From contig NZ_JAAGPD010000016.1 in assembly GCF_017104565.1 (NCBI RefSeq), positions 1-64,000 on the forward strand: a DNA stretch of 64,000 nucleotides, given 5' to 3'. Position numbers and translations under genes: made by a program. Within the stretch, counting starts at the first letter, position 1. Each line of letters opens with the position of its first letter. The notes beneath the pieces are model-generated. The model saw only the letters and a list, made by a program, of their open reading frames with translations. It did not search any database and was not told where the DNA came from. Shown piece after piece: positions 1 through 64,000 of this stretch. The DNA comes from Paraburkholderia sp. Tr-20389 (GTDB taxonomy: Bacteria > Pseudomonadota > Gammaproteobacteria > Burkholderiales > Burkholderiaceae).

Positions 1-929
1 TGGGCCGGCTGCGTGGCGTGCGCCGCCGGCGGCGCCTGAAGGGTCTGCAGTGCTTGGAGCGCATGGCGCTGTTCGGCGACCACGGTCGCGAGTGCCGCGG
101 CCTCGGCGGCCACCTGCCGGTGGGCGTCGCGCCCGCTGGCCACGTCCTCGAGCAGCCGCTCGCGCAGTCCCTCGAGCGCGGTGATCCGGATCTGCGCATC
201 GGCGAACTGTGTCGCTAGCCGCTCGCGCTCGGCGGCGAACGCATGACGCTGGTGCTCGGTCTCCTGCAGCAGGCGCTTCGACAGACCATCATAACGGGAC
301 CGCACGTCGGTCAGTTCCGTCACGTGGGTGTGCCGTAGGCTCTCCAGCGTGGTGCGGGCGGCATCGAGCTGCGTCTGCAGGGCGACCGTCTCCTCAGCCA
401 GGCGCTGCGCGCCTTCGACCGCGTGGCGACTGCTGGCGCGCAGGTCGGCCAGTTCGGCGTCGCGGGCGGCGAGCCGCTCGCGCAGTTCGCCAAGCTCGAT
501 CCGCAGCATCTCGCTACGCACGTCGGCGTCGTGCCGTGCCGTCTCCGCATCGGCCGTCACCTGCTGCGCGTGCTGGCGCAGCCGAACGACGTCGTCGAGC
601 TGCACGCTGACGGCAGCGGCCCACAGCGCGCGCATCTGTTCCGCGATCGCGTCGGGCAGGCCGGGCAACGCAACCTCAGTGAGACCCGCCTGCACCAGTT
701 CGGCCTCGATCGCGTTCAGTGCCCGCGACAGCACCGCCGGATCGCCGGCGCCCAGCCGCGCGCGCAGGCGCCGCACGGATACCGCGCGCCGGAAGCGCTC
801 ACGGGTGACCGGGGTAGCTGGCGAGGCTGGGGTGGCCGGGGCAGTGGATTCCGCGTCGCCCGCTTCGGCGAGCATCGCGAGCACGGTGGTGCGGATCTGG
901 TCGGGGGTGACGGCGGCGGGGCGGGCCAT
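1..929 (-). CDS. kfrA: KfrA-type plasmid DNA-binding protein (3' end cut by window)
   Basis: The reading frame is open on the minus strand from an ATG at 929 to the window edge, giving about 309 residues without the C-terminus. It starts MARPAAVTPDQIRTTVLAML. The N-terminal 120 residues look like the KfrA_N winged-helix domain, with RERFRRAVSVRRLRARLGAG and a basic surface. The remainder is a long Ala/Glu/Arg-rich heptad pattern typical of the KfrA coiled coil. Known KfrA proteins (for example of IncP plasmids) bind upstream of their own gene and help plasmid maintenance. The inverted repeat at 1050-1075 fits such an autoregulatory site. Its presence is the main evidence that this DNA is plasmid or chromid backbone. 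An overlapping plus-strand open frame is a codon-bias shadow. Confidence 0.85.
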   Translation of the reverse strand, partial: MARPAAVTPDQIRTTVLAMLAEAGDAESTAPATPASPATPVTRERFRRAVSVRRLRARLGAGDPAVLSRALNAIEAELVQAGLTEVALPGLPDAIAEQMRALWAAAVSVQLDDVVRLRQHAQQVTADAETARHDADVRSEMLRIELGELRERLAARDAELADLRASSRHAVEGAQRLAEETVALQTQLDAARTTLESLRHTHVTELTDVRSRYDGLSKRLLQETEHQRHAFAAERERLATQFADAQIRITALEGLRERLLEDVASGRDAHRQVAAEAAALATVVAEQRHALQALQTLQAPPAAHATQPA

Positions 930-1049
930 GGCGGGACTCCGGCGCCCGGCGGGAGGGGGCGCGGCGGTGTTTCAATGACTTCTTCAAGTCTAGTTCACGC
1001 ACGGCCCGAACGTTAGATGACCGCTTCTGGACCGGAAACGAAAGCCGTC

Positions 1050-1075
1050 CCGGTGATAAACGCCCTTATCACCGG
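1050..1075. promoter_or_regulatory. Perfect inverted repeat upstream of kfrA (putative KfrA operator)
   Basis: The arms CCGGTGATAA (1050-1059) and TTATCACCGG (1066-1075) are perfectly complementary around a 6-nt centre. The site lies about 120 bp upstream of the kfrA start, and ACCGGAAA occurs on both flanks (1031 and 1071). KfrA homologues autorepress through inverted repeats at their own promoter; binding here is inferred. A transcript hairpin is possible but there is no T-run. Confidence 0.55.
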
Positions 1076-1185
1076 AAAACAGACTTGCGCTTTGGCTTGC
1101 CTGCAAGGCTTGATGCACCGGTGCTGTGAGGCGATGCCGAGGAATTACGGCCGGTGGAAACCTGCGTCTGGAAAATCACGTTGCC

Positions 1186-1563
1186 CTAGCGATGCGGCTT
1201 CCGGCTGGCACGTCCTCCGGCGGGGGCGTGGCGAAGACGCTCACACAGTTCGGTTAGCCACTCGCTCACCCAGATGCGGTCCGTAGCGTTCAGGTGACTG
1301 AGCGTCTCGGCCAGTTCTTCTGCAAGATCGCTTGGGCGTGAAGAACCCCGACGCAGCAGGGTACTGGCGGGGACGCCATAAATTTCTGCCAGTTCGATGA
1401 GTCTGGGCAGCGAGGGCAGGACCGTGCCGCGCTCAAAGCGGCTGATGGTCTCCACATTGACGCCGATCTGTTCGGCGACCAGTTCCTGGGCGTAGCCGGC
1501 CGCTATGCGGGCGCGGGCGAGCGTTTTGCCGAGCATTTCGGCGAAGTTCTGTTCTGCGGACAA
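1186..1563 (-). CDS. XRE-family helix-turn-helix regulator
   Basis: This encodes 125 residues. Residues 12-70 form a Cro/CI-type helix-turn-helix: LARARIAAGYAQELVAEQIG, then VNVETISRFERG as turn and recognition helix, then VLPSLPRLIELAEIYGVPAS. The C-terminal 50 residues (SDLAEELAETLSHLNATDR onward) are a short helical tail, probably for dimerisation. The start drawn here is a TTG at 1563; an ATG at 1536 is an alternative, and neither has a clear ribosome-binding site. Three CAACAT/ATGTTG palindromes lie immediately upstream, which suggests autoregulation. Position next to kfrA suggests a backbone regulator, possibly of the neighbouring accessory genes. The target set is unknown. Confidence 0.8.
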   Translation of the reverse strand: MSAEQNFAEMLGKTLARARIAAGYAQELVAEQIGVNVETISRFERGTVLPSLPRLIELAEIYGVPASTLLRRGSSRPSDLAEELAETLSHLNATDRIWVSEWLTELCERLRHAPAGGRASRKPHR

Positions 1564-1576
1564 GGCGGCCGGGGGT

Positions 1577-1591
1577 CAACATGACGTGTTG
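1577..1591. promoter_or_regulatory. Palindromic operator 1 for the XRE regulator (imperfect)
   Basis: The site reads CAACAT-GAC-GTGTTG, matching the two downstream sites in all but one arm base. It lies 14 bp from the TTG start and could overlap the ribosome-binding region. A TGTTG-GT-CAACA element (1589-1601 area) overlaps its right edge. Confidence 0.5.
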
Positions 1592-1633
1592 TTGGTCAAC
1601 ACAGATGCTCGCCGGACCTGGCAGTTTGCGTAA

Positions 1634-1648
1634 CAACATGATATGTTG
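1634..1648. promoter_or_regulatory. Palindromic operator 2 for the XRE regulator
   Basis: This is a perfect 6+3+6 palindrome, CAACAT-GAT-ATGTTG. Its left end is 57 bp from that of operator 1 and 20 bp from that of operator 3, so operators 2 and 3 lie on nearly the same helix face. Binding by the adjacent XRE protein is inferred from position only. Confidence 0.6.
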
Positions 1649-1651
1649 GGT

Positions 1652-1670
1652 GTCAACATTGCATGTTGAC
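1652..1670. promoter_or_regulatory. Palindromic operator 3 for the XRE regulator (extended)
   Basis: This is a perfect 8+3+8 palindrome, GTCAACAT-TGC-ATGTTGAC. On the minus strand its edge contains TTGACA (complement of 1651-1656), a good -35 hexamer pointing toward the XRE gene. A repressor bound here would therefore block the promoter. The -10 element is not clear. Confidence 0.6.
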
Positions 1671-1833
1671 TGGGGGCGAAGAGGGCAACGAGTCCTTGCC
1701 GCTTTCCCCTGATCTTGCGAGGTGTTGCCATTCATCTGTCGGTGAGGACGGGCCGAAACCCGTCGGCGGGTCCTAGGTGTCGTGATGCCGACCTGAGTGT
1801 GTCTGAACTTCGAAAACACAAAGGCCGGATGCG

Positions 1834-2400
1834 ATGACATTCACGCCTGCCAGTCCAGCGCACATTGCGTTGGATGAGCAGGCTTGTCGCTGGAGTGATC
1901 GTATGTTTTTGACTTCTGACCAGAACCGTCTGCCGACAGGACAGGCATTCCATCCGAGCGTAGCGATGTGGGCTGTCGCCGAGATGTGGGGCGGTGGAGA
2001 CGTGCTCATCCTGCAGTTCGCAGCGACAAGGCGTGGCCTTGCCCGGGTTGCAATGGTGGAGTTCTCTTCAGCCGCTGCAGCGACGCTGATGCAGTTGGAA
2101 TCGGATGGCCAGATTGTGCGGGGCGCCGCGGTGCTGAGCGCCAGGTCGCAAAAGAACTCCGCTCAATGGAAACTGGAGCCGCTGCGCGAAATTCATCTCG
2201 GCGCGACGGAAGCCTTTGACGACCAGCATCCGTTGGTGTCGTTTGTGCGATTCACGACAGCGGCAGGTAAGCAGCTATCACTGCCCATGGGGGTTGCTGA
2301 CAAACACTCGCGTGGCCGGCGGATCTATCCGACCAATCCGGCGCGTTCTCCAGGCACTGGCCGCCGGAAGCCGGCGACCGGTGCCGCGACGACGACCTGA
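1834..2400 (+). CDS. Hypothetical protein
   Basis: This encodes 188 residues. The ATG at 1834 follows an AAAGG about 9 nt upstream. I do not recognise the family. The first 140 residues have ordinary globular composition (for example VAMWAVAEMWGGGDVLILQF and FDDQHPLVSFVRFTTAAGKQ). The last 40 residues are Arg/Pro/Thr-rich and probably disordered. It ends 4 nt before the start of the metallophosphoesterase gene, so the two are probably co-transcribed. No transmembrane segment or signal peptide is apparent. Confidence 0.55.
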   Translation: MTFTPASPAHIALDEQACRWSDRMFLTSDQNRLPTGQAFHPSVAMWAVAEMWGGGDVLILQFAATRRGLARVAMVEFSSAAAATLMQLESDGQIVRGAAVLSARSQKNSAQWKLEPLREIHLGATEAFDDQHPLVSFVRFTTAAGKQLSLPMGVADKHSRGRRIYPTNPARSPGTGRRKPATGAATTT

Positions 2401-2404
2401 CAGC

Positions 2405-3190
2405 ATGCGCGTCCAGATCGCCTCAGACCTGCATCTGGAAAACCTGCATCGGAGCTTTCCGGGCTACAACCCGGTCACGCCGTCCGATGCGGACGTGCTG
2501 GTGCTCGCGGGCGACATCGCGAATGGGGCAGATGCGGTCGAACATTTTGCGCGCTGGCCGGTACCGGTCATCTACGTGCATGGCAATCACGAAGCGCATG
2601 GCGCGAAGTACGGCGCGCTGGCCGATGACATCCGCACGCGCGCGACCGGCACCATGGTTCATTACCTTGAGCGTGAAGCGCTGGTCGTGGATGACGTGAG
2701 ATTTCTCGGCTGCTGCCTGTGGACGGACTATGCGCTCGATGGCACGCGCGACGAAAGCATGGCGCTGGCCGACCGCATGATGCATGACTACCGTGCGATC
2801 CGCATCGATGATGGCGAGCGGTTCCGGCCTGAGCACGCGCTGGCCGAGCACGAGAAGGCACTGGACTGGCTGCAGGAGCAGCTCGCAAAGCCCTTCAACG
2901 GCCGCACGGTCGTGGTGACCCATCACGGCGTGGCACCGCCATCGGTGCATCCACGTTACGCGGGTGATCCGTTCAACGCCGCGTTCGTCAGTGACCTAGG
3001 GGCACTGCTTGCCCACGCCGATGTGTGGATTCACGGCCACGTGCATGACTCGTTCGATTACCGCGTCGGCGGGACGCGCGTGATTGCCAACCCGCTCGGC
3101 TATGCGAGGAACCGCCAGATGGCGGGGATGCCGGCCGGCCTGAAGTGGGAAAACGCGGCGTTTGATCCTGCGCTGGTGATTGAGGTGTGA
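2405..3190 (+). CDS. Calcineurin-like metallophosphoesterase
   Basis: This encodes 261 residues from an ATG at 2405. It has the full set of metallophosphoesterase motifs: SDLHLE (D8, H10), AGDIANG (D37), HGNHE (N61, H62), VVTHHG and IHGHVH. The family hydrolyses phosphomonoesters or phosphodiesters with a di-metal centre, usually Mn or Fe. The specific substrate cannot be read from the sequence. There is no signal peptide, so it should be cytosolic. It follows the hypothetical gene by 4 nt. An in-frame extension upstream lacks a plausible start and overlaps the preceding gene. The length is usual for the small single-domain members found on plasmids and phages. Confidence 0.85.
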   Translation: MRVQIASDLHLENLHRSFPGYNPVTPSDADVLVLAGDIANGADAVEHFARWPVPVIYVHGNHEAHGAKYGALADDIRTRATGTMVHYLEREALVVDDVRFLGCCLWTDYALDGTRDESMALADRMMHDYRAIRIDDGERFRPEHALAEHEKALDWLQEQLAKPFNGRTVVVTHHGVAPPSVHPRYAGDPFNAAFVSDLGALLAHADVWIHGHVHDSFDYRVGGTRVIANPLGYARNRQMAGMPAGLKWENAAFDPALVIEV

Positions 3191-3352
3191 TCGCGCGTGC
3201 CGGGGTGCGCTGCCGGCAACCGGGCGACGACGGGCGCGATCGGGTCGCCGCAGGGAATACGAAGCACTGGAAATGCTGCAAGCGGCAGCCGGCGGACATC
3301 ACTACACGCCGTGTCGTTCGCGCGTTGCAGATCGAATGAAAGGAGGCAAAGC

Positions 3353-3628
3353 ATGACCGAGATCGAAAGGCTGGCGAAAGAAGTGTCGGAGCTGTACGCG
3401 GACATCGAACGGGCCGGTTGCCGGGCCGTCGACGCGCTGCGTTCGAGTGACCCGGATCTGGCCGACGCGCTTCTTGCGACTTTTGAATCCGGGGATCGGG
3501 CCGGCGACTGGCTCACGAGCCAGCCGATCGGATTCGACGGATACAGCGCACTTGAACTGCTGGCGCAGGGCGAACGGGAGCAGGTCATGCAGGTCCTGAA
3601 CCATCTGCGTATCGGCCTGTGTACATGA
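3353..3628 (+). CDS. ParS/MbcA/Xre-type antitoxin-like protein
   Basis: This encodes 91 residues. The ATG at 3353 follows a strong AGGAGG at 3341-3346. The C-terminal half (AGDWLTSQPIGFDGYSALEL, then LLAQGEREQVMQVLNHLRIGL) resembles the toxin-binding domain of the MbcA/ParS/Xre antitoxins (DUF2384): a W-L..P line, a conserved G.SALELL stretch and a final helix ending in G-L. The N-terminal 40 residues are helical, with no recognisable helix-turn-helix. The stop codon overlaps the ATG of the next gene (ATGA, 3625-3628), a sign of translational coupling. Known partners are RES-domain toxins, which are absent here; the coupled gene encodes a HAD-like protein instead. The antitoxin role is inferred. 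Confidence 0.65.
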   Translation: MTEIERLAKEVSELYADIERAGCRAVDALRSSDPDLADALLATFESGDRAGDWLTSQPIGFDGYSALELLAQGEREQVMQVLNHLRIGLCT

Positions 3629-4152
3629 GGATGCCAGAACCATTCAGCGACGTGCTGCCAGAACACCGGGCAACCGGTCCTGCGGTGGTTCCTTTTCTGT
3701 TTCTTGACTTCGACGGGGTGCTGCATCCCGTCGGTGAGCCCGCACTTGACGACGACTTCTGTCTGATCGACAACCCGGGGCTTTTCATCTGGCGTCCGAT
3801 CCTGGAGGCGCTACTGGTTCCCTATCCGGCCGTGCGGATCATCGTCAGCTCGGACTGGCGAAGGCTGTTCGACGACGCAACGCTGGTACGGCTACTGGGT
3901 CCATTGGGCAACCGGTTTTTGGGGGTGGTGGAGAGTGTCGGATCGTGCCGGTCCGCGGAGATCCTGATGGAAGTTCGTCGCAGGAAACTGGTTCACTGGC
4001 TCGCCATCGACGATCATCCGAGCGTCGTTGCGGCGCAGGCGACGGAGCGCGGCTTTATCGCCTGTGCGCCTGCGCGTGGTCTGAGTGACCCGGCGGTCCA
4101 ACGGGCGGTGAGCGACAGGCTGTCGGCGCTTGACGACCAGCCGGTCGGGTAG
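3625..4152 (+). CDS. HAD-superfamily protein (Swiss Army Knife RNA-repair HAD-like)
   Basis: This encodes 175 residues with start ATG at 3625, inside the stop of the preceding gene. It has a HAD core: FLFLDFDGVLHP near residues 24-35 (nucleophile pair D28/D30), IIVSSDWRR near 72-80 (motif II Ser) and HWLAIDDHP near 124-132 (acid pair D129/D130). This short form without a large cap domain resembles the HAD_SAK_1 type found in RNA-repair contexts and in many mobile-element proteins. Predicted activity is phosphohydrolase or phosphatase. Coupling to an antitoxin-like gene suggests an effector or toxin role, which is inference. A plain housekeeping phosphatase remains possible. Confidence 0.7.
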   Translation: MRMPEPFSDVLPEHRATGPAVVPFLFLDFDGVLHPVGEPALDDDFCLIDNPGLFIWRPILEALLVPYPAVRIIVSSDWRRLFDDATLVRLLGPLGNRFLGVVESVGSCRSAEILMEVRRRKLVHWLAIDDHPSVVAAQATERGFIACAPARGLSDPAVQRAVSDRLSALDDQPVG

Positions 4153-4232
4153 GTTCGCTGCGCGCTTCGCGGGGTTCCCGCAGGGCAGCAGGACATACAC
4201 ACCGCGTCGGTTCCCGCTGGTCGTCCGTGTGC

Positions 4233-4321
4233 AAAAGACTACGTCCATAGGGGAGTCGCTGAAAGGGCCACCGGCAGGCGTTCGGGTTGAGCGAAAAGAC
4301 TACAGATATAGGGAAGTCACT
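4233..4321 (+). repeat. Two imperfect direct repeats, 61 bp apart
   Basis: Unit 1 starts at 4233 and unit 2 at 4294. Both begin AAAAGACTAC and continue with a 7-nt variable piece ending in ATA, then GGG(G/A)AGTC and (G/A)CT. About 22 of 28 positions agree. They precede the small gene at 4338. They could be binding sites, promoter duplications or iteron-like elements; two copies are too few to decide. Confidence 0.45.
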
Positions 4322-4337
4322 TCGACAGGGAGGCCAC

Positions 4338-4625
4338 GTGACCAAGGCAAACCGGCGAAAAAGACGGCGACAGGCATTGCCGCCGGACGAAAGCATCGAG
4401 CAGATCGATGCGCGGATGAGGGCGTTCGCGCTCGCCACCCGTGAGTGGTGGAGAAAGGCCGCAAAGACACCTTTCCCTGACAACAACATCACCGTACTGG
4501 CCGGCCCGACGAGACGAGTGCGCCCGGAACCCGCGGCGTCGAAGCGGGAGCGCGCCATCGACAGCCGTCCGCGAGACGCGGAAGAGGTTCCGCCCGAGCA
4601 ATCGCCTGGAGACGCTGATGTTTGA
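4338..4625 (+). CDS. Small basic hypothetical protein
   Basis: This encodes 95 residues from a GTG at 4338 preceded by AGGGAGG (4327-4333). A TTG at 4287 in the same frame would add 17 residues but has no ribosome-binding site. The N-terminus is strongly basic (TKANRRKRRRQALPPDES), followed by a helical segment (IDARMRAFALATREWWRKA). The C-terminus is Pro/Arg/Glu-rich and probably disordered. I do not recognise the family. Its stop overlaps the next gene by 8 bp, so the two are co-translated. The basic N-terminus suggests nucleic-acid contact, which is inference. Confidence 0.5.
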   Translation: MTKANRRKRRRQALPPDESIEQIDARMRAFALATREWWRKAAKTPFPDNNITVLAGPTRRVRPEPAASKRERAIDSRPRDAEEVPPEQSPGDADV

Positions 4626-5271
4626 CTATCGCGGCGTCGACCGGAAACAGATTTCTGTGTGTGTATGCGACCGGTGTGGCCGGCGCATGCCGCACACGGA
4701 CCCGGAACATGCGGAGAAGCAGTCGCTGGCATGGCAGACCGGCGCGTATTCGATCTTTGGCGACGGCAAGCATGTTCGCATCGATCTGTGCCAGCACTGT
4801 GTGCGCAGCGTACTGGGCCAATGGTTGTCCGTATCCGAGCCAGCAACGGAGGCGGAACAGCGTGCGTTCGCGCTGGCGTTTCGTGACAGGCTGCTCGCCA
4901 AAGACTGGCCGGATAGCGCGCAGATTGGCGCACGGCTGGGCGTATCAGCGAGGGACGCGGCTGCGTATGTCCATCGCTTGCGAACGGAGGGCATCATCTT
5001 CGGTGTCTGGAGCGAGCCGCGCCAGCGCTATGTCTATCCGGATTTCCAGTTCGACCGCGAGGGACGTCCGCTTCCGGACATGGCGACGCTGCTCGCGATC
5101 CTGCCGGACCGGGGCGGAGAAAGCGGCGGATGGGATCGTGCATGGTGGTTCTACTGGCCGTGCCGGATGCTCGATGGGGCGAAGCCAGCCGACGTTTTTG
5201 TGAGCGCGCCGAAGCGCGTGATCGATGCGGCGACCGACGAGTTCCGACAGCCGAGGGACGCGGACTGGTGA
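4618..5271 (+). CDS. Zinc-ribbon protein with ParS-like C-terminal domain
   Basis: This encodes 217 residues. The N-terminus carries CVCDRCGRRM and, about 40 residues later, LCQHCV. These CxxC-type pairs could bind one zinc ion. The middle (DSAQIGARLGVSARDAAAYV, then HRLRTEGIIFGVW) reads like a helix-turn-helix or winged helix. The C-terminus (MATLLAILPDRGGESGGWDR through KRVIDAATDEF) resembles the toxin-binding domain of ParS/MbcA antitoxins. The start ATG at 4618 overlaps the previous gene by 8 bp. The layout suggests a DNA-binding regulator or antitoxin-like factor. I know no named family with this exact combination, so the domain calls are tentative. Confidence 0.6.
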   Translation: MFDYRGVDRKQISVCVCDRCGRRMPHTDPEHAEKQSLAWQTGAYSIFGDGKHVRIDLCQHCVRSVLGQWLSVSEPATEAEQRAFALAFRDRLLAKDWPDSAQIGARLGVSARDAAAYVHRLRTEGIIFGVWSEPRQRYVYPDFQFDREGRPLPDMATLLAILPDRGGESGGWDRAWWFYWPCRMLDGAKPADVFVSAPKRVIDAATDEFRQPRDADW

Positions 5272-5823
5272 ATGATTCGGACCAATTCAGTCACTCACCA
5301 ATGACCTTATGTCCCACACGCCAGCGGAGCCACGCGGCAAGCTGGCTATCCGACCGGCTCGGTAACGGTAACGGGTCGCGTCCGAGCGCAGATCTTTCAA
5401 GCTTGAACGACGCTTCACGGAGCCCAGACGTCGTTCGAATGTCCAAGGAACGACGTTCGCGACCGTCGCTTCATGGCCGAACCCAGTCCGATGCAAAATT
5501 GGCCGCCCCACCCGGACATATAACGACTCGTGTGGGGCGTGGCTTCCGAATGGCGGCCCTGATGCCTCAACCTTTTATTAGGTTGTGGGCGCAACGTTCC
5601 CGCGTCGCGATTGGAGAACATTGCCAAACTGTCGCGCCGTTCGCCACGAAAGCCGAATCCCGGAGAACACTTCCTGGGCGGCTGAGATTGATATCTCACG
5701 CGCCCGGGCGTGGGAAATGGCCGTGCCTCAAATCGGACTGCAGGGCAAGGACGGCCCACAGTCTTGCTGTTGCTCAATAGGTCCGACGCGCGCGGCCTCT
5801 TCCGGACAAGTCAACGCGGAAAG
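5272..5823. other. Gene-free stretch, 552 bp
   Basis: Open frames here have no ribosome-binding site, recognisable protein or normal codon pattern. A weak 6-bp hairpin, CAACCT/AGGTTG, lies near 5567-5586. No promoter or mobile element could be identified. Confidence 0.5.
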
Positions 5824-6090
5824 TTAGCGTTGCTGTGTGCCGGTATCGGCGTGGCTCGCAACCTGGCGCTGCGACGCGCTTTGTTGTTCAGCTTGCAAGC
5901 GGGCTTCAGCCTTTTGCAGCCTTGCCGGGTAATCAGGATCATCGGGGATCGGCTTGTATCCGGCTTGTTCGAGGTTAGCAAGTTCAGCTTTTACCTGCGC
6001 ACGCGTGACCGGCGCGTCGCTCTGGGCGAAAGAAGCAACAGGAGACAGGGCGAGAACGGCGAACGCAGCTGCTACAAAGATCTGTTTCAT
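5824..6090 (-). CDS. Small exported DUF4148 protein
   Basis: This encodes 88 residues from ATG at 6090 (a GTG one codon upstream is possible). It has a classical Sec signal peptide, MKQIFVAAAFAVLALSPVAS ending FAQ. The mature part carries the DUF4148 signature: VTRAQVKAELANLEQAGYKP, then PDDPDYPARLQKAEARL. Proteins of this family are small, abundant in Burkholderiaceae, predicted periplasmic and of unknown function. Three further members lie in this window. The gene stands alone, downstream of and pointing the same way as the LysR gene, with 133 bp between them. Confidence 0.85.
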   Translation of the reverse strand: MKQIFVAAAFAVLALSPVASFAQSDAPVTRAQVKAELANLEQAGYKPIPDDPDYPARLQKAEARLQAEQQSASQRQVASHADTGTQQR

Positions 6091-6226
6091 CACACACCTA
6101 CTTTTAAGCGTCAGTTAATCTGGTACCGCGCTGAAGCGCCAAATTATATGCGCCGATGTGTAGGTGATTACCCTTATTCTTGTAACAGTAAATTGCCGGA
6201 TGCGATTCTGCCCCTGGCGCGGTCCT

Positions 6227-7171
6227 CTAGATGGAGCGCAGAAAGGCTGCGGACATGCCCAGGCGGAGGTCCGAGGACAGGCTCCGCGAGCGCGCAATTT
6301 CCTTTGTGAGTTGCATCACGGTGCGACAGGCGAGGGTCAGTTCCCCGTGAGGCGACATGGCCAGCGCAATGAACCGCGGCACTGGCGGATCAACAACCAT
6401 CGACGCCTGCAAGCGGCACTCCTTTTCGAGATTGGCTATCGCGTAAGGTCCAAGCAACGCGTAGATGCCGCCGTCCGCGACGATATGACCCTGCAGGCTC
6501 AGGGAGTCGGCTTCCGCCGCAAAATGCAGTGTGACCTGGTGTTCGCCCGCGATCTGTTCGAGCCGGTCGCGCCAGCTATTCGGCCGGCAGAAGGACACAA
6601 GCGGAATCCCGTCGAGCCTCGAGAACGCAACCGTGGGCTGCCTGGTTAAAGAATCGCCTTCAGCCCCGACCAAATACGTCGCCGCTTCGACCAGATACTC
6701 GTCTCCGTTTTTCGGCGTCGGATTATTTCGAAACAGGATGGCGAGATCAACGCTTCCGCTTTCCAGCCACGTTTCCAGCAACGCCCCCTGTCCTTCGCGC
6801 ACCTGTAACTGCACCAGCGGGTAGCGCTCTCGCAGGCGATGGTAAAGGCTGCTCACAAGCGGATGAGCGGTGGACGGCAAAATGCCGAGCCGGACTACCC
6901 CTATGGGCTCTCCGGCCGTACTGCGGATGTCATTGGACAATTGCTCCGTGCTGGCAAGCCAGGCCCTGACCCGCGGCGCGATACGCGCGCCCAACTCGGT
7001 CAACACCACGCCTCGGCCAGTCCGCTGAAACAGCCGGCCGCCGCAGTACTGCTCAAGCTCCACGATTTGTCGGCTGATATGGGGCTGGCTCGTCCCATAA
7101 GCGGCGGCCGCCTTACTCAGGCTGCCCAGTTCTGCCGCGTCGATAAATAACTTCCAAGCCGCGTAGTCCAC
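6227..7171 (-). CDS. LysR-family transcriptional regulator
   Basis: This encodes 314 residues from a GTG at 7171, with AGGG 8 nt upstream; a TTG at 7177 is the other candidate. Residues 5-62 form the LysR helix-turn-helix (WKLFIDAAELGSLSKAAAAY, then GTSQPHISRQIVELEQ). A periplasmic-binding-like effector domain follows. The gene diverges from the DapA-family gene at 7353 with about 180 bp between them, the classic LysR arrangement, so it probably controls the aldolase, MFS and porin genes at 7353-11167. The effector is unknown. Confidence 0.9.
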   Translation of the reverse strand: MDYAAWKLFIDAAELGSLSKAAAAYGTSQPHISRQIVELEQYCGGRLFQRTGRGVVLTELGARIAPRVRAWLASTEQLSNDIRSTAGEPIGVVRLGILPSTAHPLVSSLYHRLRERYPLVQLQVREGQGALLETWLESGSVDLAILFRNNPTPKNGDEYLVEAATYLVGAEGDSLTRQPTVAFSRLDGIPLVSFCRPNSWRDRLEQIAGEHQVTLHFAAEADSLSLQGHIVADGGIYALLGPYAIANLEKECRLQASMVVDPPVPRFIALAMSPHGELTLACRTVMQLTKEIARSRSLSSDLRLGMSAAFLRSI

Positions 7172-7352
7172 CGCCAAAGCCCTGTGCGAGATATGTCAAA
7201 TCAGTATAGCTGAAATGTGCGGTTAGGCGGTTCCCGCATGGGGTGCCGATCCCTACACTGCAACGCATGCACCGTTGTTTCAGCTTGACGCGAAAGAGCA
7301 GCGGGCTCTCCTCTCAGACAGAGGAGCGGAAAAGTTCACACTTGGAGACGTC

Positions 7353-8276
7353 ATGAAAGCGATCGATCTGCGCGGTTTGGTCCCGGCCCCCGTTACCCCC
7401 TTTACCCGCAATGGCGCGGTGGATCACGCAGCAATTCAACGGCTGGGCTCCTGGCTCGGCAGCATCGAAGGTGTCAAAGGGCTGACCGTTCTCGGGCACG
7501 CTGGCGAAGGCACGTTCATGACGCAGAAAGAACAGGCTCAAGTCATCGAAAGCTTCGTGAAGTCTGTCGACGGCAAGATTCCGGTCATCGCCGGTATCAC
7601 GCTCGAAGGTACGCAAGTCGCCGTCGACGAAGCGAAGAGGGCCGTGGAAGCCGGCGCGTCGGCCGGTCTGGTTTATCCGTCGCACGGCTGGCTGCGCTTC
7701 GGTTACCAGAAGGGCGCACCGCAAGACCGCTACCGCGCCATCTACGAAGGCAGCGGCCTGCCGCTGATCCTGTTCCAGTACCCGGACGCAACGAAGGCGA
7801 CCTACAACCTCGAAACGCAACTCGAAATCGCCGCACAACCGGGCGTCTTTGCGATGAAGAACGGCGTGCGCAATATGCGTCGTTGGGATGTTGAGATCCC
7901 CATCATCCGTCGCGAGCGTCCGGAACTGCAGATCCTGACCTGCCACGACGAGTATCTGCTCCACACGATGTTTGACGTTGACGGTGCGCTCGTCGGATAC
8001 GGCGGCCTGGCTCCGGAGCCGCTCATCGAACTGATCAAGGCGGGCAAGGCGAAAGACTATAAGGCTGCTCGCGCGATCCATGACCGGCTGCTGCCCGTGA
8101 CGCGCAACGTCTACCACCGTGGCTCCCACATGGAAGGTACCGTGGCTCTCAAGCACGGCCTCGTGGCCCGCGGCATCCTCGAGCACGCCACGGTGCGCTC
8201 GCCGTTGCTGCCGCTCGCGGAGGGCGCGGACGTTGAAATCGCGGACGCGCTCCGTTCCGCTGGCCTCGTCGACTGA
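7353..8276 (+). CDS. DapA/NAL-superfamily aldolase or dehydratase
   Basis: This encodes 307 residues. The ATG at 7353 follows GGAGACG. It belongs to the (beta/alpha)8 Schiff-base lyases. The catalytic Lys is K169 in GVFAMKNG and the Tyr is Y143 in ILFQYPDATKA. The canonical GTTGE loop is GHAGEG here, and the tyrosine motif YNVP is QYPD. This is therefore not a typical 4-hydroxytetrahydrodipicolinate synthase, and a catabolic aldolase or dehydratase for a keto-acid is more likely. It is followed by an MFS carrier and a porin and faces a LysR gene, which supports a catabolic role. The substrate cannot be named. Confidence 0.8.
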   Translation: MKAIDLRGLVPAPVTPFTRNGAVDHAAIQRLGSWLGSIEGVKGLTVLGHAGEGTFMTQKEQAQVIESFVKSVDGKIPVIAGITLEGTQVAVDEAKRAVEAGASAGLVYPSHGWLRFGYQKGAPQDRYRAIYEGSGLPLILFQYPDATKATYNLETQLEIAAQPGVFAMKNGVRNMRRWDVEIPIIRRERPELQILTCHDEYLLHTMFDVDGALVGYGGLAPEPLIELIKAGKAKDYKAARAIHDRLLPVTRNVYHRGSHMEGTVALKHGLVARGILEHATVRSPLLPLAEGADVEIADALRSAGLVD

Positions 8277-8327
8277 TCCGGGAGCGGAACAACCACCGTT
8301 GGATGTATCGACGGTGAGCATAACGGT

Positions 8328-8345
8328 GACGCGCGAAAGCGCGTC
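8328..8345 (+). terminator. Short GNRA-loop hairpin after the DapA-family gene
   Basis: The stem GACGCGC / GCGCGTC has a GAAA loop. No T-run follows, so termination would be weak or factor-dependent. The hairpin may only separate expression of the aldolase and carrier genes. Confidence 0.35.
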
Positions 8346-8475
8346 GCCAATAACAAGATCGGGAAACGACCAAAAAAAAGCGCTACTTCGCGACTTACGA
8401 AGACAGAGGCGCGAGCGGTGCTTCAAAACAAGAAGAAAACCGGGGGCCCATAAAATGCAGCTTTTAGGAGACAGC

Positions 8476-9918
8476 ATGAACACCCCATCGACCGCCTACG
8501 GTGTCGGCCTTGGTCAATCCCCGAGCGACACGCGTCCCGTGAGCGAGCAACTACGTGCTGCGAATCTGCTTTTTCGCATCGAGAACGTGCCGTTTTGCAG
8601 GTGGCACACCAAGGCACGTATCGTCATGGGCAGCGCGACCCTCTTTGACGCATTCGACGCGCTTTCCCTTGCCTTCGTTCTGCCGGTACTGGTCGGTCTC
8701 TGGCATCTTTCTCCGAGCCAGATCGGCGTGCTGATCGCCGCCGGGTATCTTGGTCAGGTCGTAGGCGCGATGTTCTTTGGCTGGCTCGCCGAGCGACTGG
8801 GGCGTGTACCCAGCGCCACCATTACGGTGGGCGTTATGTCGGCAATGAGCGTTGTTTGCGCCTTCACCGGCAGCTTCCACATGCTGTTCCTGATGCGCTT
8901 TCTCCAAGGCATTGGTGTCGGCGGAGAAGTACCGGTAGCGGCGACGTACATCAACGAACTGTCTCAAGCCCATGGCCGGGGACGTTTCTTCATCCTGTAC
9001 GAACTCATTTTTCCCCTTGGCCTTCTCGCTGCCGCGCAACTCGGTGCTTTCATAGTCCCCCGCTTTGGTTGGGAATATATGTTCCTGATCGGCGGCATTC
9101 CTGGTGTCCTTGTGGCCCTCCTGATCGCACGCCTTCCTGAATCCCCGCGCTGGCTCATTTCACACGGGCGTTTTGACAAGGCGGAACGCATCATCGAGCG
9201 GCTGGAGGCGAGCACGACGAAGCGCAATCTCGATACGCAGACGCAGAAGGCCGAGGTTGACGACCGCGTGGTGAGCCTTCTGAACGGACTCCAGTCGAAC
9301 CGGAAGGGAACCTGGAGAGAACTGTTCTCGCCGTTCTACCGCGGACGCACCGTTGTCGTATGGTTGCTTTGGGCGAGTTCATACTTCGTCGCCAATGGGA
9401 TCAACAACTGGCTGCCGAGCCTCTACAAGACCGTCTACCACCTGCCTTTGCAGGATTCGCTTCACATGGCGTCGATCTCAAACGTGCTCAGTACGTGCGG
9501 CGTACTTGCGTGCGCATTGTTTATCGACCGGGTAGGACGCCGCCGCTGGGCAATGGCCTGTTTTATCATCAGCGGAGTCCTACTGGCCGCACTTGGTATC
9601 TATGGTGCCGGTAGCGCCTGGTCCGTGATGTTCCTTGGATCATCGGCCTACGCAGTAATGGCGACGACAACCGTCCTTCTGTACCTGTACACCCCGGAAA
9701 TCTATCCGACACGTATGCGCGCCATCGGCACCGGTCTGGCGACTTCCTGGCTGCGAGCAGCGTCTGCTGCTGCCCCCGCAATCGTGGGCGTCGTATTGAC
9801 CGGACGAGGCATCGCTGCGGTATTCGTCATGTTTGCCGCGGTCAGTGCGGTGGGCTTCTTCGTCGCTGCCCGAATGGTGGAGACGACCAATCGCGCGCTC
9901 GAAGAGATTTCCCCGTAG
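8476..9918 (+). CDS. MFS transporter, sugar/organic-acid porter type
   Basis: This encodes 480 residues from ATG at 8476, 5 nt after TAGGAG. It has the twelve hydrophobic segments expected of the major facilitator superfamily. The loop 2-3 signature is GWLAERLGRVPSA, the centre carries LPESPRWLISHGRFDKA, and the C-terminal half carries FIDRVGRRRWAM and LYLYTPEIYPTRMRAIGTG. PESPRWL and PEIYPTRMR are typical of the sugar-porter/AAHS-like branch and not of ACS carriers. It should sit in the inner membrane and import the substrate handled by the upstream DapA-family enzyme. About 200 bp separates the two genes, so an own promoter is possible. Confidence 0.88.
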   Translation: MNTPSTAYGVGLGQSPSDTRPVSEQLRAANLLFRIENVPFCRWHTKARIVMGSATLFDAFDALSLAFVLPVLVGLWHLSPSQIGVLIAAGYLGQVVGAMFFGWLAERLGRVPSATITVGVMSAMSVVCAFTGSFHMLFLMRFLQGIGVGGEVPVAATYINELSQAHGRGRFFILYELIFPLGLLAAAQLGAFIVPRFGWEYMFLIGGIPGVLVALLIARLPESPRWLISHGRFDKAERIIERLEASTTKRNLDTQTQKAEVDDRVVSLLNGLQSNRKGTWRELFSPFYRGRTVVVWLLWASSYFVANGINNWLPSLYKTVYHLPLQDSLHMASISNVLSTCGVLACALFIDRVGRRRWAMACFIISGVLLAALGIYGAGSAWSVMFLGSSAYAVMATTTVLLYLYTPEIYPTRMRAIGTGLATSWLRAASAAAPAIVGVVLTGRGIAAVFVMFAAVSAVGFFVAARMVETTNRALEEISP

Positions 9919-9937
9919 TAGCGCTCAATCCCTGACG

Positions 9938-9967
9938 GCTCCTTCCCCATGACTTAAGGGAAGGAGC
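9938..9967 (+). terminator. Hairpin after the MFS gene
   Basis: The stem GCTCCTTCCC / GGGAAGGAGC is 10 bp with a 10-nt loop, 20 bp after the stop codon. No U-tract follows. Position and stem quality suggest termination or mRNA 3'-end protection. Confidence 0.5.
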
Positions 9968-10093
9968 TACCTCGCGCCGTCACAGAGCATCTTCAGTGAC
10001 ACGCTAGCTGTAAGCCACCGCCCAAAAGTACTCGCTAAGTAGTACTGAGTGTGTGAGAAAAAAATCACAAAAATATCAATGGAGACAATCGCA

Positions 10094-11167
10094 ATGAAAA
10101 AGGCACAACGGATCACGGCCCGCCTTCCTGCACGTGCAGCCGGTCGGCTTGGAGTGACAGCGTTACTCTGCTCAGGCCTCGCATTGACTTTTGCCGGCGG
10201 CGCGCGAGCCGATAGCGGCTCGCAGGTCCAGCTGTACGGCCTGATCGGGACGTACGTCGGTAGTGTCAAGCGGAGCGACACGCCGCAGTCGACCGTACTG
10301 ATGGGAAGCGGTGGACTGACCACATCATTTTGGGGAATCGGGGGCAAGGAGGACCTTGGCGGCGGCCTCAGCGCGATCTTCGCCCTTGAGAGCTTCTTTC
10401 AACCGCAGAACGGTGCACTAGGGCGCAGTACGGCGGACCCCTTCTGGTCGCGCAACGCGTACATGGGCTTCAAAGGCGATTTTGGTCAACTCACTTTTGG
10501 GCGACATCGAAATCCCACCTATACCGCGGAATCCCTTGTCAATCCGTTCGGTTCATCCACTGTCTTCTCTCCGCTCGTTCTTCAGACGTTCGTGACCAAC
10601 TACGGGGCCACGATCATTGGAGATACGGTGTGGAACAACACTGCCAAGTACGTGACCCCGACCTACAAGGGTTTCGGCGCGACAGTGATCTACGGCCTTG
10701 GCGGCGTTGCGGGTTCTCCGGGTACCGCCAACCTCGGTGTTCACCTGAATTATCAAGGTCACGGTCTGACAGCCGTGCTGTCCGGCCAGCGTGTGAGGTA
10801 CACCGCGGCAGGGCCGGTCGGCGCGCAGTACGCCTATCTCGCGGGCGCCGCGTACGACTTCAAGCTTGCGACGCTGTACGGGGCGTGGGCGATGACAAGT
10901 GACGTGAGTACGCCGACGGGAAGTCACACCTACGAAGCGGGTTTGTCGATCCCTTTCTCGCCAGCCGACTTTCTGCTTGCAGAGTGGGCACGTACGCAGC
11001 GTTCGGGACCTACCCATGCGACCAACACCCTTCGCAACACCGCTTCGCTTGGTTACGACCACCTTCTCTCAAAACGAACGGACATTTACGCGATCTATTC
11101 TTACGACAAGCTGAGCGCCCACCCCACCGGCAACACGGTCGCGGTTGGCATTCGCCACACGTTCTAA
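10094..11167 (+). CDS. Outer-membrane porin (Burkholderia trimeric type)
   Basis: This encodes 357 residues from ATG at 10094, with GGAG nine nt upstream. A long signal peptide (basic start, LGVTALLCSGLALTFAGG, cleavage after ARA) leads into SQVQLYGLIGTYVGSVK. The family hallmarks are visible: GGLTTSFWGIGGKEDLGGGL, SRNAYMGFKGDFGQLTFGRH and a C-terminal aromatic end VGIRHTF recognised by the BAM complex. It should form a 16-strand general porin. It follows the aldolase and MFS genes on the same strand and probably completes their uptake route. It is somewhat shorter and more divergent than the other four porins here. Confidence 0.92.
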   Translation: MKKAQRITARLPARAAGRLGVTALLCSGLALTFAGGARADSGSQVQLYGLIGTYVGSVKRSDTPQSTVLMGSGGLTTSFWGIGGKEDLGGGLSAIFALESFFQPQNGALGRSTADPFWSRNAYMGFKGDFGQLTFGRHRNPTYTAESLVNPFGSSTVFSPLVLQTFVTNYGATIIGDTVWNNTAKYVTPTYKGFGATVIYGLGGVAGSPGTANLGVHLNYQGHGLTAVLSGQRVRYTAAGPVGAQYAYLAGAAYDFKLATLYGAWAMTSDVSTPTGSHTYEAGLSIPFSPADFLLAEWARTQRSGPTHATNTLRNTASLGYDHLLSKRTDIYAIYSYDKLSAHPTGNTVAVGIRHTF

Positions 11168-11541
11168 ATGCGATCCCGGTCGGCCGGCGCTCACTTAGTT
11201 GGACCGACCGGATGCTCCAACGGTTCGTCAGACATTCGGGTTCGATCAGCGCGTTCCGTTGATGGCGGATGCGCCGTCCTTACCAACTTGCCTGCGAGTG
11301 CCGGATGCACCCTCGGAAGCTGCCGTTCTTGCAACGCGAGCTTGAACGGCAGCAACGGGTCCGACACCGGTCCGATGACCGATCATCGTGAGCGTGATTG
11401 CCGTGATAACGGGGCAGTTATCTCGGCTTGGCTGTCGCTTCGCGATTGGTCGCGTCCACGATACCTTTCAGCGGGCGCCTGGTCATGCAGAATGAAGAGG
11501 GCAATCAAAGCCTCTGGTGGGGAAGTAAAGAACGGCGAAGT
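11168..11541. other. Gene-free stretch downstream of the porin
   Basis: The frames on either strand lack start signals and family resemblance. The stretch leads into the strong hairpin at 11542. No repeat or mobile remnant was recognised. Confidence 0.45.
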
Positions 11542-11575
11542 GAAGGGGTAGATAGTTGGGGCTATCTACCCCTTC
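11542..11575 (+). terminator. Strong 14-bp hairpin
   Basis: The arms GAAGGGGTAGATAG and CTATCTACCCCTTC pair perfectly around TTGGGG. A seven-T run follows about 12 nt beyond the stem (ATTTTTTTAG). It lies far downstream of the porin and upstream of the HU gene, so it could end an untranslated RNA or block read-through in either direction. Confidence 0.6.
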
Positions 11576-11746
11576 ATTTCTGGACATTTTTTTAGCTAAC
11601 AAATTACTCCATTAACGGGGCAGCCGGTCGGCGGTGCGCAGCACGCGCGTCCGGCAGGCTTCGTTCGCGACTGCCGTGCGCCGATTGCGCGGAGCCACGC
11701 GGATCGGGTAGGGTGACGGCATCCATCACGACCAGCAGGAGCCCCC

Positions 11747-12025
11747 ATGAACAAGCAGGACCTCATTGACGCCGTCGCCGCTGAAACCGGCTCGAGCAAG
11801 GCCGCCGCCGCCGACACGCTCGACGCGCTGATCGGCGCGATCACCACCGCGGTCACGCAGGGCGAGACTGTGCAGCTGATCGGCTTCGGGTCGTTTTCGA
11901 CGGGTCAACGTGCCGCGCGCGTTGGCCGCAATCCGTCCACCGGCGAAGAAATCCAGATCGCTGCGGCAAAGACGGTGAAGTTCACCGCTGGCAAGGCGTT
12001 CAAGGACGCGCTGAACGGCCAGTAA
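11747..12025 (+). CDS. HU/IHF-family DNA-binding protein
   Basis: This encodes 92 residues with AGGAG just before the ATG at 11747. The full HU fold is visible: helical N-terminus [40 protein letters not shown] (the DNA-bending arm with R-x-x-R-N-P-x-T-G) and the closing [19 protein letters not shown] proteins bend and compact DNA as dimers and support replication and recombination. This copy lies outside the usual lon-hupB context and is probably an accessory, replicon-specific paralogue. It appears monocistronic. Confidence 0.93.
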
Positions 12026-12357
12026 CCGTCAGCGCGTTGAGTCGTTGAGTTGAGCGTTGCCACCGGTCCAGCCAGTTTCCCCATGGGCTGAGATGGGCTG
12101 GACCACTGTCACGCCGAGCACATAGGCCGTTTGATTGAGATCGCGGCATCCGCGGCCTGTGGAGCCGGCGACAGTCGGCAAGGGAGGGTGGCCGCGAGGG
12201 CCGGCAAATTCGGCCTTCCGTAGCAGTCGGCGATCAGGGATCACCGTGGCCCGGGCCATGGCGTGCACCGGGCCGACCGCAGTGCTGACACTGCGCGCCA
12301 GGTTCGGGCTTGGCTACAATAGGGGTACCGATCAGCCATGGCCGTTGACTACATCAC
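12026..12357. other. Gene-free stretch, 332 bp
   Basis: No gene, repeat or terminator is supported. Short open frames on both strands lack ribosome-binding sites. Confidence 0.4.
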
Positions 12358-12816
12358 ATGAGTTCAAAGCGAGGTCCGGGCAGCGCGAGCCGGCCCAGAC
12401 GTCCCCTTTCGAAAGCAATGTTGCTACCCATGGACGCGACGTCCGCGCGGGAGCAGTCGCTGTCCTATCATCTGGCGCTTGCGACGTGTCGGAGTGGTCA
12501 CGGGAACAGCTATCTGTTCAACGAACTGATGCGCACCGTGTATGTCGCGTGGTTTCTCCAGCGGGCGGGGTACGGTGACGAACCCGTCGCCCTGTACAAG
12601 CGGGCCGAGTATGCGGTCGAAGCGGCGCTCACGCTTGCGCATGAATCGGGCGAATGGCTGCTCGCAGACGAGGCGTTACCGGTTTTTGAGAAACTGCTCG
12701 CGCTGCATGACTCGCAACTGACAGTTGTGCCGCTGCATAAGGTCATTGACGCCGAGCGGCAGCTCGCACGGTTCCTTCACGGAACAGCCAGTTCGCCCAT
12801 TCCCGAAACAGATTGA
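12358..12816 (+). CDS. Hypothetical protein, all-helical
   Basis: This encodes 152 residues from ATG at 12358. Internal starts at 12418 or 12430 would give a core beginning near LLPMDATSAREQSLSYHLAL and are quite possible, because the first 20 residues are basic and low in structure. The core is rich in Ala/Leu/Glu helices (FNELMRTVYVAWFLQRAGYG, YKRAEYAVEAALTLAHESGE) and may be a four-helix bundle. Small proteins of this kind are common in Burkholderia accessory DNA. I cannot assign a function. Confidence 0.6.
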   Translation: MSSKRGPGSASRPRRPLSKAMLLPMDATSAREQSLSYHLALATCRSGHGNSYLFNELMRTVYVAWFLQRAGYGDEPVALYKRAEYAVEAALTLAHESGEWLLADEALPVFEKLLALHDSQLTVVPLHKVIDAERQLARFLHGTASSPIPETD

Positions 12817-13159
12817 ACCGTGCCGGCAACCGGACACGTCATCAAGGATTCGCATTCGCCGCACTTTGCTGAAAAGCCAGACCGATGACCTGCCGCCGCT
12901 AATTATGAAGCGCGGTTCAAGCGGGCGGCGGTGTCACGCGAACTCGCTGCGCTTTGACAACGGGAGCAGCGTTCGACGAGGCATTTTCAGTATTGCTTCA
13001 ACAGCGATCAGCTAACGACACCCTCCACGGTGCAATCGCTTACAAGGGTTGAAACGCGCAGATTAAACAAAATTTCATTCCAGCATAACGATGTTTCAGA
13101 ATCGGGCGTACACATGCGCGACATAATGCTCGCAACACGAATCGCGCGAGGAGCCAATC
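12817..13159. other. Gene-free stretch, 343 bp
   Basis: This intergenic DNA between two hypothetical genes is less GC-rich toward its right end (13050-13110). That part probably carries the promoter of the gene at 13160. No defined site was recognised. Confidence 0.4.
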
Positions 13160-13534
13160 ATGCAGCGTCCAATGAGTGTCGAACTGGTCAACGAATACGG
13201 CAGACACACGGTACGCATTGCCATTGACGAGTCTGCCGTGCTGCTCGACCCGAGCGATGTCGACGCGGTGATCCGGCATCTCAGCTACCTCCGGGCAGCG
13301 ATGCGACCCGAAATTGAAAAGGAGCCGTCGCGGATGCATCAATATGTGATTGAGATGGATCCGTGCTGGCACTCCGAGAAGCATCCTCTTTATGACGGCG
13401 CCGTACTCATTCTTCGTCACAGCGGACTCGGCTGGGCGGGGTTTGCTTTGCCAACTCAGAGCATGCAAAAGTTGCGCGATGTGTTGACCGAGCATCTCGA
13501 AGCATTGGCAGAAGAGCACTGCCTGCCAAACTAG
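13160..13534 (+). CDS. Hypothetical protein
   Basis: This encodes 124 residues. The ATG at 13160 follows GAGGAG at 13148-13153, a good ribosome-binding site. The first half (MSVELVNEYGRHTVRIAIDE, then LLDPSDVDAVIRHLSYLRAA) looks like a small alpha/beta domain. The second half ends in a long helix (MQKLRDVLTEHLEALAEEHC). No signal peptide, membrane segment or known motif was seen. It stands alone between intergenic regions. Confidence 0.6.
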   Translation: MQRPMSVELVNEYGRHTVRIAIDESAVLLDPSDVDAVIRHLSYLRAAMRPEIEKEPSRMHQYVIEMDPCWHSEKHPLYDGAVLILRHSGLGWAGFALPTQSMQKLRDVLTEHLEALAEEHCLPN

Positions 13535-13672
13535 CCGCTTTGAGCCCTGACGCATGATACGCGCCGCGCTCAACGAGCGACGGACGTCGACGCGCTAGTG
13601 CGCGAACACTGTCGATCACTCGGACGACCATACAACGAGCCACAAGATGGCCTGTTATATGGGCGTCTTTTT

Positions 13673-13687
13673 TTGTCCCCGGGACAA
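13673..13687. promoter_or_regulatory. Perfect palindrome TTGTCCC-C-GGGACAA
   Basis: The site has 7-bp arms around one base, about 100 bp upstream of the LysR gene and preceded by a run of T (13668-13674). It could be an operator, or the foot of a minus-strand hairpin. The protein that might bind it is unknown. Confidence 0.4.
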
Positions 13688-13736
13688 CGTGCAAACGCGA
13701 AATTAAAAAACACTTAATGAAGGTGGTAGCCGGCGT

Positions 13737-13749
13737 TCATTGGCAATGA
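13737..13749. promoter_or_regulatory. LysR-type box TCATT-GGC-AATGA
   Basis: This perfect dyad matches the T-N11-A rule for LysR-family sites. It lies 41 bp upstream of the LysR start at 13790, where an autoregulatory site is expected. Binding is inferred. Confidence 0.45.
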
Positions 13750-13789
13750 CTCAAGATTCGGAGGTCACTGACTAAACGCAATTGCCACC

Positions 13790-14713
13790 ATGAACCAACT
13801 TCAAGCGATGCGCGTCTTTACCCGGGTCGTCGAACTGACGAGCTTCAGTCTCGCTGGAAAACAGCTCGGAATCTCGGCAGCGGCAGTCACTCGCAGCATC
13901 GGTATGCTAGAAGCGCATCTGAACACGCGTCTGCTCAACCGGAATACGCGAAACCTCTCACTCACCGACGCAGGTCGCGACTATCTCGACGGATGTCGGG
14001 ACATCATCGACCGTCTCGATACGATGGAGTCGAGCCTTGTTCAAGCGACACGCGATCTGCGCGGCACGCTGCGCATTGCGAGTGTCGCGACATACGGGCA
14101 CGCAGGTCTTGCACCGTTGCTCGCTGCGTACCGGGCACTTCATGACGGGGTAACGTTCGAGGTCACCACTTTCGAGTTCGACATTGATCTTATCGAAGGC
14201 GGCTTCGACGTGTGCTTTACCGACACGCCCGATCTGTTCGGGTCCACGTTGGTGAGTCGCCCCCTTAGCCGGATGCGTGAGGTTGTCGTGGCAACGCCGA
14301 CATACCTGGCGCGGCATGAGCGACCGAGAAATCCTTCTGACCTCAATCATCATGCGCTGATCGGGAGATCGGATGGTGCTTCGCGCAACTGGGAATTTGT
14401 CGATGGGGAGGGTGCCTATCGCATCAGCGCGGCCGGGGCGCTGACGTCAAACAGCTACGGGATGGTGAGGGCGACAGCGCTACAGCACATGGGGGTCGCA
14501 CTGCTGCCGCATGCGACGGTGGAAGAGGACCTTCAGCGCGGTACTCTCGTGCCGCTACTGGAACAGTTCGATATCGGTGCCAGCCAACGGCATCTGTCGA
14601 TTCTCTATGCTGCGCCTGCGCAGTTATCGATGAAAGTACGCAGTTTCGTCGACTTTGTGGTTGCCCAATACCGCACGCCGGATCGTCAAACGGCTCTTCG
14701 GGTTGTCGCGTGA
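13790..14713 (+). CDS. LysR-family transcriptional regulator
   Basis: This encodes 307 residues. The N-terminal helix-turn-helix is MNQLQAMRVFTRVVELTSFS, then LAGKQLGISAAAVTRSIGML. The effector domain carries the usual DVCFTDTPDLFGSTLVSRPL region. The sequence resembles the branch of LysR proteins that often control efflux or stress genes (AAVTRSIGMLEAHLNTRLLN). The gene lies 22 bp upstream of the response regulator at 14736 on the same strand, so the two are probably one transcript. Its likely target is the efflux operon downstream. Confidence 0.92.
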   Translation: MNQLQAMRVFTRVVELTSFSLAGKQLGISAAAVTRSIGMLEAHLNTRLLNRNTRNLSLTDAGRDYLDGCRDIIDRLDTMESSLVQATRDLRGTLRIASVATYGHAGLAPLLAAYRALHDGVTFEVTTFEFDIDLIEGGFDVCFTDTPDLFGSTLVSRPLSRMREVVVATPTYLARHERPRNPSDLNHHALIGRSDGASRNWEFVDGEGAYRISAAGALTSNSYGMVRATALQHMGVALLPHATVEEDLQRGTLVPLLEQFDIGASQRHLSILYAAPAQLSMKVRSFVDFVVAQYRTPDRQTALRVVA

Positions 14714-14735
14714 CTAGAGGGGAGATGGAATTGAT

Positions 14736-15410
14736 ATGCCTAGAATTCTGACCATAGAAGACGACCATCTGATCGCGAATGACATAGCAGGAACATTGCG
14801 CGCGCACGGCTTCATCGTCGACGTCGCGAACACCGGGCGCGAGGGCATGGGCAAGGTGATGGCTGACGACTACGATCTTGTGACGCTCGATCGCATGCTG
14901 CCCGATCTTGATGGCCTGACGATAATCTCGACAATGCGTGGCATCGGCATGGAGACGCCGGTGCTGGTGATGAGCGCAATGTCTGATGTCGACGAACGCG
15001 TGAAAGGTTTACGCGCCGGCGGTGACGATTACCTCACAAAGCCCTTTGCACCCGACGAAATGGTGGCACGGATAGAGGTTCTCCTTCGCCGCAAGCCCGC
15101 CGGAGCGAAATCCGAAACGGTGCTTACGCTCGGGACGTTACAGCTTGATCTTATGCGCAGACGGGTGACGAACCGCGGCATCGAACTCGAACTTCAACCG
15201 ACTGAGTTCCGCGTGCTCGAATTCATGATGCGCAACTCAGGCCAGGTGCTCACGCGCACGATGATTTTTGAAGCCGTGTGGGGCTGCCGCTTCGATCCCG
15301 GTACAAATCTGATCGACGTCCACGTGGGTCGCCTGCGCAAGAAGGTCGATGTCCCCGGTGAACGCCCGATGATCCGCACGATACGGGGCGCGGGATATCT
15401 GATCGGCTAA
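14736..15410 (+). CDS. OmpR-type response regulator, no adjacent kinase
   Basis: This encodes 224 residues. The receiver domain has acidic residues D9/D10, phospho-acceptor D52 in VTLDRMLPDLDG and K102 in DDYLTKPF, so it should be phosphorylatable. The winged-helix effector domain starts near residue 130 and contains LQPTEFRVLEFMM and LIDVHVGRLRKK. It is closely similar to the regulator at 27031 (for example VDERV.GLRAGGDDYLTKPF). That protein has its own kinase and this one does not, so phosphorylation by that kinase is a reasonable idea. An RND permease gene starts 97 bp downstream. A role in efflux control is inferred from position. Confidence 0.9.
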   Translation: MPRILTIEDDHLIANDIAGTLRAHGFIVDVANTGREGMGKVMADDYDLVTLDRMLPDLDGLTIISTMRGIGMETPVLVMSAMSDVDERVKGLRAGGDDYLTKPFAPDEMVARIEVLLRRKPAGAKSETVLTLGTLQLDLMRRRVTNRGIELELQPTEFRVLEFMMRNSGQVLTRTMIFEAVWGCRFDPGTNLIDVHVGRLRKKVDVPGERPMIRTIRGAGYLIG

Positions 15411-15507
15411 TCGCCGACTAAAAACATTTTCATTTTTCTAGTAGCGCGGTGTTAGCGCCTGCCCGGCAGAATCTTGACCGCGTCTCACTAAAACGGAACC
15501 GTTTCCG

Positions 15508-18500
15508 ATGTTAAAAATAGTCCGGCTGGCGTTGACCCGGCCCTACACGTTCATCGTGCTCGCGATGCTGATACTGCTGATCGGGCCTTTGTCCGCGCTG
15601 CGCACGCCGACCGATATCTTTCCTGACATCCGTATTCCGGTGATCAGCGTCGTCTGGAGTTACACGGGCCTGCAACCGGACGACATGTCGGGGCGAATCG
15701 TCACATACTACGAGCGCACGCTCGGCACGACAGTCAACGACGTCGCGCATATCGAGTCGCAATCGTTCCGCGGCTACGGCATCGTAAAGATCTTCTTCCA
15801 GCCGACCGTTGATATTCGCACGGCGACCGCGCAGGTCACGTCCGTGTCGCAGACCGTGCTCAAGCAGATGCCGCCCGGCACGACGCCGCCTCAGATCCTG
15901 AACTACAACGCGTCGACGGTCCCCGTGCTGCAGATCGCGCTGACGAGCAACACGCTGGACGAACAGAAACTTGCCGACTACGCGACCAACTTCATTCGTC
16001 CGCAACTGCTGAGCGTGCCGGGCGTCGCCATTCCGACGCCGTATGGCGGCAAGACGCGCGAAGTGCAGATCGACCTCGATCCGCAGGCCTTACAGGCGAA
16101 GAAGCTGTCGGCGCAGGACGTGGCAACTGCGCTCGCGCAGCAGAACCAGATCGTGCCCGCAGGCACGCAGAAGATTGGCCGGTTCGAATACAACATCAAG
16201 CTGAACAACAGCCCGCTCGCGCTACAGGAGCTCAACGAGCTGCCCATCAAGGTCGTGGACGGTGCGATGATCTATATCCGCGATGTCGCGCATGTGCGCG
16301 ACGGCTACCCACCGCAATTGAACGTGGTGCGCGTCGACGGTCATCGTGCGGTGCTGATGAGCATTCTGAAGAATGGCTCGGCATCGACACTCGATATCAT
16401 CGCGGGCGTGAAGGCGCAATTACCGCGCATCGAAGCAACCTTGCCACCCGGGCTCAAACTCGTGACGATGGGCGACCAGTCCACATTCGTCAAAGGCGCC
16501 GTGAGTGGAGTGGCGCGTGAGGGCGTCATTGCGGCCGCGCTGACATCGGCGATGATTCTGCTTTTCCTTGGCAGCTGGCGGTCGACGCTGATCATTGCGG
16601 CGTCCATTCCTCTTGCTGTGCTGGCGGCCATCGCGGGACTCGCGGCAATGGGCGAAACGTTGAACGTGATGACGTTGGGCGGGCTGGCGCTCGCGGTCGG
16701 TATTCTCGTCGATGATGCAACCGTCACGATCGAGAATATCAACTGGCATCTTGAACAGGGCAAGGATGTGAAGCGAGCGATCATCGAAGGTGCGCAGCAG
16801 ATCGTCGCCCCTGCGTTCGTGTCGCTGCTGTGCATCTGTATTGTTTTCGTGCCGATGTTGCTGCTGAATGGCATCGCGCGCTTCCTGTTTGTGCCGATGG
16901 CGGAAGCCGTGATCTTTGCGATGGTCTCATCGTTCATTCTGTCGCGTACCTTCGTGCCGATGATGGCGCAGTATCTGCTGAAACCGCATGCGTCGGGCGG
17001 ACACGCGTCGGGCGAAATGGCAGCGATCATGGATGCGCATGGCGGCGTCTCGCATGCCACCCCTTCGCGCAATCCACTGGTGCGTTTCCAGCGTGCCTTC
17101 GAACGCCGCTTCGAGCGGGTTCGCGCGGCTTATCGGATCGTGCTCGGTCTGGCGCTCACCCATCGCAAGCGTTTCATCTGCGGCTTTTTGCTGGTGGTCG
17201 GCGCATCGTTCCTGCTGGCTCCATGGCTCGGTCGTAACTTCTTTCCGGATATCGATTCGGGTGAAATCGCGCTTCATGTTCGCGCGCCTGTCGGCACGCG
17301 GATTGAAGACACGGCGGACCTGTTTGATCACGTCGAGAACACGGTGCGTCGGGTGATTCCGCGCGATCAGCTGGCGAACGTGATCGACAACATTGGCCTA
17401 CCGAACAGCGGCATCAATCTGACCTACAACAATAGTGGCACGATCGGCCCGCAGGATGGTGACATCCTGATTTCGCTGAACGAGAACCACGCGCCGACTG
17501 CGGACTATGTCAAGAAGCTGCGGGAGGAACTGCCGCGAGCGTTTCCGGGCGCGACGTTCTCGTTCCTGCCGGCGGATATCGTCAGCCAGATCCTTAACTT
17601 CGGATCGCCGGCTCCGATCGATATCCAGGTTGCTGGACCGAATCAGGAGGGGAACGGTCAGTACGCGAGTGAACTATTGCGCCGCGTGCGCATGATTCCC
17701 GGGATCGCCGATGCGCGGATCCAGCAGGCGTCGACCTATCCTCAGTTCACGGTGTCGGTGAACCGATCGCACGCGGGAGAACTTGGCATCACCGAACAGG
17801 ACGTGACGAATTCGGTGGTCGCGAGTCTGTCGGGCACGAGCCAGGTATCGCCCACCTACTGGCTCAATCCGAAGAATGGCGTGTCGTATCCGATCGTCGC
17901 ACAGACGCCGCAGTACCGGATGGAGACACTGTCGAGCCTGCAGAACCTTCCCGTGACAGGTAAAACCGGGCAGGCGCAACTGCTCGGCGGCATCGCGAGC
18001 ATTACGCGCGGCGAGGGCAGCGCGGTGGTGTCGCACTACAACATCGAACCGCTCTACGACATCTACGCGACGACGCAAGGGCGCGATCTCGGTGCTGTCG
18101 CAGCGGATATCAACCAAATCGTGCACTCGACCGCGAAGGACTTGCCGAAGGGCTCGACGGTCACGCTGCGCGGCCAGGTGCAGACAATGAACAGTGCGTT
18201 CGTCGGCCTGTTGCTGGGTCTTGCAGGCGCGATCGTGCTGATCTACCTGCTGATCGTCGTCAATTTTCATTCGTGGGGCGACGCATTCGTGATCGTAACG
18301 GCGCTGCCTGCGGCTCTGGCGGGCATTGTGTGGATGCTGTTCACGACGCACACGCCGCTCTCTGTCCCTGCGCTTACAGGCGCGATCCTCTGCATGGGTG
18401 TCGCGACGGCGAACAGCGTGCTGGTCGTCAGCTTCGCGCGCGAGCGGCTTGCGGTAACGGGCAATGCGCTCGTCGCGGCACTCGAAGCGGGCTTCACGCG

Positions 18501-18777
18501 CTTCCGGCCTGTGCTGATGACGGCGCTCGCGATGATCATCGGCATGGCGCCGATGGCGCTCGGTCTCGGCGACGGCGGCGAACAGAACGCGCCGTTGGGG
18601 CGCGCGGTGATCGGCGGCCTCATTTGCGCCACATTCGCGACGCTGCTGTTCGTGCCCGTCGTCTTCAGCCTCGTGCACCGGCGCGATGCCGCCCGCCACG
18701 ATCCTGTGCCGCGCGCGCCGCATGGCGAGCCGCACGACCATCCTTCTTCCGAATCTGGAGCGCTCCATGTCAACTGA
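15508..18777 (+). CDS. RND efflux transporter permease
   Basis: This encodes 1089 residues, slightly above the usual 1030-1060. The N-terminus is one transmembrane helix, then the periplasmic porter domain (SYTGLQPDDMSGRIVTYYER). The proton-relay segment is GGLALAVGILVDDATVTIEN with D402/D403. A second half repeats the fold (LTGAILCMGVATANSVLVVS). An insertion rich in Gly/His/Ala near residue 495 joins the halves. Members expel drugs, solvents or metabolites using the proton gradient; substrate is unknown. It is the first gene of a three-gene operon and overlaps the fusion-protein gene by 11 bp. Confidence 0.93.
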   Translation: MLKIVRLALTRPYTFIVLAMLILLIGPLSALRTPTDIFPDIRIPVISVVWSYTGLQPDDMSGRIVTYYERTLGTTVNDVAHIESQSFRGYGIVKIFFQPTVDIRTATAQVTSVSQTVLKQMPPGTTPPQILNYNASTVPVLQIALTSNTLDEQKLADYATNFIRPQLLSVPGVAIPTPYGGKTREVQIDLDPQALQAKKLSAQDVATALAQQNQIVPAGTQKIGRFEYNIKLNNSPLALQELNELPIKVVDGAMIYIRDVAHVRDGYPPQLNVVRVDGHRAVLMSILKNGSASTLDIIAGVKAQLPRIEATLPPGLKLVTMGDQSTFVKGAVSGVAREGVIAAALTSAMILLFLGSWRSTLIIAASIPLAVLAAIAGLAAMGETLNVMTLGGLALAVGILVDDATVTIENINWHLEQGKDVKRAIIEGAQQIVAPAFVSLLCICIVFVPMLLLNGIARFLFVPMAEAVIFAMVSSFILSRTFVPMMAQYLLKPHASGGHASGEMAAIMDAHGGVSHATPSRNPLVRFQRAFERRFERVRAAYRIVLGLALTHRKRFICGFLLVVGASFLLAPWLGRNFFPDIDSGEIALHVRAPVGTRIEDTADLFDHVENTVRRVIPRDQLANVIDNIGLPNSGINLTYNNSGTIGPQDGDILISLNENHAPTADYVKKLREELPRAFPGATFSFLPADIVSQILNFGSPAPIDIQVAGPNQEGNGQYASELLRRVRMIPGIADARIQQASTYPQFTVSVNRSHAGELGITEQDVTNSVVASLSGTSQVSPTYWLNPKNGVSYPIVAQTPQYRMETLSSLQNLPVTGKTGQAQLLGGIASITRGEGSAVVSHYNIEPLYDIYATTQGRDLGAVAADINQIVHSTAKDLPKGSTVTLRGQVQTMNSAFVGLLLGLAGAIVLIYLLIVVNFHSWGDAFVIVTALPAALAGIVWMLFTTHTPLSVPALTGAILCMGVATANSVLVVSFARERLAVTGNALVAALEAGFTRFRPVLMTALAMIIGMAPMALGLGDGGEQNAPLGRAVIGGLICATFATLLFVPVVFSLVHRRDAARHDPVPRAPHGEPHDHPSSESGALHVN

Positions 18778-19966
18778 GATCGAGATCAATGCGCCGAGCC
18801 GTCTGCGGCATCTGAAACTGGCGGGTATTGCCGCCCTATTAATCGCGGCCGGGATCGTCGCGACGGGCATCGCGAGCCGTGTGCACGCGAAACAGCAGAT
18901 GACCACATGGTCTGCCGAGGAAGCCGTGCCCACTGTGGTCGCCTACACGCCATCGCGTGATAGCGCGGCGCAGGCGCTCGTCTTGCCGGGGCATCTGTCG
19001 GCGTACGTGAATGCGCCGATCTACGCGCGGGTGTCGGGCTATCTGCATGCGTGGTATGCTGACATCGGCACGCACGTCAAGACGGGACAATTGCTTGGCG
19101 AGATCGACACGCCTGACCTCGACCAGCAGCTTGCCCAGGCCAGGGCCGATTTGCGCAACTCGCAGGCGAACGAAAAGCTGGCGGCGTCGACCGCGAAACG
19201 TTGGACTGAGATGCTGCAACAGGATTCCGTTTCGCAGCAGGAAGCGGACGAAAAGAACAGCGACCTCGTGGCCAAACAGGCGACCGTCGCTGCCAACGAT
19301 GCGAACGTGAAGCGGCTCGAAGCGCTCGAATCGTTCAAGCGCATCACCGCGCCCTTCGATGGCGTCGTGACGGCCCGGACCACGGATGTTGGCGCGCTGA
19401 TCAACGCGGGCGGCGGCAATGGGCCGGAGTTGTTCTCCGTATCCGATGCGCGGCAATTGCGGGTCTACGTGAGCGTGCCGCAAAGCGAGGCGGCCGCGAT
19501 CAAGCTAGGCATGCGGGCGACCCTCACCGTGCCCGAACGCCCAGGCATGACCTTTGATGCAAAGCTCGTCGATACCGACGATTCGATTTCGCAGTCGTCA
19601 GGCACGCTGCTGGTACAGCTTTCGGTCGACAATGCGAACGGTTTGCTAATTCCAGGCGAATACACTGAGGTGCATTTCTCGCTGCCGAACGATAGTCACC
19701 TGCTGACAATCCCGGCGAGTTCGCTGATCTTCCGGCAGAGCGGTCTGCAGGTCGCCGTGGTTGGCAAGGATGATCGCGCAGTTTTGAAGCCCGTCACGGT
19801 CGCGACGGACCTCGGCACGAAGGTGGGAATAGGGTCGGGACTGAATCCGAGCGACAAGGTTATCGACAATCCGCCCGATTCGTTGTCAGCCGGCGATCGC
19901 ATACGACTGGCGGCTCCGCGGTCCACGACATCGCTTGCGCAAACGGGAGCGCGCGGACATGGTTAA
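18767..19966 (+). CDS. RND periplasmic adaptor (membrane fusion protein)
   Basis: This encodes 399 residues from ATG at 18767, overlapping the permease stop by 11 bp, with GGAG about 7 nt upstream. One N-terminal transmembrane anchor (LAGIAALLIAAGIVATGIAS) is followed by a split lipoyl/barrel-sandwich domain (YVNAPIYARVSGYLHAWYAD, then FKRITAPFDGVVTARTTDVG). The alpha-helical hairpin between them spans about residues 110-180 (LDQQLAQARADLRNSQANEK). Beta-barrel and membrane-proximal domains complete the HlyD/AcrA plan. It links the permease at 15508 to the outer-membrane factor at 19959. Confidence 0.93.
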   Translation: MSTEIEINAPSRLRHLKLAGIAALLIAAGIVATGIASRVHAKQQMTTWSAEEAVPTVVAYTPSRDSAAQALVLPGHLSAYVNAPIYARVSGYLHAWYADIGTHVKTGQLLGEIDTPDLDQQLAQARADLRNSQANEKLAASTAKRWTEMLQQDSVSQQEADEKNSDLVAKQATVAANDANVKRLEALESFKRITAPFDGVVTARTTDVGALINAGGGNGPELFSVSDARQLRVYVSVPQSEAAAIKLGMRATLTVPERPGMTFDAKLVDTDDSISQSSGTLLVQLSVDNANGLLIPGEYTEVHFSLPNDSHLLTIPASSLIFRQSGLQVAVVGKDDRAVLKPVTVATDLGTKVGIGSGLNPSDKVIDNPPDSLSAGDRIRLAAPRSTTSLAQTGARGHG

Positions 19967-21437
19967 GCGCCGTTTATGTGCCGCGCTGGCTGGCGTCGCG
20001 CTTGTGAGCGGATGCTCGTTCGCACCTACGTATCACGCGCCCGTCACTGCCATTCCGACAGCATTTAAGGAAGGTGGTGCCTGGCAGCAGGCACGCCCGG
20101 CAGACCGCGTGCCGCGAGACACCTGGTGGAACGTCTATCGCGATCCTGTGCTGGATCGCCTGGAGACACAAGTAGCTGCCGCAAATCCCGATGTCGCGGC
20201 GGCAATGGCGCGACATGACGAAGCGGCGGCGCTGCTCGCGCAGGCGCGCTCGGGATTTTTTCCTACTATCGGGGCAGAGGCACAGGTATCGCGTCAGCGG
20301 CAGTCGGACAATCGACCTTTGCGCGGCGCGAATCAACCGTCCGTCTACAACTCGGCGACGCTGGACGTTGGCATCGGCTACGACCTCGATCTGTGGGGCA
20401 AGGTTCGCAACGAAGTGGCCGCGGGGAAGGCCAGTACGCAGGCAAGCGCCGACGATCTGCAATCGGTGCTGCTCAGTCTGCAAGCCAATGTCGCCGATGC
20501 CTATTTCAATCTGCGAGGACTCGACCAGCAACAAGAGTTGCTCGCCGACACGATAAACACTTACGAGCGCGCATTGAAGCTGACGGAAAGCCGCCACGCC
20601 GGCGGCATTGCTTCGGATCTCGACGTGTCGCGTGCACAAACACAACTCGATTCGGCGCGCGCCTCGGCGGAAGACGTGAAGGCGCAGCGCGCACTGTTCG
20701 AGCATGCGATTGCGACGTTGACAGGCACGCCCGCATCGCAGTTCACGCTTGCGCCTCAGTTGGGCGATGCGTATCTGCCGTCGATTCCGACAGGTTTGCC
20801 TGCGGCGCTTTTGCAACGCAGGCCCGATGTCGCGGCGGCGGAGCGTCGCGCGGCCGAAGCGAATGCGAAGATCGGTGTCGCGAAGGCCGCATATTTCCCG
20901 GACATTTCGCTGGGACTGGATGGCGGCTATCAGAGCGACACACTGTCGCCGTGGCTGATGGCCCCGAACGAGATCTGGTCGATCGGCCCGAATCTGGTGA
21001 TGACGCTATTCGACGGCGGCAGGCGCGCGGCGGCGACGCAGCAGGCGCGCGCCCAACTCGCCGAGAACGGCGCAAAGTACAAGGCAGCCGTATTGCAGGC
21101 GTTCCAGCAGGTCGAAGACAATCTGGCGCAACTGCATCATCTTGGAGACGAGGCCGTCCAGCAGGACAACGCGCTCACCGCCGCACAGCGCACGCTGACG
21201 CTGTCGCTGTCACGCTATCGGGACGGAGTGGTGAGCTATCTCGATGTAGTGACCGCGCAGACGACCGAGTTGCAGACGCAAACCGTTGCGTTGAATTTGC
21301 ACACGCGACGCTTGCTCGCTTCAGTCGGACTGATTGAGGCACTGGGCGGCGGTTGGTCATCCGATACGCCGAAGGGCGTCAATCTCGCCTCACCCAACCG
21401 TGAAGAGAGCACCGCCACACTGGCGAAAGCAGATTGA
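19959..21437 (+). CDS. Outer-membrane efflux lipoprotein (NodT/OprM type)
   Basis: This encodes 492 residues from ATG at 19959, overlapping the previous gene by 8 bp. The signal peptide ends in a lipobox LVSGC with C19 as the lipidated residue, followed by SFAPTYHAP. Two repeats of the outer-membrane efflux domain follow, with long helices (LLAQARSGFFPTIGAEAQVS; YRDGVVSYLDVVTAQTTELQ) and the conserved LPAALLQRRPDVAAAERR. It forms the trimeric exit duct for the RND complex. A bidirectional terminator follows. Confidence 0.93.
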   Translation: MVKRRLCAALAGVALVSGCSFAPTYHAPVTAIPTAFKEGGAWQQARPADRVPRDTWWNVYRDPVLDRLETQVAAANPDVAAAMARHDEAAALLAQARSGFFPTIGAEAQVSRQRQSDNRPLRGANQPSVYNSATLDVGIGYDLDLWGKVRNEVAAGKASTQASADDLQSVLLSLQANVADAYFNLRGLDQQQELLADTINTYERALKLTESRHAGGIASDLDVSRAQTQLDSARASAEDVKAQRALFEHAIATLTGTPASQFTLAPQLGDAYLPSIPTGLPAALLQRRPDVAAAERRAAEANAKIGVAKAAYFPDISLGLDGGYQSDTLSPWLMAPNEIWSIGPNLVMTLFDGGRRAAATQQARAQLAENGAKYKAAVLQAFQQVEDNLAQLHHLGDEAVQQDNALTAAQRTLTLSLSRYRDGVVSYLDVVTAQTTELQTQTVALNLHTRRLLASVGLIEALGGGWSSDTPKGVNLASPNREESTATLAKAD

Positions 21438-21461
21438 CCGCTCCTTAAACCTAAAGCAAAA

Positions 21462-21492
21462 AAAGGCCCGCGGCGCAGCGCCGCGGGCCTTT
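21462..21492. terminator. Bidirectional intrinsic terminator
   Basis: The arms AAAGGCCCGCGGCG and CGCCGCGGGCCTTT form a 14-bp stem with a 3-nt loop. It is preceded by A-runs, which give a U-tract for minus-strand transcripts, and the arm itself ends in TTT on the plus strand. It lies between the convergent efflux operon and porin gene. Confidence 0.85.
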
Positions 21493-21512
21493 CAGCATGA
21501 ACTTTGCAACGC

Positions 21513-22694
21513 TTAGAAACGATGGCGCATGCCGAGTGCGACGACAGCCTGCCTGTTGCTCGACGAAGCGGCCAGCGAATAGATCGACGCATTGCCGAGC
21601 GCATTGATGCCTTCCGCGCCGGAAACGTGCTGGTAGGTGCCCTCAAGATACACGTCAGTGCGGTGGGACAGCGCGTAATCTGCCTGCAACATAAACTGAT
21701 TCCATTTGGGCGAAGCACTGCCGCTTGCCGTGCCGAAGTGGCCGTCCGTGAACGTGTACGACCCGCCGAGGCTCAATGCAGGCGTGAGCGCATAGCGCGC
21801 GTTCAGTTCGTAGTTGTTGAACGTCAGTAGGTCACCATTGAGCGTGACATACGATCCGCCTTGTGCAATCTGGCGCGGATCGTCGAGCATCGTGCGCGTG
21901 AACACGAGACCGACCGTCGCGGGACCAAAAACATAGCGTCCCGCCGCGCCAAAGATACGTTGGCGCGAGCCCGTCATCGTGGCGTCGCCGTCGCTGCTGC
22001 TCAAGGCGCCGCCCGTGTTCGTCGGTTCGTTCACGCCGCCCGGCTGATTGCCCTGGAAGTAGCCGAGCGCGAGCGTGACGGGGCCTCCCGCCCATTGTGC
22101 CCCGGCGCTGAACGCGTTGTTGTTGCTGAAGCCACCTGCCGCGTTGCTGAACGCGTAAGCCATGCCGAACGTCAAGCCGTCGATGGTCGGGCTGCGGTAC
22201 TTGACCGCATTGTTCATGCGGAAGTCGTTGTTCAGGTTGTCGTTGTCAAACGGGTGATCCGCGAGATTGCCACCAAAGCCTGAGCCCGTCGCCGACAACG
22301 GCGCCACGAAATCGACGAGAAGGTCGTATTGCCGCCCCACCGTGACCGTGCCCCACGTGTTGCTGGACAGTCCTACCCATGCCTGACGACCGAAGAGGTC
22401 GCCGCCGTTACTCAACTTGCCGTTTGCGATGCTGAAGCCGCTTTCGAGATCAAATACGGCGCTCATGCCACCACCGAGATCCTCGTTGCCCCGCAGGCCC
22501 CAACGGTCTGTGCTCAGGTTGCCGCTTTGCAGCAGCCAGTTGCTGTGACCTGCTCCATTTGCGGCCTTCTGGTTGCTGACGTAGTCGATACCGGCGTCGA
22601 GCGTGCCGTAGAGCGTCACACTGCTCTGTGCGTGTGCGTTGGTCGCAAGCGTGCCCGCGAGCGTCATGCACGCTATCGCTATTGCTTTCTTCAT
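21513..22694 (-). CDS. Outer-membrane porin
   Basis: This encodes 393 residues. The signal peptide is MKKAIAIACMTLAGTLATNA with cleavage after HA, then QSSVTLYGTLDAGIDYVSNQ. Typical family blocks are WGLRGNEDLGGGMSAVFDLE, GRQAWVGLSSNTWGTVTVGR and the C-terminal VALGMRHRF. The eyelet loop carries the acidic and hydrophobic residues seen in general diffusion porins. It appears monocistronic and ends at the shared terminator. About 350 bp of free DNA upstream (22695-23044) separates it from a divergent DUF4148 gene and probably holds both promoters. Confidence 0.94.
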   Translation of the reverse strand: MKKAIAIACMTLAGTLATNAHAQSSVTLYGTLDAGIDYVSNQKAANGAGHSNWLLQSGNLSTDRWGLRGNEDLGGGMSAVFDLESGFSIANGKLSNGGDLFGRQAWVGLSSNTWGTVTVGRQYDLLVDFVAPLSATGSGFGGNLADHPFDNDNLNNDFRMNNAVKYRSPTIDGLTFGMAYAFSNAAGGFSNNNAFSAGAQWAGGPVTLALGYFQGNQPGGVNEPTNTGGALSSSDGDATMTGSRQRIFGAAGRYVFGPATVGLVFTRTMLDDPRQIAQGGSYVTLNGDLLTFNNYELNARYALTPALSLGGSYTFTDGHFGTASGSASPKWNQFMLQADYALSHRTDVYLEGTYQHVSGAEGINALGNASIYSLAASSSNRQAVVALGMRHRF

Positions 22695-23044
22695 ATGCCG
22701 TTTCCGAGTGAAGTGTCGTGCGCTGCATTCACGTCCAGGGGAGCGTGACTTCAGCGTTCCCGCTTCTCATGCGGGTAGCGGCAATGTATTCGGTGGTGAT
22801 GAAGCAGAGATGATAAAAGCCGGCGTTTTTATGACATATGTTTCATGTTGCCGACGCGATATTTTTCGGTTGACTAACGAAACGATTTAAACCGAGATGC
22901 CACGAGTGTCGACTCCACTTATGAAGATACTTTCATGTTCGCACAACCAGTCTGCTACGGGCGAAGGGCTATCCTGCTTATCAACCGGACCACACCTATC
23001 AGGGCTGGCCGGTCCGCTAACCGGACAATTAAAGGAGTTAGAGA
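22695..23044. other. Divergent intergenic region, 350 bp
   Basis: This lies between a porin (minus) and a DUF4148 gene (plus). It is relatively AT-rich at 22800-22920, consistent with promoters for both genes. A GGCCGGTCCG/CGGAC-type partial dyad occurs near 23008-23027. No specific regulator site could be assigned. Confidence 0.4.
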
Positions 23045-23317
23045 ATGAAGTCTTTGATGATTGCTATTGCTTGTGTGGGCGCTCTTTCGACAGCTTCCGC
23101 GTTTGCGCACTCGGCGCCCCAGTCGCCGGCCGCGCAAACGGCGGCAACGCAGCTCGCATCGGTCTCGGCGCCATCCGCCTCGCAGGCAGGGCAATGGGTG
23201 GCCCCATATGGGCAGCCGACTGCAGAAAAGACCCGAGCGCAGGTCTATCACGAGCTGGTGAAGGCCGAAAAGGACGGGCAGCTCGCTTATCTCGACTCGA
23301 CACTCTATGCACACTGA
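23045..23317 (+). CDS. Small exported DUF4148 protein
   Basis: This encodes 90 residues with AAAGGAG upstream of ATG 23045. The signal peptide is MKSLMIAIACVGALSTASAF with cleavage after AHS or nearby. The mature part has the C-terminal DUF4148 block KTRAQVYHELVKAEKDGQLA, ending YLDSTLYAH. It closely matches the DUF4148 protein at 54106 in that block and in GQWVAPYG versus GHWIPPYG. The function of the family is unknown and the expected location is periplasmic. It is followed by a tiny lipoprotein gene. Confidence 0.85.
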   Translation: MKSLMIAIACVGALSTASAFAHSAPQSPAAQTAATQLASVSAPSASQAGQWVAPYGQPTAEKTRAQVYHELVKAEKDGQLAYLDSTLYAH

Positions 23318-23413
23318 GCGTTATTCAACAATCAGGCCGGGACGAAGCCAATCTCCGCTGGTGAGGTCCCGCGCCCGATTGCCGAGAATTGAAGGAACTT
23401 TCTCCCCAATTTG

Positions 23414-23566
23414 ATGAAAATACTTTGGCTAATCAAGTTCGCCGTGGCTAGCACGCTCGCAATCGCGGTGGGGATGCTGATGTCGGGCTGCGCCGCAAAC
23501 CCGTCCAATACGCCGGGAAATTGCGTTGGTCCGGCTGGCTTTTGCGTACCGTACTTTGGCTCGTGA
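23414..23566 (+). CDS. Small lipoprotein, 50 residues
   Basis: ATG at 23414 to TGA at 23566 gives a hydrophobic N-terminus (KILWLIKFAVASTLAIAVGM) and a lipobox LMSGC. The mature peptide is about 25 residues: CAANPSNTPGNCVGPAG then FCVPYFGS. The mature part is Pro/Gly/Cys-rich with two further cysteines. The lipobox after a clean hydrophobic core and a basic residue makes chance unlikely. The ribosome-binding site is weak. It may be co-transcribed with the DUF4148 gene 96 bp upstream. The function is unknown; such micro-lipoproteins are often conserved in Burkholderiaceae. Confidence 0.6.
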   Translation: MKILWLIKFAVASTLAIAVGMLMSGCAANPSNTPGNCVGPAGFCVPYFGS

Positions 23567-23572
23567 AAAAGC

Positions 23573-23596
23573 GTGCTTCCCGTACAGGGGAAGCAC
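23573..23596 (-). terminator. Intrinsic terminator of the porin at 23609
   Basis: The stem GTGCTTCCC / GGGAAGCAC has a 6-nt loop. Read on the minus strand it is followed by GCTTTTTC, a short U-tract, 13 bp after the porin stop. It may also end the plus-strand lipoprotein transcript. Confidence 0.75.
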
Positions 23597-23608
23597 GTCG
23601 GCTTCCAA

Positions 23609-24712
23609 TCAGAACGTGTGGCGGATTCCAACCCGTCCTACAGCCTGCTTTCCATCGGATGAAGGATTGAAGCCTGCGATCTGCGCCACAGCGCCGCCAG
23701 ATGCCTTCTGCAACGCTGCGAGCGCATAGAGGGCTGTTCGCTTGGAGACTTCGTATTCGACGCTGAGGTTCAATTGCTGATACTTCGGCTCCTGGTCTGT
23801 CGCGTGGTTGCGGCCGTTGGTGTAGGTGTATCCCGCACCAAGATAGAGCTGGCTCGTAGCGGCATAAGTGCCAGCAATTTCGTAGTTCTGGAATTTCACG
23901 TCGTGCCCGGCGTCGCCCTGCTGAAAGTTGACATTCGAGAAGTTGCCCATCAGCTTGAGCGAGCCGACTTGATACGAAGCCCCCGCTACGAAGATGTTTT
24001 GGCTCCGCGCCTGCGCAAGATAGTCGCCATAGACAGCATTTGTGAAACCGTCGCCGCTCTGATAGCTTTGAATCGCAGATTCGGGACTATTGACTCGCAG
24101 GTAGCCTACGCCCGCCGAGAATGACCCATTGGTATAAGAGCCCGCTGCGCTATACGCTGCATCATTTGAAAACTGACCAGCCTGTCCGCCGAACGAATAC
24201 AGTGCTTCGCCAACGAAGCCACCGATAGTGGGCGACGTGTACTTCACCGCATTGCTGATTGCGAATCCGTTGTCGAGGTTGTCCATGTCGTTCGGATGTG
24301 AGAAGTACCAGCCTCCGTACTGGCTATTGAGCGAATACGGTTCGAGCAGATCGACGACAGGATCCCACTGTCGACCGAACGTCACCGTGCCTGCAGTCTC
24401 ACTCGCTAGCCCGACGTAGGCATTGCGAGAGAACGCGAGGCCGCTGCCGAGACCGCCGTTGGCCGAGTTGAAGCCGCTCTCGAGATCGAAGACGGCCCTC
24501 AGTCCATTTCCGAGATCTTCTTTGCCGCGGAGTCCCCAGCGGCTACCTGCGCTGACGCCGCTTGCCATCTGCCAGAGATGTTCGCCATTCACATTGTTTG
24601 CGAAGTCGATGCCTGTATCGAGCAGGCCATATAACGCGACGCTACTTTGGGCATGCGCCGATGCGACGACGCCGGCGCACAGTAACGCGCCCATAATATG
24701 CTTTATCTTCAT
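23609..24712 (-). CDS. Outer-membrane porin
   Basis: This encodes 367 residues from ATG at 24712, chosen because it begins the signal peptide MKIKHIMGALLCAGVVASAH cleaved before QSSVAL; a GTG three codons upstream is less likely. Family blocks are WGLRGKEDLGNGLRAVFDLE, AFSRNAYVGLASETAGTVTF and the end VGRVGIRHTF. It should form a trimeric beta-barrel. It lies upstream of, and on the same strand as, the two-component operon at 24921-27789, with about 200 bp between, so it may be under that system's control. This is inferred from position only. Confidence 0.93.
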   Translation of the reverse strand: MKIKHIMGALLCAGVVASAHAQSSVALYGLLDTGIDFANNVNGEHLWQMASGVSAGSRWGLRGKEDLGNGLRAVFDLESGFNSANGGLGSGLAFSRNAYVGLASETAGTVTFGRQWDPVVDLLEPYSLNSQYGGWYFSHPNDMDNLDNGFAISNAVKYTSPTIGGFVGEALYSFGGQAGQFSNDAAYSAAGSYTNGSFSAGVGYLRVNSPESAIQSYQSGDGFTNAVYGDYLAQARSQNIFVAGASYQVGSLKLMGNFSNVNFQQGDAGHDVKFQNYEIAGTYAATSQLYLGAGYTYTNGRNHATDQEPKYQQLNLSVEYEVSKRTALYALAALQKASGGAVAQIAGFNPSSDGKQAVGRVGIRHTF

Positions 24713-24920
24713 CAGAAACACCGATCCATTTGTCGTGATTGAGGATGTCTTAGTAACGGATCAGCCAGACCCGATTCAAGAACGGTGTCAATATATCGAT
24801 GACAGAATGCGACGCGCATGCAATTGTCCCTTTCAGATTCTGTGTTGGGAATTGCATGTGAAGGGATTGACTGCCGATGAGAAGTGCCCGACTACCCGCG
24901 AACGATGTTGTTCTTAGAGG

Positions 24921-25598
24921 TTAGCGCAATGGCGCCGTGATCTGATAGCCAAACCGGCTAACCGTTTCAATTTGCACGGTGGGTGTGTGATCGGCGAGCT
25001 TTCGTCGCAGTCGCGAGACAACGAGATTGACGCTTGACGGATCGACGTCTTCCTCGTCGGGCCAGGCGTAGCGCATCAGCTGATCGCGGGCGACAGGAGC
25101 GTTCGGCTGGCGTAGCAGGCATTCAAGCAGCATGTATTCACGGCGAGTCACCAGAAATCTTTCGTTTCCGGCTACGAATTCGCGCGTCGAGGCGTCCAGC
25201 GCTAATCGATAGTCGCATTTGAGTGACATAGCGGGTGACGCTCGATACAAGGCGAGCATCCGCTCGTGCAACTCGATATAAGAGATGGGCTGGCAGAAGC
25301 AGGCATCGGCGCCGGCACGTAGTATCTTTGTGCGCTGCTGAGGGCTTGCGGCAGTCGTGATGACAAGGATAGCGGCGCCGCCCCCATGCCGTGTGAAATT
25401 CGGAAGTGCGCTGAGCAGGTCGACGTGAGGTGCGGGTTCGGAGGACATCAGCACGATTGCGTCAAACACTTCCTGTCCCGCAACAAAGGCGGCGTCGCGT
25501 AAGTCATCGACACGCTGGAGGCTGTGCGCGCTTTCCTGGAAAGCCTTCAAGAGCCAGGCCGATTCAGGTTGCGAGGTGGTTACCAACAGAATACGCAT
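24921..25598 (-). CDS. Atypical OmpR-like regulator with non-phosphorylatable receiver
   Basis: This encodes 225 residues. The C-terminal winged helix is intact (LVTRREYMLLECLLRQPNAP; SSVNLVVSRLRRKL). The receiver fold is recognisable but its key residues are gone. The acidic pair is replaced in LLVTTSQPE, the phospho-acceptor position is M51 in AIVLMSSEP, and the conserved Lys is Q103 in ADACFCQPIS. Such pseudo-receivers work without phosphorylation, often through dimerisation or ligand binding. It is the third gene of an operon: regulator 27789, kinase 27023, then this gene 27 bp downstream. It may modulate the same targets; that is inference. Confidence 0.85.
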   Translation of the reverse strand: MRILLVTTSQPESAWLLKAFQESAHSLQRVDDLRDAAFVAGQEVFDAIVLMSSEPAPHVDLLSALPNFTRHGGGAAILVITTAASPQQRTKILRAGADACFCQPISYIELHERMLALYRASPAMSLKCDYRLALDASTREFVAGNERFLVTRREYMLLECLLRQPNAPVARDQLMRYAWPDEEDVDPSSVNLVVSRLRRKLADHTPTVQIETVSRFGYQITAPLR

Positions 25599-25625
25599 GC
25601 TTTCAACGCAGATCGATTTGAAGGG

Positions 25626-27023
25626 TCAGGTTAGTGTCTTTGTCCGGCATTCGATAGTGATCCGTGTGCCCGGACTCGCGTCAGCAATGTGCATCGAAAA
25701 GTCGTGAACATTGATGACGGCAGACACGATGCTCAGGCCGAGACCAGAACCCGCGAGATGGCGAGTACGCTCGCCGCGATAGAAGCGCTGAAGCACCGCA
25801 TCGCGTTCGTCGGCGGGAATGCCAGGGCCGTTGTCGATCACGTCGATCTGCGCGCCAGATGGCATCCTTTTCAGTTCAATCCGTACCTTGCCACCATCCG
25901 GTGTGAACTTGATTGCGTTATCAAGCAGGTTGCTGAGTGCCTCGAAAAGAAGCGCGCGGTCGCCATGGATTGCTTCGACAGGCGATGTCGTCACGGCGAA
26001 GCCAATCTCGCGGCTCTCGGCCAAGGGTTCGAACAGTTCGCCTACCTCCTGTACGAGTGCTTCGAGATTTACTTCGCCAAAGCCGCCCCGGCGTTGAAGC
26101 GTGCCGATCTCGGAGATGCGCAGCATCGCTCGAAAGCGATCCAGTAACGCATCCGTTTCGCGACGTGCGTCATCAATCAGTTGGTAGAGCGCTTCGTCTT
26201 GATGTCGTCCACCGCGCTCAGATATGCGCACCAACAGCGAACGGACATGTGCGAGAGGCGTTCGAAGATCGTGCGCAATTCCATCGCACGCGCCTTTCAC
26301 TTCATTCATCAGGCGCTCAACCTCATCAAGCATATGATTAACGAGGCTTGACAACATGTCGATCTCATCCCGGCCGCCGACCGGTAGTCGCTGACCGAGG
26401 TCGCCTTGGGCGATGCGTTGGGTGATGCGACGTATTGCCTTGATGCGCCGCATCTGGTTGAGGCTGAGTGCCAAAGCGCTCAGAACCCCGGCGGTCAGGC
26501 ACAAGAAGCCTCCGCCAATGAGGGCTCGAAAGATTGTTTCCCGGATGCCGAAGATATGCGTGAGATCCCGCGCGATCAATAGTGTTTCACCGTTGGCGCG
26601 TAGCTCGGCCTTTGCGCGTACAACAGGCGCCTGTTCGTTGCCAGCAATTTTCAATGTACGGTCAAGCGTCTTGCCGTGACGATCGATTGATACTGACGGC
26701 GGCATCTCGATCACGTCACCGGCGATATGCTTGCCGTTGGCGTCGAACAGGCCGTAGTAGTTCGTATGCATCCGCTCATGTTCCAGTCTTCGATGGATTG
26801 CCTGGGGCAGTTCCTCGATGGGCATGGAGTCGAAATAGATCAACTGCCAGTCCATCACGACGTCGGTCGCGCGTTCCATGGTATTGGTAACGGATAGGCC
26901 GATATATCCAAGAAGCAACATCACGCAGACCGAAAAAAGCACGGTATATAGCGTGATCAGGCGGAACGTCGTGGAATGCCAGCGGCGACCCCGGGAAGGG
27001 GCGGGGAGGGTAGAGTCCGTCAA
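25626..27023 (-). CDS. Sensor histidine kinase
   Basis: This encodes 465 residues from a TTG at 27023, 7 nt after the stop of the upstream regulator. The order is transmembrane helix (about 22-45), a periplasmic sensor of about 120 residues, a second membrane helix (about 165-190), HAMP linker, H-box GIAHDLRTPL with H251, N-box LSNLLDNAIKF, and G-boxes DNGPGIP and GSGLGLSIV. The periplasmic domain (YYGLFDANGKHIAGDVIEMP) has a PAS/Cache-like look. It should phosphorylate the regulator at 27031. The signal is unknown. Confidence 0.93.
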   Translation of the reverse strand: MTDSTLPAPSRGRRWHSTTFRLITLYTVLFSVCVMLLLGYIGLSVTNTMERATDVVMDWQLIYFDSMPIEELPQAIHRRLEHERMHTNYYGLFDANGKHIAGDVIEMPPSVSIDRHGKTLDRTLKIAGNEQAPVVRAKAELRANGETLLIARDLTHIFGIRETIFRALIGGGFLCLTAGVLSALALSLNQMRRIKAIRRITQRIAQGDLGQRLPVGGRDEIDMLSSLVNHMLDEVERLMNEVKGACDGIAHDLRTPLAHVRSLLVRISERGGRHQDEALYQLIDDARRETDALLDRFRAMLRISEIGTLQRRGGFGEVNLEALVQEVGELFEPLAESREIGFAVTTSPVEAIHGDRALLFEALSNLLDNAIKFTPDGGKVRIELKRMPSGAQIDVIDNGPGIPADERDAVLQRFYRGERTRHLAGSGLGLSIVSAVINVHDFSMHIADASPGTRITIECRTKTLT

Positions 27024-27030
27024 GATGGGA

Positions 27031-27789
27031 TCAACCTAAAATGTAACCGGACCCGCGTACCGTCTGGATCAGCGGCGTAACTCCGGGCGGATCAATTTTC
27101 TTACGCAGTCGGCCCATGTGCACGTCGATAAGATTGGTGCCTGGATCGAAGTGATAGCCCCATACGGCTTCGAACAACATCGTGCGCGTGATCGTTTGCC
27201 CTGCGTGGCGCATCATGTATTCGAGGACGCGGTATTCGGTGGGGAGCAGGGTGATTTCTTCGCCGTCGCGTTTAACGGTGCGTGTGATCAGATCGAGCTC
27301 GATAGGGCCGACTCGCAACATAACCTCGGACTGAGGCTGCGGTGACGTGCGGCGCCGTAGCAGGACTTCGATTCTGGCTGCCATTTCGTCGGGGTCGAAC
27401 GGCTTGGTGAGGTAGTCGTCGCCACCTGCGCGAAGCCCGCGCACACGTTCGTCTACATCGCCTAACGCGCTCAACATCAGTACGGGTGTCTGTACGCCAA
27501 TGCTGCGCATCGTGGTGAGGATGGTGAGGCCATCAACACCAGGCAGCATCCGGTCTAGTGTGATGACGTCGTAGTCATCGCTGAGTGCTCGGGCCATGCC
27601 CTCGCGGCCATTCGCGACCCAGTCGACCGTAAAACCGCGGCTGGTCAGCTCTCCGACAATTTCGTTTGCGGTGATCTCATCGTCTTCTATGGTGAGAACT
27701 CGCGGTATGGTCCTTGCGTCTGCCACGGCGGCCTCAGTGAGCTTGGGCTGCGAACACGATTGGTGATCGGCGGAAATCCATGATGCCAT
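27031..27789 (-). CDS. OmpR-type response regulator
   Basis: This encodes 252 residues from ATG at 27789. The first 28 residues precede the receiver and may not all be translated; a GTG in AAVADARTIPRV is an alternative start. The receiver has D36/D37, D79 in ITLDRMLPGVDG and K129 in DDYLTKP. The winged helix contains LLPTEYRVLEYMM and LIDVHMGRLRKK, ending GSGYILG. It is the first gene of the operon with the kinase and the pseudo-receiver protein. It is a close relative of the orphan regulator at 14736. Confidence 0.92.
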   Translation of the reverse strand: MASWISADHQSCSQPKLTEAAVADARTIPRVLTIEDDEITANEIVGELTSRGFTVDWVANGREGMARALSDDYDVITLDRMLPGVDGLTILTTMRSIGVQTPVLMLSALGDVDERVRGLRAGGDDYLTKPFDPDEMAARIEVLLRRRTSPQPQSEVMLRVGPIELDLITRTVKRDGEEITLLPTEYRVLEYMMRHAGQTITRTMLFEAVWGYHFDPGTNLIDVHMGRLRKKIDPPGVTPLIQTVRGSGYILG

Positions 27790-28084
27790 TGTCGGGCTTT
27801 CCCTGCGAACGTGGAGGTCGAAGAAAGAGGCGTGAGCGCCTGAGCCGGGGAAGTGCTCGAGGCGCGCTCCTGAAGGCCACCCACATGATATGGGAGCAAC
27901 GTCGACCGTTGAATGAAAGATTATTTAAGTTCTCCAGCCATCGATGATCCCACTTCGAGATGACGGCTGGTATCGCGCTTGACGCGACGCATTCGAATGA
28001 AAGAAGTTTCATGAACCTGCTACCTCTTCGACCTAGTGTACTCCGTAAGCTGTATGCACTGACTCAACCACGGAGAGAATCCAA

Positions 28085-28393
28085 ATGAAGACCTTTATCC
28101 GCATGGCTGCTCTTACACTGCTCGCATCCGCCGCTGTGCCGGCATTCGCATCGTCTCACCTTACGCCGCAGCAATGCGGCGACTACCCGTTTGCGAAATT
28201 GAATCATCCGGTGACCCATACGCAGCTGATGAATGAGCTGAGCGAACTCGAGTCCGTGGGCTACAAGCCGGGAAATAGTGACCCGGAATATCCGAACGAT
28301 CTCGATTCGGCCGAGGCCCGATTACATACGAAGTTTCAGCGGGACTGCGTTAAACCGCGACGTTCGAACAACGTTCAGATGTCGTCGAATTGA
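28085..28393 (+). CDS. Small exported DUF4148 protein
   Basis: This encodes 102 residues with GGAGAGA before ATG 28085. The signal peptide is KTFIRMAALTLLASAAVPAF, cleaved after ASS or AFA. The mature part has the DUF4148 block: VTHTQLMNELSELESVGYKP, then SDPEYPNDLDSAEARLHTK. It diverges from the two-component operon across about 295 bp and is a plausible target of it. Two cysteines in the mature chain could form a disulfide. The function is unknown. Confidence 0.85.
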   Translation: MKTFIRMAALTLLASAAVPAFASSHLTPQQCGDYPFAKLNHPVTHTQLMNELSELESVGYKPGNSDPEYPNDLDSAEARLHTKFQRDCVKPRRSNNVQMSSN

Positions 28394-29004
28394 GTCATTT
28401 TGCAGTCGAACCGCGACGAGCAGTAATAAGACTACTCAGAGCATCAGTCTGTTGTGCGTTGATGCTTCCACTGGCCAGTTTTGCGAAGATCGATCAAAAC
28501 GCCAGCTACCATCACGCCCGTCACAGAGCGTCCCAGTCATCGAACTGCGGCGCTACGACGCGGTAGTCAATCAGTATCCTTTCCCGGTGATCGAGGGCTG
28601 CAGTTCCTTTGTAGTAGCGATCACCGACCCCTCCCTTCATTCGACGTCCACGTTTTCCCTTTGAACGTCCCATTTCGGGCAGTCACGATACGCTCACCCA
28701 TGTGAGACGGGATACATTCAAATATTTCCTGTCGCCGCCGCCTCGGGCCGAGTGTTCGACCGTCGGCAATCGTTTCCGGGGTGATCAGGCGGCCGCGAGA
28801 TTGCTGTCGGGCGAAGCTGGCGAGGATCTGGAGAAGGTAAGGTGGGGTACTTGGGCTCAACGGCAGCCTGACTCAGACCAGAGCCCCGGCAATTTGATGC
28901 CACCGCATCGAAGCGGTGGCATTTAGTGCAGTGACAAGCTAGTTCGTGCCGCGCACGATGAACTTATGGGTTGTTTCTCGGCAGCTGATGATTTGCCACG
29001 AGAT
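28394..29004. other. Stretch without a confirmed gene, 611 bp
   Basis: Two minus-strand open frames, 28621-28860 (79 residues) and an overlapping one of about 39 residues reading GVGDRYYKGTAALDHRERIL then IDYRVVAPQFDDWDAL and ending near 28526, look more protein-like than chance. They might be remnants of an older gene, but I recognise no family. A 10-bp hairpin (ATGCCACCGC / GCGGTGGCAT, 28897-28922) near the end of the MFS gene may act as its terminator, without a U-tract. Confidence 0.4.
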
Positions 29005-30297
29005 TTATGCCGGCACTTGATTGTCGTTGGAAGTCTGAGGACGAATCATCGGCGAGCGGGTCATGGTCAGGACGACGGTCGCTCCTGCGACGAGGAGAAG
29101 CCCAGCGATCCCGAACGCCCAGTCGTAGCTTCCCGTGATCGAGATGACATAACCTGTCGCGATCGGAGCGATCGTGCCGAAGATCTGTCCGCCGACAACG
29201 ACGAACGCCATAGCCTTTGCCACGTCACGCGAGCTGGGCAGCAGGTCATTGAGCAGGGCGAAGTTCAGTGACGTGGTCGACGCGATACCAGCAAGCGTGA
29301 TCGAGAAGATGACCAGCAGCACGCCGAGGTTGGACGTGAAGGGCACTGCGAGGATGGTGGCGCCTGTCAGCATCGCGAGAGCCACGGCGTTGCGGCGGCG
29401 GCCCGTCCCGGCACCACTGCTCTTTACATATCGGTCGCTAAGTCGTCCGGCGAGAATGCACAGAATCACAGACGCAGCGTACGGAACGGCCGAGAACATC
29501 CCCGTGTGCGAGATGCTAAGGTGTCGGGTAGCCTGAAGGTAGCTAGGCAGCCATGTCAGGAAAAGATACTGGGTGTAGACATTGCATCCCTGCGTAATCG
29601 CAAGTCCCCACAGAGTCGGCGTACGCAACAGAGCCAGAAGACCTGTCGGACCCTTGCCCTCGTCGTTCGCCTTTGCGGGCTTTGAATCGCGCTCGGCGAT
29701 GATCTTGTCACGCTCCGCCTCGCTCAACCAACGAGCCTTTTCCGGCGTGTTGAAGAACATGAGCCATGCGGCGAGCCAAACGAAGCCGATCCCACCAGCG
29801 ATCACGAACGAGATGCGCCAGCCAAAGGCAGCGACAAGTGCTCCCAGCAAGATAGAGCAGACGGCTGGGCCAGCGTATGAACCGCTGTTGAACATCGACG
29901 TCACCATGCCACGCTCGCTCGCCGGGATCCACTGGCGGATTACCTTTCCACCGACCGGATTGCTCACCGATTCACCGGCACCCATTACCAGCCGGGCTGC
30001 CATGAGGCTGACGAAGGTGGAAGCTGCACCCGTGAGAGCAGTAGCTGCGGACCAGATGAAGATCCCGACGCCGGCCATACGTTTCGTACCGAAACGATCG
30101 ACCAAAAATCCCATCGGCAGCAGGAACAGCGCATACGTCCAAATGAACGATGAAAACAGGTACCCCATGCCCACGGAGGTCAGCTTGAACTCAGCCGCGA
30201 TCGGTTTCGCTGCGATCGAAAGGGCGATGCGGTCCATGTAGTTGATCATGGACAGACAGAAGAGGAAGAGGGCTATCCAGCCACGGCGATACGACAT
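29005..30297 (-). CDS. MFS transporter, anion:cation symporter type
   Basis: This encodes 430 residues from ATG at 30297, which follows CTGGAGAC; an upstream in-frame start would add a soluble tail. Twelve membrane segments are visible. The ACS-family signature is MINYMDRIALSIAAKPIAAE, GFLVDRFGTKRMAG and GAGESVSNPVGGKVIRQWIP. ACS carriers import hexuronates, glucarate, tartrate, phthalate and similar acids. The 22-bp palindrome at 30350 lies 53 bp upstream of the start, placing it under the GntR-type regulators here. The substrate is unknown but probably an organic acid. Confidence 0.88.
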   Translation of the reverse strand: MSYRRGWIALFLFCLSMINYMDRIALSIAAKPIAAEFKLTSVGMGYLFSSFIWTYALFLLPMGFLVDRFGTKRMAGVGIFIWSAATALTGAASTFVSLMAARLVMGAGESVSNPVGGKVIRQWIPASERGMVTSMFNSGSYAGPAVCSILLGALVAAFGWRISFVIAGGIGFVWLAAWLMFFNTPEKARWLSEAERDKIIAERDSKPAKANDEGKGPTGLLALLRTPTLWGLAITQGCNVYTQYLFLTWLPSYLQATRHLSISHTGMFSAVPYAASVILCILAGRLSDRYVKSSGAGTGRRRNAVALAMLTGATILAVPFTSNLGVLLVIFSITLAGIASTTSLNFALLNDLLPSSRDVAKAMAFVVVGGQIFGTIAPIATGYVISITGSYDWAFGIAGLLLVAGATVVLTMTRSPMIRPQTSNDNQVPA

Positions 30298-30349
30298 GCT
30301 TGTCTCCAGGGGCGCGGGCTGTGCCCGGGCCGGTATCAATGTCTTTTAA

Positions 30350-30371
30350 GCATTTTGTGACAACAAAACGC
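30350..30371. promoter_or_regulatory. GntR-type palindrome A, upstream of the MFS gene
   Basis: The left arm is GCATTTTGTGA and the right arm CAACAAAACGC. The outer positions of both arms match the perfect copy at 53627. It lies between the MFS start and the terminator of the GntR gene. Confidence 0.6.
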
Positions 30372-30383
30372 AGTGCAACTTTT

Positions 30384-30405
30384 AAAAAAAGCGGCCGGAG
30401 GCCGC
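30384..30405 (-). terminator. Intrinsic terminator of the GntR gene
   Basis: The minus strand reads GCGGCC-TCC-GGCCGC followed by seven T, 18 bp after the regulator's stop. This is a textbook hairpin plus U-tract. Confidence 0.88.
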
Positions 30406-30422
30406 GGTGACCGTAAATCGGG

Positions 30423-31424
30423 TTACGAGGATGGTGTGAACACCTCCGTAGCGTGAACCTTGGCGCGTCTCGCACCTTCGATGTGATCTCGAAGAAGCGC
30501 CGCGGCACGAAGAAGATCGTGTTGTGAAATGGCGTCCAGGATCGCAAGGTGCTCGAGCGCTTGCCCTTGGCGTGGCTTGCGAGCGCGGGCCTGTCGATAT
30601 TCAACAAGGCGGCGCAGACGGTCCATCCGTCGCACTGACTGCGCGATGAACCGATTTCCCGACCACTTCGCAATGGTCTCGTGAAAATCGCTGTTGGCCT
30701 CGAAGAGTTCAACCGAATTCATGGTCAGGTAGCCACTACCAGCTATGAACTGCTGTCGACGGCGCAGTTCCTCGAGTTCCACACGGTTCACGCTGAAAGT
30801 AGGCGACATGATGCCCGTCGGTTCGATGGCTGCACGGAAAAGGTAGCTCTCTTCGTACGCTTCAACGGAATCGATCATGGACATGAATTGCCAGCCATGT
30901 CCCACCTGCCGTTCGAGCCAGCCTTCCTCTTGCATCCGCGACAGCACACGACGAAGTTCACTCCGCGAAACGTCGTATTGCCGCATCAGATCAGCTTCGG
31001 TGACGACATCCGATAGCCGGCGCGCGAGTCTGTCGTCCGCAATTTTCAGATAAAGCGGATTGTCAGGTTCGTTGAAAAACTGCTCGGCGATGTCCGTTAC
31101 GTCGCGAGCCGGTTTTGCCATGAAGAAGCCGCGATTGGTGTCGTAATAGACCACTCCAAGCGAGGCGAGATGATGCAATGCCACATTGACCGGCGTGCGG
31201 GACGTCCCGATTTTGTCGGCCAGGACGGATTCGGCAAGCCGGTCACCGATGGCGAGATCTTCGCGGCGAGCCAGAGCAAGGATTTCACGCGCCACCCGGG
31301 TTTGGAGCGGCGACAGGGCAGTAGGGGTATCAGCAGACGATTCCATGGTAGAGGGCGGCAAATGGCCGTTCACGACCGCCGGATGCGGCGGTGCAACTGA
31401 AATGCCGGATGTCAATTTTGCCAT
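30423..31424 (-). CDS. GntR/FCD-type regulator with two winged helices (copy 1)
   Basis: This encodes 333 residues with GGAGG 9 nt before the ATG. After a 35-residue disordered start, a first GntR winged helix covers about residues 40-105 (AESVLADKIGTSRTPVNVAL). A second winged helix covers about 120-180 (VVTEADLMRQYDVSRSELRR, EEGWLERQVGHGWQF). An FCD-like helical sensor follows (SYLFRAAIEPTGIM; FHETIAKWSGNRF). Normal FCD regulators have one winged helix. Two further proteins of this layout lie at 43803 and 57523. The palindrome at 31498 between this gene and the binding-protein gene is the likely operator. Confidence 0.88.
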   Translation of the reverse strand: MAKLTSGISVAPPHPAVVNGHLPPSTMESSADTPTALSPLQTRVAREILALARREDLAIGDRLAESVLADKIGTSRTPVNVALHHLASLGVVYYDTNRGFFMAKPARDVTDIAEQFFNEPDNPLYLKIADDRLARRLSDVVTEADLMRQYDVSRSELRRVLSRMQEEGWLERQVGHGWQFMSMIDSVEAYEESYLFRAAIEPTGIMSPTFSVNRVELEELRRRQQFIAGSGYLTMNSVELFEANSDFHETIAKWSGNRFIAQSVRRMDRLRRLVEYRQARARKPRQGQALEHLAILDAISQHDLLRAAALLRDHIEGARRAKVHATEVFTPSS

Positions 31425-31497
31425 TGCCTCGTTCCTCCGGTAACTGCCAGCTTGCTGCCGATCAGGGAAATTACCGAGTGTGATGCTGTTTGCGGAT

Positions 31498-31519
31498 GCG
31501 TTTTATGATCATAGAATGC
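31498..31519. promoter_or_regulatory. GntR-type palindrome B, divergent promoter region
   Basis: The left arm is GCGTTTTATGA and the right arm TCATAGAATGC; only two positions differ from the perfect copy at 53627. It lies 74 bp upstream of the regulator and 208 bp upstream of the binding-protein gene, so it could control both. Confidence 0.7.
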
Positions 31520-31726
31520 ATGACACAGAAACGCAACCTGTGGATGCTGGTCCTGGCGAAAACCCCGAGATCCGGCGCTCGCCGAAAAATACGCATCGGA
31601 AATGGGGGCGGAAGTTGGATGAAGCCGGTTCTGGGGCATCGCTGGCCGGGAACCTAGGCCTGAGCCCGTGATCGAGAAGCTGTCGTTGTTGCAGAGATGA
31701 GAAATTACACAAAAAGGAGATACCAG

Positions 31727-32731
31727 ATGAAGCTAAAGCTTCGCAGTACTGCCGTTATCGCAGCAGCTATTTTCACCCTCCACAACGCAGATGCATCGGC
31801 TGCGGACAAAATTACCATCATTGTCGGCGGCATCAACAAGCTCATCTATTTGCCACCCAAGCTCGCCGAGAACCTGGGCTATTTCAAGGATGAGGGGCTC
31901 GACGTCGAACTGCAGTCGCAGCAGGCGGGGGTTGACGCCGAGAACGAGTTGCTCGCGGGTGCGGCCCAGGCAGTTGTCGGCTTCTACGATCATTCGATCG
32001 ATCTGCAGTCGAAGGGAAAGAGCGTTCAAAGTATTGTCGTCTTCGGCCTGGTCCCCGGAAGCAAGGAGCTGGTTCGATCGGACGTCGCGGATCGCATCCG
32101 CAATATGGGTGATCTCAAGGGGCAAACGCTCGGCGTGACGGCATTGGGCTCCTCTTCGAGCTATCTCGGCCAGTACATGGCGGGCAAATATGGTTTGAAA
32201 AGTTCCGACTTCTCGATATTGCCCGTCGGTGCCGGAAACAGTTTGATGGCTTCCATCAAGCAGAAACGCGTGGAAGTAGCCTGGACGACTGAGCCGACCA
32301 CTTCGCTGCTTGTGGCAAGCGGCGACGCAAAGGTGCTGGTTGACCTCAGCACTGTCGACGGAACCAAGGCCGCGCTTGGTGGGCTCTATCCGGCATCGAG
32401 TCTGTACGTCGAGAGCGGATGGGCCAGGACACACAAGACTGAAGCGACAAAACTCGCGAGAGCGTTTGTCAGGGCGCTGCAGTTCATCCAGACTCATCCC
32501 GCTGAGGAGATCGCAGCGAAGATGCCTACCGACTATTACGGCGGGAATAAGGCTCTCTATGTGCAGGCTCTGAAAGCCTCGCTTCCGATGTATTCCCCGG
32601 ATGGAAAAATGCCCGATGGAGGGCCGGAGACTGTGCTTAAGGTGATGAGCGCCTTCAATCCCAACATCAAGGGGAAGCACATTAACCTGTCGGAAACTTA
32701 TACGAACTCGTTTGTGACAGAAGCAAAATAG
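31727..32731 (+). CDS. ABC-type substrate-binding protein (NMT1/SsuA-like), no ABC partner nearby
   Basis: This encodes 334 residues from ATG at 31727 preceded by AAGGAGA. The signal peptide is LKLRSTAVIAAAIFTLHNAD, cleaved after ASA. The mature part has the type-2 periplasmic binding fold of the NMT1/THI5-like family: LIYLPPKLAENLGYFKDEGL, LGVTALGSSSSYL and VEVAWTTEPTTSLL. These proteins bind taurine, sulfonates, thiamine precursors, nitrate or aromatic acids. No permease or ATPase gene is adjacent, which is unusual. It may hand its ligand to a distant ABC system or act as a sensor partner. Site B suggests GntR control. Confidence 0.87.
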   Translation: MKLKLRSTAVIAAAIFTLHNADASAADKITIIVGGINKLIYLPPKLAENLGYFKDEGLDVELQSQQAGVDAENELLAGAAQAVVGFYDHSIDLQSKGKSVQSIVVFGLVPGSKELVRSDVADRIRNMGDLKGQTLGVTALGSSSSYLGQYMAGKYGLKSSDFSILPVGAGNSLMASIKQKRVEVAWTTEPTTSLLVASGDAKVLVDLSTVDGTKAALGGLYPASSLYVESGWARTHKTEATKLARAFVRALQFIQTHPAEEIAAKMPTDYYGGNKALYVQALKASLPMYSPDGKMPDGGPETVLKVMSAFNPNIKGKHINLSETYTNSFVTEAK

Positions 32732-33060
32732 GTGGCTTGTGCGACGCGGTGTGTTGTCTGGCAATCCGCGTCGCAACTATCATCTAGATCTTGCCGTCCA
32801 TTCCTTCGCCTCTTTCCGTTGGCTGGGCGGGAGCCGATCCTGATACCTGGCTGGAGAAGGCGGCATGCGCGGCGTCGATATAGCTCCGGGCCGCCTTCGG
32901 TTTTGCCTGTGTCAGGGCCCGAACCCCGTTCCGAGCAGTGGAGCCTACCCGAAAAGGTTGCAGCCGGTCGTGATGCCGTCACTTCGCATCAAGACAGGCT
33001 CGCGACAGTCGCCAGTGACCACCACGTCAACTGCTATAGCCAACGTACCCTTTGGTCTTG
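32732..33060. other. Convergent intergenic region, 329 bp
   Basis: This lies between the binding-protein gene and the chemoreceptor gene, which converge. No strong terminator, repeat or gene was identified. Confidence 0.4.
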
Positions 33061-34605
33061 TCACGCTATACGGAACACGCTCACAACCGATCGGAGTTGG
33101 TCGGCCTGTTCATCGAGCGCCGCCGCTGCGGCAGCCGCTTCTTCGACGAGCGCGGCGTTCTGTTGTGTTACTTCATCCATCTGGCCGACAGCGATGCCCA
33201 CCTGCTCAATCCCGCGGGTTTGCTCGAAAGAGGCGGAAGCAATATCAGACATTATTGCGGTCACGCGCTCGATTGACGATTGTATGCGCCCCATCGTTTG
33301 ACCGGCCTGATCAACGAGTTGAGCTCCGACCTTCACCCGCGAACCAGATGTCTCGATAAGGGTTTTAATCTCCTTTGCGGCTGCTGCTGAGCGTTGGGCG
33401 AGGGAGCGTACTTCGCCGGCGACGACGGCAAAGCCGCGCCCATGATCGCCGGCCCGAGCGGCTTCCACTGCGGCGTTCAACGCAAGGATATTGGTCTGGA
33501 AAGCTACGCCTTCGATCATGGTGATGATTTCAGCCATACGGTCCGAGCTTTCGCTGATCTCCGTCATTGTTCTCACGACGTCGAGGACGATTGCGCTACC
33601 ATCCCCGGCCACACTTCGCGCCTCCTTCGCAAATCCGCTCGCGCGCTCAGCATTTTCGGAGTTCTGCTTAACTGTGGCAGTGAGCTGTTCCATGCTCGCG
33701 GCGGTTTCCTCTAGTGACGCCGCCTGATGTTCGGTGCGCGAGGAAAGGTCCATATTGCCTGCCGTTATCTGGCGCGCTGCATCGGCGATCGCAGTCGTCG
33801 ATGCCTTGATCGTGCCAATCGTGTGGGACAAGTTGCCCTGCATCTTTGCCATCGACGAAATGAGACTTACCTCATCATTTCGGCTGGTCACCAACGGGGA
33901 AGCGAGGTTGCCTTGGGCGATTTGATACGCAGCTTCTCTTGCGTAAGCCGGATCGCCGCCGATTTCTCTGCTCAGGCTGCGGATTATCCACACTGCGAAA
34001 ATAGAAGCGACGGAGCCGGCAAGCAGCACCTCCAACCCTTGCAGTATCAGTGCCTTGAGAAATGCGGCATCAATATCGTCGACATACGCACCGGTGCCGA
34101 TGATCCAGTCCCAATCTCCCACGGTTCGAACCGCCGATATCTTCGCTGAGTCGACCTTCTCGCCAGGCTTTGGAGTGTTGGTATTGACATAGCCATGCCC
34201 CGTTCGCACGGCGTCGAAAATCGCAGCAAAAATGCGGTTGCCCTTGCTGTCCGTCAGGTTGGCCACATTCGTTCCGACCATCTGGGGGCGAACCGGATTG
34301 AGCAACATGACAGGCTCGCGGGTCGCCGCAAAGATATACCCGTCTGTCCCATAGCGGAGACGCCCCAGTTCAGCGAGCGCCGCACGCTGGGCGTCGGCTA
34401 GCGACAATTCACCAGCTCCGACCTTGCGTTTGTACGCGTCGATGACATGGTTTGCAGCGTCGAGCACGGTATCGAGGGTCGCTTTGCGATCTTCGATCAT
34501 CGTACGACGATGCTGAACGACACTAAGGACGCTGATGAAAGCCAACGTCAGCCAGACGACACCGACGAGTGACCATAGTTTGCGGTGAAACGACAAGTGG
34601 ATCAT
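33061..34605 (-). CDS. Methyl-accepting chemotaxis protein with sCache-type sensor
   Basis: This encodes 514 residues from ATG at 34605 after GGGAG. The layout is a membrane helix (about 10-30), a periplasmic single-Cache domain ([40 protein letters not shown]), a second membrane helix (about 185-205), HAMP, and the signalling hairpin with the invariant tip [20 protein letters not shown] and [20 protein letters not shown]. Single-Cache chemoreceptors commonly sense small carboxylates (family knowledge). It diverges from a porin, with operator C between. This suggests taxis toward the substrate of this cluster. No C-terminal tethering pentapeptide is present. Confidence 0.92.
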
Positions 34606-35317
34606 GTCCCAGCAACTCCCATATTTGCCGTTGCAACTTAACGGCAAGCAATTTCCAAACTTGATATGCGCCCGTCGCAATTCTCATGTCTCGGATCGTG
34701 AGGACGTCACCTAGTCGAGGGCGCGGCGGCGCAGCCCTTAACCGACCTGCAAGGACGTACGGCGAGGGAGGGCAAGCGCGTCGAGACGCCCCCGTTCTTT
34801 GGCTGCGGGCGATCAAGCGGGACCGCTTCCGCTGCGGCGGCGTCCTGCGCATCGCCCAGTCTTATAGCATTTCATGATCTTAAAACGCAATGCAAACGAA
34901 CTATAAAATTGGCTGACGTTGTATCGCCGCAAATCGGCACGCGGCCCCGTAACTGACGCATGCATTGAGATCACAACCTGCGAATGGTCTAGAACGGCTG
35001 TAAAGGCTTGATTAACGGGCGAATTGCTAACGCTCGACAATCTGCGCGCTGGCGCCAATTTCTGCTCGCGAGCCGGCGTCTTCTCCCTCGACGATTGTTA
35101 GGCTAGGGTATCCACCAACATGAAAGTGCGTTGTGTATACATAAAATGCAACCGTAAATTTTGGGGTGTGAATAAAAAGTCAGTTTGCTGTCTAGATCCG
35201 TCCGTTACGAGACGGCGTGGTGACTGGTGTCGCCGACGTCATAGCCGGAATGAATTTAGGCATGCGAAAGACGTGCTATCGATTTTGCAATCGCTGAAAA
35301 GCGGAGGAGAGGGAAGC
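34606..35317. other. Divergent regulatory region, 712 bp
   Basis: This long gap between the chemoreceptor and porin genes holds operator C (34867-34888). The part at 34860-34920 and 35100-35180 is AT-rich compared with its surroundings and probably contains promoters. No gene is supported. Confidence 0.5.
34867..34888. promoter_or_regulatory. GntR-type palindrome C, between chemoreceptor and porin
   Basis: The left arm is GCATTTCATGA and the right arm TCTTAAAACGC. It lies 262 bp upstream of the chemoreceptor start and 430 bp upstream of the porin start. The distance suggests long leaders or control of a promoter close to the site. Confidence 0.65.
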
Positions 35318-36511
35318 GTGAAGAAGACTGGGATTTCGGCTCTCGTGTTGTCGATGATGGGAATGTTCGCAGCTGCTGCTCATGCACAAGGCAGCGCGAC
35401 CCTGTACGGGATCATCGACGAAGGTTTCAACTACAACAGCAACATGAAAGGAAGCCGGTCGTACGCGTTACAGAGCGGCGTGATGCAAGGTAGCCGTTGG
35501 GGCTTGCGCGGGTTGGAAGACCTCGGGGGCGGGCTGAAGACGATCTTCGTACTGGAAAGTGGCTTCGACGTGAATAACGGCAAAGCCGGACAGGGCGGAC
35601 TGCTCTTTGGGCGCCAGGCATTCGTCGGTGTGACGAGTGACCGCATCGGTTCGTTCACTCTCGGCCGTCAGTACGACGTCGACGCGGATTTCGTCGGGCC
35701 GTTCGAGGCAGGTACGCAATGGAGTGGTAATGTCGGCGCGCACCCCGGCGACCTCGACAACTTCAACAACACCGTCCGAACGAACAACTCGATCAAGTTC
35801 AAAAGCCTTTCGTACGCGGGCTTTTCGTTTGGCGCGATGTACAGCCTCGGCGGCGTCGCGGGTGACGTAACCCGCAATCAGGCGTGGTCTGTTGGTGCGG
35901 GCTACACCAATGGCCCGTTGGCCCTGGGTGTCGGTTATATGAACGTCCGCAACCCGAACGTGAGCTTCTTCGGGAATGCTACGACTGGTACCCCATCGGC
36001 TTCAACATCCAATGTCACATATCCGATTTACAGCGGCTTCATGTCCGCACGCACCTATCAGGTCATCGGCGCGGGCGGAGCGTACACGCTTGGAGCTGCC
36101 ACGTTGGGCTTCACCTATTCGAACGTGGCTTTCAAGGATCTCGGCGATCTGAGCTCGGGCCCGAACCCGTCGCGATACGCGGGCAGTGTTCACTTCAACA
36201 ACGCGGAAGCGAACTTCAAATATCAGGTAACGCCTGCGTTGATCGTCGGCGTCGCGTACGACTACACGAACAGCAGCAAGATCTCCAGCGGTAGTGGTAC
36301 CAACAATGGCGCAACGTACCATCAAGGCATGCTTGGAGTGGACTATTTCCTGTCGAAGCGCACTGACGTTTATGTGATGGGCATCTATCAGAAGGCATCG
36401 GGGACGGACTCCCGGAATCAATCGGCGATCGCATCGATCAACAACCAGTCTTCGCCGTCCAGCAACGACCGGCAGGCGCTCGTGCGCGTGGGCATTCGCC
36501 ACAAGTTCTGA
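35318..36511 (+). CDS. Outer-membrane porin
   Basis: This encodes 397 residues from GTG at 35318, chosen because GGAGGAG lies just upstream and the signal peptide (KKTGISALVLSMMGMFAAAA, cleaved after HA) begins there. A longer frame upstream is not protein-like. Family blocks are WGLRGLEDLGGGLKTIFVLE, FGRQAFVGVTSDRIGSFTLG and the end RVGIRHKF. It is the outer-membrane entry candidate for the ligand of the GntR-controlled cluster. It shares sequence features with the porin at 54740 (for example the YNSN.KG..SY start of the barrel). Confidence 0.92.
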   Translation: MKKTGISALVLSMMGMFAAAAHAQGSATLYGIIDEGFNYNSNMKGSRSYALQSGVMQGSRWGLRGLEDLGGGLKTIFVLESGFDVNNGKAGQGGLLFGRQAFVGVTSDRIGSFTLGRQYDVDADFVGPFEAGTQWSGNVGAHPGDLDNFNNTVRTNNSIKFKSLSYAGFSFGAMYSLGGVAGDVTRNQAWSVGAGYTNGPLALGVGYMNVRNPNVSFFGNATTGTPSASTSNVTYPIYSGFMSARTYQVIGAGGAYTLGAATLGFTYSNVAFKDLGDLSSGPNPSRYAGSVHFNNAEANFKYQVTPALIVGVAYDYTNSSKISSGSGTNNGATYHQGMLGVDYFLSKRTDVYVMGIYQKASGTDSRNQSAIASINNQSSPSSNDRQALVRVGIRHKF

Positions 36512-36558
36512 TTGCGCCTGGCGCAAAAGGACGTCGAACGCGGCATTTAACCGGTAGT

Positions 36559-36597
36559 GTCCGGCCCGCAGGTCATACGGGCCGGACGTTTTGTTTC
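36559..36597 (+). terminator. Intrinsic terminator of the porin gene
   Basis: The stem GTCCGGCCCG / CGGGCCGGAC has a 9-nt loop and is followed by GTTTTGTTT. It lies about 48 bp after the stop codon. Confidence 0.8.
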
Positions 36598-36640
36598 GGA
36601 GTCGCAGAAAGTTAGGCCCGGCAGCGCGATTGGAAACCCG

Positions 36641-37705
36641 TTAAGCCCTTGTGCTGAAGATAATGCAGACGGGGCTTCCCGTCTCGATCACCTGACCTGT
36701 TGCCGCGAGTCCAGTATCCTTGAGCGCGAACTCGACGATCGTGTCGGATCGTTCGTTGGCCACATAAAGATGCCGGCTCTCGGGGTCCAGTCCGATGAAG
36801 CGTGGGAAGTCTCCCTGACAGGAGACCCAGTCGGTCTCGCCGGGCATACCATTTTCGTCAAGTGCTATCGCAGCAACTGTGTTGCTACCCCTGTTCGATA
36901 CGAGGAGCTGCTGTGCGTCCGCGGTGATGACGATGCCCGCTGCGGTCGATTCGCCAGCGAACCCAGGTGGGAGCACAGGCGCCGTTTTCAGCGACGTTAG
37001 TTTCCCGGACGCAGCGTCGAAGTTCCACACTGTCACCGTTGAATTCAGTTCGTTTGCGATATACACGAACGGTAGCTTCGGGTGAAACGCAGCATGACGA
37101 GGTCCTGATCCAGCCTCCCAGCGCTCTGTGTGAACTTCGCATGTCCCGTCCGGGTGCCAGCGAACCGCCGATACCGAATCAATTCCTTTATCGGGGACAA
37201 TGTGCCAATCCGAGTCGCAGAAGGGTGTCTGGTAACGCGAAATATGATGCGGATGCGAGCCTTTCTGCTCCTTCGTGTGAGGGCCCGGTAAGCCAGTGAA
37301 CGTTACGATCTCGTTCGATGATTCCAAGGCACCGTCTCCCGCTATCGGAAGACGGGCGATGCATCCCGTTGCGTAGTTCGCGATAGCAAGCCATTGTTCA
37401 TCTGCCGAGAATGCGAGGTGAACCGGATTGCGGCCATTACAAGCCACAGAGTTTACGAAAGTCAGTCGCCCCGACTCAGCGTCAACGCGAAAGCTGCTTG
37501 CCATTTCCCCGTCGCCGTGCACGGCATAGAGCATGGTCTGCGCTCGATTCATGACCAGAAAAGAGGGGTTGTCGAGTGTCGGAAATACGTCGACAAGCGT
37601 CCATCTCTTGGTATCAGCGCTTACCTGATAGAGCGCAATGCCTTTTCCTCGTGCGTTGCGTTCACGCGTCGTGCGACAACCTACGTAAGCAAACTTCCTG
37701 GCCAT
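36641..37705 (-). CDS. Beta-propeller lactonase (6-phosphogluconolactonase/Pgl-like family)
   Basis: This encodes 354 residues and no signal peptide. Seven propeller-blade repeats are visible, each with a pattern like VYIANELNSTVTVWNFDAAS or HLYVANERSDTIVEFALKD. The conserved lactonase blocks HPHHISRYQTPFCDSDWHIV and GSGPRHAAFHPKLPFVYIAN are present. The family opens sugar-acid or cyclic-acid lactones, as in YbhE/Pgl and carboxy-muconolactone-type enzymes. Operator D is 82 bp upstream. It is divergent from the cupin-dehydrogenase run and likely acts in the same pathway. The substrate is not known. Confidence 0.85.
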   Translation of the reverse strand: MARKFAYVGCRTTRERNARGKGIALYQVSADTKRWTLVDVFPTLDNPSFLVMNRAQTMLYAVHGDGEMASSFRVDAESGRLTFVNSVACNGRNPVHLAFSADEQWLAIANYATGCIARLPIAGDGALESSNEIVTFTGLPGPHTKEQKGSHPHHISRYQTPFCDSDWHIVPDKGIDSVSAVRWHPDGTCEVHTERWEAGSGPRHAAFHPKLPFVYIANELNSTVTVWNFDAASGKLTSLKTAPVLPPGFAGESTAAGIVITADAQQLLVSNRGSNTVAAIALDENGMPGETDWVSCQGDFPRFIGLDPESRHLYVANERSDTIVEFALKDTGLAATGQVIETGSPVCIIFSTRA

Positions 37706-37786
37706 TCTGTATCCGCCTTCTCTGATGTCCGGTTGTTGGCGATCTATGACGCGACTCTGCCATCGTCCGGATGTCTAAACATAAGT

Positions 37787-37808
37787 GCATTATATGGTCA
37801 TAAAAAGC
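37787..37808. promoter_or_regulatory. GntR-type palindrome D, upstream of the lactonase
   Basis: The left arm is GCATTATATGG and the right arm TCATAAAAAGC, three positions off the best right arm or consensus left arm. It lies 82 bp upstream of the lactonase start. Confidence 0.6.
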
Positions 37809-38019
37809 TGACAGTAAAGCTGATCGGTGTGATTCCAGTAACTGCCCAGGGGCGGCTGTTGATTGCAGGGCTAGCGACCACCGCATCTGCGCTAGGGAGC
37901 CATATATTTTCAGAAGGCTTGCAGACCGTGGCCGCGTCAAGCGGCTGGCGCGCTTCAAATTAACTCCGACCCTACTAATATAGCTGACTCCAGGGTAAGC
38001 CATAGGTGCTCTCCTTATT
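37809..38019. other. Divergent promoter region between operators D and E
   Basis: This 211-bp piece sits between the two operators, whose left ends are 233 bp apart. It probably carries the promoters of the lactonase (left) and of the cupin operon (right). No gene is supported. Confidence 0.4.
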
Positions 38020-38041
38020 GCATTCTATAATCACAAAACGC
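38020..38041. promoter_or_regulatory. GntR-type palindrome E, upstream of the cupin operon
   Basis: The left arm is GCATTCTATAA and the right arm TCACAAAACGC. It lies 119 bp upstream of the cupin start and faces the lactonase operator D across the divergent region. Confidence 0.65.
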
Positions 38042-38159
38042 TATACTTTGGCTCATGAAGTGGTCGAAAGGCCCTTGCACCTTGCTTGGATCCAGATGCG
38101 ATGCCCGGGCGAGTCACCCACGATGACCGGACCGGCCATCAAAAACCTTGGAGTCAATC

Positions 38160-38579
38160 ATGACGATGCGTACCCCTTCTGGCGCAGCTTTGCTCAAACC
38201 GGAAAACCTCGTAACTTACGAGCGGGGCGGCGGTGCACGCACGACGCCGCTCGTGAACGGCGAACTCGGCACGAGCAGCTTCATCACCGGCTACACGTCG
38301 TTTGACCCGGGTGTCGAAATCCCCTTCCACAGCCACAACTGTCAGGAAAGTGTCGTGTTGATGGAGGGTGAGGCAATGCTCGACATCGACGGGCTGGAGT
38401 ATCAGTTGAAGGCCCACGACGTGACCTTCATTCCGCCGAACGTCAATCACCGCTTTCGTAACCTGTCCAAGACGAACCCGATGAAGATTCTCTGGATCTA
38501 CGCGAACACAGAAGCTACGCGTACGCTCACCGAGTCGGGCGCAACGGCACCGGTGTCGGCTGAGCACGTGAAACGCTAA
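38160..38579 (+). CDS. Cupin-domain protein
   Basis: This encodes 139 residues from ATG at 38160, preceded by GGAG at 38150; a TTG at 38148 is unlikely. It has the single-cupin barrel with metal-binding motif 1 EIPFHSHNCQESVVLMEGEA (two His and a Glu) and motif 2 HDVTFIPPNVNHRFRNLS (a His). The length is usual for small cupins. It could be an isomerase, dioxygenase or a carbohydrate-acid binding protein. It is probably the first gene of an operon with the dehydrogenase at 38728, the monooxygenase-like protein and the aldehyde dehydrogenase, starting downstream of operator E. Confidence 0.85.
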   Translation: MTMRTPSGAALLKPENLVTYERGGGARTTPLVNGELGTSSFITGYTSFDPGVEIPFHSHNCQESVVLMEGEAMLDIDGLEYQLKAHDVTFIPPNVNHRFRNLSKTNPMKILWIYANTEATRTLTESGATAPVSAEHVKR

Positions 38580-38727
38580 ATCGCGCAAGGCGTCAGCGAC
38601 GTTGGTCGTCTGGTGCATTCCATATCTTCTTTTACCGTGCCGACAATTCACTTCCTTGCCATGTTGCATGGAAGCTTGCTACGCACGATATAGATCCGTT
38701 TAGTTGTCTGTTTGACCGGGAGATCTC

Positions 38728-39783
38728 ATGCCATACCTCGTTCAGGCGGAAGGGTTGAGCCGATTTGGCGAAGCCGTTCTCGAAACTCTGGGCGTCCCTG
38801 CCGCCGATGCACACCTTTTGGCTGATAGCCTGGTCGTTGCTGAACTTTGGGGCCATTCATCGCACGGCATGCTCCGTCTGCCCTGGTACGTTGACCGTCT
38901 GCGCAGCGGAGTGATGACTGCGCAGACGAAGCCGGAACTCGTCGTCGATAACGGCGCGATTGCAGTGATGGATGGGCATCAAGGCGTCGGTCAGGTTCTT
39001 ACGGCAAAGGCTGTAGAACTCGGGATCGCACGTGCACGTGAACATGGCATCAGCGCGATCGGTGTGCGCAACTCGAATCACTTCGGTACCGCCGCCTATT
39101 TCACGCGTAAAGCGGCTGAGCAGGGCTGCGTGGCGATCCTCGCGACGAACGCGAGCCCAGCGATGGCGCCGTGGGGTGGCCGTCAGAAGAGTGTCGGGAC
39201 CAATCCCTGGTCGATCGCGGCTCCGGCGGGAGAGCGAGGCGTCGCGGTACTGGACATCGCCAACACAGCGGTCGCGCGTGGAAAGATCTATCTCGCCGCC
39301 GAGCGCGACCAGTCGATCCCCGAAGGCTGGGCCGCCGATGAGAACGGTGTCCCGACAACCGATGCCAAGAAGGCGATTCATGGCATCGTCCTGCCGATGG
39401 CCGCGCATAAGGGCTACATCATCTCGTTCATGATGGACGTGCTGGCCGGGGTGCTGACGGGCAGTCACTTCGGTACGAAGGTCGCGGGGCCGTACGAAGC
39501 GAACAAGGTGTCCGGTGCCGGTCATATGCTGATCACCATCGATATCAAGTCGATGATGCCCGAGGCGGAATTCGCGCAGCGAATGGAAGAGTTGATCGCC
39601 GAAATCAAGGCTGTGCCGACTGCTCACGGCGTGGAGGAAATCTTCTTTCCCGGTGAGATTGAGGATCGCAACACGGTTCGGTTGCGCGAGTCCGGTATCA
39701 CGCTGGCAGATACGACGTGGCACAGCATGGAAAAGCTGGCGCAAGAGGCTGGCGTTTCACTCCCCATAACCAAGGCAGCCTGA
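38728..39783 (+). CDS. Malate/L-lactate dehydrogenase-family (Ldh2) oxidoreductase
   Basis: This encodes 351 residues. The family hallmarks are GHSSHGMLRLPWYVDRLRSG, GHQGVGQVLTAKA, VRNSNHFGTAAYFTRKAAEQ (catalytic His) and GTNPWSIAAPAG. The fold is the non-Rossmann NAD(P)H-binding type of type-2 malate/lactate/sulfolactate dehydrogenases, which reduce 2-keto acids or oxidise 2-hydroxy acids. The 2-hydroxycarboxylate carrier at 52145 fits this chemistry. It follows the cupin gene by 148 bp and precedes the monooxygenase-like gene by 14 bp. Exact substrate unknown. Confidence 0.88.
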   Translation: MPYLVQAEGLSRFGEAVLETLGVPAADAHLLADSLVVAELWGHSSHGMLRLPWYVDRLRSGVMTAQTKPELVVDNGAIAVMDGHQGVGQVLTAKAVELGIARAREHGISAIGVRNSNHFGTAAYFTRKAAEQGCVAILATNASPAMAPWGGRQKSVGTNPWSIAAPAGERGVAVLDIANTAVARGKIYLAAERDQSIPEGWAADENGVPTTDAKKAIHGIVLPMAAHKGYIISFMMDVLAGVLTGSHFGTKVAGPYEANKVSGAGHMLITIDIKSMMPEAEFAQRMEELIAEIKAVPTAHGVEEIFFPGEIEDRNTVRLRESGITLADTTWHSMEKLAQEAGVSLPITKAA

Positions 39784-39797
39784 AAGATAGGAAAGAC

Positions 39798-40100
39798 ATG
39801 ATTGCTCTGATCGTTTCGCTTCAAGTCCACGAGGACAAGCTGGACAAGTTCCTTGCAGCCATCGAGGAAAACGCTGCCCGTACGTTTAACGACGAGGCCG
39901 GTTGCACGTATTTCGATGTCACGCGGGACACGAAGGATCCACTTCACTTCATCTTCTACGAGCTTTACGAAGATGAAGCCGCAATCGATGCACACCGAGC
40001 GGCTCCGCATTTCGCGAAATGGCGCGAGGCGGCTGACGAATGCGTGGTTAAAGGTAGCCAGGTTAACACGATCTGCAAGCAGCTTTTCCACCACGTATAA
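39798..40100 (+). CDS. Antibiotic-biosynthesis-monooxygenase-like (ABM) protein
   Basis: This encodes 100 residues from ATG at 39798, with TAGGAAAG before it. It has the ABM ferredoxin-like fold: IALIVSLQVHEDKLDKFLAA, ARTFNDEAGCTYFDVTRDTK and FIFYELYEDEAAIDAHRAAP, ending in PHFAKW. Members include YgiN quinol monooxygenase and small cofactor-free oxygenases, and many act on dienes or quinones. It lies between the dehydrogenase and the aldehyde dehydrogenase on one strand and is likely co-transcribed. Its role here is uncertain; it may handle a side product or act as an isomerase. Confidence 0.85.
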   Translation: MIALIVSLQVHEDKLDKFLAAIEENAARTFNDEAGCTYFDVTRDTKDPLHFIFYELYEDEAAIDAHRAAPHFAKWREAADECVVKGSQVNTICKQLFHHV

Positions 40101-40169
40101 CCCCGAGGCGTCAAATCGTCCGTCCGACGGCGGCGCCCGCAGCGAACACCCAAGTAAGGTACAAGTGTC

Positions 40170-41564
40170 ATGACGACCCAGATTGCTACTATTTGCCCGA
40201 TCAACGGCGCGCAACTCGAAACATATCCGTCGATGTCTGACGCCGCTATCGAAAGCGCGGTGAGCAAAGGTTACGCGGCTGCGAAGTCGTGGGGCCAGCG
40301 ACCGTTGGACGAGCGCGTCGCTGCGGTCCGAAGGCTTGCTGAAGAACTGCGGAAGCAGGCGGGCGCATTCGCCGAGCTGATAACTTCCGAAATGGGCAAG
40401 GTTTCGGCGGAAGCTGCGGGCGAAATGGAGAAGTCTGCCGTGACGGCGCTCTACTATGCCGACAACGCGTCGCGTATCCTCGGCGACGAAAAGGTGTCGA
40501 TCGACGGCGTTGACGCATGGGTGAGCTATGAACCTATCGGGTTGGTGCTCGCGGTGATGCCGTGGAACTTCCCCGTGTGGCAGGTCATGCGATTCGCGAT
40601 TCCGTCGATTACTGCGGGCAATGGAATCGTACTCAAGCATTCGCCGAACGTGACCGGTTGTGCGCTTGCACTTCAGCAACTGTTCGTTGACGCAGGTCTG
40701 CCTGAGAACCTCGTCACGACCCTTGTCGTTGCCGAACCGGACGTCCCAGCAGTTAGTGATCGTCTCATCAACGACGATCGAATCGCGGCGGTGACGCTGA
40801 CTGGCTCCAATCGCGCAGGCGCGGCTGTTGGTGCTGCCGCGGGACGAGCATCGAAGAAGTCGGTTCTGGAGTTGGGTGGCTCGGACGCGTTCGTTGTACT
40901 GGATGACGCGGACCTCGACACCGCGGTCGCGGCTGCCGTGAAGGCGCGCTTTCACAATGCTGGTCAGAGCTGTGTGTGCGCGAAGCGATTCATCGTATCC
41001 GAGGCAATCGCCCAAAAGTTCACGGAAAAATTCGTCACAGCGACAAAGGCCCTGGTTGTCGGCGATCCGCGCCAGGCCAATACGCAGGTCGGTCCGCTCG
41101 CCCGTGGTGATTTGCGCGACGCGCTGAATCGTCAGGTGCGCGAGTCGGTCGCCGCTGGCGCGGTGCTGCTGACCGGCGGTAAGGCGGTTGACGGCCCTGG
41201 CTTTTTCTACGAGCCGACGGTGCTGGGCGCAACCGCTCCCGGCATGGTGGCCTTCGACGAGGAAACGTTCGGCCCGCTCGCCGCTATCGCCGTAGCGAAG
41301 AGTGACGACGATGCTATCCGTCTCGCCAATGCTTCGCCGTTTGGCCTTTCGATCAGTGTGTGGTCGAAATCGAAAGATCGGGCGTTTGCTGTGGCCAAAG
41401 GCGTGACGAGTGGCGCCGCATTCATCAATGCGGTAACTGCGTCGGATGCTCGAATTCCTTTTGGCGGTACCAAGAAGTCGGGCTACGGTCGCGAACTGGC
41501 AGCGGCGGGTATTCGGGAGTTCACGAACGCGCGTACGTACTGGGCAGTTGAACAAAAAGCCTAA
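40170..41564 (+). CDS. NAD(P)-dependent aldehyde/semialdehyde dehydrogenase
   Basis: This encodes 464 residues. The aldehyde dehydrogenase superfamily residues are present: N133 in [11 protein letters not shown]234 in LELGGSD and catalytic C268 in [11 protein letters not shown], plus [10 protein letters not shown]. The short form (about 460 residues) and the sequence [20 protein letters not shown] resemble succinate-semialdehyde dehydrogenases of the SAD/GabD branch. It would finish a pathway by turning a semialdehyde into a dicarboxylate. It is the last gene of the run starting at the cupin gene. The natural substrate cannot be read. Confidence 0.88.
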
Positions 41565-42012
41565 GTCGCCGAGTCCTTTCTTTCAGCGCTGGAGGCTCCC
41601 AGCGTAAAGCTTCCTGACCGGTGGCTTCCGCTTCGGTACCGTCGTCGTCTCAACGACGACGGCGGCATCGAGCGGCAGCCACTTCTTTTTTACTCAGGCC
41701 GTTGGCGAACGTTCGATAGCGGCGCCGACTTTCAAGCGTTACGAACGAAGCAACGCGAGGCCAGCGGCGACCTCACGCTGCGCCAGTTGGAGTAGCAGCG
41801 CGGGTTGCACGCGACGTGCGCCGCGTCGCTGCGCTTCATGATTCCTCGATGTGGGCCTCTACCGAGCGCCTATATTCGCTCAGACCAGCCCACGGGTAAT
41901 GAACCCGCCTCTCTCAAGGCGCGTGGATCATGACCTTCGTAGCGCTCGTCGGTCAAACGATGCATTTTTGCAACTGCGGGTTCAACCAGGAACGGCAGCA
42001 ACGGAGAGTGGT
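41565..42012. other. Gap of 448 bp with one hairpin
   Basis: No gene is supported. A 10-bp stem, CCGTCGTCGT / ACGACGACGG with a 4-nt loop (41639-41662), may end the upstream operon, though without a U-tract. The rest looks like plain upstream DNA of the NDH-2 gene. Confidence 0.45.
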
Positions 42013-43350
42013 ATGCACCGAATCATCGTAGTTGGTGGTGGGGCTGGCGGGTTGGAGCTAGCGACACGTCTAGGCGATCGTTATAGCAAAAGCCGCAAAG
42101 GTGTTGCGCAAGCCAGCGTAACGCTGGTTGACCGCTTCCCGACTCACATCTGGAAGCCCCTTTTGCACGAAGTCGCTGCCGGAAGTATGGATCCGTTCAC
42201 GCAAGAGTTGTCATACGCGGCGCAGGCCCGCTGGCACAACTTCGAGTTCCAGCTCGGCGAACTCGTTAGCCTCGATCGTGACGCTCGCCGGATTACCCTG
42301 GGTCGCATCGTCGACGACGACGGAGCCGAACTGCTACCGGGACGAGACCTGAAATACGACACGCTGATCATCGCAATCGGCAGCACCACTCACTTCTTTG
42401 GGGTGAAAGGCGCACCGGAAAACTCGATCGCACTGGACACCGTTGGCGAGGCAGAGCGATTCCGTAAACGTTTGATATCTGCATGTGTGCGTGCTGAGTT
42501 TGGCGCCACCGATAACGCACGGGAAGACCAAAGCGAAAAACCAAAAATTCAGGTTGCAATCGTCGGCGCCGGCGCAACGGGCGTCGAGCTGTCTGCGGAA
42601 CTCAGAAATACGGCTCAGGTGCTGTCCGCTTATGGATTGCACAAACTCGATCCGCGCCATGACGTTGGCATCGTTCTGATCGAAGCGGGCCCGCGGATCC
42701 TGCCAGCGCTTTCTGAAAAAGTCTCGAAGACCACGGGAGAATTGCTAGAAAAACTCGGTGTGAAGCTGATGACTGGAGAGACGGTCGCAGAGGTGACGCC
42801 CGGATCGGTTCATACGGCAAGCGGCAAAACGATTCGCGCGGACCTGACAGTTTGGGCAGCGGGCATTAAAGCGCCAGCAGTTTTGGGCACACTCGACGGC
42901 CTCTCGACAAACCGTCTCGGCCAACTGGAAGTGCGTCGTACTCTGCAAACGATGATCGACGACAATATTTTTGCCCTCGGCGACTGCGCTGGATGCCCAT
43001 GGCCTGACCACGATGGCCGCAATGTGCCGCCCCGTGCACAGGCTGCGCATCAGCAAGCGAGCTTCCTCTTTAAGGCGCTCGATGCTCGATTGAACGGAAG
43101 GGCGTTGCCTGAATTTACCTACCGCGATCTTGGGTCGCTGGTTTCTCTCGGCCGATTTAGCGCTGTGGGCAATCTGATGGGCGGGGTGATTGGGGGCAAT
43201 ATGTTTATCGAAGGCCTGTTTGCCCGCTTCATGTACATGTCACTGTACAGGATGCACGTCGCAGCTATGCACGGCTACCCACGCATGGTGCTCGATACGA
43301 TCGCGCACTGGCTACGACGCACCACATTGCCTCGTGTCAAGCTTCACTGA
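42013..43350 (+). CDS. ndh: Type II NADH dehydrogenase (NDH-2)
   Basis: This encodes 445 residues from ATG at 42013 after GGAGAG; a longer upstream reading is not protein-like. Two Rossmann motifs are clear: VVGGGAGGLELATRLGDRY for FAD and VAIVGAGATGVELSAELRNT for NADH. The quinone/FAD block IFALGDCAGCPWPDHDGRNV and the C-terminal membrane-binding helix segment (FIEGLFARFMYMSLYRMHVA) complete the family plan. It oxidises NADH to feed ubiquinone without proton pumping, helpful when dehydrogenases in this cluster generate much NADH. A role tied to the cluster is inferred from location. Confidence 0.9.
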   Translation: MHRIIVVGGGAGGLELATRLGDRYSKSRKGVAQASVTLVDRFPTHIWKPLLHEVAAGSMDPFTQELSYAAQARWHNFEFQLGELVSLDRDARRITLGRIVDDDGAELLPGRDLKYDTLIIAIGSTTHFFGVKGAPENSIALDTVGEAERFRKRLISACVRAEFGATDNAREDQSEKPKIQVAIVGAGATGVELSAELRNTAQVLSAYGLHKLDPRHDVGIVLIEAGPRILPALSEKVSKTTGELLEKLGVKLMTGETVAEVTPGSVHTASGKTIRADLTVWAAGIKAPAVLGTLDGLSTNRLGQLEVRRTLQTMIDDNIFALGDCAGCPWPDHDGRNVPPRAQAAHQQASFLFKALDARLNGRALPEFTYRDLGSLVSLGRFSAVGNLMGGVIGGNMFIEGLFARFMYMSLYRMHVAAMHGYPRMVLDTIAHWLRRTTLPRVKLH

Positions 43351-43437
43351 CCCGGTCAGGCGTCGCCAATATGCCACCAATGCGCTGGAGTCTGATGCGC
43401 CGGATCGATGCTATTCTCGAAGCATCCACTTGTGAAT

Positions 43438-43459
43438 GAGTTTAAAGATCATAAAACGC
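43438..43459. promoter_or_regulatory. GntR-type palindrome F
   Basis: The left arm GAGTTTAAAGA is degenerate; the right arm TCATAAAACGC is perfect. It lies 344 bp upstream of the second GntR-type gene. Confidence 0.55.
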
Positions 43460-43571
43460 ATTAAATTGGCCGAAGGTGGTGACCGCGCGTTCTCTCCATA
43501 AAGAAGTTTTCATCTATACTGGGGTTAATATCTAAAGTCTTTCGGGAAAGCGGGCGCTATCATCTCTAAAT

Positions 43572-43593
43572 GCATTTATGGATAATAAAACGC
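43572..43593. promoter_or_regulatory. GntR-type palindrome G
   Basis: The left arm is GCATTTATGGA and the right arm TAATAAAACGC. Its left end is 134 bp from that of F and the site ends 209 bp before the GntR start at 43803. Both sites probably serve autoregulation, possibly by looping. Confidence 0.6.
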
Positions 43594-43802
43594 ATTAATG
43601 GTTTTTAGGCGCCTTGTTTTTCGATGTCTACGCATGCAACGGGCAGCTCGCCTCGGGTTGTTCGGGCTATTGGCTCTACATGGCAGCGATTTGCGTGATG
43701 GGAGCCGGCTTGCGCCTTTGTCGAAAGCCGCGCATGCCCAGGGGCGTACGCGACTGGGAAGGAATGCTCACGTTTTCGATGTTGGGCACTACATCATTTG
43801 AC

Positions 43803-44705
43803 ATGGTCCACAAACTAAAGGGTGTGCTGGCGGCGCAAGTCGCAACGAAAATTGCGGAGCTTGCACGCCAGCGATCAATGCATGTTGGCGATCCTCTGCG
43901 CGAAGTTGTACTTGCGAGCGAGCTGGGCTTATCTCGCACACCGGTTAGACGCGGTCTTACCCTTCTTACGCAATATGGAATAGCCGTAAAGTCGGATAGG
44001 ACAGTCCGGCTCGCGATAGAAGGCGAGCAGATTGATCTATCCACCCTGCCGTTCGGTGATGACCCGCTTGAAGACCTGTATCTGCGGATCGCGGCGGATT
44101 GTGCTTCAGGGGTGATCGCGGAGGAATTCTCAGAGGCGGAACTGATTCGCAAACTGAACGTATCGAGAGGAAAACTGCTGAAGGTGTTGGGCCGACTGGC
44201 CAATGACGGCATGGTTAACAGGAAGGCTGGACATGGCTGGCGCATCAGCCCTTTCCTGCGAGACGTCAACGCTCACATCGAGAGCTATCGATTCCGGATG
44301 TCTATTGAGCCGGCAGCGATCATGGAGCCTGATTTTCGAATCGACACATCGGCGTTCAAGGAAATCCGTAGCGTGCAGATGGCCATGCTGGAGCGAGAAG
44401 CGATTCCGGCGGAAGAGGTTTTTGAAAACGGATGTCGGTTCCACGAAATGTTAGTCCGATGCTCCGGCAACCGGTTTTTCATTGAGGCCGTCGAACGTCA
44501 GAATCAACTCCGAAGGTTCATCGAATATCACGCTGCGCCGGAGCACTGTGTGCTCACAAAGCAGTGTAAGGAACACCTCGAGATCTTGGATCTTATCGAG
44601 AGTGGCAGCCGCGAGCACGCTTCTGCGTTTATGCGGCGACATCTCGATGTCGCGAGCAAGGATAAGGACGGACAGCCGGTCGAGGGTATCGGGCCGCAGT
44701 TTTAG
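43803..44705 (+). CDS. GntR/FCD-type regulator with two winged helices (copy 2)
   Basis: This encodes 300 residues. The ATG at 43803 is chosen because the protein then aligns without gaps from its first residue with the copy at 57523 (both reach QVA.KI after 12 residues). An upstream frame adds 63 doubtful residues. The first winged helix is at about 12-70 (LREVVLASELGLSRTPVRRG), the second at about 85-145 (FSEAELIRKLNVSRGKLLKV, NDGMVNRKAGHGWRI). The FCD-like helical domain has FRMSIEPAAIMEPDFRI and FHEMLVRCSGNRFFIEAVER. Operators F and G lie upstream. Confidence 0.87.
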   Translation: MVHKLKGVLAAQVATKIAELARQRSMHVGDPLREVVLASELGLSRTPVRRGLTLLTQYGIAVKSDRTVRLAIEGEQIDLSTLPFGDDPLEDLYLRIAADCASGVIAEEFSEAELIRKLNVSRGKLLKVLGRLANDGMVNRKAGHGWRISPFLRDVNAHIESYRFRMSIEPAAIMEPDFRIDTSAFKEIRSVQMAMLEREAIPAEEVFENGCRFHEMLVRCSGNRFFIEAVERQNQLRRFIEYHAAPEHCVLTKQCKEHLEILDLIESGSREHASAFMRRHLDVASKDKDGQPVEGIGPQF

Positions 44706-44978
44706 TTCACGAGGTAATTTTCCTCCCGTAGACGAATTCGCTCGGTGCCGTCGGTGCGAGAGGAGATGCTCCAGGCACCGGTGTTGCCTTGTCCACGCAG
44801 GGAGTTTGTGAGCAGCGGTCAAAGAAAGCGTGTGTTTTTTGCGTGACGGGTTCTTCTGCCTCAATCGTCAGTCCAGGCGGACAAAGCGGCCGATGCCGTC
44901 TAGATCCAGTCGGACGGTGACTAGTTGAATGGATCTCGCGCAATCCGCTAACGTAACTAGATTAAGGAAAAAGAACTA

Positions 44979-46310
44979 ATGATGCTTACCGCCATCGGCT
45001 TGTCAGCGATGTTGCTCGTAGTCTACGCCTTAGTGAAAGGAAAGGCCGCGCCTCTCGTCGTGTTGACACTGGTCCCGATCGGGGCCGCCGCGCTCGCGGG
45101 CTTTGGTCCTCAGCAAATAAGCGACTTCGCCAACAAAGGGGCTCTTTCCGTAGCGCCAATAGCGAGTCTGTTCATCTTCGCAATTCTGTTTTTTTCAACG
45201 GTGCGAGAGGCCGGCATATTCGAGCCTTTGGTAAAAGCGCTCCTCCGGTTCGCAGGAGATCGTGTCGTCAGAGTCACGGTGGCAACTTCGCTTGTCGCTA
45301 TGATCGCGCATCTCGAGGGCATCGGCGCAGCGACTTTTCTTATAGCAATCCCAGCCTTTCTGCCCGTCTACCGTCGGCTGCGCATGAGCGAATACGATCT
45401 CTTGCTCATTACCGGCCTATCGGCAGGGGTCGTCAACTTTGCCCCGTGGGGTGGCCCTATCGGGCGGGCGGCGCTGGCGATGCACCTGAATCCAGTTGAG
45501 CTTTGGACAGGGTTGATTCCTGTCCAACTCGTTGGGGTCGTGTGCGCTCTGACCGTCGCGTTCATGGTCGGAAAACGCGCCGAGCGCAATCTCGCGTTGA
45601 CGACGCCTGAATCAGTCAGCGTTGATCAGGGCGCTATTGATACCGAGTCTCCCTCGCCCGTGAAGGGTGCCGCGCGTGCGGATATGCGTACGGGACGCGC
45701 TATGTATTGGTGCAATGTAGCGTTGACGGTCGGCGCCATCGCATGCCTTGTGCTGACACACATATCGCCGACTATTGTATTTCTTTGTGCTCTCGCTGTA
45801 GCTCTGTTGCTGAACTTTCGAACACCGCAAGCCCAACTCGCGCAGATAAAAGGGCATGCCTCGGAGGCGCTGACAATGGGCGCACTGATGTTCGCCGCAG
45901 GTTGCTTTTTAGGTGTGATGGACGGTTCCGGCATGCTGCCCCGGATCTCCGCAGCCCTTACCAATTTGATGCCGGGTTTCGTCGGTCCTTATATCCATAT
46001 TCTCATAGGCTCAGTGTCGCTTTTTATTGGCGCATTGTTCAGCCCGGACCCGTTCTACCTTGGTCTTATGCCAATGGTGGACGGCATCGCACGCGCGCAT
46101 GGCGTCCCATCCGATTCGGTAGCACGAGCGATGATGATCGGCGAAAGTATCGGTTTCTCAATTAGCCCGGCTGTGCCAACCGCATACCTGGCTGCGGGAC
46201 TGGCGGGATGTGAGATTGGCGAGTTCATGCGCCGCTCCCTGTTCACCGTATGGGTGGTCAGTTTGATCATGGTCGGCTCGGCCGTGCTGTTTGGGATCGT
46301 GAAGGTATAG
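44979..46310 (+). CDS. CitMHS-family citrate:metal/proton symporter
   Basis: This encodes 443 residues with AAGGA 11 nt before the ATG. About twelve hydrophobic segments are seen. Family blocks are SLFIFAILFFSTVREAGIFE, AHLEGIGAATFLIAIPAFLP, VNFAPWGGPIGRAALAMHLN and GALFSPDPFYLGLMPMVDGI. CitMHS proteins import metal-citrate complexes or related tricarboxylates with protons. A large central hydrophilic loop (about residues 210-240) is normal. It precedes the hydrolase gene by 2 bp, so the two are co-transcribed. No copy of the palindrome lies directly upstream, so it may be driven from the GntR gene 273 bp away. Confidence 0.88.
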   Translation: MMLTAIGLSAMLLVVYALVKGKAAPLVVLTLVPIGAAALAGFGPQQISDFANKGALSVAPIASLFIFAILFFSTVREAGIFEPLVKALLRFAGDRVVRVTVATSLVAMIAHLEGIGAATFLIAIPAFLPVYRRLRMSEYDLLLITGLSAGVVNFAPWGGPIGRAALAMHLNPVELWTGLIPVQLVGVVCALTVAFMVGKRAERNLALTTPESVSVDQGAIDTESPSPVKGAARADMRTGRAMYWCNVALTVGAIACLVLTHISPTIVFLCALAVALLLNFRTPQAQLAQIKGHASEALTMGALMFAAGCFLGVMDGSGMLPRISAALTNLMPGFVGPYIHILIGSVSLFIGALFSPDPFYLGLMPMVDGIARAHGVPSDSVARAMMIGESIGFSISPAVPTAYLAAGLAGCEIGEFMRRSLFTVWVVSLIMVGSAVLFGIVKV

Positions 46311-46312
46311 CC

Positions 46313-47077
46313 ATGTCGATCCTGTATCCCGTCTCCGAAAAGTTGAGCCTCACTGCAGCTCTCGAACCACGCAAGCGCACAATTCTTTGCATTCCCGGAA
46401 CGTTGATCTCGCCGCGTATCTTTGAGGCGTATGCCGGGCCGAAGGGCTTCCAACTAGCGGCAGTCTCGTGGATGACAGAATCAGGACCGTGGGACATCGA
46501 GGGTGTTGCGTCAAAAATTCTAGCGTTGATCGATCGACTGGAACTCCCCGAAGTGTTTCTGGTTGGGCATTCGGCGGGCGGGGCAATCTGCCTGAGCGTA
46601 GCCCTACGCAGAAAGCTCGCCGGTTTGGTTCTGTCGAATACCGGCGCGAACACGGCCACTCACGGTGATCCCAACTATCCCCAGCGTATTCTGGTTTCGT
46701 GGGACGAGACGATGCGAAGGGCTCAAATCAGGAGATGCTTCGTCAGGATGCCTCCTACCGAATCGCTCCAGATGCTTGACGAGTATGCAGACAGGTGCCC
46801 CAGAGACGGCGTTTTCGCCGCAGCGACCAGCCTTCGCCGGCTCGATTTCGCGCCGTCGCTGGCACAGATCGATTGTCCTGTTTTGCTTGCGTTCGGCAGG
46901 CTTGATCCTGTTCGAACTGAACGAGACGTTGAAGCCCTCAGAAGCGGAATCGCTGAGGCATCCATAGCGATGCTCGATGCAGGCCACACGCCGATGATGG
47001 AAGCATCGCATGACTGGAATAGCGCCGTGAATTCGTGGATTTCGTCGATCGACTCGCTTAAGCATCGACCCTGCTAA
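46313..47077 (+). CDS. Alpha/beta-fold hydrolase
   Basis: This encodes 254 residues, start ATG 46313, two nt after the carrier gene. It has the nucleophile elbow VGHSAGGA (Ser of G-H-S-A-G), an early oxyanion region ILCIPGTLISPRIFEAYAGP, an acid in VLLAFGRLDPVRTE and the catalytic His in LDAGHTPMMEASHDW. Cytosolic, no signal peptide. It could be an esterase, thioesterase or C-C hydrolase. The tight link to a citrate-type carrier suggests it acts on the imported acid or its ester or lactone. The exact reaction is unknown. Confidence 0.85.
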   Translation: MSILYPVSEKLSLTAALEPRKRTILCIPGTLISPRIFEAYAGPKGFQLAAVSWMTESGPWDIEGVASKILALIDRLELPEVFLVGHSAGGAICLSVALRRKLAGLVLSNTGANTATHGDPNYPQRILVSWDETMRRAQIRRCFVRMPPTESLQMLDEYADRCPRDGVFAAATSLRRLDFAPSLAQIDCPVLLAFGRLDPVRTERDVEALRSGIAEASIAMLDAGHTPMMEASHDWNSAVNSWISSIDSLKHRPC

Positions 47078-47127
47078 CGCATTTCACCGATCGTGTTGCC
47101 GTTCCTTTTTGCGAGCTAAGGATAACG

Positions 47128-47335
47128 ATGAAATACCGCTGCAAGCTCGATTCATACCGAAGCTGGCAACTTTGGGGGTTGGCGAGGGTTGCTGATGTCC
47201 GTTGCGGGAGTCGGACTCTGGTGCGTTTCCAACGGGGCATTCTCCCTTGACGATAAAGAGCCGGTGGCTGTAGCGGCCGTGCTAGTGGGCGTTTTTGCGA
47301 CAGCGTGCTCGGGGCACGGGCTTCGCCATCGGTAA
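47128..47335 (+). pseudogene. Frameshifted small membrane protein
   Basis: ATG at 47128 after AAGGATA opens MKYRCKLDSYRSWQLWG and then shifts frame at a GGGGG run (47174-47178). Dropping one G gives WRGLLMSVAGVGLWCVSNGA, FSLDDKEPVAVAAVLVGVFA and TACSGHGLRHR to TAA at 47335. The restored chain of about 69 residues has two hydrophobic segments, as expected of a small membrane protein. The homopolymer suggests a real frameshift, phase variation or a sequencing error. The family is not recognised. Confidence 0.4.
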
Positions 47336-47436
47336 GCTGCATATCGATACCCGTCTGACTCGTTTCGAGTCAGCTGTTACTTTGTATTTGAAGACTTCTC
47401 CACGTCGGCTCGATTTAGTACTTTCTCGAGCCATTA

Positions 47437-47462
47437 ACCCGGCACCGCCGGGTCTTTTTTTT
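47437..47462 (+). terminator. Intrinsic terminator just upstream of the DapA-family gene
   Basis: The stem ACCCGGC-ACC-GCCGGGT is followed by C and eight T. It ends only 19 bp before the ATG at 47482. It could end the transcript from the left, or act as an attenuator in the leader of the downstream gene. Confidence 0.85.
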
Positions 47463-47481
47463 GGTTCCTTTGTAGATTGTT

Positions 47482-48387
47482 ATGTCGATTTTTTCCGGAA
47501 TATGGATTCCACTCGTAACGCCGTTCGACGGCCACTCTGTCGATCACGTTTCCCTTGACAGGCTGGTGCGCTACTACGCCGGCGCTGGCGTGTCTGGTTT
47601 TGTCGCGCTTGGCACCACCGGCGAGCCTGCCGGCCTTAGTGAAGAGGAGCAGACCGCGGTGCTTTCGACTGTGATTACTGCAGCCGGCACCCTGCCTGTA
47701 GTCGCTGGCGTGAGCGGGAATAACACGACGTCTGTTTGCGAGAAACTGGAAGCTCTCAACGACAAGTCGATCGCGGGAGTGCTGGCAGCCGCACCATACT
47801 ACATCCGTCCGTCGCAAGCGGGCATAGTTGGTCATTTTGAGGCGATTGCCGATAAAAGCCGCGTGCCTGTCATCCTCTACGACATTCCCGCGCGAACTGG
47901 CGTCCGCCTTGAATTGCCGACGCTGTTGGAGCTTGCAGGACACGAGCGCATCGTGGCCCTGAAGGATTGTGGCGGCGAACTGGACAAGACGCTGGCGCTT
48001 ATTCTTGACGGTCGCTTGCAAGTGCTGTGCGGTGAGGATCTCGAGATGTTCGGCGCATTGTGCGTGGGCGCGAGCGGGGCAATCGCCGCATCTGCCCATC
48101 TTTTGCCGGAGCGGTTTGTCGCAATGGCGCGTGCGCTGGAGGAAGGGCGATTAGCCGATGCGCGCGTGCTGTGGCATGCACTTGTTCCGCTTGTGCGAGC
48201 AAGCTTCGCTGAACCAAATCCCGGTCCGGTCAAAGCGGCGCTCGCGCGATGCGGCTTGATCCGGAACGAGCTCCGCCCCCCTATGACGCCCGTGAGTGAC
48301 GAACTCATTGCAACGTGGGATGAGATGTTCAAGGCTTCCGGGCAGCGTGAGCTCTTCCGCTGGAACAGGGAAACCGCGATCGGCTAA
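47482..48387 (+). CDS. DapA-family synthase/lyase (4-hydroxytetrahydrodipicolinate synthase-like)
   Basis: This encodes 301 residues. All core residues of DapA are present: GTTGEPAGLS (T45/T46), YDIPARTG (Y133, R138) and the Schiff-base K161 in IVALKDCGG. The protein is therefore much closer to a true dihydrodipicolinate synthase than the one at 7353. It could still be a catabolic paralogue such as a keto-acid aldolase. There is no clear ribosome-binding site before the ATG and a strong terminator sits 19 bp upstream, so expression may be conditional. No lysine pathway genes are near. A duplicate DapA serving the carboxylate cluster seems likelier. Confidence 0.82.
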   Translation: MSIFSGIWIPLVTPFDGHSVDHVSLDRLVRYYAGAGVSGFVALGTTGEPAGLSEEEQTAVLSTVITAAGTLPVVAGVSGNNTTSVCEKLEALNDKSIAGVLAAAPYYIRPSQAGIVGHFEAIADKSRVPVILYDIPARTGVRLELPTLLELAGHERIVALKDCGGELDKTLALILDGRLQVLCGEDLEMFGALCVGASGAIAASAHLLPERFVAMARALEEGRLADARVLWHALVPLVRASFAEPNPGPVKAALARCGLIRNELRPPMTPVSDELIATWDEMFKASGQRELFRWNRETAIG

Positions 48388-48580
48388 ATGCCCGAAGAGT
48401 ACCTGTTGCAGCGCCGCTACATGGGGTCGCGGCGGGCCCCATGTGCGCACTGCCATGCGAGAGTGTCGTAGGGGTCAGGTTGAAAGCGGTATGCGGGCAG
48501 CATCTGCCTTTGCATCGGCATCTAGGGCTGCGTACTAAAGCAGGGCGCGGGGCGTATCGTGTGTACGCTTAAAAGCCGGA

Positions 48581-50254
48581 TCAGAACCTGTCCCACTCCG
48601 TACTGGCCGATTCATGCGCTGCTGCTGTGTCCTCGCGGGCACGGCGCTGGCTTGAGAGAGACACTCCTACCGACTGCGTACGGCGGCTTGAACGCGGTGC
48701 TTGTTGCGGAGACGGGTCGTCACCGCTCAATTTGAACACCGCTACTGCGGCGCGAAGACCGTCTGCCTGCGTTTCGAGCGATTGCGCGGCAGCGGCGGCC
48801 TCCTCGACCAACGCTGCGTTTTGCTGGGTAACCTCGTCCATCTGTGTGACAGCTCGCCCGACCTGATCTATTCCGCTACTCTGTTCTTGGGAGGCGGCTG
48901 AGATTTCACCCATGATGTCGGTGACGCGTCGGACCGCGGTTATGATTTCCGTCATCGTGCGTCCCGCGTCGTCGACCAAGGTCGAGCCCGCCTTGACGCG
49001 CTCCACTGAAATTTCGATGAGCTCTTTGATCTCTTTGGCAGCACCGGACGAGCGCTGTGCCAAGGAGCGGACTTCGCCAGCGACGACGGCAAAGCCGCGG
49101 CCCTCTTCGCCAGCCCGTGCGGCCTCGACGGCCGCGTTAAGCGCCAGTATGTTGGTCTGAAAGGCGATGCTTTCGATGATGCTGATGATGTCGGCGATCT
49201 TCTCGGAGCTTGCAGTAATATCACTCATAGTCGTGACCACCTGGGAAACGACGTGGCTACCACGGTCCGCGACATCCGAAGCATTGGCCGCGAGGACGCT
49301 TGCCTGTCGGGCATTGTCCGCGTTTTGTCTCACTGTGCCCGTGATCTCTTCCATGCTCGACGCAGTTTCCTGGAGCGCTGCGGCCTGTTCTTCCGTTCTG
49401 CTCGACAGGTCAAGATTGCCGGCCGCGATTTGGCGCGTGGCAGAGGCGATCGCTTCCGTGCCTTTACGGACTAAATTAACGGTGTCAACCAAACCGCTTT
49501 GCATCTTTGCGATCCCGCGCAGCAAATGACCCATTTCGTCGTTGGTGGACGCCTCGATATTCACACGCAGGTCACCGGACGCGATAGTGTCAAATTGCTC
49601 GAGCGCGGTCTCGATAGGACGTGAAATCCGTCGGCGCAGGCTAGCCCACGAGATCCCGGCAGAAAAAATTCCGATAAGAATTGCACAGATATTGAGTGTT
49701 CGAAAGGCAGTGTATTGCGCATGCCCTTGCTCGTAGGACTCTTTTGCATCGTCGATCTGACGTTGCCGCAGCGCGTCGCCTGAGTCTTCGAGCTTTGAAT
49801 AATCGTCCTGAACAGCGCTGGCAATCGCTGCTGCCTTGTCGTGGTCGTTCGCGCGCACCGCTGCATAACCTTGGTCGAGCATACGGAGCAGGCTGATGCG
49901 TTGCGCATTGAATGCGTCGGCCTGCGCCTTTTCCTCAGGCGATGCAGGCAAGGCTGCGTATGCGTTCCACGCCTCATCGGATTTCTTCCGCAGTGCCGCG
50001 GAGTGCGCGATGGCGTCGTCTACTGCTAAAGAGTTCGAACTCAGGACAGCCCGATCAAGTGAAAGACGTTCTCGGCCAACATAAGTAACGGCGTCGCTTA
50101 CCTCAACCGCACTGGGCAACTGGTTCCTGAAAAGATCGAGATTGTTCGAATCGGCATTTTGCATGCCAATCAGTCCGGTAATGCCAACGGCTGCAAGCAG
50201 AGCGCTGAGGAAAGCCATGACCAGTGCGAGGCGGCCTTTGATTGTAGTGAACAC
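48581..50254 (-). CDS. Methyl-accepting chemotaxis protein, four-helix-bundle sensor, tethered C-terminus
   Basis: This encodes 557 residues from GTG at 50254. A first membrane helix (about 8-30) is followed by a periplasmic four-helix-bundle (Tar-like) sensor of about 160 residues, a second helix (about 188-206), HAMP and the signalling domain with [21 protein letters not shown] basic, Ser/Ala-rich tail ends in EWDRF, which fits the xWxxF pentapeptide that tethers CheR/CheB. The chemoreceptor at 33061 lacks this tail. Ligand unknown. It stands alone, convergent with the DapA-family gene. Confidence 0.92.
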
Positions 50255-50781
50255 GTACCGATTACCTGTGATTTTAAGGAGGATGAAGATGGCACATCGA
50301 GTCAGCAGCTACATTTCAACCGATCAATGAAAACCACTGGATTGAATATCGGCTTACAACGGATATGCTGAAGGGAAGCGGGGAAGCATTTTTGATTATC
50401 GTTAAATGAGGTGAGTTGTTACTCGTTCTCTGGATGCTACCCGCACTAGCCAAACCGTCCATTCGAGTTCAACTTCACCTTCATCTTAGCCGGGAGGCTG
50501 TGGACAGTCGATCTCAATTCGAATCGTCGCTTCAAATCGCTTTGAATAGAATATTCCTCAGACGTTATAAGAAAAGAAGCAGAAGTATGAAATAATATTT
50601 ATCATCCGGTGATAGAAGCAAGCGACATTTCAATCGCATGTTCTTCGCGGTTTAATGGCCGCGAAGCTGCGCCGCGACGCACAGGCGTGGTCGAGAGCGT
50701 ATTCTGATCGTCGACTGCGCTAATGACCAAGCGGCTTGTCCTTGGTCCACGCTCAAGTTCAAGCCGGTCAGCCTCTGCGGT
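50255..50781. other. Gene-free stretch, 527 bp
   Basis: No gene is supported. The part around 50520-50640 is distinctly AT-rich and may hold the chemoreceptor promoter. No repeat or GntR-type palindrome was found. Confidence 0.4.
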
Positions 50782-51855
50782 TCAATTCATGCGCACGCAA
50801 GCTGCAACTTTCAGTGCGAACGCGTTGCATCCCGTCGTGCCGCCAAGATCGGCAGTTTGGTCTGCCGGGTTCCCGAGGACAGTGTCGACGGCCAGATCAA
50901 TAGCGGTAGCGGCTGCGATGAGACTCGGCTTTTGCCGGTACTCGCCGATCCAGCGTAAAAGCATACTGACCGAGAGAATCATCGACGTCGGATTTGCTTT
51001 GTCCTGGTCTTGAATATCGGGTGCAGAGCCGTGCTGCGCCTGCGCGCAACAGAGATGATCGCCGGCCATGATAGAGCCACCGAGACCAATGCTTCCGGAC
51101 AGCTCCGCGGCGAGATCGCTGAGGATGTCGCCATAAAAGTTCGTCGCGACGAGCACATCAAATGTTTCCGGATTACGCACGAGATGTGCAGTCGAAGCGT
51201 CTACGAGCATGTCGTTCAACTGCACTTCGGGGAAATCCTTGGCAACGTCGCGCACGCACTCGAGGAAAAGTCCGTCTGTCATGTGGAAGCTGTTCGACTT
51301 ATGGATGGCCGTCACTTTTTTTCTTCGCTTCATTGCCAGCTCGAACGCACGACGCGCTATGCGCTCGCTGCAATGACGGGTGATCTTTCGCACTGAAAGC
51401 GCCATATCCTTGGACGGCATCATCTCGCCCCAGCCGAGGTGCATATTACGGTCTGGATAAAAGCCCTCTGTCGCCTCGCGCATGATGACGAGGTCCATGC
51501 ACTTTCCTTCGCGCATGTTAGACCTGAGGAAAGTGCGGGTGCATGACGGTCGGACGTTGGCATAAAGGTCTAGTACGCATCGGAACGCGGCGGACACATT
51601 GCGGCCGCCTTTGTCGGGCGGTGGATAGTCGGCGTGCGAGACCGTTCCGAGAATCAAGCCGTCGTACATTGGCGCCCTTTCGAGGAGTTCGGGGCGCAGC
51701 GTCGTGCCGTATTTTTCAAGGCTAGCGAATCCGATGTCCTCGTAGTCGTACCGAAGGCCGAGGTTGAAGATTTTGTCGGCTCGATCGAGCACCTCGATAG
51801 ATGCGGCTACGATTTCGGGGCCGATCCCATCGCCGGGACAGACGAGAATGCGCAT
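50782..51855 (-). CDS. Isocitrate/isopropylmalate/tartrate dehydrogenase-family enzyme (copy 1)
   Basis: This encodes 357 residues. It has the beta-decarboxylating dehydrogenase plan: N-terminal LVCPGDGIGPEIVAASIEVL, IMREATEGFYPDR, Lys in VTAIHKSNSFHMTDG (near 186-200) and metal-binding Asp in ATNFYGDILSDLAAELSG, then HGSAPDIQDQDKANP. Members oxidise and often decarboxylate malate, tartrate, isopropylmalate or isocitrate. TEGFYPDR and HMTDG resemble tartrate/D-malate dehydrogenases more than LeuB. It lies downstream of and parallel to the 2-hydroxycarboxylate carrier gene, which supports a hydroxy-acid substrate. Confidence 0.86.
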   Translation of the reverse strand: MRILVCPGDGIGPEIVAASIEVLDRADKIFNLGLRYDYEDIGFASLEKYGTTLRPELLERAPMYDGLILGTVSHADYPPPDKGGRNVSAAFRCVLDLYANVRPSCTRTFLRSNMREGKCMDLVIMREATEGFYPDRNMHLGWGEMMPSKDMALSVRKITRHCSERIARRAFELAMKRRKKVTAIHKSNSFHMTDGLFLECVRDVAKDFPEVQLNDMLVDASTAHLVRNPETFDVLVATNFYGDILSDLAAELSGSIGLGGSIMAGDHLCCAQAQHGSAPDIQDQDKANPTSMILSVSMLLRWIGEYRQKPSLIAAATAIDLAVDTVLGNPADQTADLGGTTGCNAFALKVAACVRMN

Positions 51856-52112
51856 GAAGGATTACCTGTTAGATGAGGGTGTTAGGAAGACTTGATCGGC
51901 GACCTGACTGGCCACCGAGGCTAGCGGCTGCAGAATGCGCCGCAAACGGACCACGCTGGCATGGCTTTGACCCAACTCGGGATCTACAACGTGAATGTTG
52001 GGCGCGACTTCGAAGGACTGAATCCAGTTAAAGCTTATCTCGATGCTGTGGCATATCGCAGTGATCAGTCGACGTAATCGAGTGTGAGAAGGTCGCAGGT
52101 TCTTAAATGCCG

Positions 52113-52135
52113 ACGGCCAGCTTATCGCTGGCCGT
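52113..52135 (-). terminator. Hairpin after the 2-hydroxycarboxylate carrier gene
   Basis: The arms ACGGCCAGC / GCTGGCCGT form a 9-bp stem with a 5-nt loop just past the carrier stop. There is no U-tract, so termination efficiency is uncertain. Confidence 0.45.
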
Positions 52136-52144
52136 GATTGGAAT

Positions 52145-53491
52145 TTACGAAAGTCGCGAGAGGATCAGCAACGTTATAGTCACAGTGATTGCCCCTCCTA
52201 TCCGTGTCGCAATTTGCGCAAAAGGCATCAGGCTCATCCGGTTACATGCTGTGAGGATGGCAACGTCGCCAGTTCCGCCTTGGCCGCTGTGGCAAGCATT
52301 GACGATAGCCGTGTCGATTGGGTACATCTTGAGCCACTTACCGACGACATAGCCAGTGCTCATCAGTGCTGCGACGGTGCAGGCAATTGTGACGACGTTC
52401 GCTACGTTGATCGCGGCCATCAGCTTGTCCCATGGGGTCATAGCAGTGCCGATCGCAAACAGCAGAGGATATGTCACCGCGGTCGAAAAGAATTGGTAGA
52501 CGATCTTTGCTCCGCCTTCGAGATTCGGCGATACGAGGCGTGTGACCTTAATGAACACCGCTACGAATAGCATTGCGACGGGAGCGGGAAGGCCAAGCAC
52601 CCGGTGGCCCAGCAACCCGACGAGGTAGAGGCTGATTGCAGTAATTGCAGCTGCTGCGACGGTATTTACGTCTGGCGTGGTCGGTGCAGCTTCAAACCGA
52701 GGTGTCTTCGGGATGTCCTGTGCGGGCTGGAGTGTCCCGCGGCCCGTGAGATGCGGCCGCTTTTCCCCAATCCAGCTTAGCAGCCCGGAGAACAGAATGG
52801 CGCAAAGGCTGCCGATCATTACTGCGGGAAGAACCTCAGCAAAGACGGGACCTTGGGGAATATTCAGGATTTCAGAATAACCAACGGACAAGGGAATCGC
52901 ACCCTCTCCGACGCCTCCTGCCATGATCGGAATGACGATATACAGCAACGTATGCTTTGTTCCCAAACCGAGTAGCGTGCCGACGGTGGTTCCGACGATT
53001 CCGGCCACGATAGACCCAGCGGCGAGGGGGAAGAATATTTTTGCGAAGCCTCGTATCAGGACCTGACGGTCCATGCTGAAGATGCTCCCCACGATGATCG
53101 ACGCAATAAAGAGATACATGAAATTGCTGACTTGGGTGAAATTGGTCACCATGCCGAGCAATTTTTCCGGAAGCAGATGATGGAACGCGAGGAATGACGG
53201 AAGAAAGGTCGCAACGATAGCCGCCGATCCGATTTTGTTGAAGAACGGAAGGCGCTTCCCGAGTTCGGCGCATGTGAAGCCGCAAAGCACCAGAACGGCG
53301 ATCGCCATGGATATCTCGCCTGGCACCTTTCCAGTGATCACGAAGCCGGCGACCAGTGCCAGCAGCAGAAGATAGATCGGAAGAGGGATGATGCCGACCC
53401 TGATCTCGACGATCGCCCACCATCCGAACGGCCAGAACGAAGTACGTTCCGTTTCAGCCTGGCTAGATGCCAGGTCTCGCGTTTGTTGCAT
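52145..53491 (-). CDS. 2-hydroxycarboxylate transporter (CCS/2-HCT family)
   Basis: This encodes 448 residues from ATG at 53491 after GGAGACG; a longer start at 53602 lacks a site. It has the two family signatures: IMAGGVGEGAIPLSVGYSEI in the first half and ACHSGQGGTGDVAILTAC in the second, each a reentrant GGxG loop. About eleven hydrophobic segments are seen. Relatives (CitS, MalP, CimH) import citrate, malate or lactate with sodium or protons. Operators H and I lie upstream, and a dehydrogenase of the tartrate/malate type lies downstream. Together they suggest uptake and oxidation of a 2-hydroxy acid. Confidence 0.9.
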   Translation of the reverse strand: MQQTRDLASSQAETERTSFWPFGWWAIVEIRVGIIPLPIYLLLLALVAGFVITGKVPGEISMAIAVLVLCGFTCAELGKRLPFFNKIGSAAIVATFLPSFLAFHHLLPEKLLGMVTNFTQVSNFMYLFIASIIVGSIFSMDRQVLIRGFAKIFFPLAAGSIVAGIVGTTVGTLLGLGTKHTLLYIVIPIMAGGVGEGAIPLSVGYSEILNIPQGPVFAEVLPAVMIGSLCAILFSGLLSWIGEKRPHLTGRGTLQPAQDIPKTPRFEAAPTTPDVNTVAAAAITAISLYLVGLLGHRVLGLPAPVAMLFVAVFIKVTRLVSPNLEGGAKIVYQFFSTAVTYPLLFAIGTAMTPWDKLMAAINVANVVTIACTVAALMSTGYVVGKWLKMYPIDTAIVNACHSGQGGTGDVAILTACNRMSLMPFAQIATRIGGAITVTITLLILSRLS

Positions 53492-53626
53492 TGGTCGTCT
53501 CCTTAATTCGACTTCGTTCACGAACAACGGGCGCGGAGCGACGGGACCTTCGCGAGACTGTCGGCAGCGGACTCTCTGCAGGCAGACCGTTTCGGCACTC
53601 ATTCACGCGATCCGACGTTTCTCACA

Positions 53627-53648
53627 GCGTTTTATGATCATAAAACGC
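53627..53648. promoter_or_regulatory. GntR-type palindrome H (perfect copy)
   Basis: The left arm GCGTTTTATGA and right arm TCATAAAACGC are exact complements over 22 bp. It lies 136 bp upstream of the 2-hydroxycarboxylate carrier start. This is the best copy of the set and defines the consensus. Confidence 0.8.
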
Positions 53649-53731
53649 AAAGCGCAGACGTTGGGATCGGTGTTTACACGGGTGTTTGCGGCTATCGGGC
53701 TAGATCATGAAGAAGTTCGCTCGCTGTAAAT

Positions 53732-53753
53732 GCATTACGTGTTGAAAAAACGC
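53732..53753. promoter_or_regulatory. GntR-type palindrome I
   Basis: The left arm is GCATTACGTGT and the right arm TGAAAAAACGC; the outer five to seven positions are conserved and the centre is degenerate. It starts 105 bp after the start of H, ten helical turns, so both face the same side of DNA. Confidence 0.5.
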
Positions 53754-54105
53754 ATAAACGGTCATGCTTGAAATATTTACTTTCAAAACGTAAGACGGAC
53801 CGCGCAACTATTGATTGGCGAACCTTTCTTGCGACAGAGGTCGTGACAGGGGAGATCTGGCTGCGCAGGCAGCTTGGAGGCGGACTCAGAACGATGTTCA
53901 CGAGCGCGCCCCTTGAGTCTTGGGAGCGCGCTCGGGGTCTCGGGTCGTATCCGACACGGATGTCAGATCGGACTGTGTGACGTTTGTGGACTCGCGAAGC
54001 CGGTGTTTTAGCGGGCAGCATGGCAGAATCTTGCTCCCCACACCTGTCCAGGCGTCGTTCAATAAAATGCTGAAGCGGGAGGTGCGCTGGAATTATTGAT
54101 CGTCA

Positions 54106-54384
54106 TCACTGGTGAGCGTAGACGGTTGAGTTCAGGTAGGCGAGCTGGCCGTCTTTCTCCGCATGGACGAGGTCGCGATACACCTGTGCGTGGGTTTCTT
54201 GTTGAGCCGCCGTGCCGTAAGGGGGAATCCAGTGACCGGCCTGCGCGGCGGCACCGACGAGCTTCACTTGCGTCATGGTCGGTTGATATGCCGCGTAGTT
54301 CGGCGATGAAGCGGGGGTTTGTGCGAACGCACTGGTGGCCGTTGCGAGGCCTGCGAATGCTGCTGCAATCATCATTGCTTTCAT
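54106..54384 (-). CDS. Small exported DUF4148 protein
   Basis: This encodes 92 residues from ATG at 54384, preceded by AGGATCG; an upstream in-frame start would add 10 residues without a signal-peptide look. The signal peptide is KAMMIAAAFAGLATATSAFA. The mature part contains AGHWIPPYGTAAQQETHAQV and YRDLVHAEKDGQLAYLNSTV, nearly the same ending as the protein at 23045. The family is of unknown function and predicted periplasmic. It is transcribed toward the GntR-controlled carrier region but separately. Confidence 0.85.
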   Translation of the reverse strand: MKAMMIAAAFAGLATATSAFAQTPASSPNYAAYQPTMTQVKLVGAAAQAGHWIPPYGTAAQQETHAQVYRDLVHAEKDGQLAYLNSTVYAHQ

Positions 54385-54739
54385 GATATCGATCCTTGGT
54401 GGTTGAGTCGTCACTAGCGGCTGTCATCGTTGGCTAACCGTTGTGAACAGGTTATTCCCAAGGCGGTATCAGAAAGGAAGCGTCATTGTGAAGAAAGTTT
54501 AATCTCGCAAACTGAGCCTCGAGCGACGAGTATTGGTCTGTCGGCAAGGGTCTGGATTATCTATCCGAAGGCTTGCCCGTATTAAATTTCGTCTAACGAT
54601 GAGTTCGACGCCTCATTGAAGCATCATGCTCCGGAGGGCGTCATAGTTACTGGCCGGGGGTCAAGAAGCGGGGCCGGGCTGGAGAGCTGTGCCGCAAGTG
54701 CGGCTGGGGACCGCATGGGTCCCGAGCCAGTCTCAACTT
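54385..54739. other. Gene-free stretch, 355 bp
   Basis: This is the upstream region of the DUF4148 gene and the 3' side of the next porin. No gene, terminator hairpin or palindrome of the GntR type was recognised. Confidence 0.4.
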
Positions 54740-55942
54740 TCAAAACCTATGCGTCATGCCGACGATGGCAGCTACGGCGCGACCGGTACTTGAGTAGGTC
54801 GATCCGTAGAAATTCGCGACTGCTGCCTTTCCAGTGGAGTCGGTACCCGAGGCTGTTTCAAAGAAGCCATCAGCATATAGGGAAGTGCGTCTCGTTACCG
54901 AGTAGGTTGCGCCGATATTGACCTGATTGTAATGCGCACTACCATAGTCGCCCGCTCCGGAATTGCGTGTGTAGATGTAGGCTGCTGCAAGTGTCAATGC
55001 GGGGCTCGCAGCATATTTTACGTTCAGCTCTCCGGAATTAAATGTTGCGCTTCCACCGTTGTATTTGATCCCATAGCTTCCACCGGCATTTACCGCGCCC
55101 AGATCCCGGAATTGGGTGTTTGAGTAAAGGGCGGAGACTGTAAATTGACCTGCGACGTAGGATCCACCGGCTGTCACAATCTGTTGTGAGCCGGCGGATG
55201 CGTAGCCACCAAAGATTCGGCTTGGCATATTGTTAGAGGAGCCAGCGGCTGTCGTCGAGGAGTTTCCCTGGTCGCCGAACGTCGCATAGTAAGGGTCCTT
55301 CGTGAACATGTAGCTCGCGCCGAGCTTCAGCGGGCCGTTCGCGTAGCCAAGCCCGATGTCTTTTACCGAATTCTGCGCGAACCTTCCTGCTACATTCCCC
55401 AATCCGTAGAGCACGCCGAGCGTGAACCCGCCGACGTTCGGACTCGTGTATTTCACAGAATTCTGGATGCGATTCGACGTATCAACGTTGTCGACGTCAG
55501 CTGCTCGCGTGCCGTATCCCAGGCCACAGGCGGCCCAGTCCGCGCCAGACGCAAACACGCTCGTCGTGTCGTTGCTGACCGAGTATTGGCGGCCTAGAGC
55601 GAGCGTCCCCCACGATGCACTGCTCAAGCCAATGAACGCTTTCCGGCCGAATAGTAGGCCGCCTTGACCCGATGCTCCAGTGCCAACTGTAAATCCGTTC
55701 TCAAGGTTGAAGATTGCGTCGAGACCATCCCCGAGATACTCAGAACCTCGAAGCCCCCAACGCGACGGGGTGGCAGTGGAAACGCCATAGGATGATCTGC
55801 CCTTGATGTTGCTGTTATAGAGGAGGCCCGCGTCGATCACCCCGTACATATTCAAACTATTCTGTGCTCGTGCCGTGCTCGTGGCGACGCACAGTGCTAT
55901 GCCGACAGCGATTCCAGCCGCCTTGTCTGCGGTCATCCGCAT
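54740..55942 (-). CDS. Outer-membrane porin
   Basis: This encodes 400 residues from an ATG at 55942 (RMTADKAAGIAVGIALCVAT, cleaved after ARA); an ATG two codons later is equally possible, and a longer frame from 56035 is unlikely because it would bury the signal peptide. Family blocks are SRWGLRGSEYLGDGLDAIFN, FGRKAFIGLSSASWGTLALG and the end AIVGMTHRF. It resembles the porin at 35318 in its first strands. It lies between the carrier cluster and the GntR copy 3 region, so its partners are uncertain. No conserved operator was found upstream. Confidence 0.9.
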   Translation of the reverse strand: MRMTADKAAGIAVGIALCVATSTARAQNSLNMYGVIDAGLLYNSNIKGRSSYGVSTATPSRWGLRGSEYLGDGLDAIFNLENGFTVGTGASGQGGLLFGRKAFIGLSSASWGTLALGRQYSVSNDTTSVFASGADWAACGLGYGTRAADVDNVDTSNRIQNSVKYTSPNVGGFTLGVLYGLGNVAGRFAQNSVKDIGLGYANGPLKLGASYMFTKDPYYATFGDQGNSSTTAAGSSNNMPSRIFGGYASAGSQQIVTAGGSYVAGQFTVSALYSNTQFRDLGAVNAGGSYGIKYNGGSATFNSGELNVKYAASPALTLAAAYIYTRNSGAGDYGSAHYNQVNIGATYSVTRRTSLYADGFFETASGTDSTGKAAVANFYGSTYSSTGRAVAAIVGMTHRF

Positions 55943-56667
55943 GCGCTTTAAACTGCGGTGTAGTTCACGGGCGTCTGTGCTGGTTAATCTGCTCCACGTG
56001 GGGCGCGCGAGCCAAGGTTTAGGTTTGTTTTGCATTCGAGTCCTGGGTTTAAAGACCGCGTGAGAGTGCGGCAGGAACGAATGCTAGTTAATCGTGCATC
56101 CATCGCTTAAGCATTGATTCACATAAGCATGTCACATAGACGAAAAGCTGGTTACTGTCTGTTTAGTTAGATGCTTCGTCCACAACGAGACGAGCACAGT
56201 CGAGGAGCACGATTTTTTTCGAAATATTCAAATGAATCAACACGCCGGAGGTATTCACTTTGGTTTTCTTGGGGGCGTGCGTGCGCGACTATCGGCTAAC
56301 GCGACTGGATGATTATTCAACGTTCCGAAAGATAAAATTTCAGGAGACGCGTGGTGAAATGAATACGCCATGCGAAAGGATCAATCCTCGAAAACACGAC
56401 AACGAGTTCCGCTCCTATGGCGTGCGGCAATGCAAGGTTGATCGACCGTCTTCGAGCCTGCGTACTACGCTCATACCGATATCACGTAGCACCGCGCCTG
56501 TCTAACTGACGTCTCGGCCTTAAAAGAGGGAGAGTTTAGTCGGGGATGACCTGTGTGATTTGATGGCTTAGTTTCACGTCATCACACCGCGACGTGACTT
56601 GCGTGGCGCGATTGATTCTGTGCAAAGCGTCGCATGCGGCTTCCGGCTACACGCGGCTTGCGCTCGC
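55943..56667. other. Gene-free stretch, 725 bp
   Basis: No gene is supported. The DNA near 56085-56250 is AT-rich and probably holds the porin promoter. A plus-strand frame at 56260-56505 has no recognisable protein or ribosome-binding site. No palindrome of the two operator families occurs. Confidence 0.45.
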
Positions 56668-57333
56668 TCAGCTCTGGCCGAGCAATGCTTTGAGCCGTTT
56701 TACCGCGCTGTCCGTCGTCGTCAGTGTCGGGCGTCGAGAGGTCAGTTCAGCAGCGGCATGTGCACTTGTCATCGAAAACTGCGCGAAACATATGACGTCG
56801 TCGCCCGAACCGTCCGCACAGGCCTGGGCAATCAGTTGGTCATGGGTCTGTCGGTCACCCCCCTTTAGGGCATCCAACGCACCATCGACGAAAATCGGTG
56901 TAACCGCGATTGCGGCGCCTCTGCTCGACGCGAGTTCGTCGAACTCCCGCATGATCGGGGCTAGTGCGGGTTTGAACGTCGCAACCAGCAAGATTTTTCG
57001 ACCAATTTCGAGGGCCTCTTCAATCATCGCCTCGTTTGGCTTGAGTACTGGAATATCGATGCCCGTACGGGCCGACTCAACGGCTAGTCCGAACGATGAG
57101 CAAGTGAACAGGATTCCATCCGCACCGGTATCCAACGAGTACCGCAGGAGCGCTGAAAATCTGGGGGCCAGAGACATGATGTCGCCTCCGGCGCGGTCGA
57201 GATCCGCGGTAAGGGACTCGTCAAGAAGGTTGCAAGTTGTAGCATCTGGCCATAGCCGCCGGAAGCTTTCGGTAATTGGTTCAATCGCAACGGGCGTTGC
57301 GTGAATGAGGCTGATCCGGGCGCCGCTGCTCAT
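56668..57333 (-). CDS. Asp/Glu/hydantoin racemase-superfamily protein
   Basis: This encodes 221 residues from ATG at 57333, with GAGGG just upstream; upstream frame continuation is not protein-like. Two active-site cysteines are placed as in aspartate/glutamate racemases: C78 in GILFTCSSFG and C182 in DDVICFAQFS. The fold is two pseudosymmetric alpha/beta halves. Members also include arylmalonate decarboxylase and maleate isomerase, which use the same Cys pair. In this neighbourhood a dicarboxylate isomerase or decarboxylase is as plausible as an amino-acid racemase. It diverges from the GntR copy 3 gene. Confidence 0.83.
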   Translation of the reverse strand: MSSGARISLIHATPVAIEPITESFRRLWPDATTCNLLDESLTADLDRAGGDIMSLAPRFSALLRYSLDTGADGILFTCSSFGLAVESARTGIDIPVLKPNEAMIEEALEIGRKILLVATFKPALAPIMREFDELASSRGAAIAVTPIFVDGALDALKGGDRQTHDQLIAQACADGSGDDVICFAQFSMTSAHAAAELTSRRPTLTTTDSAVKRLKALLGQS

Positions 57334-57351
57334 AAACCCTCGCGTTATAAA

Positions 57352-57379
57352 ATTGTACGGAGACATCCGATAGTACAAT
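57352..57379. promoter_or_regulatory. Inverted repeat between racemase and GntR copy 3
   Basis: The arms ATTGTAC (57352-57358) and GTACAAT (57373-57379) are exact complements with a 14-bp spacer. A TACA/TGTA dyad overlaps its right side (57374-57389 area). It lies 18 bp upstream of the racemase start and 144 bp upstream of the regulator start. A related site is at 62881. Confidence 0.55.
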
Positions 57380-57522
57380 AGACTGTATGAAATTGGGTGC
57401 TCGAAATTGCTTACCGTGGTCGGAATTGCTGCCGTTTTGGTTGTCGACGGTAGCCCGGCTGTGTTCCCTTGCATCAAACTACAATCTATGATAACAACAG
57501 GGAATCACTTGTCCAGCCCACC

Positions 57523-58479
57523 ATGAAAACTGACATAACAGGCGCTCTCGCTGACCAGGTAGCGGCGAAAATCGTTGATATCGCTCGCACGCGCTCGCTT
57601 CGAGCGGGAGACCATCTGCGCGAAGAAGCGCTGGCTTCCGAGCTGGGACTTTCCCGTTCACCTGTGCGACGAGGTCTCGCCTTGCTCGCAGAGCATGGCA
57701 TTGTCGTGAAGGAACCTAATCGCGGAATCTTCCTGGCCCTCGACGCGCACGGGATCGACATCTCCAAACTGCCATTCGGCGTCGATCCGCTCGAAGACCT
57801 CTATTTACGCTTGGCGGACGATTGTCTGACAGAGGAGTTGCGCGAAGAATTTTACGAAGCGGAATTGCTTAGACGGTATGACGTACCACGGGGACAGCTG
57901 CTTAGGGTGCTCACGCGGCTTGCCAACGAAGGAATGATCTCCCGCAAGCCGGGGCAGGGGTGGAAAATCAATCCATTCGTGCATGATCGCGAAGCGTATA
58001 TCCAAAGTTACCGGTTCAGGATGGCTATTGAACCGGCGGCGTTGCTCGAACCTGCTTTTCGCATCGACAAAGCAGGCTTCGCCAAGGCGAGAAAGGTTCA
58101 ATTGGAGATGCTTGAAGGCGACATTTTCAAGTTGCCGCGGCCGATGTTGTTTAAGCACGGGTCGGAGTTTCACGAGATGCTCGTAAGGTGCTCGGGCAAC
58201 CGATTCTTCATTGAAGCAATGGAACGTCAGAATCAGCTTCGCCGCTTCATGGAATACAAGGCCGCGACCAACCGCACCCGCCTGATTCGGCAGTGCCAGG
58301 AGCACCTCGAGATGCTCGATCTGATAGAAAGTGGTGGCCGCGATCACGCGGCCGCTTTTATGCGGAAGCATCTGGATGTTGTCAGCAAGATCAAGGCAAG
58401 GGAGGAGGAGCAGGAAGAGGCGGAACTGCACGGGGAACGAAAAGCGTCCGTGCGTTCTATCCCCGAAGCGCATTTCTAG
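57523..58479 (+). CDS. GntR/FCD-type regulator with two winged helices (copy 3)
   Basis: This encodes 318 residues from ATG at 57523; an ATG 18 codons upstream is possible. The first winged helix is at about 12-70 (LREEALASELGLSRSPVRRG), the second at about 85-145 (FYEAELLRRYDVPRGQLLRV, NEGMISRKPGQGWKI). The FCD-like helical domain carries FRMAIEPAALLEPAFRI and FHEMLVRCSGNRFFIEAMER, nearly the same as in copy 2. The C-terminus has an acidic coiled tail (KAREEEQEEAELHGERK) not found in the other copies. It likely binds the ATTGTAC repeat upstream and at 62881. Confidence 0.88.
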   Translation: MKTDITGALADQVAAKIVDIARTRSLRAGDHLREEALASELGLSRSPVRRGLALLAEHGIVVKEPNRGIFLALDAHGIDISKLPFGVDPLEDLYLRLADDCLTEELREEFYEAELLRRYDVPRGQLLRVLTRLANEGMISRKPGQGWKINPFVHDREAYIQSYRFRMAIEPAALLEPAFRIDKAGFAKARKVQLEMLEGDIFKLPRPMLFKHGSEFHEMLVRCSGNRFFIEAMERQNQLRRFMEYKAATNRTRLIRQCQEHLEMLDLIESGGRDHAAAFMRKHLDVVSKIKAREEEQEEAELHGERKASVRSIPEAHF

Positions 58480-58799
58480 ATCGGCGGGTCATGGCTCATG
58501 GGTATCCGCTGCTCCCGATTCTGCCGGGAAGCCTGTGGGGCACTGCAGAAATGTGCCTTGGACAGTCTTCATTTTGAAAACCGTGCGAGCTTGCCCGCTC
58601 GGCCCGTGTTGGGGAAAGCGTTCGGCGCACGTCTCGCTGTATGGGGTATCCAGTTCCTGCGACGCCATTTAAAGATGATTCTCATGACCCCGGTAGACCG
58701 ATCATAAAACGCGTGGGAAAACGGAAGGGCCCGAATCCTGTACGAATGGACCGAGGACATATGTCTCTGGGCAGCGTAGGGACGCAGATTGCAACAGTG
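58480..58799. other. Convergent region, 320 bp, with a half palindrome
   Basis: No gene is supported. A perfect right arm TCATAAAACGC of the GntR palindrome occurs at 58702-58712, but the left side is unrelated. Because this lies at the 3' ends of two genes it may be a remnant. Confidence 0.4.
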
Positions 58800-59765
58800 T
58801 CATTCCGCGAATTTGAACAGGCGTGCAGGATTGTCCACGAGGATGATTCTTCGTGTCGCACCGTCTGGTACCCATGCGAAAAAGTTTGCCAACAGGTTCC
58901 TGTCGTCGACGGGGTAAAAGGGACTAATATCGTCGCGGTCGCGACCGGTAACTTTCCGTGAATCAGTGTGAGGCCAGTCAGTTGCCCACAATACGCGATG
59001 GGGGTTCGCGTTCAAGAAGGCGGTAGCGAGTTCGCGCATGCCCGGATATTCTGACGGAGCAGACACGTGGTACATCGCGGACAGCTTCACGTACGTATTG
59101 CCCTCGATCAGCATTTCTAGTACTGAACGCATCCCATCTTGATCCAGCCCCGTCGAGTCTGCCCCGGCAAAGTGATCAAGGACGAACGGAGCGGGAGATG
59201 CCCGAATCACGTCTGCTAATGACGAGATGATCTTTAAGGGGAAGAATGCCTGCACGTGCCAGCCTAGTTCCGCGGCCTGTTTGGCGGATCTCTCGAGCAC
59301 ACGCTTAAGTACAGGCATCTCCTTGATCCCGCCGGTCTGATTGATCCGGATACCGACGATACCTGCCGCCCGTAGGCGATCTATTTCTATCGAGGAAGGG
59401 TTGGAGGAAATCACGGCGATTCCCTTGGCTGCGGAGCCGAGTTCGCTGAGGGCATCCATAAGGCATGAATTGTCAGTCCCGTAGAAGCTTGGCTGAACGA
59501 GAACAGAGCGCTCGATCCCGAGTTTTGCATGAATGGATCTCAACTCGCCGACCGAAGCCATGGGTGGTGTGTAAACCCGTGAGCTCACCATCGGATAGCG
59601 ATTGTACGGACCTATCACGTGCGAATGACAGTCGCACGCATGCGCGGGCAGGCACAAGGCAGAATGCGCGGGAGCCGGTTTGCAGGCGGCGGCAATGAGT
59701 GGAGTTGCGGACGCGGCGGCGCAGCCGACGGCGATTGTCTCTAGCATATTGCGACGGGTAACCAC
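58800..59765 (-). CDS. Exported amidohydrolase (LigI / 2-pyrone-4,6-dicarboxylate lactonase-like)
   Basis: This encodes 321 residues from GTG at 59765 after GGAG. The N-terminus VTRRNMLETIAVGCAAASAT contains a twin-arginine-like TRRNMLE and a hydrophobic stretch, so export by Tat or Sec is likely. The catalytic core is that of the amidohydrolase-2 family: metal motif HACDCHSHVIGPYNRYP, a HVQAFF strand (metal His), FVLDHFAG and ATDWPHTDS. LigI-type members open lactones of dicarboxylic acids and normally are cytosolic. An exported form is unusual. It is followed upstream by the MFS carrier gene at 59971. Confidence 0.85.
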   Translation of the reverse strand: MVTRRNMLETIAVGCAAASATPLIAAACKPAPAHSALCLPAHACDCHSHVIGPYNRYPMVSSRVYTPPMASVGELRSIHAKLGIERSVLVQPSFYGTDNSCLMDALSELGSAAKGIAVISSNPSSIEIDRLRAAGIVGIRINQTGGIKEMPVLKRVLERSAKQAAELGWHVQAFFPLKIISSLADVIRASPAPFVLDHFAGADSTGLDQDGMRSVLEMLIEGNTYVKLSAMYHVSAPSEYPGMRELATAFLNANPHRVLWATDWPHTDSRKVTGRDRDDISPFYPVDDRNLLANFFAWVPDGATRRIILVDNPARLFKFAE

Positions 59766-59970
59766 ATCTACTCCGTTGGTTTGTTGTGTCTTCAGGTCTT
59801 CAGGCGACTGAAATGCCTTTGCGGGTCATCTGTCCAGATCGCGCGTCGCGATCTGATCAGCTGCCGGAGGGCTGTCAAAGTCGGACGGCGGCATCAACAT
59901 CACAGACATATCGATGTAATGCCGACGCACGTCAATGACCTCTCTATCCACTTCGCAATGCAATTCGGGG

Positions 59971-61308
59971 TTAGCCGACGCTGACATCCGAAGGCTGCGC
60001 CTGGTGCCGAGGGCGAAGCAGCCGCGGAAGTAGCGCTGCCAGGACGCTTGAGATTCCGATCAGAGCTGCCATGCATAACAGCCCCGCAGAGAAAGATCCG
60101 GTTGTGGCTTTCAGCCAACCCATAAGTACCGGCCCCATGAAGCCGCCGAAGGCACCGATTGAACTGATCAGGGCAAGGCCACTGGCCGCTCCCTCACCTA
60201 CAAGGAATTGAGGTGGAATTGACCAGAAAATGCCTCGTGCGGAAGTCACTCCGACAATTGCGATTGTTAGTCCGATCATCGCTACAGACAGACTTGGGAT
60301 CCACACAGCCAGGAGTAGACCGCTTGCACCCAGTGCGCAGGTCACGGCGAGGTTAATGCTGCGACGCCCACCCCGATCGACAGCGCCGGACCAAAGGATC
60401 GTCGCGATGCAACCGCAGAGATATGGCACTGAAGACAGCAGCCCAATCGTAATGATCGACAAGTGATGCTCGCGCAGAATTTGCGGCAGGAAGATGCCGA
60501 TTCCGTACGATCCGACGGTAAAGCCGAACTGAAGCACTGAAAGGGCAATGACACGCATGTCGCGCACTACCGCGCGGAAGTTCGTGCTTGCGTGAGCGCG
60601 GTGTTCGTTTGCAACGGCCTTCGTCAGCGCTTTGCGTTCTTCAGGGGTAAGCCACGAGGCGACATCGGGCCGGTCGGCAAGCGCGAAAAGAAGGACGATT
60701 CCGAGGACAGTCGCAGGCAACCCTTCGAGAATGAACATCCACTGCCAGCCGGCAAGATTCAACAAGCCATCAAGCTGCATGATTGCCGCAGACAGTGGGC
60801 CTGCTACTACTGCGGACAGAGGGATCGCCATCTGGAACCACGCTAGCGCGCGGCTGCGAAAGCGTTTGGGAAACCACGCCAGGAAGAAGAACATGACGCC
60901 CGGATTGAACCCAGCTTCCGCCACACCGAGCAAGAACCGCACGACATAGAAGCTCGTCGGGCCGGTGACCAGCGCGGTAGCCGCAGAGACAAGTCCCCAC
61001 GTTATCATGATCCGCGCTAACCAGATTCGGGCACCATAACGATAAAGCAGGAAGTTGCTGGGGACCTCAAAGAAGCAATACCCAAAAAAAAGGATGCCGG
61101 CACCCCAGCCGAAAGCTTCGGTTGTCAGTCCTAGCGCCTTGTTCATGGTCAGGGCTGCGAAACCGATGTTGGTGCGATCAATATAGTTGACGAGGAAGCA
61201 AAGAGTCATCAATGGCACTAGCCTAAGCGCCGCTTTTCGGATAGCGGAGCTCTCAGGCGACGAGACATCTGCGTTCGTAGCTAACTCGTCAGACGATCTG
61301 GTGCTCAC
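59971..61308 (-). CDS. MFS transporter, ACS family (tartrate/phthalate-type)
   Basis: This encodes 445 residues from GTG at 61308 with GGAGA 6 nt upstream. Twelve membrane segments are seen, with the ACS signature FLVNYIDRTNIGFAALTMNK, GAGILFFGYCFFEVPSNFLL and GVAEAGFNPGVMFFFLAWFP. Family members carry tartrate, 4-hydroxyphenylacetate, phthalate or nicotinate. It lies upstream of the exported amidohydrolase on the same strand, so it probably imports the hydrolysis product. The gene is separated by 205 bp from the amidohydrolase gene, so a second promoter is possible. Confidence 0.9.
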   Translation of the reverse strand: MSTRSSDELATNADVSSPESSAIRKAALRLVPLMTLCFLVNYIDRTNIGFAALTMNKALGLTTEAFGWGAGILFFGYCFFEVPSNFLLYRYGARIWLARIMITWGLVSAATALVTGPTSFYVVRFLLGVAEAGFNPGVMFFFLAWFPKRFRSRALAWFQMAIPLSAVVAGPLSAAIMQLDGLLNLAGWQWMFILEGLPATVLGIVLLFALADRPDVASWLTPEERKALTKAVANEHRAHASTNFRAVVRDMRVIALSVLQFGFTVGSYGIGIFLPQILREHHLSIITIGLLSSVPYLCGCIATILWSGAVDRGGRRSINLAVTCALGASGLLLAVWIPSLSVAMIGLTIAIVGVTSARGIFWSIPPQFLVGEGAASGLALISSIGAFGGFMGPVLMGWLKATTGSFSAGLLCMAALIGISSVLAALLPRLLRPRHQAQPSDVSVG

Positions 61309-61692
61309 TATGTTCTCCTAATTTAATCAAAGAAATTATTATCGATACTTAAATCGTGGCGCCTTCCTGTATGCACCGATTTGCGTGCCGCTGGCTCGAA
61401 AGTGACTCGCTCCGGAGGCCTGCGCCAGACTGCAGATGTGAGGCAGGCGAGGCGTCACATTCGTAACGTCGCCTGTCGTCGTGATCACTTCTAGGTGTGT
61501 CCTGTCCCGGCGTCCTGGCAATCTGAAATGTGGTCCGCGACGGTTTACCGAGACTGCGCGCTCGATACTAGATCGGCAGACCGATTCCACGACCGACGAT
61601 CGTAGTAGAGGACTGCAGGCAGACGCTTCTGCCCGCACGCGTGCAGATTGATCCACTCTTCGATCTCTCGCCCGGCTCTAAGGGGACATCCA
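61309..61692. other. Gene-free stretch, 384 bp
   Basis: This is the upstream region of the MFS gene and downstream end of the dehydrogenase gene. AT-rich DNA at 61310-61355 probably contains the MFS promoter. No repeat of either operator family was recognised. Confidence 0.4.
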
Positions 61693-62763
61693 CTACGCGC
61701 GCGAGTCCCGCATGTTCTGACAAACTGCCTCAGCTACGACCATGGTGCCGGCGGTGCCGCCGAGGTCACCGGTTCTCGTTTCAGGTTTGGCAAGCGCTGA
61801 ATCAACGGCGAGTTCGATGGATCGTCCCGCAGCTGTAAAGCCCTCGGCACCGGAACGGAGTCCAAGATGGCTCAGCAGCGACGCCGCAGAAAGGATCAGG
61901 CCAATGGGGTTAGCGATCCCTTTTCCTGCGATGTCGGGCGCGGAGCCATGCCCGGCATTGGCAGCAGCATGCACGTCGCCGACATTCAACGCTGATGCCA
62001 TTCCAAGGCCGCCGGCCAGCGCGTTGACGAGGTTCGACAGGATATCGCCAAACATGTTCGTTGTAAGAACAACGTCGAACGCCGAGGGTTTGGTGTAGAG
62101 CTCGGCGGCGATGGCGTCGACGTCAATCTCGCGGAGCGTCACGTCGGGATAGTGCTCAGCTACCTTGTTGACTTCTGCCATGAACAGGCCATCAGTTATT
62201 TGCATGACATGGCGTTTGCCGACGACCGTAACATGCTTGCGTCGCATCATGGCAGTTCGGAACGCCACCTCCGCGATTCGCTGCGATGCTTTGGCGGTTA
62301 TCAAACGAAGGGAGATGGCTGAATCGGGGGTCGGCATGAACTCTCCGTAACCTCGGAAGAGGTTGCGATCGGCGTAGAAGCCCTCTGTGTTCTCGCGCAC
62401 GATGACGCAGTCCAGCCCGGGATGCGCTTTCGGAACGCCAAAGCGCGAACGCGCCGGCCGTATGTTGGCATACAGGTCCAACTGTTTGCGGATGGTGCCA
62501 GGGATGTTTATGCCGCCCTCATTGACGGGCGGGTAAAGGGTCATTCCACCCGGTCCGAGCAACACGCCGTCGGCAGCTCGGGCGGCCTCGACGATTTCCG
62601 GGGGCAGGGTCGTTCCAAGCCTGCGGTGGAGCGCCATCCCAACCTCATACACTTCGAGCTGAAGATTTAGTCCGAACCGTCTGTCTGCTTCGCGGACGAC
62701 AGCAAGGGTCGCGTCCATGATCTCTGGACCGATGTCATCACCTGGGAGCACTGCAAGTTTCAT
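61693..62763 (-). CDS. Isocitrate/isopropylmalate/tartrate dehydrogenase-family enzyme (copy 2)
   Basis: This encodes 356 residues with AGGAAGG before the ATG at 62763. Family blocks are LAVLPGDDIGPEIMDATLAV, IVRENTEGFYADR, RKHVTVVGKRHVMQITDG (Lys near 187) and TTNMFGDILSNLVNALAGG, then HGSAPDIAGKGIANP. It is a homologue of the enzyme at 50782 but not identical. RENTEGFYADR with the short form suggests a tartrate/malate or isopropylmalate type. It diverges from the isomerase-like gene across 276 bp that carry an ATTGTA palindrome. Confidence 0.87.
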   Translation of the reverse strand: MKLAVLPGDDIGPEIMDATLAVVREADRRFGLNLQLEVYEVGMALHRRLGTTLPPEIVEAARAADGVLLGPGGMTLYPPVNEGGINIPGTIRKQLDLYANIRPARSRFGVPKAHPGLDCVIVRENTEGFYADRNLFRGYGEFMPTPDSAISLRLITAKASQRIAEVAFRTAMMRRKHVTVVGKRHVMQITDGLFMAEVNKVAEHYPDVTLREIDVDAIAAELYTKPSAFDVVLTTNMFGDILSNLVNALAGGLGMASALNVGDVHAAANAGHGSAPDIAGKGIANPIGLILSAASLLSHLGLRSGAEGFTAAGRSIELAVDSALAKPETRTGDLGGTAGTMVVAEAVCQNMRDSRA

Positions 62764-62880
62764 TTCGTACCTTCCTGATTACGGTTAAATCATTTCGCGT
62801 GCGACACCCTCGGGCGCTACTTTTGAGAGTTGTCTTGTTGCATACGTTGCCTCTGCGGGGACGTCTTCTATTTCGATACG

Positions 62881-62895
62881 ATTGTACGTTACAAT
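62881..62895. promoter_or_regulatory. Palindrome ATTGTA-CGT-TACAAT
   Basis: The perfect 6+3+6 dyad is centred in the divergent region between the dehydrogenase (start 62763) and the isomerase-like gene (start 63040). It shares ATTGTACG with the repeat at 57352, so GntR copy 3 is the leading candidate to bind. This is inference. Confidence 0.6.
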
Positions 62896-63039
62896 TCGGA
62901 AAAACAATCCAGGGTTTCTTCCAGGACCATCGCGTCGGGAAGCTCGGGCAACGTGAGCCATGCTGTCTGGCACAAAACGGCGACGCTCTGTCACTGCCGA
63001 CCGTGCCACGCACGGCACACCTAACGTAGGAGAGCAGGT

Positions 63040-63822
63040 ATGAAACTGAGCGCTCATCTGGGATATCAGTTCAACGAGGTTCCCTTTCTGGAACGCTTTG
63101 AGCTGGCTGCGCGGTATGGTTACCGCGCTGTGGAGTTTCCTGCACCGTATGGTTATGCGGTGAGTGTCTTGAAGAACCTAATGGACGCCCACGAGCTCAA
63201 GCTGGTGCAAATCAGTGCGCCGATGGGTAACACCGCGGCGGGTGAAAAGGGCATCGCGTCATTTGCGGGTCGCCGGGACGAGTTCGTGGCAAGCGTGAGC
63301 ATTGCCCGCGAGGCAGCGTTGGCCCTCGGCTGTCCTCGTGTCCATATCATGGCCGGTGTTCGGACCGACGACGCAGCAGGAAACTGGGACGCCTACGTCG
63401 AAAATCTGCAGCGGGCAGTAGAGACCTTCAGTAGCGTCGGGATCAAGACGCTAGTCGAGGTCATGAGTCCGCAGGAGGTCCCCGGATACCTGATGTCGTC
63501 GTTCGAACAAGCTGAGGCACTTTTCTCGGCGATACCGAATCGGAATCTCGAGCTTCTGTTCGACACCTACCACGCGGCCGTCTTGGAGCCCGATCTGCTG
63601 GCAACGCTGGAGCATTGGCTGCCCCGAATCGGCCACATCCAGATCTCCGACTTTCCGGGTCGGCACGAGCCGGGTACCGGTGCACTACCTTTCGACCAGA
63701 TTTTCTCCCGCTTGAAAGCATGCGGATATCAACACTGGGTTGGATGTGAGTATCGACCGCTGTGCGACACAGTAGGCGGGTTGCGTTATCTAGCGGCATA
63801 CCTCGACGCCCCCGGAAGCTGA
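63040..63822 (+). CDS. Hydroxypyruvate isomerase-like TIM-barrel protein
   Basis: This encodes 260 residues with TAGGAGAG upstream of ATG 63040. The sugar-isomerase/AP-endonuclease-2 (TIM barrel) fold is indicated by FELAARYGYRAVEFPAPYGY, GCPRVHIMAGVRTDDAAG, TLVEVMSPQEVPGYLMSSFE and LLFDTYHAAV, ending in GHIQISDFPGRHEPGTGALP and VGCEYRPLCDTVGG. The metal ligands Glu (TLVEV), Asp/His (FDTYH), His (GHIQI) and Glu (GCEYRP) match hydroxypyruvate isomerase and OtnI-type enzymes. OtnI acts in four-carbon acid sugar catabolism, which fits the dehydrogenase next door. Substrate unproven. Confidence 0.87.
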   Translation: MKLSAHLGYQFNEVPFLERFELAARYGYRAVEFPAPYGYAVSVLKNLMDAHELKLVQISAPMGNTAAGEKGIASFAGRRDEFVASVSIAREAALALGCPRVHIMAGVRTDDAAGNWDAYVENLQRAVETFSSVGIKTLVEVMSPQEVPGYLMSSFEQAEALFSAIPNRNLELLFDTYHAAVLEPDLLATLEHWLPRIGHIQISDFPGRHEPGTGALPFDQIFSRLKACGYQHWVGCEYRPLCDTVGGLRYLAAYLDAPGS

Positions 63823-64000
63823 CATCATCGGTGCACAGCCCACTGACCCTCTCGTCTCCGCAAGCTTAAGCGCAGCGACGGGCTCTCGGGCGATCATTTG
63901 CGTGACTAATATCAGCGATCTGTCATTGTATTTCGGAATATGGAAACACAACGGCAGCAAAAAGGACGAAGCGGTCATCGCCAAGGATTTCCAAGCATCG
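63823..64000. other. Right window edge, no confirmed gene
   Basis: A minus-strand frame at 63790-63984 overlaps the isomerase gene and has no plausible protein character. The edge itself may hold the 5' part of a gene that continues beyond the window. Confidence 0.35.

Follow-up and report, generated by a model that had tools for sequence, protein, structure and literature searches.

Ten palindromic candidate operators of a GntR-family regulator with two predicted winged helices in Paraburkholderia sp. Tr-20389

Ten palindromes of 22 bp in Paraburkholderia sp. Tr-20389 are, with good confidence, candidate operators of G1 (30423–31424, minus strand), a predicted two-headed FCD-type GntR protein that would act as a dimer, likely as a repressor released by a carboxylate. 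G1 was characterised by Pfam, paralogue alignment, an AlphaFold model and co-occurrence with the sites. Computation shows that the sites exist and are not random, that they are conserved before orthologous genes and that they track with G1. Throughout, the window is the whole stretch of DNA that was analysed (64,000 nucleotides); the host is a soil-dwelling relative of Burkholderia. A search of open-licence PMC papers found no account of a regulon that uses this operator.

All nine 22-mers of the first-pass annotation were found at their coordinates by direct sequence check, and all nine are intergenic, as had been claimed; the total of nine had to be raised to ten by a site before the porin gene. 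Sites were scored with a position weight matrix (PWM) whose training set was 18 sites in front of G1 orthologues, all from other species, and the ten best matches in the window (39.9 to 11.8) were the nine noted sites and the added one; the next-best score was 8.7, at 50697. In order of rank (no strand assigned; genes by Pfam, with other evidence in brackets), the sites are as follows. Rank 1 (53627–53648; 39.9) is a perfect palindrome upstream of a 2-hydroxycarboxylate (2HCT) carrier gene (52145–53602, minus strand), and rank 2 (31498–31519; 39.0), the predicted autoregulatory site of G1, lies between G1 and the gene of an NMT1/SsuA-like binding protein (31697–32731, plus strand; also NCBIfam). 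Rank 3 (38020–38041; 31.5) is upstream of a plus-strand run that encodes a cupin (38160–38579), an Ldh_2-type 2-hydroxyacid dehydrogenase (38728–39783; also PDB), an ABM-domain protein (39798–40100) and a Sad-like (succinate semialdehyde) aldehyde dehydrogenase (ALDH; 40170–41564; also PDB). Rank 4 (34867–34888; 30.4) separates the genes of a chemoreceptor with an sCache_2 sensor (33061–34680, minus strand) and a general porin (35318–36511, plus strand; start inferred, also by reading of the N-terminus). Rank 5 (37787–37808; 28.1) is upstream of a seven-bladed lactonase gene (36641–37705, minus strand) and overlaps a promoter-like match on the minus strand. Ranks 6 (43438–43459; 23.8) and 7 (43572–43593; 21.7) precede G2, a second GntR gene with a double winged helix (43764–44705, plus strand; start uncertain), and rank 8 (30350–30371; 21.6) precedes an MFS carrier gene (29005–30339, minus strand). 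Rank 9 (35128–35149; 14.3) is the added site; it lies between genes provided that the porin start is not the listed 35120 but near 35318, at the beginning of a signal-peptide-like stretch. Rank 10 (53732–53753; 11.8) is a weak second site before the 2HCT carrier gene.

As a set, the sites were non-random. Across 100 Markov sequences as long as the window, the best PWM score averaged 7.7 with a maximum of 17.2, and thus eight sites exceed every random score; those at 35128 (14.3) and 53732 (11.8) are weak by score alone, and the case for them depends on position. The 22-base consensus with at most three mismatches occurred four times in the window and never in 100 shuffles. The site at 53627 is the sole perfect palindrome of the nine noted ones, and the remaining eight match the consensus at 20, 19, 19, 18, 18, 17, 17 and 15 positions. 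Counted in this simple way, 53732 (15 identities) does not surpass 50697 and 58691, two other positions in the window. ATGA/TCAT forms the conserved core, with TGCRTTT as outer arms. When the host's own genome (9.0 Mb) was scanned for close matches to the core motif (at most three mismatches; weaker sites may exist elsewhere), six cluster sites only were found, with none in the control. The looser pattern GCRTT-N10-AAAACGC gave 12 exact rows, eight of them at seven cluster sites, one at 9168 of the window and three on other contigs. Promoter-like matches showed no excess between 30200 and 44000 (7 against 5.2 expected; three of the seven overlap operators), and none was found at 53500–54000.

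The sites recur at orthologous genes in other genera. Ten of the 145 genus genomes searched were motif-positive, and in eight of the nine others the site adjoins a G1 orthologue; in the ninth, the sites lie at a contig end. An upstream site was present for 16 of 17 G1 orthologues by the end-match rule (the 17th being weaker) and, at a PWM score of at least 11, at 19 of 19 loci, 18 of them distinct since L079 repeats the genome of L091. The orthologous MFS gene gave the same count (19 of 19 loci, 18 distinct), and, of the seven genes tabulated, only these two had a site in every locus; the cupin orthologue had one in 6 of 9 loci, the binding-protein gene in 2 of 6 and the 2HCT carrier gene in none of 9. 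On a Robbsia plasmid, left out of the training, the five best PWM matches (29.8–15.1; next 5.8) stand before the same regulon gene set. Relatives below about 60% identity are mostly without the site: three other plasmid loci (42–49% identity) had no PWM match of at least 11, and Pseudomonas relatives (56–59% identity), which keep part of the gene set, had no such site by upstream alignment. Sites at the porin gene and G2 were seen in the host's own genome only; one other genome has the start of a chemoreceptor gene some 450 bp away from the cupin site. Of the earlier claim that one operator appears to tie together sensing, uptake and oxidation, the parts on carriers and oxidation genes are supported by the sites in other genera and on the held-out plasmid; the evidence for the part on sensing and the porin comes from the window and from the chemoreceptor gene of that one genome.

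G1 contains two stretches matching the PF00392 winged helix (E 9e-19), as do G2 and G3, and a C-terminal FCD (PF07729, E 3e-15, above the cut-off) that places it in the FCD (FadR/VanR) subfamily. The first-pass annotation had overlooked the tandem winged helices. In the AlphaFold model, winged helices are predicted at residues 39–102 and 123–180 and the FCD as six helices (187–323); G1 thus has two predicted winged helices in place of the single N-terminal one characteristic of the subfamily, and tandem winged helices before one FCD would be unusual for GntR/FCD regulators. This two-domain architecture is a prediction. An alignment of 34 family members spans both winged helices; the canonical contact residues (E, SR/R and the wing G) are kept in both, and three FCD histidines are invariant in 34 of 34.

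The tracking of the site with G1 across genomes, together with the held-out Robbsia locus, argues that G1 is likely the cognate regulator, predicted to bind the sites; the first-pass annotation had made no choice between the two GntR copies. That G2 binds instead, or that G1 and G2 act jointly as paralogues sharing or competing for one operator, is improbable. G2 is a member of the G1 protein family and has two sites immediately upstream, as expected of an autoregulated gene; however, it is merely 35% identical to G1, and in seven motif-positive genomes the site is beside G1 while the matches listed to G2 are all at most 38% identical. Two genomes with G3-type relatives of G2 (G078 and G096), where no G1 orthologue was seen, have no site, and the palindrome that precedes G3 orthologues in six of nine regions (five of seven distinct genes) is a different one. 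G2 looks like a target of G1. Binding by an unrelated regulator (e.g., of IclR or LacI type), with G1 present merely by gene clustering, is very unlikely: an IclR-type gene does lie near the regulon in L092, and the operator misfits the FadR consensus as given in PMC4494728, but of the seven genes tabulated G1 and the MFS gene alone have the site in every locus, and a G1-like paralogue outside the window is preceded by a related yet different palindrome. A dispersed repeat or a mobile element, which several similar copies in one region might suggest, can practically be dismissed as the nature of the palindromes. Their conserved position already contradicts it; the copies are short, intergenic and at orthologous promoters of other genera, with 15-base flanks that differ between copies and no close copy elsewhere in the 9 Mb genome.

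For the wider family, TGYRTT-N12-AAYRCA with at most one mismatch was found in 40 of 102 upstream regions (several genes occur twice, e.g., L049/L089, L044/L104 and L040/L141) and in at least half of the regions in 9 of 20 groups; the same arms at other spacings from 4 to 20 reached no more than 21 regions and 3 groups. Note that pattern and groups were picked after inspection of the data. As a family-wide rule it failed: 21 new phylum-wide loci gave two matches at spacing 12 against 0–3 elsewhere. Therefore, we claim the rule for G1 orthologues and some relatives only; the relatives retained are paralogue G4, Dickeya, L117/L118, most G3 orthologues, L151/L154/L162 and L185 of a P. aeruginosa plasmid. 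The operator pattern of G4 was absent from 143 of 145 genomes and is present in the other two by construction because it was built from those two sole sequences. On balance we lean slightly towards a widespread, undescribed FCD-GntR branch with duplicated winged helix, four-headed dimers and 22–24 bp operators, in which diverged cores would let paralogues serve as parallel switches within one genome.

Among known systems, the best PDB match to G1 in both sequence and fold is PmiR of Pseudomonas aeruginosa (7xp0/7xp1); the sequence match is limited to the second winged helix and FCD of G1 (140–321), identity is 25% in the fold comparison, and the PmiR chain, unlike G1, has about 200–218 residues. 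PmiR serves the prp operon. Judging from its title, Cui et al. 2022 reports that PmiR senses 2-methylisocitrate. AcnD- and PrpF-like genes adjoin relatives of G1, a likeness to prp operons; among the 20 window proteins scanned with Pfam, neither citrate synthase nor methylisocitrate/isocitrate-lyase-type families were found, nor the linked prpB and prpC expected for a methylcitrate-cycle regulator of PmiR/PrpR type. In PMC7797058, the VanR-group FCD regulator Atu1419 is described as a repressor with a GntR winged helix and FCD, whose pocket holds zinc and citrate with contacts including Asn137, His141 and His214. Like G1, Atu1419 has paired operators, at distances of 109 and 190 bp, and G1 keeps an N-x3-H pattern (N244/H248) together with H292 and H314. 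Atu1419 differs in its single winged helix and its 10-bp ATGTATACAT operator, against two predicted winged helices and a 22–24 bp operator for G1. FadR-subfamily operators, as described in PMC4494728, are palindromic and A/T-rich like the G1 sites, but their TKGT/ACMA consensus, typically with 3 nt from GT to AC, is absent from the G1 sites.

The mode of action, the effector and the substrate given here are inferred. One G1 dimer would bind directly to each 22–24 bp palindrome. With its four winged helices it would read outer TGCRTTT arms as well as an inner ATGA/TCAT core, a longer sequence than FadR/VanR proteins with a single head can read. G1 would most likely repress its own gene, G2 and the genes for the MFS carrier, binding protein, chemoreceptor, porin, lactonase, cupin-Ldh2-ABM-ALDH run and 2HCT carrier; activation instead of repression is possible. 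Release would follow when a small metal-chelated (hydroxy)carboxylate enters the FCD pocket. In relatives, aconitase/PrpF genes stand in place of the cupin-Ldh2-ABM-ALDH run, a swap that points to a tricarboxylate-like or lactonisable hydroxyacid; the substrate is thus likely of the class of tricarboxylate-like acids or their lactones. As substrates, trans-aconitate, methylisocitrate, 2-hydroxyparaconate and isocitrate-lactone were considered, and none explains the whole gene set.

One GntR branch, on which no earlier report was found in open-licence PMC papers, gains a candidate regulator with its putative operator and regulon, as well as an effector class that can be put to the test. A single switch apparently spans chemotaxis, uptake across the outer and inner membranes, and oxidation. 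The branch may supply long, orthogonal operators for organic-acid biosensors and, if the reading is true, a tandem winged helix would offer FCD regulators a new route to operator length and specificity.

All nine of the 22-bp palindromes described in the first-pass annotation were present at the positions claimed (30350, 31498, 34867, 37787, 38020, 43438, 43572, 53627 and 53732). With three or fewer mismatches allowed, the perfect palindrome gave 4 matches in the window versus 0 in 100 shuffles; most sites are asymmetric, with a strong AAAACGC arm and a GCATT-like arm. Across the 129 contigs (9.0 Mb) of the own genome, the core motif (<=3 mismatches) matched six of these sites only, the reversed-motif control gave 0 matches, and 8 of the 12 exact rows obtained with a looser pattern fell at seven sites of the cluster.

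The window contains three GntR/FCD genes, G1 (30423-31424), G2 (about 43764-44705) and G3 (57469-58479), and their alignment was used as the query against named genomes; 69 loci were returned. Seventeen of these (L088-L104; Paraburkholderia, Burkholderia, Caballeronia, Cupriavidus, a Ralstonia bin and Pandoraea) showed 73-88% identity to G1, and a site was found upstream of the G1 orthologue in 16 of the 17 under the end-match rule; the remaining locus (L098) had a weaker site. The weight matrix was trained on 18 sites taken from these 16 loci, with none taken from the window. When the window was ranked with this matrix, positions 1 to 10 were the nine sites and 35128, a tenth member. The tenth site lies within the over-long start of the porin ORF, and was taken as intergenic because the signal-peptide-like N-terminus of the porin begins near 35318. 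The second chemoreceptor gene lies about 440 bp downstream of the next best position (50697-50718; score, 8.7), which may be a weak site or a chance match. At scores of at least 11, the matrix gave 46 matches (18 of them training sites) in the 17 G1 loci (346,593 bases) and 4 in the other 52 family loci (1,016,616 bases).

The plasmid locus of Robbsia andropogonis, with a G1 orthologue at 72% identity and lactonase, MFS, cupin, Ldh, ABM-type and succinate-semialdehyde dehydrogenase genes, was kept out of the matrix training. Its top five scores were 29.8, 28.5, 25.2, 24.4 and 15.1 (the next, 5.8), all between listed genes: ahead of GntR/lactonase, of each of the two flanking MFS genes, of the cupin run and of one further MFS gene. 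This plasmid (p1, L184), which carries much of the regulon, is typed as mobilizable, and IS3 transposase genes lie on both sides of the regulon. By contrast, in three other plasmid loci (42-49% relatives), no match of at least 11 was found (best scores, 9.0, 0.2 and 0.0); in the P. aeruginosa plasmid locus, TGYRTT-N12-AAYRCA is matched exactly at a site 147 bp upstream.

The motif was present in 10 of 145 genus genomes, including the own one. A G1 orthologue (69-86% identity) adjoined the site in eight of the other nine, its aligned start being 191-198 bp from the site by coordinates; in the ninth (G087), the sites were at a contig end without a GntR match. G078 and G096, which have G3-type proteins (89% and 82%), lacked the motif.

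The recurrence of sites at orthologous genes, named as a supporting result in the first-pass annotation, was seen at 19 regulon loci (18 distinct ones, L079 and L091 being from one genome): G1 19/19, MFS 19/19, lactonase 10/19 and cupin 6/9. In L099, L100 and L102, the MFS gene is followed by the cupin run. In all nine loci whose lactonase gene lacks its own site, G1 and the lactonase gene are separated by an aconitase-like gene on the same strand as the latter, and a PrpF-like ORF is clustered in seven of the nine. The binding protein had a site in 2/6 loci and the 2HCT carrier in 0/9; in several loci they lie downstream in the aconitase-like/lactonase gene row. The cupin site of P. unamae is about 450 bp from the start of a TarH-type chemoreceptor gene that points away from it. 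Among the loci compared, sites at the porin and at G2 were seen in the own genome only.

A fourth double-winged-helix GntR (G4; G000:C9:86245-87117; L069, L182), outside the window and 51% identical to G1, has its own palindrome, TGCGTTTATTTAACAACAAACGCA, and a 50% relative in G041 has nearly the same one; the pattern made from these two was absent from all others of the 145 genomes. One contig carries four such paralogues in about 57 kb, and C26 carries a fifth. Downstream of G3 are MFS and isocitrate/isopropylmalate-dehydrogenase-like genes, which together with G3 look like a neighbouring paralogous regulon; TGTATTTGATCGCAATATAGTACA-like sites were found upstream of G3 orthologues in 6/9 regions (5/7 distinct genes). 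In the Bradyrhizobium loci among L119-L152, a TGTATTTTGTGATGACATGAAACA-like element (<=5 mismatches) was found immediately ahead of the GntR gene in 21/22 upstream regions; in L119, peptide-type ABC transporter and aminotransferase genes are alongside. L117 and L118 (41-43% relatives) have TGTATCA...GATTGACAAAATACA upstream, and in L117 an isocitrate/isopropylmalate-dehydrogenase-like gene follows directly. Paralogue matches with one internal stop (G103:C19, G103:C7, G142:C22 and G096:C12:206405) are possibly decayed copies.

Pfam assigns a single FCD domain and a pair of GntR stretches to each of G1, G2 and G3. The structure model of G1 (34 sequences; mean pLDDT, 81; pTM, 0.60) predicted one winged helix at 39-102, a second at 123-180 and, across 187-323, six helices of the FCD domain. 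In the 34-sequence alignment, the GntR contact pattern was kept in both winged-helix domains (first: E65 in 32, S75 and R76 in all; second: E143 in all, R154 in 33, wing G175/G177/W178 in all). Such Glu and Arg residues are DNA contacts in the GntR family. Part of these contacts is described in PMC7797058. PmiR was the first PDB relative of G1 by sequence and by fold; the chains of the nearest PDB relatives are about 200-280 residues. Of 398 phylum genomes sampled, 20 contained double-winged-helix GntR/FCD proteins. In the open-licence PMC literature, the matches listed included no earlier report of tandem winged-helix GntR proteins, none of a Paraburkholderia GntR regulon (20 of 54 matches listed) and none of the operator motif letters (14 matches, all unrelated by title).

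Regulators of this family usually act as repressors. The two strongest sites contain TATGAT on each strand, a sequence that differs from a -10 box by a single base, and three of seven promoter-like matches overlap operators (37787, 34867 and 35128). Since these seven were not above shuffles, promoter occlusion is a conjecture. The spacings of the paired sites (105, 134, 233 and 261 bp) recall the Atu1419 pairs, whose spacings are 109 and 190 bp, with looping observed for the 190-bp pair (PMC7797058).

In the FCD domain, H248, H292 and H314 were invariant and position 244 was Asn in 25/34; because these residues resemble the zinc/citrate pocket of Atu1419 (PMC7797058), a carboxylate is favoured by inference as the G1 effector. 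Relatives have one of two modules alongside G1, MFS and lactonase: cupin-Ldh2-ABM-ALDH or aconitase/AcnD-like with PrpF, the latter often with the 2HCT carrier or binding protein. More distant relatives have CitMHS and PrpF nearby (P. aeruginosa plasmid) or aconitase, PrpF and a tricarboxylate binding protein (Cupriavidus taiwanensis plasmid); the Agrobacterium plasmid relative has no such neighbourhood. The ALDH is closest to Sad, and Ldh2 to sulfolactate and malate/lactate dehydrogenases. The best-fitting substrate of the regulon, which we hold at roughly even chances, would be a tricarboxylate-like acid or a lactone of one.
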